28,750 nucleotides of DNA from the NCBI RefSeq assembly GCF_000966975.1, contig NZ_JZWV01000083.1, forward strand, positions 1-28,750. Direction: 5' to 3'. Shown piece after piece: positions 1 to 28,750 of the stretch; the first letter of the stretch is position 1, and each line of letters opens with the position of its first letter. The translations under genes and the position numbers were made by a program. This DNA comes from Streptomyces katrae (GTDB taxonomy: Bacteria > Actinomycetota > Actinomycetes > Streptomycetales > Streptomycetaceae). The notes under the pieces are model-generated. The model saw only the letters and a program-made list of their open reading frames with translations, had not been told where the DNA came from and searched no databases.

Positions 1-248
1 CTCTTTTCCGTTCCGTTTCCGGTCTGGATTCGAATTCCGATGGCCTTCGGGGGGCCTTTTCCCTTTCGGGTGGGACAGACTTTATCAGGTTTCCCCGGTC
101 TGTTTTCCCATCCTCCCCGACACATCGGTCCGGGCACACGTGTGTGCGCCGTTCCGTGCGGGTGGAGTCGTCAACTTACTGGAGCGGGGCCCCCGGATGC
201 AAATCCGGTTGCCCCGCTCCGGTGATGTCGCTACCGATGACGCCGGGA
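1..248. other. Non-coding left edge beyond rnj
   Basis: No convincing gene is visible here. A 61-codon open frame at 40-225 on the plus strand has no ribosome site and no recognisable sequence. The stretch holds the strong hairpin at 181-220 and a weaker inverted repeat, ACAGAC at 75-80 with GTCTGT at 98-103, followed by TTT. The weaker repeat could end a rightward transcript entering from outside the window. Confidence 0.5.
181..220 (-). terminator. Hairpin terminator downstream of rnj
   Basis: A perfect 10-bp outer stem (GGAGCGGGGC with GCCCCGCTCC) encloses a second perfect 6-bp stem (CCGGAT with ATCCGG) around a 4-base loop. It lies 28 bases past the rnj stop codon. There is no T tract, as is common for Streptomyces terminators. 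The inner stem-loop superficially resembles a tRNA T-arm but does not pair like one. Confidence 0.7.
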
Positions 249-1934
249 TCAGACCTCGACGACGACCGGGAGGATCATCGGGCGGCGGCGGTAGCCGTCG
301 GAGACCCACTTGCCCACCGTACGGCGGATGAGCTGCTGGATCTGGTGCGGCTCGGCCACGCCGTCGGCCGCGGCGCGGGCGATGGCCTCCTCGATCTTCG
401 GGACGATCGCCGTGAAGGCGGAGTCCTCGATGCCGGAGCCGCGGGCCTGGATGGTCGGGCCGCTGACGACCTTGCCGGTGGTGCTGTCCACCACGACGAA
501 GACCGAGACGATGCCCTCGTCGCCCAGGATGCGGCGGTCCTTGAGGGAGGCCTCCGTGACGTCGCCGACCGAGAGGCCGTCCACGTACACGTAGCCGGCC
601 TGGACCTTGCCGGAGATGCGGGCCTTGCCGTCGATCAGGTCGACGACCACGCCGTCCTCGGCGATGACGATGCGGTCCTTCGGGACGCCCGTCATGGCGC
701 CGAGTTCGGCGTTGGCGCGCAGGTGGCGCCATTCGCCGTGGACCGGCATCAGGTTCTTCGGCTTGCAGATGTTGTAGAAGTACAGCAGCTCGCCGGCCGA
801 GGCGTGGCCCGAGACGTGGACCTTGGCGTTGCCCTTGTGGACGACGTTCGCGCCCCAGCGGGTCAGGCCGTTGATCACGCGGTAGACCGCGTTCTCGTTG
901 CCCGGGATCAGGGACGACGCCAGGATCACGGTGTCGCCGGGGACGATCCGGATCTGGTGGTCGCGGTTGGCCATGCGGGACAGGGCCGCCATCGGCTCGC
1001 CCTGGGAGCCCGTGCAGACCAGCACGACCTCGTCGTCCGGCAGGTCGTCGAGGGTCTTGACGTCGACGACGAGGCCAGCCGGGACCCGGAGGTAGCCCAG
1101 GTCGCGGGCGATGCCCATGTTGCGGACCATGGAGCGGCCGACGAAGGCGACGCGGCGGCCGTACTCGTGGGCGGCGTCCAGGATCTGCTGGATGCGGTGC
1201 ACGTGGCTGGCGAAGGACGCCACGATGATCCGCTTCTGGGCACCCGCGAAGACGCCGCGGATGACGTTGGAGATGTCGCGCTCCGGCGGGACGAAGCCCG
1301 GGACCTCGGCGTTCGTGGAGTCCGAGAGGAGGAGGTCGATGCCCTCCTCGCTCAGACGCGCGAAGGCGTGCAGGTCCGTGAGGCGGTTGTCCATCGGGAG
1401 CTGGTCCATCTTGAAGTCGCCGGTGGCGACGACCAGACCCGCGCCCGTGCGGATGGCGACGGCCAGGGCGTCCGGGATGGAGTGGTTGACGGCGATGAAC
1501 TCGCAGTCGAAGGGCCCGAGGTTCTCGCGTTCGCCCTCCTTCACCTCGAGGGTGTAGGGGCGGATGCGGTGCTCCTGGAGCTTGGCCTCGATGAGGGCCA
1601 GCGTCAGCTTGGAGCCGATCAGCGGGATGTCCGGCTTCTCCCGGAGGAGGTACGGGACGGCGCCGATGTGGTCTTCGTGGCCGTGGGTGAGGACGATGCC
1701 CTCGACGTCGTCGAGCCGGTCCCGGATGGACGTGAAGTCCGGAAGGATCAGGTCGATGCCCGGCTGCTCCTCCTCGGGGAAGAGGACACCGCAGTCGACG
1801 ATCAGCAGGCGGCCGTCGAACTCGAAGACGGTCATGTTGCGGCCGATCTCGCCGAGACCGCCCAGCGGCGTGACCCGCAGGCCGCCCTTGGGGAGCTTCG
1901 GCGGCGGGCCCAGTTCAGGGTGCGGATGGCTCAA
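249..1934 (-). CDS. rnj: Ribonuclease J
   Basis: This is a 561-aa metallo-beta-lactamase/beta-CASP ribonuclease, the normal length for actinobacterial RNase J. The family combines 5'-3' exonuclease and endonuclease activity in rRNA maturation and mRNA decay. The zinc-binding motif HGHEDH is at residues 84-89. Further metal ligands are H151 (VNHSIPDA) and D173 (TGDF). The beta-CASP part ends with SGHAS (375-379) and PVHGEWRH (397-404), followed by the C-terminal domain. The start is TTG at 1934: its ribosome site GAAGGAG is about 5 bases upstream, and the protein then begins SHPHPELGPPPKLP before the catalytic fold. The gene lies 114 bases downstream of dapA on the same strand, so the two probably share a transcript, and a hairpin sits just before its ribosome site. 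Identification rests on the motifs and on the dapA-rnj order typical of Streptomyces. Confidence 0.96.
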   Translation of the reverse strand: MSHPHPELGPPPKLPKGGLRVTPLGGLGEIGRNMTVFEFDGRLLIVDCGVLFPEEEQPGIDLILPDFTSIRDRLDDVEGIVLTHGHEDHIGAVPYLLREKPDIPLIGSKLTLALIEAKLQEHRIRPYTLEVKEGERENLGPFDCEFIAVNHSIPDALAVAIRTGAGLVVATGDFKMDQLPMDNRLTDLHAFARLSEEGIDLLLSDSTNAEVPGFVPPERDISNVIRGVFAGAQKRIIVASFASHVHRIQQILDAAHEYGRRVAFVGRSMVRNMGIARDLGYLRVPAGLVVDVKTLDDLPDDEVVLVCTGSQGEPMAALSRMANRDHQIRIVPGDTVILASSLIPGNENAVYRVINGLTRWGANVVHKGNAKVHVSGHASAGELLYFYNICKPKNLMPVHGEWRHLRANAELGAMTGVPKDRIVIAEDGVVVDLIDGKARISGKVQAGYVYVDGLSVGDVTEASLKDRRILGDEGIVSVFVVVDSTTGKVVSGPTIQARGSGIEDSAFTAIVPKIEEAIARAAADGVAEPHQIQQLIRRTVGKWVSDGYRRRPMILPVVVEV

Positions 1935-1951
1935 AGGTTCTCCTTCACCAC

Positions 1952-1984
1952 GCGCGCCACGTACCCCTCAGGCACGTGGCGCGC
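1952..1984 (-). promoter_or_regulatory. Hairpin between dapA and the rnj ribosome site
   Basis: A perfect 11-bp inverted repeat (GCGCGCCACGT with ACGTGGCGCGC) has an 11-base loop. It begins 65 bases after the dapA stop and ends about 10 bases before the rnj ribosome site. It could be a dapA terminator or attenuator, or a leader structure limiting rnj expression. The sequence alone does not decide. Confidence 0.55.
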
Positions 1985-2048
1985 ATGTCATTCGTGCACT
2001 TGCTCTTGTCTGTTTTCGGTCCTGCTTATTCAGTTGTGAAGTCCGTTG

Positions 2049-2948
2049 TCAGAGCTGTACCCCGCCGGCGGCGAGATCGAGCTTGAGCTGGGCCGTCTCT
2101 TCGTCGGTCAGGCCGATGAGCGGGAGCCGCAGCGGGCCCGCGGGCAGCCCCTGCAGGTTCAGGGCGGCCTTGGTGGTCATCACGCCCTGGGTGCGGAACA
2201 TGCCCGTGAAGACGGGGAGCAGCTTCTGGTGGATCTCGGTGGCCTTCTGCACGTCGCCGCCGAGGTGGGCCTCCAGCATCTCGCGCAGGTCGGGGGTGAC
2301 CACGTGGGAGACGACGGAGACGAAGCCGGCGGCGCCGACCGACAGGAGCGGCAGGTTCAGCATGTCGTCGCCGGAGTACCAGGCGAGGCCGCTCTGCGCG
2401 ATGGCCCAGCTGGCGCGGCCGAGGTCGCCCTTGGCGTCCTTGTTGGCGACGATACGGGGGTGCTCGGCGAGCCTGACCAGGGTTTCGGTGTTGATCGGGA
2501 CGCCGCTGCGGCCGGGGATGTCATAGAGCATGACCGGCAGCCCGGTGGCGTCCGCGATGGCCGTGAAGTGCTGGAAGAGGCCTTCCTGCGGCGGCTTGCT
2601 GTAGTAGGGCGTGACCGCGAGGAGGCCGTGGGCGCCGGTGCGCTCGGCCTGGCGGGCCAGCTCCAGGGTGTGCCGCGTGTCGTTGGTGCCGATTCCGGCC
2701 ACGACGTGGGCGCGGTCGCCGACCGCTTCGAGTACGGCTCGTACGAGGTCGTTTTTCTCCGCGTCGGTGGTCGTGGGGGACTCACCGGTGGTGCCGTTGA
2801 TGATCAGACCGTCGTTGCCTGCGTCCACCAGGTGGACGGCGAGACGCTGCGCGCCGTCGAGGTCAAGTGCGCCATCCGCCGTAAAGGGCGTGATCATGGC
2901 GGTGAGGACCCGCCCGAAGGGGGTCTGCGGAGTCGAGATCGGAGCCAT
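2049..2948 (-). CDS. dapA: 4-hydroxy-tetrahydrodipicolinate synthase
   Basis: This is a 299-aa TIM-barrel enzyme that condenses pyruvate with aspartate semialdehyde, the first committed step of the lysine and meso-diaminopimelate branch. The Schiff-base lysine is K170 in VANKDAKGD. The catalytic tyrosine is Y142 in YDIPGRSG, with R147 in the same motif. The substrate loop NGTTGES is at 51-57. The reading frame is open as far as 3077. ATG at 2948 gives the usual family N-terminus (MAPISTPQTPFGRVL) but has no clear ribosome site. ATG at 2972 lies about 11 bases after GAGGGG and would add eight residues (MAASSVLP). The second enzyme of the pathway, dapB, lies 2.6 kb away on the same strand. Hairpins at 3024-3043 and 3070-3107 separate dapA from thyX. 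Confidence 0.95.
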   Translation of the reverse strand: MAPISTPQTPFGRVLTAMITPFTADGALDLDGAQRLAVHLVDAGNDGLIINGTTGESPTTTDAEKNDLVRAVLEAVGDRAHVVAGIGTNDTRHTLELARQAERTGAHGLLAVTPYYSKPPQEGLFQHFTAIADATGLPVMLYDIPGRSGVPINTETLVRLAEHPRIVANKDAKGDLGRASWAIAQSGLAWYSGDDMLNLPLLSVGAAGFVSVVSHVVTPDLREMLEAHLGGDVQKATEIHQKLLPVFTGMFRTQGVMTTKAALNLQGLPAGPLRLPLIGLTDEETAQLKLDLAAGGVQL

Positions 2949-3069
2949 GGGTAACACGCTACTCGCTGCCATGCTCGCAGTGTCCCCTCGGGGGACGTCA
3001 ACCGGGGATCCGTCGTGGGGGTCCCCCCGGTGGTGACCGGGGGTGGCCGGGGGGCGGCCGGTGTTGGAT

Positions 3070-3107
3070 CCCGGCACTGCCTGCTCGGGGGTTCAAGCAG
3101 TGCCGGG
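3070..3107 (-). terminator. Hairpin terminator between thyX and dapA
   Basis: A perfect 11-bp stem (CCCGGCACTGC with GCAGTGCCGGG) has a 16-base loop and lies 97 bases past the thyX stop. A second, smaller hairpin (CCCCCGGT with ACCGGGGG, 4-base loop) follows at 3024-3043, nearer dapA. Together they probably insulate dapA from thyX transcription. Confidence 0.75.
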
Positions 3108-3203
3108 TCCGTTTGATCAGCCTAGATGAACTTTCCGAAACGCCGCAATACGGACACTTGGGACTTCTCCCAGCACATCCGTACGCCGCACGTGCATCGG
3201 ACC

Positions 3204-3944
3204 TTACGGGGCAACGCGACCGTTGCCGTTGAAGGCCGCGTAGGTCAGCGGCATGAGCTTCGCCCAGTGCTGCTCCATCTTCTCGCCGACCATCTCGATC
3301 TCCCGCTGCGGGAAGGACGGCACCTTCGCCAGCTCGTGCTGGGTGCGCAGGCCGAGGAAGTGCATGAGCGAGCGCGCGTTGCAGGTGGCGTACATCGACG
3401 AGAACAGGCCGACCGGCAGGACCGCCCGGGCGACCTCGCGCGCGACGCCGGCCGCGAGCATCTCCTGGTACGCCTCGTAGGCCTGGCGGTAGCTGTCCTC
3501 CATGACGCGGCCGGTCAGCTCCTGCTGCGCCTCGGTGCCCTCGACGAAGACGTACTTGCCCGGACGGCCCTCCTGGACGAGCTTGCGCTCGGCGTCGGGG
3601 ACGTAGAAGACCGGCTGCAGCTCCCTGTAGCGGCCGGACTCCTCGTTGTAGGACCAGCCCACGCGGTGGCGCATGAACTCGCGGAACACGAAGATCGGGG
3701 CGCTGATGAAGAAGGTCATCGAGTTGTGCTCGAAGGGGCTGCCGTGGCGGTCGCGCATCAGGTAGTTGATGAGGCCCTTGGAGCGCTCCGGGTCCTTCTG
3801 GAGCTCGTCGAGGGACTGCTCACCGGCCGTCGACACACGGGCGGCCCACAGCACGTCGCTGTCGGCGGCGGAGTGCTTGACCAGCTCCACCGTCACATCA
3901 CTGCGGAAGCTGGGTTTCAGGTCGGGGGCGACGGTCTCGCTCAC
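3204..3944 (-). CDS. thyX: Flavin-dependent thymidylate synthase ThyX
   Basis: This 246-aa protein carries the ThyX signature RHRxxSxxxxSxR as RHRVGWSYNEESGRYRE at residues 92-108. ThyX methylates dUMP to dTMP using methylene-tetrahydrofolate and FAD/NADPH, independently of ThyA. The start is GTG at 3944 because GAAGGA lies 7 bases upstream and the family N-terminus (SETVAPDLKPSFRSDVTVELV) begins there. The open frame continues to 4271, but that extension is low-complexity and unlike the family. The gene diverges from the small plus-strand gene at 4162, leaving about 217 bases for both promoters. Its own terminator is at 3070-3107. Confidence 0.95.
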   Translation of the reverse strand: MSETVAPDLKPSFRSDVTVELVKHSAADSDVLWAARVSTAGEQSLDELQKDPERSKGLINYLMRDRHGSPFEHNSMTFFISAPIFVFREFMRHRVGWSYNEESGRYRELQPVFYVPDAERKLVQEGRPGKYVFVEGTEAQQELTGRVMEDSYRQAYEAYQEMLAAGVAREVARAVLPVGLFSSMYATCNARSLMHFLGLRTQHELAKVPSFPQREIEMVGEKMEQHWAKLMPLTYAAFNGNGRVAP

Positions 3945-4161
3945 ACGGGGTCCTTCCGAACGCGTCTTTCGAGGGGGCGCGCCCACTCTACGGCGAGCGG
4001 CGGCACCCTCCTGACAAGCGGCGGCGGCCGCGGGCTCACCCGGACAGCTGACGGGCCGCCACGGATTTCGGCGGATGTCCGGGAATCCGGCACCGATCGG
4101 TCCGTTCGTTCGTCCTACGGAGCAGATGCGAAAGCCCGCCAACCCCGAGGAGGTCGCCCCC

Positions 4162-4401
4162 ATGTTCCGCCGGCGCGAACCCGTCCCGTTCGCCTTCGTC
4201 GCCGAAGCAGACCGTTTCCGAAGCAATGTCACTCCGCCGCCGCGCGAGAGTCTGAGCATGACCCAGATCACCGCCCGTAGTCTGGTCGGACTGACCGTGG
4301 TGGCGGGGCTCGTCGGGTCCCTGCTCTTCGGGATGCCCGCCCTGCAGCCCTACAAGGCCACCGGCAAGGCGCAGCAGTCGGAGGCCTCCCAAGGGCGGTA
4401 G
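4162..4401 (+). CDS. Small single-pass membrane protein of unknown function
   Basis: This is a 79-aa protein. The start is ATG at 4162, preceded 8 bases upstream by a strong GAGGAGG, and the N-terminus is MFRRREPVPFAF. An in-frame start at 4075 lacks such a site. Residues 1-35 are charged and proline-containing. Residues about 41-61 (LVGLTVVAGLVGSLLFG) form one hydrophobic helix, and a short polar Gln/Ser-rich tail follows. I do not recognise a functional family. It is divergent from thyX and is followed after 48 bases by the PH-like gene, so the two may be co-transcribed. Confidence 0.7.
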   Translation: MFRRREPVPFAFVAEADRFRSNVTPPPRESLSMTQITARSLVGLTVVAGLVGSLLFGMPALQPYKATGKAQQSEASQGR

Positions 4402-4449
4402 CCTCACGGGCTACAGATCAACGAACGTGCATGTGAGTGAGGTCCAGCC

Positions 4450-4990
4450 GTGCCCCTGCCCTTCCTGACGGCCGACGGCGTCTTCGACGCACACGAGGAC
4501 GAAGCCCTCCCGCATGTGGATCCCGAGCGCTGGCGCCGCCCCTACCGGCCCGGCCCCTGGCGGGTGGCCGGTGCGGCGGTGCTCCTGCTGCTCTCGGCCT
4601 TCATGCTGCTGGCCACCGTCATCATCGCCTTCGCGGGCACCTGGGGCGGCGCCGCCGTCGCGGGGGCGGCCTCGGTCGGCGCTGCGGATCCTGCGCGCGG
4701 GCGTCTGGGTGAGTCCCGGCGGGCTGCGCCACGTGGGGTTCTTCACGACCCGTTCGATCCCCTGGAGCGAGGTCGAGGGGGTCAGGAAGGTCCAGCAGCC
4801 GGTCCGGTGGCTGGGGCTGCCGAGGACCGTGCAGGGGCAGGCGCTGACGGTGTCCGGACGCGGGGGCGTGGAGCTTCCGGTGCTGCTGACCGACCACAGC
4901 GCCGACTTCCTGTCGCGTGGCGAGGCCTTCGACCGGGCGGCCGTCCTGGTCGAGGCGTGGGCCGAGGAGTACCGGGCCGTGCCCGCCTGA
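4450..4990 (+). pseudogene. PH-like domain membrane protein, frame broken near 4640-4680
   Basis: The first frame starts at GTG 4450 (GAGG about 7 bases upstream) and gives MPLPFLTADGVFDAHEDE, then a hydrophobic segment at about 43-70 (AAVLLLLSAFMLLATVIIAF). From about 4680 the sensible sequence continues in the +1 frame: ALRILRAGVWVSPGGLRHV, then FFTTRSIPWSEVEGV, and it ends YRAVPA at 4990. The second part looks like a bacterial PH domain, with a short beta-rich core around the SIPWSEV motif. Together they describe one protein of about 180 aa, a membrane anchor plus PH-like domain, with a small indel at the junction. The shift equals an insertion of 1 mod 3 or a deletion of 2 mod 3. No tandem duplication is visible here, so a lost repeat unit is possible. 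The function is unknown. The break may be a sequence error. Confidence 0.65.
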
Positions 4991-5004
4991 CGGTCCGGAG
5001 CCTG

Positions 5005-5050
5005 CGACGAAGGGCCCGTACGGGGATCGTCCCGTACGGGCCCTTCGTCG
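5005..5050. terminator. Bidirectional terminator, 20-bp perfect stem
   Basis: Arms 5005-5024 and 5031-5050 are perfectly complementary and the loop is GATCGT. The structure sits between two convergent genes: the PH-like gene ending at 4990 and the leftward operon whose restored last gene ends at 5083. It can therefore serve both directions. Confidence 0.85.
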
Positions 5051-5082
5051 TGTGCCGTGTTCGTGCCGAGCGCCGGGTGGCG

Positions 5083-5549
5083 TCAGGTGCCGGCGTGCGC
5101 CGCCTGGTGCAGGGCGCCTGGTGCAGGGCGATGGCCCGTTGCATGGCCTTGCGGGCCCGCGGGGTGTCGCGGGCGTCGTGGTAGGCGACGGCGAGGCGGA
5201 ACCAGGTGCGCCAGTCCCCCGGCGCGTCCTCCGTCTCGGCCTTGCGGCGCGCGAAGACCTCGTCGGCGGAGTCCCGCAGGATCCGGCCGTACTGGTCCCG
5301 CTCCAGTTCGTCGACGGGCAGGCCGCCCTCGGCCTCCAGCTCGGCGGCGAGCTGGTTGGCGCGGGTGACGAACCGGGTGTTCATCCAGAGGAACCAGATG
5401 CCGATGACCGGCAGGACCAGCACGGCCACACCGAAGGTGACGGTGAGCCAGGTGCCCTGCTGGATCAGCATCAGGCCGCGGCTGCCGACCAGGACGAAGT
5501 AGACGACCAGGACGGCGGCCGTGATGAAGTAGGTGATCTTCGCGCGCAT
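5083..5549 (-). CDS. Small two-helix membrane protein with TPR-like tail; C-terminal frame shifted by 14-bp duplication
   Basis: The start is ATG at 5549, 15 bases after the dapB stop, so it is the last gene of the rpsO-pnp-M16-dapB operon. Residues about 8-30 and 34-56 are hydrophobic and form two membrane helices. Residues about 95-143 (ADEVFARRKAETE, then WRTWFRLAVAYHDARDTPRA, then RKAMQRAIALH) resemble one tetratricopeptide-type helical hairpin. The frame as given misses the expected stop and runs through the terminator to 4782 (255 aa), with a basic, low-complexity tail. Removing one copy of the 14-bp tandem duplication at 5101-5130 makes the protein end IALHQAAHAGT at a TGA (5083-5085), giving 150 aa. 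I take that as the ancestral form. The function is unknown. Confidence 0.75.
5101..5130. repeat. Perfect 14-bp tandem duplication in coding sequence
   Basis: GCCTGGTGCAGGGC occurs at 5102-5115 and again at 5116-5129, with period 14 holding from 5101 to 5130. On the coding (minus) strand it doubles codons around ALHQA and shifts the frame 12 codons before the expected stop. Confidence 0.9.
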
Positions 5550-5564
5550 GCTGCTACTGCCTCA

Positions 5565-6341
<777 letters not shown>

Positions 6342-7721
6342 CTAGGCGACCGCTTCGTCCAGGCGGGCCGCCTGCTTCTCCTTGAGCGGGCCGACCACCG
6401 CGAGCGAGGGCCGCTGTGCCAGTACATCCTGGGCGACCTCGCGGACGTCGTCCGGGGTCACCTCGGAGATCCGGGCCAGCATCTCGTCGACGGACATCTG
6501 GTCGCCCCAGCACAGCTCGCTCTTGCCGATGCGGTTCATGATCGCGCCGGTGTCCTCCAGGCCGAGGACGGTGGAGCCGGAGAGCTGGCCGACGGCGCGC
6601 CGGATCTCCTCGTCGGTGAGTCCCTCGGAGGCGACCTTGTCGAGCTCGGCGCGGCAGATCCGGAGCACGTCGTGGACCTGGCTGGGCCGGCAGCCCGCGT
6701 AGACGCCGAAGAGGCCGGTGTCGGCGAAGCCGGAGGTGTACGAGTACACGCTGTAGGCCAGGCCGCGCTTCTCGCGGACCTCCTGGAAGAGCCGGGAGGA
6801 CATGCCGCCGCCGAGGGCGGTGTTCAGCACGCCGAGGGCCCAGCGGCGGTCGTCGGTGCGGGACAGGCCGGGCATGCCGAGGACCACGTGGGCCTGTTCG
6901 GTCTTGCGGTTGACCAGGTCGACGCGGCCGGCGGTGCGGATGCGCTTGCTGCCGGTGCGGGGGCCGAGGGGCCGGGCGTCGGTGTTGCCCAGGGCGCCGG
7001 CCTTCTCGAAGGCGGCGCGGACCTGGCGGACGACCTTGGCGTGGTCGACGTTGCCGGCGGCGGCCACGACCAGGCGGGTGGGGTCGTAGTGCTTCTTCCA
7101 GAAGCGGCGGATCCGGTCGGCGCCGAGGGCGTTGATGGTGTCGACGGTGCCGAGGACGGGGCGGCCGAGCGGCGAGTCCCCGTACATGGTCTGGGCGAAG
7201 AGGTCGTGGACCATGTCGCCCGGGTCGTCCTCGGTCATCGCGATCTCTTCGAGGATGACGCCGCGCTCGGCGTCGACGTCCTCCTCGCGGATCAGCGAGC
7301 CGGTGAGCATGTCGCAGACCACGTCGATGGCCAGCGGCAGGTCGGTGTCGAGCACCCGGGCGTAGTAGCAGGTGTACTCCTTCGCCGTGAAGGCGTTCAT
7401 CTCGCCGCCGACCGCGTCGATCGCGGAGGAGATGTCGAGGGCGGTGCGCTTGGCGGTGCCCTTGAAGAGGAGGTGCTCCAGGTAGTGGGTGGCGCCGTTC
7501 AGGGAGGGCGTCTCGTCGCGGGAGCCGACGTTCGCCCAGATGCCGAAGGTGGCGGAGCGCACGGACGGCAGCGTCTCGGTGACGACGCGCAGTCCGCCGG
7601 GCAGGACGGTGCGGCGGACGGTGCCGATGCCGTTCTCGCCCTTGAGGAGGGTTTGGGTACGGGCGACGGCCCGCCCCTCCGAAGAGGGGCGGGCCGTCAC
7701 ACGGGAACTACGCGACGTCAC
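6342..7721 (-). CDS. M16 family zinc metallopeptidase
   Basis: This is a 459-aa insulinase/processing-peptidase-type protein. The inverted zinc motif HYLEH is at 79-83, and the distal glutamate ligand lies in the ERGVILEEI stretch (152-160). The second, inactive M16 domain follows from about residue 200 ([15 protein letters not shown], then a second lobe near [14 protein letters not shown]). The start is GTG at 7721, overlapping the pnp stop in GTGA, so translation is probably coupled to pnp. There is no signal peptide, so it is probably cytoplasmic. The substrate is unknown. The pnp-M16-dapB order is conserved in Streptomyces. Codons 8-19 lie inside a very strong hairpin (7665-7698). Confidence 0.9.
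7665..7698 (-). promoter_or_regulatory. 15-bp perfect hairpin with cUUCGg tetraloop inside the M16 gene start
   Basis: On the transcribed strand the arms GACGGCCCGCCCCTC and GAGGGGCGGGCCGTC close a TTCG loop with a C-G pair, the exceptionally stable cUUCGg form. It begins 20 bases after the pnp stop and lies wholly within the first 20 codons of the M16 gene. It could act as a 3'-end stabiliser or partial terminator for pnp mRNA, an RNase III substrate, or a brake on M16 translation. Confidence 0.7.
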
Positions 7722-9953
7722 TTGTCGGAGTCGTCCTTGTCAGCCTCGGCGGCGTCCTCGCCCTCGATCACGGGGACCAGGGAGAGCTTGCCGCGCTGGT
7801 CGATCTCGGCGATCTCGACCTGCACCTTGGTGCCGACCGCGAGCACGTCCTCGACGTTCTCCACGCGCTTGCCGCCGGCGAGCTTGCGGATCTGCGAGAT
7901 GTGCAGCAGGCCGTCCTTGCCGGGCATGAGGGAGACGAAGGCACCGAAGGTGGTGGTCTTGACGACCGTACCCAGGTAGCGCTCGCCGACCTCCGGCATG
8001 GTCGGGTTGGCGATCGCGTTGATCGTGGAGCGGGCGGCCTCCGCGGCCGGGCCGTCGGCGGCACCGATGTAGATGGTGCCGTCGTCCTCGATCGTGATCT
8101 CGGCGCCGGTGTCCTCCTGGATCTGGTTGATCATCTTGCCCTTGGGGCCGATGACCTCACCGATCTTATCCACGGGGATCTTGACGGTGATGATCCGCGG
8201 GGCGTTCGGGGACATCTCGTCCGGGGTGTCGATCGCTTCCATCATCACGTCGAGGATGTGGAGGCGGGCGTCGCGGGCCTGGGTGAGGGCCGCGGCCAGG
8301 ACGGAGGCCGGGATGCCGTCCAGCTTGGTGTCGAGCTGGAGGGCGGTGACGAACTCCTTGGTGCCGGCGACCTTGAAGTCCATGTCGCCGAAGGCGTCCT
8401 CCGCACCGAGGATGTCGGTGAGGGCGACGTAGTGGGTCTTGCCGTCGATCTCCTGGGAGATCAGGCCCATGGCGATGCCGGCGACGGGGGCCTTGAGCGG
8501 CACACCGGCGTTCAGCAGCGACATGGTGGAGGCGCAGACCGAGCCCATGGACGTCGAACCGTTGGAGCCGAGGGCCTCGGACACCTGGCGGATCGCGTAG
8601 GGGAACTCCTCGCGGGTCGGCAGGACCGGCACGATCGCGCGCTCGGCGAGCGCGCCGTTCGGCGAGCGCGCCGTGGCCGATCTCGCGGCGCTTCGGGGAG
8701 CCGACGCGGCCGGTCTCGCCGACGGAGTACGGCGGGAAGTTGTAGTTGTGCATGTAGCGCTTGCGGGTCACCGGGGAGAGGGTGTCCAGCTGCTGCTCCA
8801 TGCGGAGCATGTTGAGGGTGGTGACGCCCAGGATCTGGGTCTCGCCACGCTCGAACAGCGCCGAGCCGTGCACGCGCGGGATGGCCTCGACCTCGGCGGC
8901 CAGGGTGCGGATGTCGGTCAGGCCACGGCCGTCGATGCGGACCTTGTCCTTGATGACGCGCTCGCGCACCAGGGCCTTGGTCAGGCTGCGGTAGGCGGCG
9001 GAGATCTCCTTCTCGCGGCCCTCGAAGGCCGGGAGGAGCTTCTCGGCGGCGATGTCCTTGACGCGGTCCAGCTCGGCCTCGCGGTCCTGCTTGCCCGCGA
9101 TGGTGAGCGCCTGGGCCAGCTCGCCGCGGACGGCCTGCTCCAGGGCGGCGTAGACGTCCTGCTCGTAGTCGAGGAAGACGGGGAACTCGCCCTCGGGCTT
9201 GGCGGCCTTGGCGGCCAGGTCGGCCTGGGCCTTGCACAGGACCTTGATGAAGGGCTTCGAGGCCTCGAGGCCGGCGGCCACGATCTCCTCGGTGGGCGCC
9301 TCGGCGCCGCCCTTGACCAGGGCGATGGTCTGCTCGGTGGCCTCGGCCTCGACCATCATGATCGCGACGTCGCCGTCCTCCAGGACGCGGCCCGCGACGA
9401 CCATGTCGAAGACGGCGTCCTCGAGCTCGGTGTGCGTCGGGAAGGCCACCCACTGGCCCTTGATCAGCGCGACGCGGACGCCGCCGATCGGGCCGGAGAA
9501 GGGAAGGCCGGCCAGCTGCGTGGACGCGGACGCGGCGTTGATCGCGATGACGTCGTACAGGTGGTCGGGGTTGAGCGCCATGACGGTGGCGACGACCTGG
9601 ATCTCGTTGCGCAGGCCCTTCTTGAAGGAGGGGCGCAGCGGGCGGTCGATCAGGCGGCAGGTGAGGATCGCGTCCTCGGAGGGGCGGCCCTCGCGGCGGA
9701 AGAACGAGCCGGGGATCTTGCCCGCGGCGTACTGCCGCTCCTCGACGTCGACCGTCAGGGGGAAGAAGTCGAGCTGGTCCTTGGGCTTCTTCGACGCGGT
9801 GGTCGCGGAGAGCACCATCGTGTCGTCGTCCAGGTAGGCGACGGCGGAGCCGGCGGCCTGGCGGGCGAGGCGGCCCGTCTCGAAGCGGATGGTGCGGGTG
9901 CCGAAGGAACCGTTGTCGATGACGGCCTCGGCGTAGTGGGTCTCGTTCTCCAC
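7718..9953 (-). pseudogene. pnp: Polynucleotide phosphorylase, frame broken by a 16-bp tandem duplication
   Basis: PNPase degrades RNA 3'-5' with phosphate and also synthesises tails in Streptomyces. From GTG 9953 (N-terminus [19 protein letters not shown] about 9 bases upstream) the frame is correct to E432 in [12 protein letters not shown]. It then runs out of frame to a stop at 8166 (595 aa). The other frame carries the rest from [13 protein letters not shown]. Deleting one copy of the duplication at 8643-8674 yields 739 aa, the usual Streptomyces length. N-terminal RNase PH domain: residues about 10-145. Second RNase PH domain: about 310-540, with the phosphate loop [10 protein letters not shown] (457-466) and catalytic aspartates near 514-520. 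KH domain: GPKG at 597-600. S1 domain: about 654-724. As written, the truncated product lacks the active site and both RNA-binding domains. ATG 9968 (MEKTLVENE) is an alternative start. The break is either an error or a striking lesion. Confidence 0.93.
8643..8674. repeat. Perfect 16-bp tandem duplication inside pnp
   Basis: TCGGCGAGCGCGCCGT occurs at 8643-8658 and immediately again at 8659-8674. It inserts 1 mod 3 bases and shifts the pnp frame after codon 432. With one copy removed the translation reads [20 protein letters not shown], the conserved family sequence. Confidence 0.95.
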
Positions 9954-9985
9954 TAGCGTTTTCTCCATTTTCGTCGTCTCCGTCC

Positions 9986-10037
9986 GCCACCCGTGTGGTG
10001 GAGGACGTCCGCCCGGCCACCCGTGTGGTGGAGGACG
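9986..10037. repeat. Two identical 22-bp direct repeats in the pnp leader
   Basis: The same 22 bases occur at 9986-10007 and 10016-10037 (period 30, 8-base spacer). On the pnp-coding strand each copy contains CCACC ACACG GGTGG, a 5-bp stem with a 5-base loop. The leader would therefore carry two identical small stem-loops about 30-80 bases before the pnp start. Confidence 0.85.
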
Positions 10038-10224
10038 GTTGCGGAGAAGCGCTCCTGGCGTGCGGGCCGGTCTTCGATCGAAGCACCCGGTTCTCGGCCC
10101 CTCCGTGCGGGGCTTTCCGGATGCCACTACCGAGGACCGGCGGCGTAGGGAGGGCGCTCCTCCTCTTCAGTTGTGCGCTGTGACTCAGCCTACAAAGGGT
10201 CGGCCGGGTCGCGCACGTACGGCA

Positions 10225-10261
10225 AAGGGAGCGGCCCCATCGGTGTGGGAACCGCTCCCTT
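10225..10261 (-). terminator. Hairpin after rpsO: terminator or RNase III site
   Basis: AAGGGAGCGG (10225-10234) pairs perfectly with CCGCTCCCTT (10252-10261) around a 17-base loop, starting 11 bases after the rpsO stop. There is no strong T tract. Read-through into pnp is likely, with this stem as the processing site. Confidence 0.7.
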
Positions 10262-10271
10262 CACAGTGTGC

Positions 10272-10559
10272 TTACTTGGCGCCGGCCGCACCGCGGCGGA
10301 TGCCGAGGCGCTCGACCAGCGTACGGAAGCGCTGGATGTCCTTCTTGGCCAGGTACTGCAGCAGGCGGCGGCGCTGGCCGACCAGGATCAGCAGACCACG
10401 ACGGGAGTGGTGGTCGTGCTTGTGGGTCTTGAGGTGCTCGGTCAGGTCCGAGATGCGGCGGGACAGCATCGCGACCTGGACCTCGGGAGAGCCGGTGTCG
10501 CCCTCCTTGGCACCGAATTCGGCGATGATCTGCTTCTTCGTAGCGGCGTCGAGCGGCAC
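10272..10559 (-). CDS. rpsO: 30S ribosomal protein S15
   Basis: This is a 95-aa protein, the normal length for S15, which binds the central domain of 16S rRNA. It shows the family sequence, for example [20 protein letters not shown] (residues 21-40), [12 protein letters not shown] (47-58) and RRRLLQYL (63-70). The start is GTG at 10559, giving [12 protein letters not shown], with GAGGAG about 6 bases upstream. The longer open frame is leader sequence. It lies 171 bases downstream of eccD on the same strand and is followed by pnp, the classic rpsO-pnp pair. The leader has two predicted hairpins that might support S15 autoregulation. Confidence 0.97.
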
Positions 10560-10596
10560 GCTTACTCCTCGTATAGGTCTTCGTGGCCACCGAGTG

Positions 10597-10662
10597 CCCC
10601 AGGTCGAATTCTCTGGGGAGCTTCCGTGACTCGGGAGGCGGGGCCCGCTGAGCGCAGCCTCC
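10597..10662 (-). promoter_or_regulatory. rpsO leader with two stem-loops (possible S15 autoregulatory leader)
   Basis: CCCCAG (10597-10602) pairs with CTGGGG (10613-10618), and GGAGGC (10634-10639) pairs with GCCTCC (10657-10662), both within 105 bases of the rpsO start. S15-binding leader RNAs are known in several bacterial phyla including Actinobacteria. Assigning this one to that class is an inference from position only. Confidence 0.35.
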
Positions 10663-10730
10663 AGAGGATTCCGGGGGCGCGTACACAAACGGCCGTCACA
10701 CAGCGTACCAGGCTGCCGGGTCGCGGGGTC

Positions 10731-12236
10731 TCAGCTGGTGAGAGAGCGGGCGCGGCCGTACACGTCGAGTACGGCCAGGGCCAGCGGGACCAGGCTGAGC
10801 AGGACCGCGGCCTCGGTGAGGTCGAGCAGCCTTCCCCAGAAGGGTGACAGGCCCTTGCGGGGGATGACAAGCGCAATTCCGGCGAGGAGGGCCGCGCCGG
10901 CGGCGATGGCGGCGGAGAGCCAGATGGTGCGGATGTCGAGGCCGCCGCGGTCGTGGTAGCGGGTGAACTCCTCCATCAGGTTGCCGGGCGGGTGCAGGGC
11001 CAGGCCCAGGACGAGCAGGCCGATGGCGGCGAGGCCGGCGGCCAGGGCGCAGACCACCTGTGAGGTGTAGCGGAAGAGGCGGGCGCGCAGCAGTACGGCC
11101 AGGCCGGCGGCCAGGGCGAGGAGGCGGCCCCAGGTGTTGTCGGAGAAGCCGAGGACCGCGGCCGCGCCGACGGTGACGGCGGCGCAGCCGGCGACCAGGC
11201 CGAGGAGCATCTCGTGGCCGCGGCGGGCCTGGGCGGCGACGGCGTCGGCGTCGATCGGGTCACCCGCGTCCGTGCGGCCGTCGCCGGGCTGGTCACCGTA
11301 CGGGTCGGTGTCGTGGCGGTCCGGGGTCTCGTAGTCCGGGGCGGCGCTCTGCGGGGCGGCGTAGCCGATGGGCAGGCGGGCGAAGCGGGCGGAGAGGCCG
11401 GGCAGGAAGGCGACGAGTCCGATGGCGACGGGGGCGCAGACCGAGGCGGTGGCGGTCGCGGAGGCGCCCGTGGTGATGGCCGCGAAGGTGGCGAGGGTGC
11501 CGGTGGCGGCGAGGAAGGTGGCGGCGACGAAGGGTGCGTCGCCGTGCGGGGTGAGCGCGGTCAGGGCGACGGAGGCGACGAGGACGCAGCCGCAGCCCAG
11601 CAGGAACTGCAGGCGGCCGGGTCCCTGGCCGGGGGCGGCGGCCAGGATGCCGGAGCCGGCGATCAGCAGGTGCGGCAGGCCGCCGAGGCCGAGGGCGACG
11701 GCGGAGCCCCGGTCGCGGTAGACGCGGGCGCGCACCGCGGCGGCGGCGGTGAGCAGGACGCCGGCGGATCCGGCGATGATCCCGGGCAGGCCGTGCATGT
11801 CGTGGCGGACGGGGTCGGCGTACCAGAGGACGAAGCCGAGGAGGACGAGCAGCACGGCGGCGCCGGCCAGGCCCGCGCCGCGGAGCATCTCGTCGCTCCA
11901 GCGGTGCCGGTCGCGGACGACGGCGGAGGCGACGGCGTCGGAGACGTCGTCGAACACGGCGGGCGGGAGGGACTCGGCGAAGGGGCGCAGGCTCAGCACC
12001 TCGCCGTCGAGGACCTGCTGGGCGGCGAGGGTGCGGGCCCCGTCGAGGACGACGCCGGAGCGGCGTACGAGGTGGAAGCCGGTCGGGGCGCCGACGGGCT
12101 GGGTCTGGCCGGTGAGGCGCAGCAGCTCGGGGTAGACGTCGGCGACGGCGATGTCCTCGGGGAGGGCGACGTCGATCCGGCTGTCCGGAGCCACGACGGT
12201 GACCCTGCAGAATCCGGTCGCCTCGGCCGTACTCAC
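10731..12236 (-). CDS. eccD: Type VII secretion integral membrane protein EccD
   Basis: This is a 501-aa polytopic membrane protein of the ESX/type VII secretion pore. Residues 9-87 form the ubiquitin-like N-terminal domain (FCRVTVVAPDSRIDVALPED to VLDGEVLSLRPF), which faces the cytoplasm in known EccD proteins. From residue about 118 a series of hydrophobic helices follows. It is interrupted near 318-375 by a polar Asp/Pro-rich loop (YETPDRHDTDPYGDQPGDG). EccD normally has 11 membrane helices, and the pattern fits. The start is GTG at 12236 (MSTAEATGF), 8 bases after AGGGGGG. The upstream open frame to 12347 has no family sequence. It diverges from eccC. Confidence 0.9.
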   Translation of the reverse strand: MSTAEATGFCRVTVVAPDSRIDVALPEDIAVADVYPELLRLTGQTQPVGAPTGFHLVRRSGVVLDGARTLAAQQVLDGEVLSLRPFAESLPPAVFDDVSDAVASAVVRDRHRWSDEMLRGAGLAGAAVLLVLLGFVLWYADPVRHDMHGLPGIIAGSAGVLLTAAAAVRARVYRDRGSAVALGLGGLPHLLIAGSGILAAAPGQGPGRLQFLLGCGCVLVASVALTALTPHGDAPFVAATFLAATGTLATFAAITTGASATATASVCAPVAIGLVAFLPGLSARFARLPIGYAAPQSAAPDYETPDRHDTDPYGDQPGDGRTDAGDPIDADAVAAQARRGHEMLLGLVAGCAAVTVGAAAVLGFSDNTWGRLLALAAGLAVLLRARLFRYTSQVVCALAAGLAAIGLLVLGLALHPPGNLMEEFTRYHDRGGLDIRTIWLSAAIAAGAALLAGIALVIPRKGLSPFWGRLLDLTEAAVLLSLVPLALAVLDVYGRARSLTS

Positions 12237-12458
12237 CTGTGTGACCCCCCTGGTTGCCGCCCCTGGGCGGCCGATTCGCGGATGCGCATGGGTGGATGCG
12301 CGTGGTGCGCGCGCCACCCTACCCGGAGGGCGTGCGGCCGTCGGCAAGTAGGATCACGGTTCGCGCCCGGGCGCGGGGTGCGGTAGTCCCCTGCGGGTCC
12401 GGGGAGTTGGGGGCGGCGGTCGCGGCGTCCCGTCCGCTTTCGAGGGATTGATGCTCCG
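12237..12458. promoter_or_regulatory. Divergent intergenic region between eccD and eccC
   Basis: These 222 bases must contain the promoters for both secretion genes. A TAGGAT at 12349-12354, about 105 bases before the eccC start, could be a -10 element, but I see no matching -35. No other clear structure is visible. Confidence 0.3.
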
Positions 12459-15400
12459 GTGAGCCAGATCGTCGTCAAGCGCCCGCCCCGGTCGCTGCCA
12501 CCCGAAGTGCCTTCCGAGGAGCTGAGGCTGGAGGCTCCGCCGGAGCTGCCGCGGGGGCAGCAGGAGGGCATGCTGATGCAGCTCCTGCCGATGCTGGGCA
12601 TGGGTTCCTCGGTGGTGTTCTTCTTCATGCCGGGCGCGGCGCCGTTCATGCGGATCATGGGCGTGCTGATGCTGGTGTCCACGGTGGGCATGGTCATAGC
12701 CCAGCTGGTGCGCCACCGGCGCGGTACGCAGGGGCAAATGGCCGATGTGCGGCGGGACTACCTCAAGTACCTGGCGCAGACGCGCCGTCAGGTGCGCAGG
12801 ACTGCGCGGGCGCAGCGTGACGCGCAGCTGTACCTGCACCCGGCTCCCGAGCAGCTGTGGTCGGTGGTCGCGGAGGGTTCGCGGCTGTGGGAACGGCGGG
12901 TCGGCGACGCGGACTTCGGGCAGGCCCGGCTGGGGCTGGGCGCGCAGGCGCTGGCGACGCCGCTGGTGGCTCCGGACACGGCGCCGGTGGACGAGCTGGA
13001 GCCGCTGACGGCGGGGGCGATGCAGCGCTTCCTGAAGGTGCACTCCTCGCTGGACGGGCTGCCGGTGGCGGTGTCGGTGCGGGCGTTCTACCACGTGACG
13101 GTGTCCGGGGAGGCGGAGTCGGCGCGCGGGGCGGCGCGGGCGATGGTGGCGCAGCTGGCGACGCTGCACTCCCCCGAGGACCTGGTGGTCGGCGTGGTGG
13201 CGGCGCCGGGGGCGGTGCCGGCGTGGGACTGGGTGAAGTGGCTGCCGCACACGCAGGTGCCGGGGCAGGTGGACGGGGCCGGCACGAAGCGGCTGTTCAG
13301 CGATGACCTGGGCGAGCTGGAGGGACTGCTGGGGTCCCGGCTGGAGGGGCGGCCGCGGTTCAGCCGGGACGTGTCGCCGGTGCTGGACCAGCCGCACCTG
13401 GTGGTGGTCCTGGACGGCGGGCTCGTGCCGCCGGACTCGGTGTTCGCGGCGGCCGAGGGGCTGCAGGGGGTGACCGTCGTCGAGGTGGTCGCGGGCGAGC
13501 TGGACGAGCCGCGCGGCGGGCTGTCGGTCGTGGTGCGGCCGGGCCGGCTGCGGCTGGAGTCGGGCGCGGGGGTCGCGTACGAGGGGGTGCCGGACACCCT
13601 GTCGCTGCCGGCGGCGGAGGCGCTGGCCCGGCAGCTGGCACCGCTGCGCACGGGCGGCGGGGACGACGACGAGCCGCTGCTGGCGAACCTGGACTTCACG
13701 GATCTGCTGAACCTGGGCGACGCGGCCTCGGTCGACGTGTCCCGTACCTGGCGGCCGCGGTCGGCCGGTGAGCGGCTGCGGGTGCCGATCGGTGTGGGCG
13801 AGGACGGCGCGCCGGTGATGCTGGACCTGAAGGAGGCCGCGCAGGAGGGCATGGGCCCGCACGGGCTGTGCGTGGGCGCGACCGGTTCGGGCAAGTCGGA
13901 GCTGCTGCGGACGCTGGTGCTGGGGCTGGCGGTGACCCACACGTCGGAGACGCTGAACTTCGTCCTCGCGGACTTCAAGGGCGGTGCCACCTTCACGGGC
14001 ATGGGGCAGATGCCGCACGTCGCGGCGGTGATCACCAACCTGGCGGACGACCTGACGCTGGTCGACCGGATGGGCGACTCGATCCGCGGGGAGCTCCAGC
14101 GCCGGCAGGAGCTGCTGCGCGCGGCGGGCAACTACGCGAACATCCACGACTACGAGAAGGCGCGCGCGGCGGGTGCGGCGCTGGAGCCGCTGGCCTCGCT
14201 GGTCCTGGTGATCGACGAGTTCAGCGAGCTGCTGACGGCGAAGCCCGACTTCATCGACATGTTCATCCAGATCGGCCGGATCGGCCGTTCGCTGGGCGTG
14301 CACCTGCTGCTGGCCTCGCAGCGGCTGGAGGAGGGCAAGCTGCGCGGTCTGGACACGTACCTGTCGTACCGGATCGGTCTGCGGACCTTCTCGGCGGCGG
14401 AGTCGCGGACGGCGATCGGCGTGCCGGACGCGTACCACCTGCCGTCGGTGCCCGGTTCGGGCTATCTGAAGTTCGGTACGGACGAGATGACGCGGTTCAA
14501 GGCGGCGTACGTCTCGGGCGTCTACCGCTCGGGCGGCCGGGAGCTGTCGGTGGGGCCGTTCCCGGTGGAGCGGCGGCCGGTGCTGTTCACGGCGGCTCCG
14601 GTGCCGGTGTGCCGGTGGTGTACGCGGCCCCGGACCCGGCGTACCTGGCGGCGCAGCCGGAGCGGGAGGACGACGCGCTCGCGGACACGGTCCTCGACGT
14701 GATCGTGGGGCGGCTGGAGGGGCAGGGGGTGCCGGCGCACCAGGTGTGGCTGCCGCCGCTGGACCGGGCTCCGTCGCTGGACCAGCTGCTGCCGGCGCTG
14801 GCTCCGTCGGCGGAGCGCGGGCTGCACGCGGAGGGCTACACGCGGCCGGGCGGGCTGGTGGTGCCGCTCGGGCTGATCGACAAGCCCTTCGAGCAGCGGC
14901 GCGAGGTGCTCTACCGGGACTTCTCGGGGGCGGCGGGCCACATGCTGGTGGTCGGCGGCCCGCAGTCGGGCAAGTCGACGCTGATGCGGACGCTGATCTC
15001 GGCGTTCGCGCTCACGCACACCCCGCGCGAGGTGCAGTTCTACGGGCTGGACTTCGGCGGTGGCGGTATGTCGGCGGTGGCGGAGCTGCCGCACGTGGGC
15101 GGGATCGCCTCGCGGCTGGACCCGGAGCGGGTGCGGCGTACGGTCGCGGAGGTGGCGGGGATCCTGGACCGCCGGGAGGAGTTCTTCCGGGCGAACGGCA
15201 TCGACTCCATCGCCACCTACCGGCGCAGGCGGGCCGCGGGCGAGCTGCCGGGCGAGGCGTGGGGGGACGTGTTCCTGATCGTCGACGGCTGGGGCGGTTT
15301 CCGCGGCGAGTACGAGGGCCTGGATCAGGTGGTCACGGACGTGGCCTCGCGCGGTCTGGGCTACGGGGTCCACGTGGTGGTGACCGCGGCCCGGTACATG

Positions 15401-16420
15401 GAGGTGCGGGCCGCGCTGAAGGACCAGATCCTGGGGCGGCTCGAACTGCGGCTCGGTGACGTCATGGACTCCGAGTTCGACCGCAGGGTGGCGGCGAACG
15501 TGCCGACGGGGATGCCGGGGCGCGGGCAGGTCCCGGAGAAGCTGCACTTCCTGGGCGCGTTGCCGCGCGTCGACGGTTCGCACGAGGCGGAGAGCGTCTC
15601 GGAGGGCACGGCGGAGTTCGTGGCGGCGGTCCGGGCGGGCTGGACGGGTCCGTCGGCTCCGGGCGTACGGCTGCTGCCGCGGCTGCTGCACGCCGACCAG
15701 CTGCCCAAGGGCGGGGAGTTCCCGGAGCGCGGGATCGCGATCGGCATCGACGAGACGGCGCTGGAGCCGGTGTTCGTCGACTTCGAGTCGGACCCCTTCT
15801 TCCTGGTGTTCGGCGAGAGCGAGTCCGGCAAGACGAACCTGCTGCGGCTGATCGCGCGGCAGATCGCCGAACGGTATACCCCGGAGCAGGCGAAACTGGT
15901 GGTCGGGGACTACCGGCGCGGGCTGCTGGGGGCGCTGCCGGAGGAGCACCTGCTGGAGTACGCGCCGATGGCGAATTCCCTGCAGACGCACATGGAGGCG
16001 CTGGCCGGGGTGTTCTCGCGCCGCCAGCCGCCCACCGACGTCACCCCGCAGCAGCTGCGGGACCGCAGCTGGTGGACCGGCCCGAACGTGTTCATCGTGA
16101 TCGACGACTACGACCTGGTGGCCACGAGCCAGGGCAATCCGCTGGCGCCGCTGGTGGAGTTCCTGCCGTTCGCCCGCGACACCGGGGTCCGGTTCATCAT
16201 CGCGCGGAGTTCGGCGGGGGCCTCGCGGGCCATGTACGAGCCGTTCATGCAGCGGATCAAGGAGCTGGGGGCGCAGGGCGTGGTGCTGTCGGGCGATCCG
16301 TCCGAGGGCGACCTGCTCGGCTCGGCCCGGCCCCGGCCGATGCCTCCGGGCCGCGGCCACTACGTCTCGCGCCGGCGCGGGACCTCGCTGGTGCAGCTGG
16401 GGCGGATGCCGGGGCTGTAG
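12459..16420 (+). pseudogene. eccC: Type VII secretion ATPase EccC, frame broken by an 8-bp tandem duplication
   Basis: EccC is the FtsK/SpoIIIE-type motor that recognises Esx substrates. GTG 12459 opens a 747-aa frame. It has two membrane helices (about 45-85), then ATPase domain 1 with Walker A GATGSGKS (K479) and Walker B LVLVIDEFSELL. The frame is lost at about residue 715. The sequence resumes two bases out of frame as VPVVYAAPDPAYLAAQP and continues through domain 2 (GGPQSGKS, K836; Walker B LIVDGW without the usual acidic partner) and domain 3 (GESESGKT, K1122; VIDDYD). Removing one copy of the duplication at 14601-14617 gives 1317 aa, the usual length for fused EccC. GTG 14609 could restart the second half (about 603 aa). 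The halves would then match the EccCa1/EccCb1 split of mycobacterial ESX-1. A hairpin terminator follows at 16447. Confidence 0.92.
14601..14617. repeat. Perfect 8-bp tandem duplication inside eccC
   Basis: GTGCCGGT occurs at 14601-14608 and 14609-14616, and period 8 extends one base further. It adds 2 mod 3 bases. With one copy removed the translation reads FTAAPVPVVYAAPDPAYL. Because CCGGTG is also repeated inside, the exact original length is slightly ambiguous. Confidence 0.85.
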
Positions 16421-16446
16421 GCCCGCGCGTCCGGGGCGTGGCCGGA

Positions 16447-16483
16447 GCCCGGGGTTTCGTTTACGGCGGAAACGGCCCCGGGC
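16447..16483 (+). terminator. Hairpin terminator after eccC
   Basis: GCCCGGGGTTTC (16447-16458) pairs with GAAAC (16469-16473) and CCCCGGGC (16476-16483), with a 2-base GG bulge. It lies 27 bases past the eccC stop and before the DUF397 gene, whose leader begins around 16500. Confidence 0.65.
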
Positions 16484-16553
16484 GGCGGGCGCTCGCAGAT
16501 AATCGGCTGCGAAGACCCAGCAGGACCGCACGACCGACGGGAAGGGCCGCATC

Positions 16554-16787
16554 ATGGGCACGCAGCAGGAGAAGGACGAGCTGTACGCGCTCGACATCAG
16601 CGACGTCGAGTGGCAGGGCCCGCCCGGGACCAGCCCGGACGAGGAGCGGGTCGAGATCGCGAAGCTGCCCGAGGGCGCGGTGGCGATGCGGTCGTCCCTG
16701 GACCGTGACACGGTGCTGCGCTACACGGCGGCCGAGTGGGAGGCGTTCGTGCTCGGGGCCCGCGACGGGGAGTTCGACCTCACCTGA
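16554..16787 (+). CDS. DUF397 (BldB-family) small protein
   Basis: This is a 77-aa acidic protein. It starts at ATG 16554 with GGGAAGGG about 8 bases upstream. The core VEIAKLPEGAVAMRSSLD (residues 38-55) followed by VLRYTAAEWEAFVLGARDGE (58-77 region) matches the DUF397 pattern: a beta-rich part with VA(M/V)R-S, then R-(F/Y)-(S/T)-AAEW-AF--G--DGEF. BldB, a sporulation regulator, belongs to this family, and bldB lies beside the esx genes in S. coelicolor. The residues before the core (DISDVEWQGPPGTSPDEE) are family-typical too. Whether this is the bldB orthologue or a paralogue cannot be told here. It is convergent with esxA across a strong terminator. Confidence 0.8.
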   Translation: MGTQQEKDELYALDISDVEWQGPPGTSPDEERVEIAKLPEGAVAMRSSLDRDTVLRYTAAEWEAFVLGARDGEFDLT

Positions 16788-16804
16788 GGGCTGCCGGAGC
16801 CGTG

Positions 16805-16845
16805 CGAAGAGGGGGCGCGCCCGGTGCGGGCGCGCCCCCTCTTCG
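16805..16845. terminator. Bidirectional terminator between DUF397 gene and esxA
   Basis: Arms 16805-16823 and 16827-16845 are perfectly complementary over 19 bp, leaving a 3-base GTG turn, so the real loop is probably 5 bases or more. The stem ends in CTTCG. It lies between two convergent genes. Confidence 0.85.
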
Positions 16846-16872
16846 TATGCCGTGTGTGGTGAGCCGTGGGGC

Positions 16873-17184
16873 TCAGAAGGCCTCGGTGAACAGCTGGGAG
16901 GCCTTCACGTCGGTGGCACGGTAGGCGCCCTTGCCGTGCTCGATGAGGCGGGCGGCCTCCTCGAGCTTCTTCTGCATGTGGTCGGCGCGTGCGTGGTACT
17001 TCTTCTGCAGGTCCAGGTACTGGGTGTGCGCCTCACCGTCCCAGGTGTCGGTGACGACCTTCACGGCCGACTCCATCTCCTCCAGGTCCTTGAGGATGTT
17101 CCTGGAGACCACGCGGATGCGGTCCGCCATCTGCTGGACGCTCTCGTACCGTACCCGGGTGTGGCCGTCGTTGTTGCCGGACAT
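16873..17184 (-). CDS. esxA: WXG100 protein EsxA
   Basis: This 103-aa helical-hairpin protein has the WxG turn W48-D49-G50 (TDTWDGEA) and a C-terminal YxxxD secretion signal, Y88-R-A-T-D92. WXG100 proteins form dimers that are exported by the EccC-driven type VII machine. In S. coelicolor the EsxA/EsxB heterodimer affects sporulation. The start is ATG at 17184 with GAAGGAG about 6 bases upstream. It lies 36 bases after the preceding WXG100 gene, so the two form one operon. The letter A or B is assigned from the esxB-esxA order reported for S. coelicolor and is less certain than the family. Confidence 0.88.
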   Translation of the reverse strand: MSGNNDGHTRVRYESVQQMADRIRVVSRNILKDLEEMESAVKVVTDTWDGEAHTQYLDLQKKYHARADHMQKKLEEAARLIEHGKGAYRATDVKASQLFTEAF

Positions 17185-17220
17185 GCTCTTCTCCTTCGGC
17201 TGGCGTGCGGGGCGGACGGC

Positions 17221-17541
17221 TCAGAGGCTGTCGAGGCCCGACTTCTGGAACTGGGTGAACACCTGGTGCACTTCCTCGTCCTGTGCGTTGGTGAGGTTCT
17301 TGGTCTCCGACACGGCGTGGTGCAGCACGCGGAGCAGGCGGCGGATCGCGTCGTGGTCCTCGTTCAGCTGCGCCTGGGCCGTTTTGAACCCATCGGCTCC
17401 GACACCGGTCCAGCCCGCGGCCGCGGTGGCCAGGATGTCGGCCAGCTCGCGCGCCTGGCGGGACACCGCGTCGCCCGTCTCGGAGATCTTGTTGGCCGCC
17501 TTGACGACCGGATCGTCGGCAAGTCCGAAATTGGTAGTCAT
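17221..17541 (-). CDS. esxB: WXG100 protein EsxB
   Basis: This 106-aa protein has the WxG turn W44-T45-G46 (AAGWTGVGADGF) between two amphipathic helices. It has no YxxxD motif, so in an EsxA/EsxB heterodimer the partner would supply the signal. The start is ATG at 17541 (MTTNFGLADDPVV), with GAGGAG 6 bases upstream. The longer open frame to 17631 lacks family sequence. It is first in the two-gene esx operon, about 150 bases downstream of mycP, and that gap may hold the esx promoter. Confidence 0.85.
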   Translation of the reverse strand: MTTNFGLADDPVVKAANKISETGDAVSRQARELADILATAAAGWTGVGADGFKTAQAQLNEDHDAIRRLLRVLHHAVSETKNLTNAQDEEVHQVFTQFQKSGLDSL

Positions 17542-17691
17542 CCGAAGCTCCTCACTTCTCAATTCCCCGGCCGAAGCGGGGGATCGCGCGGCGGAGCGGA
17601 TCGTCCGGGCGCGGATTCGAGCCGCGCACAACGGAGTTCCCCCTCTGCCTCACGCCCTCCCCCGATCACAGTCGTGAAGCCTGCGGCCACT

Positions 17692-18909
17692 CTAGTCAGT
17701 TCGACCGACACGCCCAACACGGCGGCGGGCCTCGCGCACGACGGTGGCGGTCACGGCGATGACCGCGATGAGCAGCCCGGTGATGCCCAGGGCGTACGTG
17801 CCGATCCGCTCGTCGCGTTCCTGGGCGGTCTCGGTGAGCGGGAGCGGCACGGCCTGCGGCGCGGCCGCCGGGGGCGGGCCCGGGTCCGGGACGGGGGGCC
17901 TGGGCGGCTCGCGGTCCTGGGTGAGCGCACGTACGGGGTCCACGACGCCCCAGCCCACGTAGTCGTCCCGGCCCTTCACGGAGCGCTCGGCGGTGTTCTG
18001 GATCTGCCAGACCACCTGCTGCACGCTCCAGTCCGGATGCTTGGCGCGCAGCAGGGCGGCGACGCCGGCGACGTAGGGGGCGGAGAAGCTGGTGCCGTTG
18101 TCGATGCACTGTCCGAAGCCCGGGACGGTGGAGACCATGTCGACTCCGGGGGCGGCGATGCCGATGAAGTCGCCGGGCTGGGAGAACGCGGCCCGCTCGT
18201 TGTTGCGGTCGGAGGAGGCGACGGCGAGGACTCCGGGGAAGGCCGCCGGGTAGGTCCTGCGCTTCTCCCCGCTCAGCCCGTCGTTGCCGGCCGAGGCGAT
18301 GACCACGGCCTTGGCGTCCAGGGCCCGCTGGACGGCTTTGGCGAGCTCGGAGTCGGCGGTCAGGGGGGCGTCGGTGTCCTGGGAGATGTTGATCACCTGG
18401 GCGCCCTTGGCCACGGCGTGGTCGATGGCCTGGGCGAGGGTGGCCGCGTTGCCGTTGCCCTGTCCGTCGTTCTGCCGGATGGGGATGACGGTGGCCTCGG
18501 GGGCCAGGCCGACGAAGCCGGTGCCCTGCTGGGGGCGGGCCGCGATCAGTCCGGCGACCTTGGTGCCGTGGCCGACGGTGTCGGTGGTGCCGTCACCGCC
18601 CTTGGGGTCGAGGAAGTCCCGGCCCGCGCCGGCGTCGAGGGCGCCGGCCAGCTGGGGGTTGGCGCGGTCGACGCCGGTGTCGATGACCGCGACGCGGACG
18701 CCCTTGCCCCTGGTCTGCGCCCACAGGGCGTCGAAGGTGAGGCGTTGCAGGGCCCAGGGGCGGTCGGCGATCTGCTTCTTCATGGGGAAGGTGCACTCGC
18801 CCGCGCCGGCCGGCCCCAGGGCGGGGGCGGCCTGCGCGGTGGGTGCGGCCAGGAGGGCGAGGGCGAGCGCGGCCAGGGGCAGGGCGGCGGCACGGGAGGG
18901 CTGGGGCAC
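17692..18909 (-). CDS. mycP: Type VII secretion-associated serine protease mycosin
   Basis: This is a 405-aa subtilisin-family protease. An N-terminal signal peptide (AALPLAALALALLAAPTAQA) precedes the catalytic triad D77 (VAVIDTGVD), H114 (GHGTKVAG) and S274 (GTSFSAPYVAG), with oxyanion N209 (SAGND). After a proline-rich linker (335-355), a C-terminal membrane helix (about 371-391) and a basic tail anchor it with the protease domain outside. Mycosins stabilise the secretion complex and process substrates. GTG 18909 is preferred because GAGGAG lies 7 bases before it. GTG 18924, directly abutting the eccB stop, would add five residues. It is tightly coupled to eccB. Confidence 0.92.
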   Translation of the reverse strand: MPQPSRAAALPLAALALALLAAPTAQAAPALGPAGAGECTFPMKKQIADRPWALQRLTFDALWAQTRGKGVRVAVIDTGVDRANPQLAGALDAGAGRDFLDPKGGDGTTDTVGHGTKVAGLIAARPQQGTGFVGLAPEATVIPIRQNDGQGNGNAATLAQAIDHAVAKGAQVINISQDTDAPLTADSELAKAVQRALDAKAVVIASAGNDGLSGEKRRTYPAAFPGVLAVASSDRNNERAAFSQPGDFIGIAAPGVDMVSTVPGFGQCIDNGTSFSAPYVAGVAALLRAKHPDWSVQQVVWQIQNTAERSVKGRDDYVGWGVVDPVRALTQDREPPRPPVPDPGPPPAAAPQAVPLPLTETAQERDERIGTYALGITGLLIAVIAVTATVVREARRRVGRVGRTD

Positions 18910-18924
18910 GGCCGGTCTCCTCAC

Positions 18925-20505
18925 TCAGGAACCCTGGGGCTGGCGGGCGGAGTTGGTGTCCAGGCGGGGCCCCTTGGAGAGGAACTCCGACCAGGCGATG
19001 GGCACCGGGGCCGGGACGATCCCGCCGTAGCCGAGCCGGACCTGGGCCTGGCTGGGTTCGGGCCGGCCGTCGCCGGCCGCGCCCGGGGCCTGCGGGTCGG
19101 GGGCCCCGATCTTCGACTGCTCGGCGTCGCTGTCGCCGTTGGCCTGCACGGCGTAGCGCAGACCGGTGTCGGTGACCAGGAACAGGGCGCCGCCCGCGTT
19201 GGCCTGGCGGCCCTGGACCTGGGTGTAGAGCAGTCCGGTGCCGGGGGTGACGTACGCGCTGGAGCCGCTGGCGGAGATGTCGACGGGGAAACCGGTCCCG
19301 GCCCAGGTGCTCAGCGTCTGCCTGCCCTGGGAGTCGACGGAACGCAGCACGTTGCAGACGGTGTCGCGCTGTTCGCCGGACGGCGCCGAGCCGGGGGCGG
19401 CGGCGACCCGGTTGACCTGGGCGGTGCGCTTGCGGGGCCAGCGGAGGTCGTCCTTGAACGCGGTGGCGTCGGGGTTCAGGGACTGGAGGTCGACCTCGCG
19501 GGCCTTGCCGTGCATGTTGAGGCCGTCGGTGGCGGGGGCGGAGATCAGCAGCCAGGCGACGAACTCCGAGACCGGGGCGACCCGGTCGGGCAGGACGACG
19601 TAGGGCTGGGTGCCCGAGCCGGTCTGGGCCGTCACCACCATGCCGACCCGGTTCTCGGCGCTGCCCAGCCCCGGGACGGAGGCGGGGGCGCCGGGGGTGC
19701 CGGGCAGCTGGGGGAAGCCGAGGTCGTCGCCGGAGTTGAGGGTGGCCAGCCACTCCTCGGTGACCGGCTGGGGGGTGGCCCCGGTGCCGACGAGGGCCGT
19801 GGTCAGGGTTCCGGAGTCGGGCCGGCCTTCGGGGAACTTGTACTTCGTGCCCGCCGAGTCGACCAGGAAGCGCTCCTTGGCGCCGCCGGTGCTCTGCACG
19901 TACAGCACCTGGGTGTCGGTGGTGCGGTGCGCGTCGTCCATGAGGCCCGCCTCGCGGTCGGCGAGGACGAACACGGCCGTCTGCACGCCGCGGTTATTCC
20001 CGCCGGGCTGCTGGCAGACCGCCCAGCGCTTGGCCTTCGCGGCGTCCGCCTTCGCGGGGAGCCGGTCGGGGGCGTAGGGGATGCCGATGATGGGGCCGCG
20101 CGGGGGCTTTCCGGCGTCGAGGAGCTTGTCGTCGACCTGGACGACCTTGGACTTCTGCGGGTCGAGGAGGAGCCGGGCGGAGGCCAGGTTCAGGACGGGG
20201 TGGAGCCGGGTCTGGTCCTTGCCGTTGATCTTGGTGGTGAGGACCACGTACCGGGTCGTCGACTGCTTGCCGACGATGACCATGGCTCCGGGCTCGTCCC
20301 AGCCCTTGGGCGCCTGCGGTTTGAACATGCCCCAGGCGCCGAAGCCGGCCACCAGGAGCGCGCCGACGACCACGCCGGGCAGCACGGTGCGCAGCGGCCG
20401 GGGCGCGCCCTCCTCGGTTCCGGTGGCGGAAGGCTGGAGGAACGCGGCCACCGTGCGCCGCTTCGCAAAGGTGTACGCGTTGAGCTCGTCGCGCCGTGAC
20501 GCCAT
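18925..20505 (-). CDS. eccB: Type VII secretion protein EccB
   Basis: This is a 526-aa protein with the family layout. The N-terminal cytoplasmic segment MASRRDELNAYTFAKRRTVA is followed by one membrane helix (about 41-60). A large extracytoplasmic domain then carries the conserved starts KGWDEPGAMVIVGKQSTTRY and LHPVLNLASARLLL and a pair of cysteines (in WAVCQQP and DTVCNVL) that probably form a disulphide. The C-terminal GYGGIVPAPVPIAWSEFLSK is typical of Streptomyces EccB. EccB is a core component of the membrane complex with EccC, EccD and EccE. The stop codon abuts the upstream GTG of mycP. The gene diverges from eccE. Confidence 0.93.
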   Translation of the reverse strand: MASRRDELNAYTFAKRRTVAAFLQPSATGTEEGAPRPLRTVLPGVVVGALLVAGFGAWGMFKPQAPKGWDEPGAMVIVGKQSTTRYVVLTTKINGKDQTRLHPVLNLASARLLLDPQKSKVVQVDDKLLDAGKPPRGPIIGIPYAPDRLPAKADAAKAKRWAVCQQPGGNNRGVQTAVFVLADREAGLMDDAHRTTDTQVLYVQSTGGAKERFLVDSAGTKYKFPEGRPDSGTLTTALVGTGATPQPVTEEWLATLNSGDDLGFPQLPGTPGAPASVPGLGSAENRVGMVVTAQTGSGTQPYVVLPDRVAPVSEFVAWLLISAPATDGLNMHGKAREVDLQSLNPDATAFKDDLRWPRKRTAQVNRVAAAPGSAPSGEQRDTVCNVLRSVDSQGRQTLSTWAGTGFPVDISASGSSAYVTPGTGLLYTQVQGRQANAGGALFLVTDTGLRYAVQANGDSDAEQSKIGAPDPQAPGAAGDGRPEPSQAQVRLGYGGIVPAPVPIAWSEFLSKGPRLDTNSARQPQGS

Positions 20506-20744
20506 GACCGCCTGTTCCTCCCCGCACGGCCCGGTCGGTGGGGCCGCTCCCCGGGCCCTGGTTGTCGGACCGGGGACCTACTATGCCTGTTGACGGAGGA
20601 TCGGCTGGTGTCGGGTGGGGCGATCGGTGGGGGGATTCCGTTGTCGGGCGGCCGAGGCCGTACGGTGACCGGACTTCTTTGTTCCGCCCATGGGTTCGAT
20701 CCGCCCTTGGGCTTGATCCGCCCATGAGTTGGGGAGGTGCGTCA
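20506..20744. promoter_or_regulatory. Divergent eccB/eccE region with three degenerate 17-base repeats
   Basis: The region separates two divergent secretion genes. At 20684-20734 three consecutive 17-base units begin CCGCCCATGGGTT, CCGCCCTTGGGCT and CCGCCCATGAGTT. The last unit reaches the eccE ribosome site. No clear promoter hexamers are visible to me. An in-frame ATG at 20724 lies within the third unit. Confidence 0.5.
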
Positions 20745-22022
20745 GTGGGGGCCACCGCGACGGCGCCACAGGCGGCCGAGGCAGCGACGACCGGACGCGG
20801 CGGGGTGACACCGCATCCGAGGCCCAGTCCGGGCCGCTTCGGGCCGTTCCGACTGCAACAGTTCGTGCTCCTGCAGCTCGCCGCCGCCGCGCTGCTCGTG
20901 GCCTGGGTCGTGGAGCCCCTGCTGCTGGTGCCCGCCGGAGCGGGCGCGCTGGTGCTGGTGCTGCTCGCCCTGGTACGGCGCCACCAGCGCTCCCTGCCCG
21001 AGTGGATCGGCGGGGTGCTCGCACTGCGGGCCCGGCGGCGCAGGGCGGCGTCCGCCACCGTGCCCGCGGGCACCGAGCCGGGGCTGGCGCCGCTGGTCGA
21101 GGCCGATCCGGCGCTGCGGACGACGGCCTTCGGGGGCCGGGACCGGCGGCCGGTGGGACTGGTCGGCGACGGGACGTTCCTGACGGCGGTGGTGCAGGTC
21201 GACATGGACGCCACCGCGCTGCGGCCGGAACGGACGGCGCGGCCGCTGCCGCTGTCCGCGGTCCGGGACGTCCTGGAGGTGGACGGGATCCGGCTGGAGT
21301 CGGCACAGCTGGTGCAGCACACGCAGCCGGCCCCCGCCCCGCACCTGCCGGCGCAGTCGATGGCGGCCCGCAACTACGCCCCGCTCCAGGCCCGGACGGG
21401 TACTCCGGCGGTGCGGCTGACGTGGATCGCCCTCAAGCTCGACCCAGAGCTGTGCCCCGAGGCCGTCGCCGCGCGCGGCGGAGGGCTCGTGGGGGCCCAG
21501 CGGTGCGTGGTGCGGGCTGCGGACCAGCTGGTGAGCCGGCTGACCGGGGCGGGGTTCCGGGCCACGGTGCTGACGGAACAGGAGCTGACCGGCGCGCTGG
21601 CGACCTCGTCGTGCGCGAACCCGATGGCGATCACGCAGGCGGGGCGGTCGGGGAGCACCGGACGGCGTACGGAGGAGACCCCGCGCACCTGGCGCTGCGA
21701 CGACCGGCGGCACACGACCTACTGGATAGCCCGCTGGCCGCAGCTGGGCGGGGCCGGGGCGGCGCTGCCGCAGTTCGCGGCGCTGCTGACGTCGCTGCCC
21801 GCGCTGGCCACGAACTTCAGCCTGACGATGGCCCCGGCCGGGCGTCAGGGCGTGACGCTGACGGGACACGTCCGGGTGACGGGTCGCAGCGACGAGGAGC
21901 TGGTGGCGGCCCGCCGGGAGCTGGAGCGGACGGCCCGGGGGGTTCGCACCGGTCTGGTGCGGCTGGACCGTGAGCAGGTCCCCGGGCTGCTGGCGTCGCT
22001 GCCGTTGGGTGGGGCTCGGTGA
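20745..22022 (+). CDS. eccE: Type VII secretion protein EccE
   Basis: This is a 425-aa protein with two adjacent membrane helices near the N-terminus (about 40-56 and 58-77: FVLLQLAAAALLVAW and LLLVPAGAGALVLVLLALV), then a soluble domain. This is the EccE layout, and in the mycobacterial complex EccE sits at the periphery. The domain contains LVGDGTFLTAVVQVDMD and a late RRHTTYWIARWPQLG stretch typical of Streptomyces EccE. The start is GTG at 20745, 7 bases after GGGGAGG. Earlier in-frame starts (ATG 20724, 20538) lack a ribosome site. The gene is followed by a G-rich repeat tract and the 233-aa gene. Confidence 0.85.
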   Translation: MGATATAPQAAEAATTGRGGVTPHPRPSPGRFGPFRLQQFVLLQLAAAALLVAWVVEPLLLVPAGAGALVLVLLALVRRHQRSLPEWIGGVLALRARRRRAASATVPAGTEPGLAPLVEADPALRTTAFGGRDRRPVGLVGDGTFLTAVVQVDMDATALRPERTARPLPLSAVRDVLEVDGIRLESAQLVQHTQPAPAPHLPAQSMAARNYAPLQARTGTPAVRLTWIALKLDPELCPEAVAARGGGLVGAQRCVVRAADQLVSRLTGAGFRATVLTEQELTGALATSSCANPMAITQAGRSGSTGRRTEETPRTWRCDDRRHTTYWIARWPQLGGAGAALPQFAALLTSLPALATNFSLTMAPAGRQGVTLTGHVRVTGRSDEELVAARRELERTARGVRTGLVRLDREQVPGLLASLPLGGAR

Positions 22023-22029
22023 GGGGTTC

Positions 22030-22075
22030 GGGGATGGGTGCGGGGATGGGGATGGGTGCGGGGATGGGTGCGGGG
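22030..22075 (+). repeat. G-rich 12-base repeat tract with quadruplex potential
   Basis: GGGGATGGGTGC occurs at 22030-22041, 22048-22059 and 22060-22071, with a GGGGAT half unit at 22042-22047 and GGGG after the last unit. At least eight runs of three or more G lie on the coding strand, with 2-3 base spacers, in the 70-base gap between eccE and the next start. Confidence 0.85.
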
Positions 22076-22092
22076 CTGTGAGGGGCACGGGT

Positions 22093-22794
22093 GTGGTGAG
22101 GGGCGGGTTCGGGCTGATCGGGCCGCGCCGGGAGCGGCACGTGGTGCCGGCGGCGGATCTGGACGCGCTGGCGGTGCCCGTCGGGGACGACGGGGTCGTC
22201 ATCGGCGTGGACGCCGAGGGGCGGCCGGCGGTGCTGGGCGTGAACCGGCCCACCCCCTACGAGGTGACGCTGATCGGCGGCCTGTGGACGGCCCAGGTGA
22301 TGGCGCTGCGCACCGCCGCCACGGGGGCCCGGGTCGCGGTGGAGACGGGGCGCCCGCAGGTGTGGAACGAGCTGGCCCGGGCGGCCGGTGGCGGGCAGCA
22401 GTGCGTGACCCTGCACGAGGTGGGCCGGGTGCCGCCGCAGGGCGCGTCGGCGGGCAGTCCGGTGCTGGTGGTCCGGGACTGCGGGATGCGGCCGCCGCGG
22501 GGGCGGGTGGTGGCGGGGCCGTGGCAGTCGGTGCTGACGCTGCTGCCGTACCTGAGCCCGACGGCGCCCCGGCTGCTGCGGAACTCCGCGCTGGTGGGGG
22601 TGCAGCGGGTGTCCCCGGACGAGGCGGAGCAGGTGGGCGCGCTGATGCGGCTGCCGAGGGGGGCGGTGGACTCGCTGCCGACGCTGGGGGACGGGGTGAC
22701 GCTGTGGTGCACGCAGCGGGACCGGAAGTTCGTCATGACGCAGGCGACGGAGACGGAGACCGGGCTCCTGGGGGCGGCGCGGCGGATCGACTGA
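22093..22794 (+). CDS. Conserved type VII-locus protein of unknown function
   Basis: This 233-aa soluble protein starts at GTG 22093, 7 bases after GAGGGG. GTG 22078 and 22096 are in-frame alternatives. It begins VRGGFGLIGPRRERHVVPAA. There is no membrane helix or signal peptide. Recognisable segments are DDGVVIGVDAEGRPAVLGVN (near 35-55), a central TLIGGLWTAQVMALRTAATGA, and YLSPTAPRLLRNSALVGVQR (near 155-175). I cannot assign a domain. The central part resembles a Rossmann-like or P-loop-like alternation of strands and helices but has no Walker motif. Its place between eccE and the EspI-like ATPase gene, on the same strand, suggests an accessory role in secretion. Confidence 0.75.
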   Translation: MVRGGFGLIGPRRERHVVPAADLDALAVPVGDDGVVIGVDAEGRPAVLGVNRPTPYEVTLIGGLWTAQVMALRTAATGARVAVETGRPQVWNELARAAGGGQQCVTLHEVGRVPPQGASAGSPVLVVRDCGMRPPRGRVVAGPWQSVLTLLPYLSPTAPRLLRNSALVGVQRVSPDEAEQVGALMRLPRGAVDSLPTLGDGVTLWCTQRDRKFVMTQATETETGLLGAARRID

Positions 22795-22813
22795 GGCGGA
22801 TCGGCTGAGGCGG
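22781..22813. repeat. Imperfect 14-base tandem repeat at a stop codon
   Basis: A 14-base unit containing GGATCGACTGAGG is repeated at once with A changed to G (GGATCGGCTGAGG), so period 14 holds over 22781-22813 with one mismatch. The first unit includes the stop codon of the 233-aa gene, so the extra copy is non-coding. The remaining bases to 23055 hold no clear gene or hairpin. Confidence 0.8.
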
Positions 22814-23055
22814 GGGCTGGGCCGGGCGGCGTTCCGGCGGATGTGTGGGTGTGGTGCGGATGCGGTGGCGTCGCTTCGGCGGGAGGGTGGCCGCCCGGCG
22901 GGCGGTGATGGTTGCTCAGGGCCCGGGGGGCCTGTAGGCAGGACGTGTGGGGGCGCGACCTCCGGGGCTTTCGAGCACGGAGCGCGATTAGGCTGAGCGC
23001 GGGCGCGGCGTCTTAGGTGGGCGCCTGACCGGTGTTCAACAGACCAGGAGGATCA

Positions 23056-25792
23056 GTGAGCGGCGATCGGAACGAGAGGCGCGGCGGGACGTGGGATGTC
23101 CCGACGGACGATCAGTCCGACGCGGAGCCCGATGTGACGGGCGAGTTCACCATCGACTACACCCCGCCGGCCTGGTACACGCAGAGCCCGCCGCCCGCGC
23201 CCGCTGCGGGGGTGCCGGGGCTGCCGGAGGGCAGTGGCTTCGAGCCCCACCGGCAGGCGGACGCACCGGCAGGCGGACGTGGTCTCGCCCTCGACGATGC
23301 GGATCGCCGCGCCGGGGCCGCGCGGTGATGCCGGTGCCCAGGCTGCGGCCTTCCCGGGCGCCGCGCATCCGGGGGGTTCCGGTCCCGAGTCCGCTGCCGC
23401 GCCTTCGGGTGCGGTTCCCGGGGGTGTGGGTGCGGAGTCCGCCGGCGTGCCCTCAGGGGCGGCGCCCGGGGGTGCCGCGTCCGCCGGTGCGCCTTCCGGG
23501 GCCTCTGCCGGGGCCCCGGCCGTGCCTGCGCAGCCGGAGGGGGCCGCGCCCTTCGCCGTGCCCACCGTGCCGCCGCTGTCCGTACCGGCCGGTCCCGTGT
23601 TCCCGGCGGCTGCCGACGCGGGTGCGCCCGGCGGGCAGCAGCCTGGTGTGAGCGCCCCTGCCGACGCCGCTGCCGTCCCCGCCCCGCAGGCCGGGGCACC
23701 GTTCCCGGGCGGGCAGTTGCCTGCGGATGCGGGCCAGGGGGCCTTGGGCGGGCAGCAGCCCGCCGGCGCGCCGGAGGGTGTCCCGGCTGCCCCCGGCCTT
23801 CCGGCCGAGGGGGTTCCGGGCTTCCCGGGCGTCCAGCCGCCGGTGGGTGGGAGCGGCCCCGGAGTCCCCGCACCGGCCGATGCGGTTGCGGCCGCAGACG
23901 GTGGGCAGCCGGTTGCGGCTCCCGTCGTACCCGCTCAGGTTCCGTTCGGCGAGAGCACCCCGGCAGCGGGCGCCGGTCTCCCCGCCCCTGCGGCCTCGGG
24001 TGCGCCCGCTGCGCCGGGTGAGGACGTGCCGGGGGCGTCGGCGGCACCCGCCGATGCCGTGCCCGGGGGCCCGGGCGCCCAGCCGGGGGTCCCGGCAGCG
24101 GCCGGGGATTCGGGTCCGGTCGCGGGTGGCCTGCCGGGGGCACCGGCAGCGCCCGTGGACGCGGGTCCGGGGGGCCCGGGTGGCCAGCCGGGGGCTGCCG
24201 TGGATTCGGTGCCGGGGTTCCCGGGCGCCCAGCCGGGGGCTGCCGCTGCGCCCGTGGACGCGGTGCCTGGGTTCCCTCCCGCCATGCCCGGTGGTGTGGG
24301 GCCGGCCGCGGACGGGGGGCGGACTGCTACTCCCGCCGAGGGTGTCGCCGTGCCGGGGCCGTACGGTGGTGCGCTGCCGCCGCTGCCGCCCGCTTTCGCC
24401 TCGGGCGCACCGCAGGCCGCACCGCAGGCCGCTCCGCAGGGCGCACCGCAGGGCGCGGCGCCGCAGGGGTACGGGTTCCCGCCGGAGGGCGCGCAGCAGG
24501 CCCAGGGGTACGGGGTCCCGCCGCAGTCCCAGGCTCCGCAGGGGTACGGGTTCCCGCCCGTGGCCCCGCAGCAGCAGGCTCAGCCGTACGGGGTGCCGCC
24601 GCAGCAGGCGCAGCCGGTGCCGCAGGGGCCGTACCAGCAGCAGCCTGCCGGGCAGGGGCCTGGTGCGCCGCTGGGCTACACCGCTGCCGTCGAGCTGTCC
24701 TCCGACCGCCTGATCCGTGCCAAGCAGAAGCCCAAGCCCACCCGGTCCGGCTTCCGCTTCGGCGGGAAGGCTGCCGAGGCCGACCGCCAGCGGAAGCTGG
24801 AACTCATCCGGACGCCGGTGATGTCCTGCTACCGGATCGCCGTGATCAGCCTGAAGGGCGGCGTCGGCAAGACCACGACGACCACCGCCCTCGGCGCCAC
24901 CCTCGCCACCGAGCGCCAGGACAAGATCCTGGCCATCGACGCGAACCCCGACGCCGGAACCCTCGGCCGCCGCGTGCGCCGCGAGACCGGTGCGACGATC
25001 CGGGACCTGGTCCAGGCGATCCCGTACCTGCACTCGTACATGGACATCCGGCGGTTCACCTCGCAGGCGCCCTCCGGGCTGGAGATCATCGCCAACGACG
25101 TGGACCCGGCGGTCTCGACGACGTTCAACGACGAGGACTACCGCCGCGTCATAGAGACGCTCGGCCGCCAGTACCCGATCATCCTCACCGACTCGGGCAC
25201 CGGCCTCCTGTACTCCGCCATGCGCGGGGTCCTGGACCTGGCCGATCAGCTGATCATCATTTCCACGCCCTCCGTGGACGGGGCGAGCAGCGCGAGCACC
25301 ACGCTCGACTGGCTCTCCGCCCACGGTTACGCGGATCTCGTCTCACGCTCGATCACCGTCATCTCCGGGGTCCGCGAGACCGCCAAGATGATCAAGGTCG
25401 AGGACATCGTGCAGCACTTCGAGACCCGCTGCCGGGGCGTCGTCGTGGTGCCGTTCGACGAGCACCTCGCGGCCGGCGCCGAGGTGGACCTCGACCTGAT
25501 GCGGCCCAAGACCCGGGAGGCCTACTTCAACCTCTCCGCCCTGGTCGCGGAGGACTTCGTACGGGCCCAGCAGCAGGGCGGGCAGGGGCAGTGGGGCGTC
25601 CCGCAGCAGCAGCCTCAGCAGTACGCCCAGCCCCAGCAGCCGCAGCCGCAGCCGCAGCCGCCGCAGGGGCCGTACCAGCAGCCGTACGGGCAGCAGCCCT
25701 ACCCGCAGCCCGGGCAGCCCTGGCCGCAGACCCCGCCGGCTCCGGCTCCGCAGCAGCCGGGGCAGCCCCCGCGCGATCCGCGGCTCGGCTGA
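23056..25792 (+). pseudogene. EspI-like MinD/ParA ATPase with Pro/Ala/Gln-rich arms, frame broken by a 16-bp duplication
   Basis: GTG 23056 follows AGGAGG by 4 bases and opens MSGDRNERRGGTWDVPTDDQ. The frame shifts at the duplication 23248-23279. With one copy removed the protein is 906 aa. Residues about 50-535 are low-complexity Pro/Ala/Gly, with repeated [14 protein letters not shown] and YG(F/V)PP units. Residues about 590-830 are a MinD/ParA ATPase: deviant Walker [12 protein letters not shown] (invariant K600 with signature K595), IDANPDAG, and a switch region LTDSGTG. A Gln/Pro-rich tail follows and ends RDPRLG. This matches mycobacterial EspI, a proline-rich MinD-like ATPase encoded at ESX-1. 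A role in controlling secretion is inferred from that and from the locus. As written, translation from GTG 23056 stops near 23328. An internal ATG (23234) in the second frame could still make the ATPase. Confidence 0.8.
23248..23279. repeat. Perfect 16-bp tandem duplication inside the EspI-like gene
   Basis: CACCGGCAGGCGGACG occurs at 23248-23263 and again at 23264-23279. Deleting one copy joins FEPHRQAD to [12 protein letters not shown] in one frame. Confidence 0.95.
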
Positions 25793-25795
25793 GAA

Positions 25796-25839
25796 CGCAG
25801 GAGGGCCCCACCGTCCCGGGACGGTGGGGCCCTCCTGCG
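25796..25839. terminator. Bidirectional terminator between the EspI-like gene and ribF
   Basis: A 19-bp perfect stem (25796-25814 with 25821-25839) has loop CCCGGG. It starts 4 bases after the stop of the plus-strand gene and ends 10 bases before the end of ribF on the other strand. Confidence 0.9.
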
Positions 25840-25848
25840 CAATACCCT

Positions 25849-26808
25849 CTAGCGGCGTGCGGCGTCGAAGGCGTCGGTGAGCGCCCGGGCCCGCTTCACG
25901 TCGTCGGCGATGGCCTCCAGCAGGCCGTCGAGCGACTCGAACTTCGCCATCCCGCGCACGTACGCGAGGAACTCCACCGACACCTGCTTGCCGTACAGGT
26001 CCAGCCCGAGGCGGTCGATCGCGTACGCCTCCACGGTCCGCTCGGTCGCGTCGAACTGCACGTTCGTACCGACCGAGATCGCCGCCGGCATCCGCTCGCC
26101 GTCCGCGGAGAGCCAGCCCGCGTACACCCCGTCGGCCGGGATCGCGGTGTGCGGGGCCGTCTCGACGTTGGCCGTCGGGTAGCCGAGCTCGCGTCCGCGC
26201 TGCGCACCGCGCACCACGACGCCTTCGACCCGGTGCGGGCGGCCCAGGATCTCGGCGGCGCCCTCCATGTCCCCCTCGGCGACGAGCTTGCGGGCCAGGG
26301 TGGAGGAGAACGGCACACCGCCGCCCGCCTCGCCGCGCTCGACCAGGTCGACGACCTCGACCTCGTAGTCGTACGTGGAGCCCAGCTCGCGCAGGAAGTC
26401 GACGTTTCCGGCGGCGCGGTGGCCGAAGCGGAAGTTCGGGCCCTCGATGACGGCGCGCGCGTGCAGCTTGTCGACCAGCACCTTGACGATGAAGTCGGCC
26501 GGGGACAGCTGGGAGAACTCCGCCGTGAAGGGCAGGATCAGCAGCGCGTCGACGCCGAGGCCGGCCATCAGTTCGGCGCGGCGGTCGTACGGGGCCAGGA
26601 TCGGCGGGTGGCTGCCGGGGCGGACGACCTCGCTCGGGTGCGGGCTGAAGGTCACGACGACCGAGGGCACGCCCAGGGCGCGGGCCTTCGCCACGGCCCG
26701 TCCGATGATCAGCTGGTGTCCGCGGTGCACACCGTCGTAGGAGCCGATGGTGACGACGCTGCGTCCCCAGTCCTGGGGGATGTCCTCCAAGCCACGCCAG
26801 CGCTGCAC
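25849..26808 (-). CDS. ribF: Bifunctional riboflavin kinase/FAD synthetase
   Basis: This 319-aa protein makes FMN from riboflavin and then FAD. The N-terminal adenylyltransferase (1-160) has IGSYDGVHRGHQ (21-32), TFSPHP (53-58) and GPNFRFGHRAAGN (123-135). The C-terminal flavokinase (about 185-310) has GYPTAN (209-214). The start is GTG at 26808 (MQRWRGLEDIPQDW), 8 bases after GAGGAG. The open frame continues upstream into the next gene to 28743 only because of a frameshift there. FAD from this enzyme would serve ThyX among others. A promoter candidate lies at 26841-26870. Confidence 0.95.
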   Translation of the reverse strand: MQRWRGLEDIPQDWGRSVVTIGSYDGVHRGHQLIIGRAVAKARALGVPSVVVTFSPHPSEVVRPGSHPPILAPYDRRAELMAGLGVDALLILPFTAEFSQLSPADFIVKVLVDKLHARAVIEGPNFRFGHRAAGNVDFLRELGSTYDYEVEVVDLVERGEAGGGVPFSSTLARKLVAEGDMEGAAEILGRPHRVEGVVVRGAQRGRELGYPTANVETAPHTAIPADGVYAGWLSADGERMPAAISVGTNVQFDATERTVEAYAIDRLGLDLYGKQVSVEFLAYVRGMAKFESLDGLLEAIADDVKRARALTDAFDAARR

Positions 26809-26840
26809 TGTGACCGCTCCTCGCCCGAATCCTTGTAGTC

Positions 26841-26870
26841 CCTGTACCGGATTGCCGATTGCAGGTCTAA
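26841..26870 (-). promoter_or_regulatory. Candidate ribF promoter
   Basis: On the minus strand TTAGAC (26870-26865) is separated by 18 bases from TACAGG (26846-26841), a fair match to vegetative -35/-10 elements, about 33 bases before the ribF start. This is weak evidence based only on hexamers and spacing. Confidence 0.35.
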
Positions 26871-26933
26871 GACTGCCATGCCGGTGGCCCGGTCCCCGCA
26901 TCGGAGTCCGGCAGTGCCGCGGCGCGGGCCGGC

Positions 26934-28750
26934 TCAGGTGACGTCCGGGGCGGACCTGCTGAGGGTCTCCACGGTACGGCGGGCGCCCGGCCCGAGCAGC
27001 GCCGCGGCCTCCGCCCCGGACTCGGCGAGCCAGCGGGCCACCAGTGCCCCGAAGACCGGGTCGGCCCGGACCAGCTCCACGGTGCGCTGCTCGAACACCT
27101 CGGGCCCGCCCGGGGTCCGCAGCAGCTGCCGGCCGGTGCGGCGGAGCAGCTCGCGGGTCCGGTCCTCGGAAGGCGCCGAGCACCTGCGGGTCGGGCTCCT
27201 CGCGCAGCAGGGTCTCGGCCAGGTCGGCCCGCAGCGCGGAGCCGGGTTCGGTGCCGGGAGCTGCCAGTACGCCGGCCAGCGCGGCCCGTACCGTCGGCGG
27301 GGCGGAGCGCAGCAGGCCCAGGACCAGCGGGCGGAGCACGGGTGCGGCGGCCGGGCCCTGTTCCAGGCGCCGGTCGACGAAGGCGGCGGCGTGCGGGGCG
27401 TCCTCGGGGTGCCGGACGAGGTGTTCCCGTACGAGGTCGCCGGCGCGGCGGGCCAGCGCCGGGGTGGTCAGCGCGGCCAGGGCGCGCAGCACCTCCCCGT
27501 CCGCGCGGGCGCGCAGGGCGTCGAACACGGCGTCCGGGTCGGGGAGTAGGTCGGGGAGTACGGGCAGCGCCGCGACGAGTGCGGAGGCGGGCAGGCGGGA
27601 GCCGCGGTCGGGGTCGCGGAAGCAGTCGAGGGCGTCGGTCAGGTGGCGGGCGCGGGCCTGCGGGTCGCGCAGCAGCATCCCGAGGGCGCTGCCGTGCAGG
27701 GGGAGGTCGCCGGGGCGGGCGAGGAGGGCCTCGGCGGCGTAGCGCAGCAGTTCCCGGTCGGCGGGGGTGCGGACGTGGGGGGCGGTGGCGAGTCCGTACG
27801 CGGCGGCGGCCACGCGCCGGCCGGGGCGGTCGTCGTGGGCCCAGCGGTCGACGGCGCGGGACAGGGCGGAGGGCTCGTCCTCGGCGAGGACGGCGAGCAG
27901 TTCGTCGGCGCGGGGGTGCGCGGCGTCGACGAGGGCCTCGGTGAGGTCGTCGAGGGCGAGGCCGCGGTGGGTGTGCAGGAGGGCCTGGGCGGCGGTGGCC
28001 ACGGTGGCTCCCGGGCGGCCGCGCAGTCGGCGTTCATCGGTGAACCAGGCGCAGAGCAGGGGCAGGACGAGCTGCGGGGCGCGGGCGAGGCGGCGCCCGG
28101 CGGCCTCGAGGTAGCGGTGGTCGGAGGGCAGCAGGCGGCGCAGCAGGTCGAGCCGGTCGGACTCGGGCAGCCGGAGCCGGTTCCAGAACCAGCCGCCGAA
28201 GTCGTGCGACCCGGTCCGGGCGACGTGCTCGGCGAGGGCGTGCAGGACGGGCAGGTGGGGGGTGGCGTCGGGGGCGTGCAGCAGGGTGGCGCGCAGCAGC
28301 CGGGCGGCCCACCAGGCCCGGTCCGGGTGCACGTCGCCCGGCGGGGCCTCGGCGAAGGCGTTCAGGGCGTCGACCAGCCGGGCCAGCTCCTCCCCGGTCT
28401 CGGGGACGGGAAGCCTGCGCAGGGCTTCGAGCACGGGCCCGATCCGGTGCCGGGGCACGGGCGGGCCGGGGGCGGCGGGGCCGGAGTGGACGAGGGAGTC
28501 GAGGGCGGTGGGGACGTCGAGGTGGCAGGCCTGGAGCCAGTCGGAGAGCTCCTCGTGCGCGAAGCGGTAGCCGGGGCCGGCGGGGACGAGCAGGCCCTCG
28601 GTGAGGACGGCGGAGGCCCAGCCGGTGCGCCAGGGGAACAGCTCCTCGAAGGCGGCCCGGTCGAGCTGTCCCTGTCCGGGCCCGAGACACCGCCGCGCGG
28701 CCTCGTGCACCCGCCCGGCCACCCGCGCGGCGAGCCGCCGCACCCCGGGC
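26934..28750 (-). pseudogene. C-terminal part of a STAND/NACHT-like helical-repeat protein; frame broken near 27170, 5' end outside window
   Basis: The gene enters from the right edge, so its start and any ATPase or protease domain are not visible. The first visible part has LDRAAFEELFPWRTGWASAV and YRFAHEELSDWLQACHL. This FAHE-type winged segment follows the NTPase core in STAND/NACHT proteins. About 400 residues of Leu/Ala-rich helical repeats (HEAT-like) follow. The frame holds to EEPDPQVLGA near 27180. The sensible C-terminus continues in another frame, EDRTRELLRRTGRQLLR to RTVETLSRSAPDVT, ending at a TGA at 26934. The shift equals +1 or -2; a collapsed repeat around TCGGCGCC is possible. 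As written, the frame instead fuses into ribF. Large proteins of this type occur beside ribF in Streptomyces, which is recollection rather than a search result. Confidence 0.65.

Follow-up and report, generated by a model that had tools for sequence, protein, structure and literature searches.

In the duplicated overlapping contigs described by Kelley and Salzberg (2010, PMC2864568), neighbouring contig ends that cover the same bases but stay unmerged give rise to a false copy, and in the homotype false duplications of PMC9516828 the false copies go together with gaps, sequencing errors or very low depth. Tandem duplications within a reading frame are also described for pneumococcal capsule phase variation (Waite 2001, 2003; via PMC4022640). 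Each of these shares a feature with the broken genes reported here. Among the papers listed in our searches, we recognised none on short false tandem duplications in bacterial drafts. Here, we examined six broken reading frames on one contig of a Streptomyces draft genome, together with a sample of the same assembly. Judging from sequence comparison, the breaks are very probably an assembly artefact and not part of the biology of the organism, and that they are artefacts of one kind or another is slightly more probable still.

The window, meaning the whole stretch of DNA analysed, is the entire contig C97 (28,750 bp, 72.8% GC, no Ns) of a genome (G000) of 8,047,724 bases in 1873 contigs, with a completeness figure of 99.94%. 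When the downstream piece of pnp was used as a query, the nearest named records were from Streptomyces, including S. flavotricini. We compared the window with nine Streptomyces relatives, using pairwise alignments and then a multiple alignment. A frame-tracking model placed breaks at 4681, 5117, 8658, 14609 and 27168. It missed the one in the SCO5717-family gene, which has a low-complexity start and where related proteins revealed the break. These are the same six broken frames that a first-pass annotation of the letters alone had reported, and its four perfect duplications (14, 16, 8 and 16 bp) all lie where it placed them; it had not remarked that at each of the remaining two breaks sequence is missing, through a deletion of 14 bp in one case and of 35 bp in the other. 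The features are as follows.

4450..4990, + strand: PH-domain (bPH_6) protein gene, with a frame change near 4670-4681
5083..5549, - strand: small protein gene (first annotated as a small membrane protein), final part out of frame
5101..5130, no strand: 14 bp perfect tandem duplication (2.14 copies), close to where the small protein gene has its 3' end
7718..10037, - strand: pnp (PNPase / guanosine pentaphosphate synthetase I, TIGR02696), split over two frames, with the start codon inside the upper end of the span
8643..8674, no strand: 16 bp perfect tandem duplication in pnp, single copy in relatives
9979..10037, no strand: 30 bp imperfect tandem repeat just upstream of pnp, with no frame break called there
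12459..16420, + strand: eccC (type VII secretion ATPase), split over two frames, a single frame in relatives
14601..14617, no strand: 8 bp perfect tandem duplication (2.125 copies) where the EccCa part gives way to the EccCb part
23056..25792, + strand: SCO5717-family growth-regulating ATPase, split over two frames, with a start codon assigned from the sequence
23248..23279, no strand: 16 bp perfect tandem duplication early in the SCO5717-family gene
26934..28743, - strand: gene first labelled STAND, with an open frame running to the contig end and a frame change near 27161-27168
27537..27560, no strand: 12 bp perfect in-frame tandem duplication

The extra copies had been read as additions to the family sequences, and the relatives bear this out. 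In pnp, the window carries 16 bp more than all nine relatives, and the two pieces, searched separately, match TIGR02696 at 2-429 and 426-720. In S. coelicolor and S. antibioticus, attempts to disrupt pnp worked only when the cell had another copy of the gene (PMC5872136), and PNPase is reported as essential in Streptomyces (PMC5872136, PMC10126417). Among the matches listed there was no second pnp entry from G000, for which the match count was 2. The imperfect repeat upstream of pnp is likewise extra relative to all nine relatives (by 30 bp in eight and 31 in one) and is probably a natural intergenic repeat. In the small protein gene, the multiple alignment shows the 14 bp unit once in 9/9 relatives; the flank towards the gene end is diverged there, and the pairwise alignments did not decide. 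The neighbouring PH gene is short of sequence in the window, with exactly 14 bp missing relative to eight of the nine relatives and a net 17 relative to the ninth.

In eccC, the window has 8 bp more than eight of nine relatives, and in the ninth (G188) the gap cluster sums to -10. The EccCa piece matched its family over 1-673 of 673 positions and the EccCb piece over 1-563 of 564, the two having been searched separately. Some ESX systems have two genes at the EccCa/EccCb junction, and the break position coincides with that junction. A natural gene split is not supported by the relatives, however: in 9/9 of them both parts share one frame and align over their full or almost full length (the second part starts at residue 25 in the G188 alignment). 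Elsewhere in the window, the end of eccE (22010-22075) holds dense tandem repeats of 6, 12 and 18 bp, and several alignments to relatives stop there.

The gene at 23056..25792 had been called EspI-like, and the names of its relatives make it an SCO5717-family ATPase instead. Its 16 bp duplication is extra against 7 of 8 aligning relatives, with a net +13 against the eighth, and in the family proteins P0006, P0012 and P0027 one sequence spans what the window has in two frames. No clear conspecific intact protein was found among the best 120 of 659 proteins, where the window's own ranked first. The last gene lacks 35 bp relative to 7/7 aligning relatives, and its STAND label found no backing from any Pfam or NCBIfam family at E 0.001. 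The 12 bp in-frame duplication within it is also absent from 7/7 aligning relatives and could be natural or another false join.

As a background for chance repeats, we generated 50 third-order Markov sequences, each of window length. None of the 50 contained a perfect repeat of period 13 to 40, and period 8 perfect repeats occurred at 1.8 per sequence. Because period 8 is common by chance, the 8 bp duplication in eccC was judged on homology to the relatives only.

We then looked for frame breaks in 53 stretches of G000 besides the window; eight were all N, leaving 45 stretches on 37 contigs (665 kb). Most came from long contigs in match lists, some were picked by contig number and three by synteny (C730, C710 and C1471), and C1410, C1183, C921 and C256 were sampled because their ABC match appeared broken. 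Frames were tracked with a Viterbi model that includes frame-shift states. Its training data were the long open frames found in 62 named Streptomyces loci, and because these loci double as controls, the training and control sets overlap. A break was called strong if it had at least 150 bp and a log-odds of at least 10 on both sides. By this measure, 19 strong breaks were found in 532 kb of coding sequence outside the window and 3 within it, versus 5 in 1.20 Mb of controls: 1 in 144 kb of the relative G038, none in the 191 kb taken from eight relatives and 4 in the 868 kb of the named loci. Two of these last four, L115 and L116, are close to the pnp end and may simply reflect normal overlap between genes. 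With the four contigs picked for broken matches left out, 17 remain in about 507 kb, and the rate in G000 is ~34-36 per Mb of coding sequence. Breaks at such a rate are implausible in the consensus genome of a living organism. Dropping the strength filter reduces the contrast (44 in 532 kb for G000, 9 in 144 kb for G038, 5 in 191 kb for the eight relatives and 24 in 868 kb for the named loci), and many of the unfiltered calls are few-base stubs at gene ends.

The breaks are unevenly spread over contigs (p=0.035), with none in C3, C482, C1164 and C418, four of the longest sampled contigs (0 in 171 kb). The top count among the sampled contigs belongs to C863 (L179, L180), with five strong breaks in 40 kb, in genes including a salicylyl-CoA 5-hydroxylase-like oxidoreductase and a CoA ligase. 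The stretches that were compared with relatives contain ten of the 19 strong breaks, and 8 of these match an indel (in C1458, C682, C1074, C53 and C1410, plus three in C1471, for which G038 was the sole relative used). The break in C717 has no supporting indel, and that in C730 lies just beyond the alignment. Of the C1471 indels, one is a deletion of 73 bp and the other two are duplications of 10 bp, of which one was pooled to +13 with adjoining gaps in the alignment. One of the two duplications lies in dxr, a gene normally needed for isoprenoids, whose pieces fall at 3-89 and 95-387 of TIGR00243. Monomeric isocitrate dehydrogenase is also broken, with pieces at 27-668 and 664-741. The broken murJ is less telling, because weaker second matches are present in both relatives.

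Perfect duplications of period at least 7 occur at 8 of the 19 strong breaks in G000 and at 0 of 5 in controls. Seven of the eight are likely causes of their break, the eighth being a repeat of 12 bp that adjoins a deletion of 73 bp; the other 11 strong breaks have no perfect duplication. The first-pass annotation had proposed a whole-genome scan for duplications inside genes, and in our sample of 45 stretches such a scan does single out the assembly: with weak calls included, 11 of 41 perfect duplications of period at least 8 and of a length not divisible by three lie on a frame break, versus 0 of 100 in controls (Fisher p=4.3e-7). Within the window the figure is 3 of 5. The overall density of repeats, by comparison, is not clearly raised. 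Perfect repeats of period at least 10 number 57/Mb in the sampled genome, 45/Mb in the 62 named loci and 33/Mb in G038, so beyond the window it is the position of the repeats that stands out and not their number, and raised repeat density was rejected as an explanation. The same figures make the diverged repeats, which had been offered as proof that such events happen naturally here, a weak argument, though the window itself does hold 7 such perfect repeats in 28.75 kb (243/Mb).

We next tabulated indel sizes in the 116.7 kb of coding sequence for which G038 and G173 both provided coverage (the window and seven stretches), setting aside gap clusters whose net size differed between the two. Six of the seven stretches had been picked for breaks or repeats, and the blind one (the first 20 kb of C3) had no such indel. 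Nine indels not divisible by three are specific to G000, namely +8, +16, -14 and -35 in the window and +19, +19, -73, -4 and +1 outside it, versus two specific to G038 and three to G173 over the same sequence. Usual bacterial indel spectra are richer in 1 bp slips. Homopolymer sequencing errors, which the annotation had also discounted, were rejected as the main cause, since just one of the nine is a 1 bp change. A deletion of exactly 73 bp was seen in two unrelated genes, murJ (L187 near 8920, against two relatives) and a PmfR-like regulator (L194 near 1549, against one).

The ends of the duplications show no microhomology beyond chance (on average 1.0 extra matched bases versus 0.88 expected, over 14 frame-breaking sites). 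Local composition does differ: GC in the 200 bp around 22 strong breaks is 76.4%, versus 73.2% at random coding sites (p=0.0015), and the contig gaps C97-C730 and C730-C710 map to 83% GC in G038, where the 95th percentile of 100 bp windows is 82%. Whole-contig GC has no link to break count (Spearman 0.02) and is unsupported as a driver of the break rate. Hairpin energy at the breaks is not significantly different (p=0.16).

We favour an assembly origin because of the genome sample, the reported essentiality of pnp, the lack of microhomology and the GC-rich context. Some observations pull the other way: the smaller contrast among unfiltered calls, the four long contigs without a strong break, the uneven counts that do not track contig GC, the break in C717 that no indel bears out, the unremarkable overall repeat density, the 99.94% completeness, and the presence of a 1 bp and a 4 bp indel. 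The data directly show the indels, that relatives lack them and that they recur in the sampled genome, as well as how large they are, how their ends are built and how GC-rich their surroundings are; the joining step that is probably responsible is inferred. Coverage would dip at locally GC-rich spots and leave fragments whose ends nearly meet. Ends overlapping by ~8-19 bases, if joined unmerged, would leave two copies of the overlap side by side and so produce a perfect duplication; a short gap, if closed empty, would appear as missing bases; and a wider gap would become a contig end.

The breaks might instead be real and recent, in a culture that carries many small duplications and deletions from end joining with fill-in, which needs no microhomology. 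Duplication ends without microhomology agree with this, as does the presence of both duplications and deletions. Streptomyces hyphae hold several chromosomes per compartment, which could shelter damaged copies. Against it stand the frequency of strong breaks within a single consensus (~34-36 for each Mb of coding sequence), including one in a gene reported essential, and the lean towards GC-rich spots, which coverage explains more simply. We consider real mutation very unlikely, and the more specific proposal that multi-chromosome hyphae shelter microhomology-free end-joining scars of about 8-73 bp, one of them in pnp, a shade more so. An artefact made before assembly, through chimeric or amplified reads or a read-correction step, would be expected to produce the same indels as fragment joining, and the two exactly 73 bp deletions in unrelated genes hint at a process length. 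Amplification chimeras usually give inverted or distant joins, and we regard this source as highly improbable. Least credible of all, to the point of near dismissal, is revertible slippage that switches genes on and off as in the pneumococcal capsule genes, the second of the two readings that the first-pass annotation had offered beside assembly-made duplications: perfect two-copy duplications inside reading frames are similar in form, but these show no slippage-permitting microhomology beyond chance at their ends, are absent from the relatives and also affect housekeeping genes, and no perfect duplication accompanies 11 of the 19 strong breaks.

If the assembly explanation is right, split or broken genes in this assembly should not be taken as pseudogenes, split genes or fusions, and ~200 places would be affected genome-wide, an order of magnitude extrapolated from the sampled break rate. 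The signature, a perfect duplication of 8-19 bp and of a length not divisible by three that sits on a frame break at a GC-rich spot without microhomology, could serve as a quick screen.

The sites have properties expected of unmerged fragment ends. The extra copies are absent from related genomes, they are identical and unrelated to pre-existing repeats (1.0 versus 0.88 at 14 sites), they are indifferent to reading frame and gene importance, and local GC together with the 83% GC contig gaps marks the sites as hard to assemble. The pneumococcal duplications are reported for capsule genes and were observed in culture, whereas those described here affect diverse genes of one assembly, housekeeping ones included. 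The homotype false duplications of PMC9516828 involve under-collapsed, error-bearing reads in vertebrate assemblies, at a far larger scale than here. The only case analysed in PMC2864568 concerns vertebrate haplotypes and separate contigs, while the duplications in this Streptomyces draft are bacterial, 8-19 bp long and within one contig.
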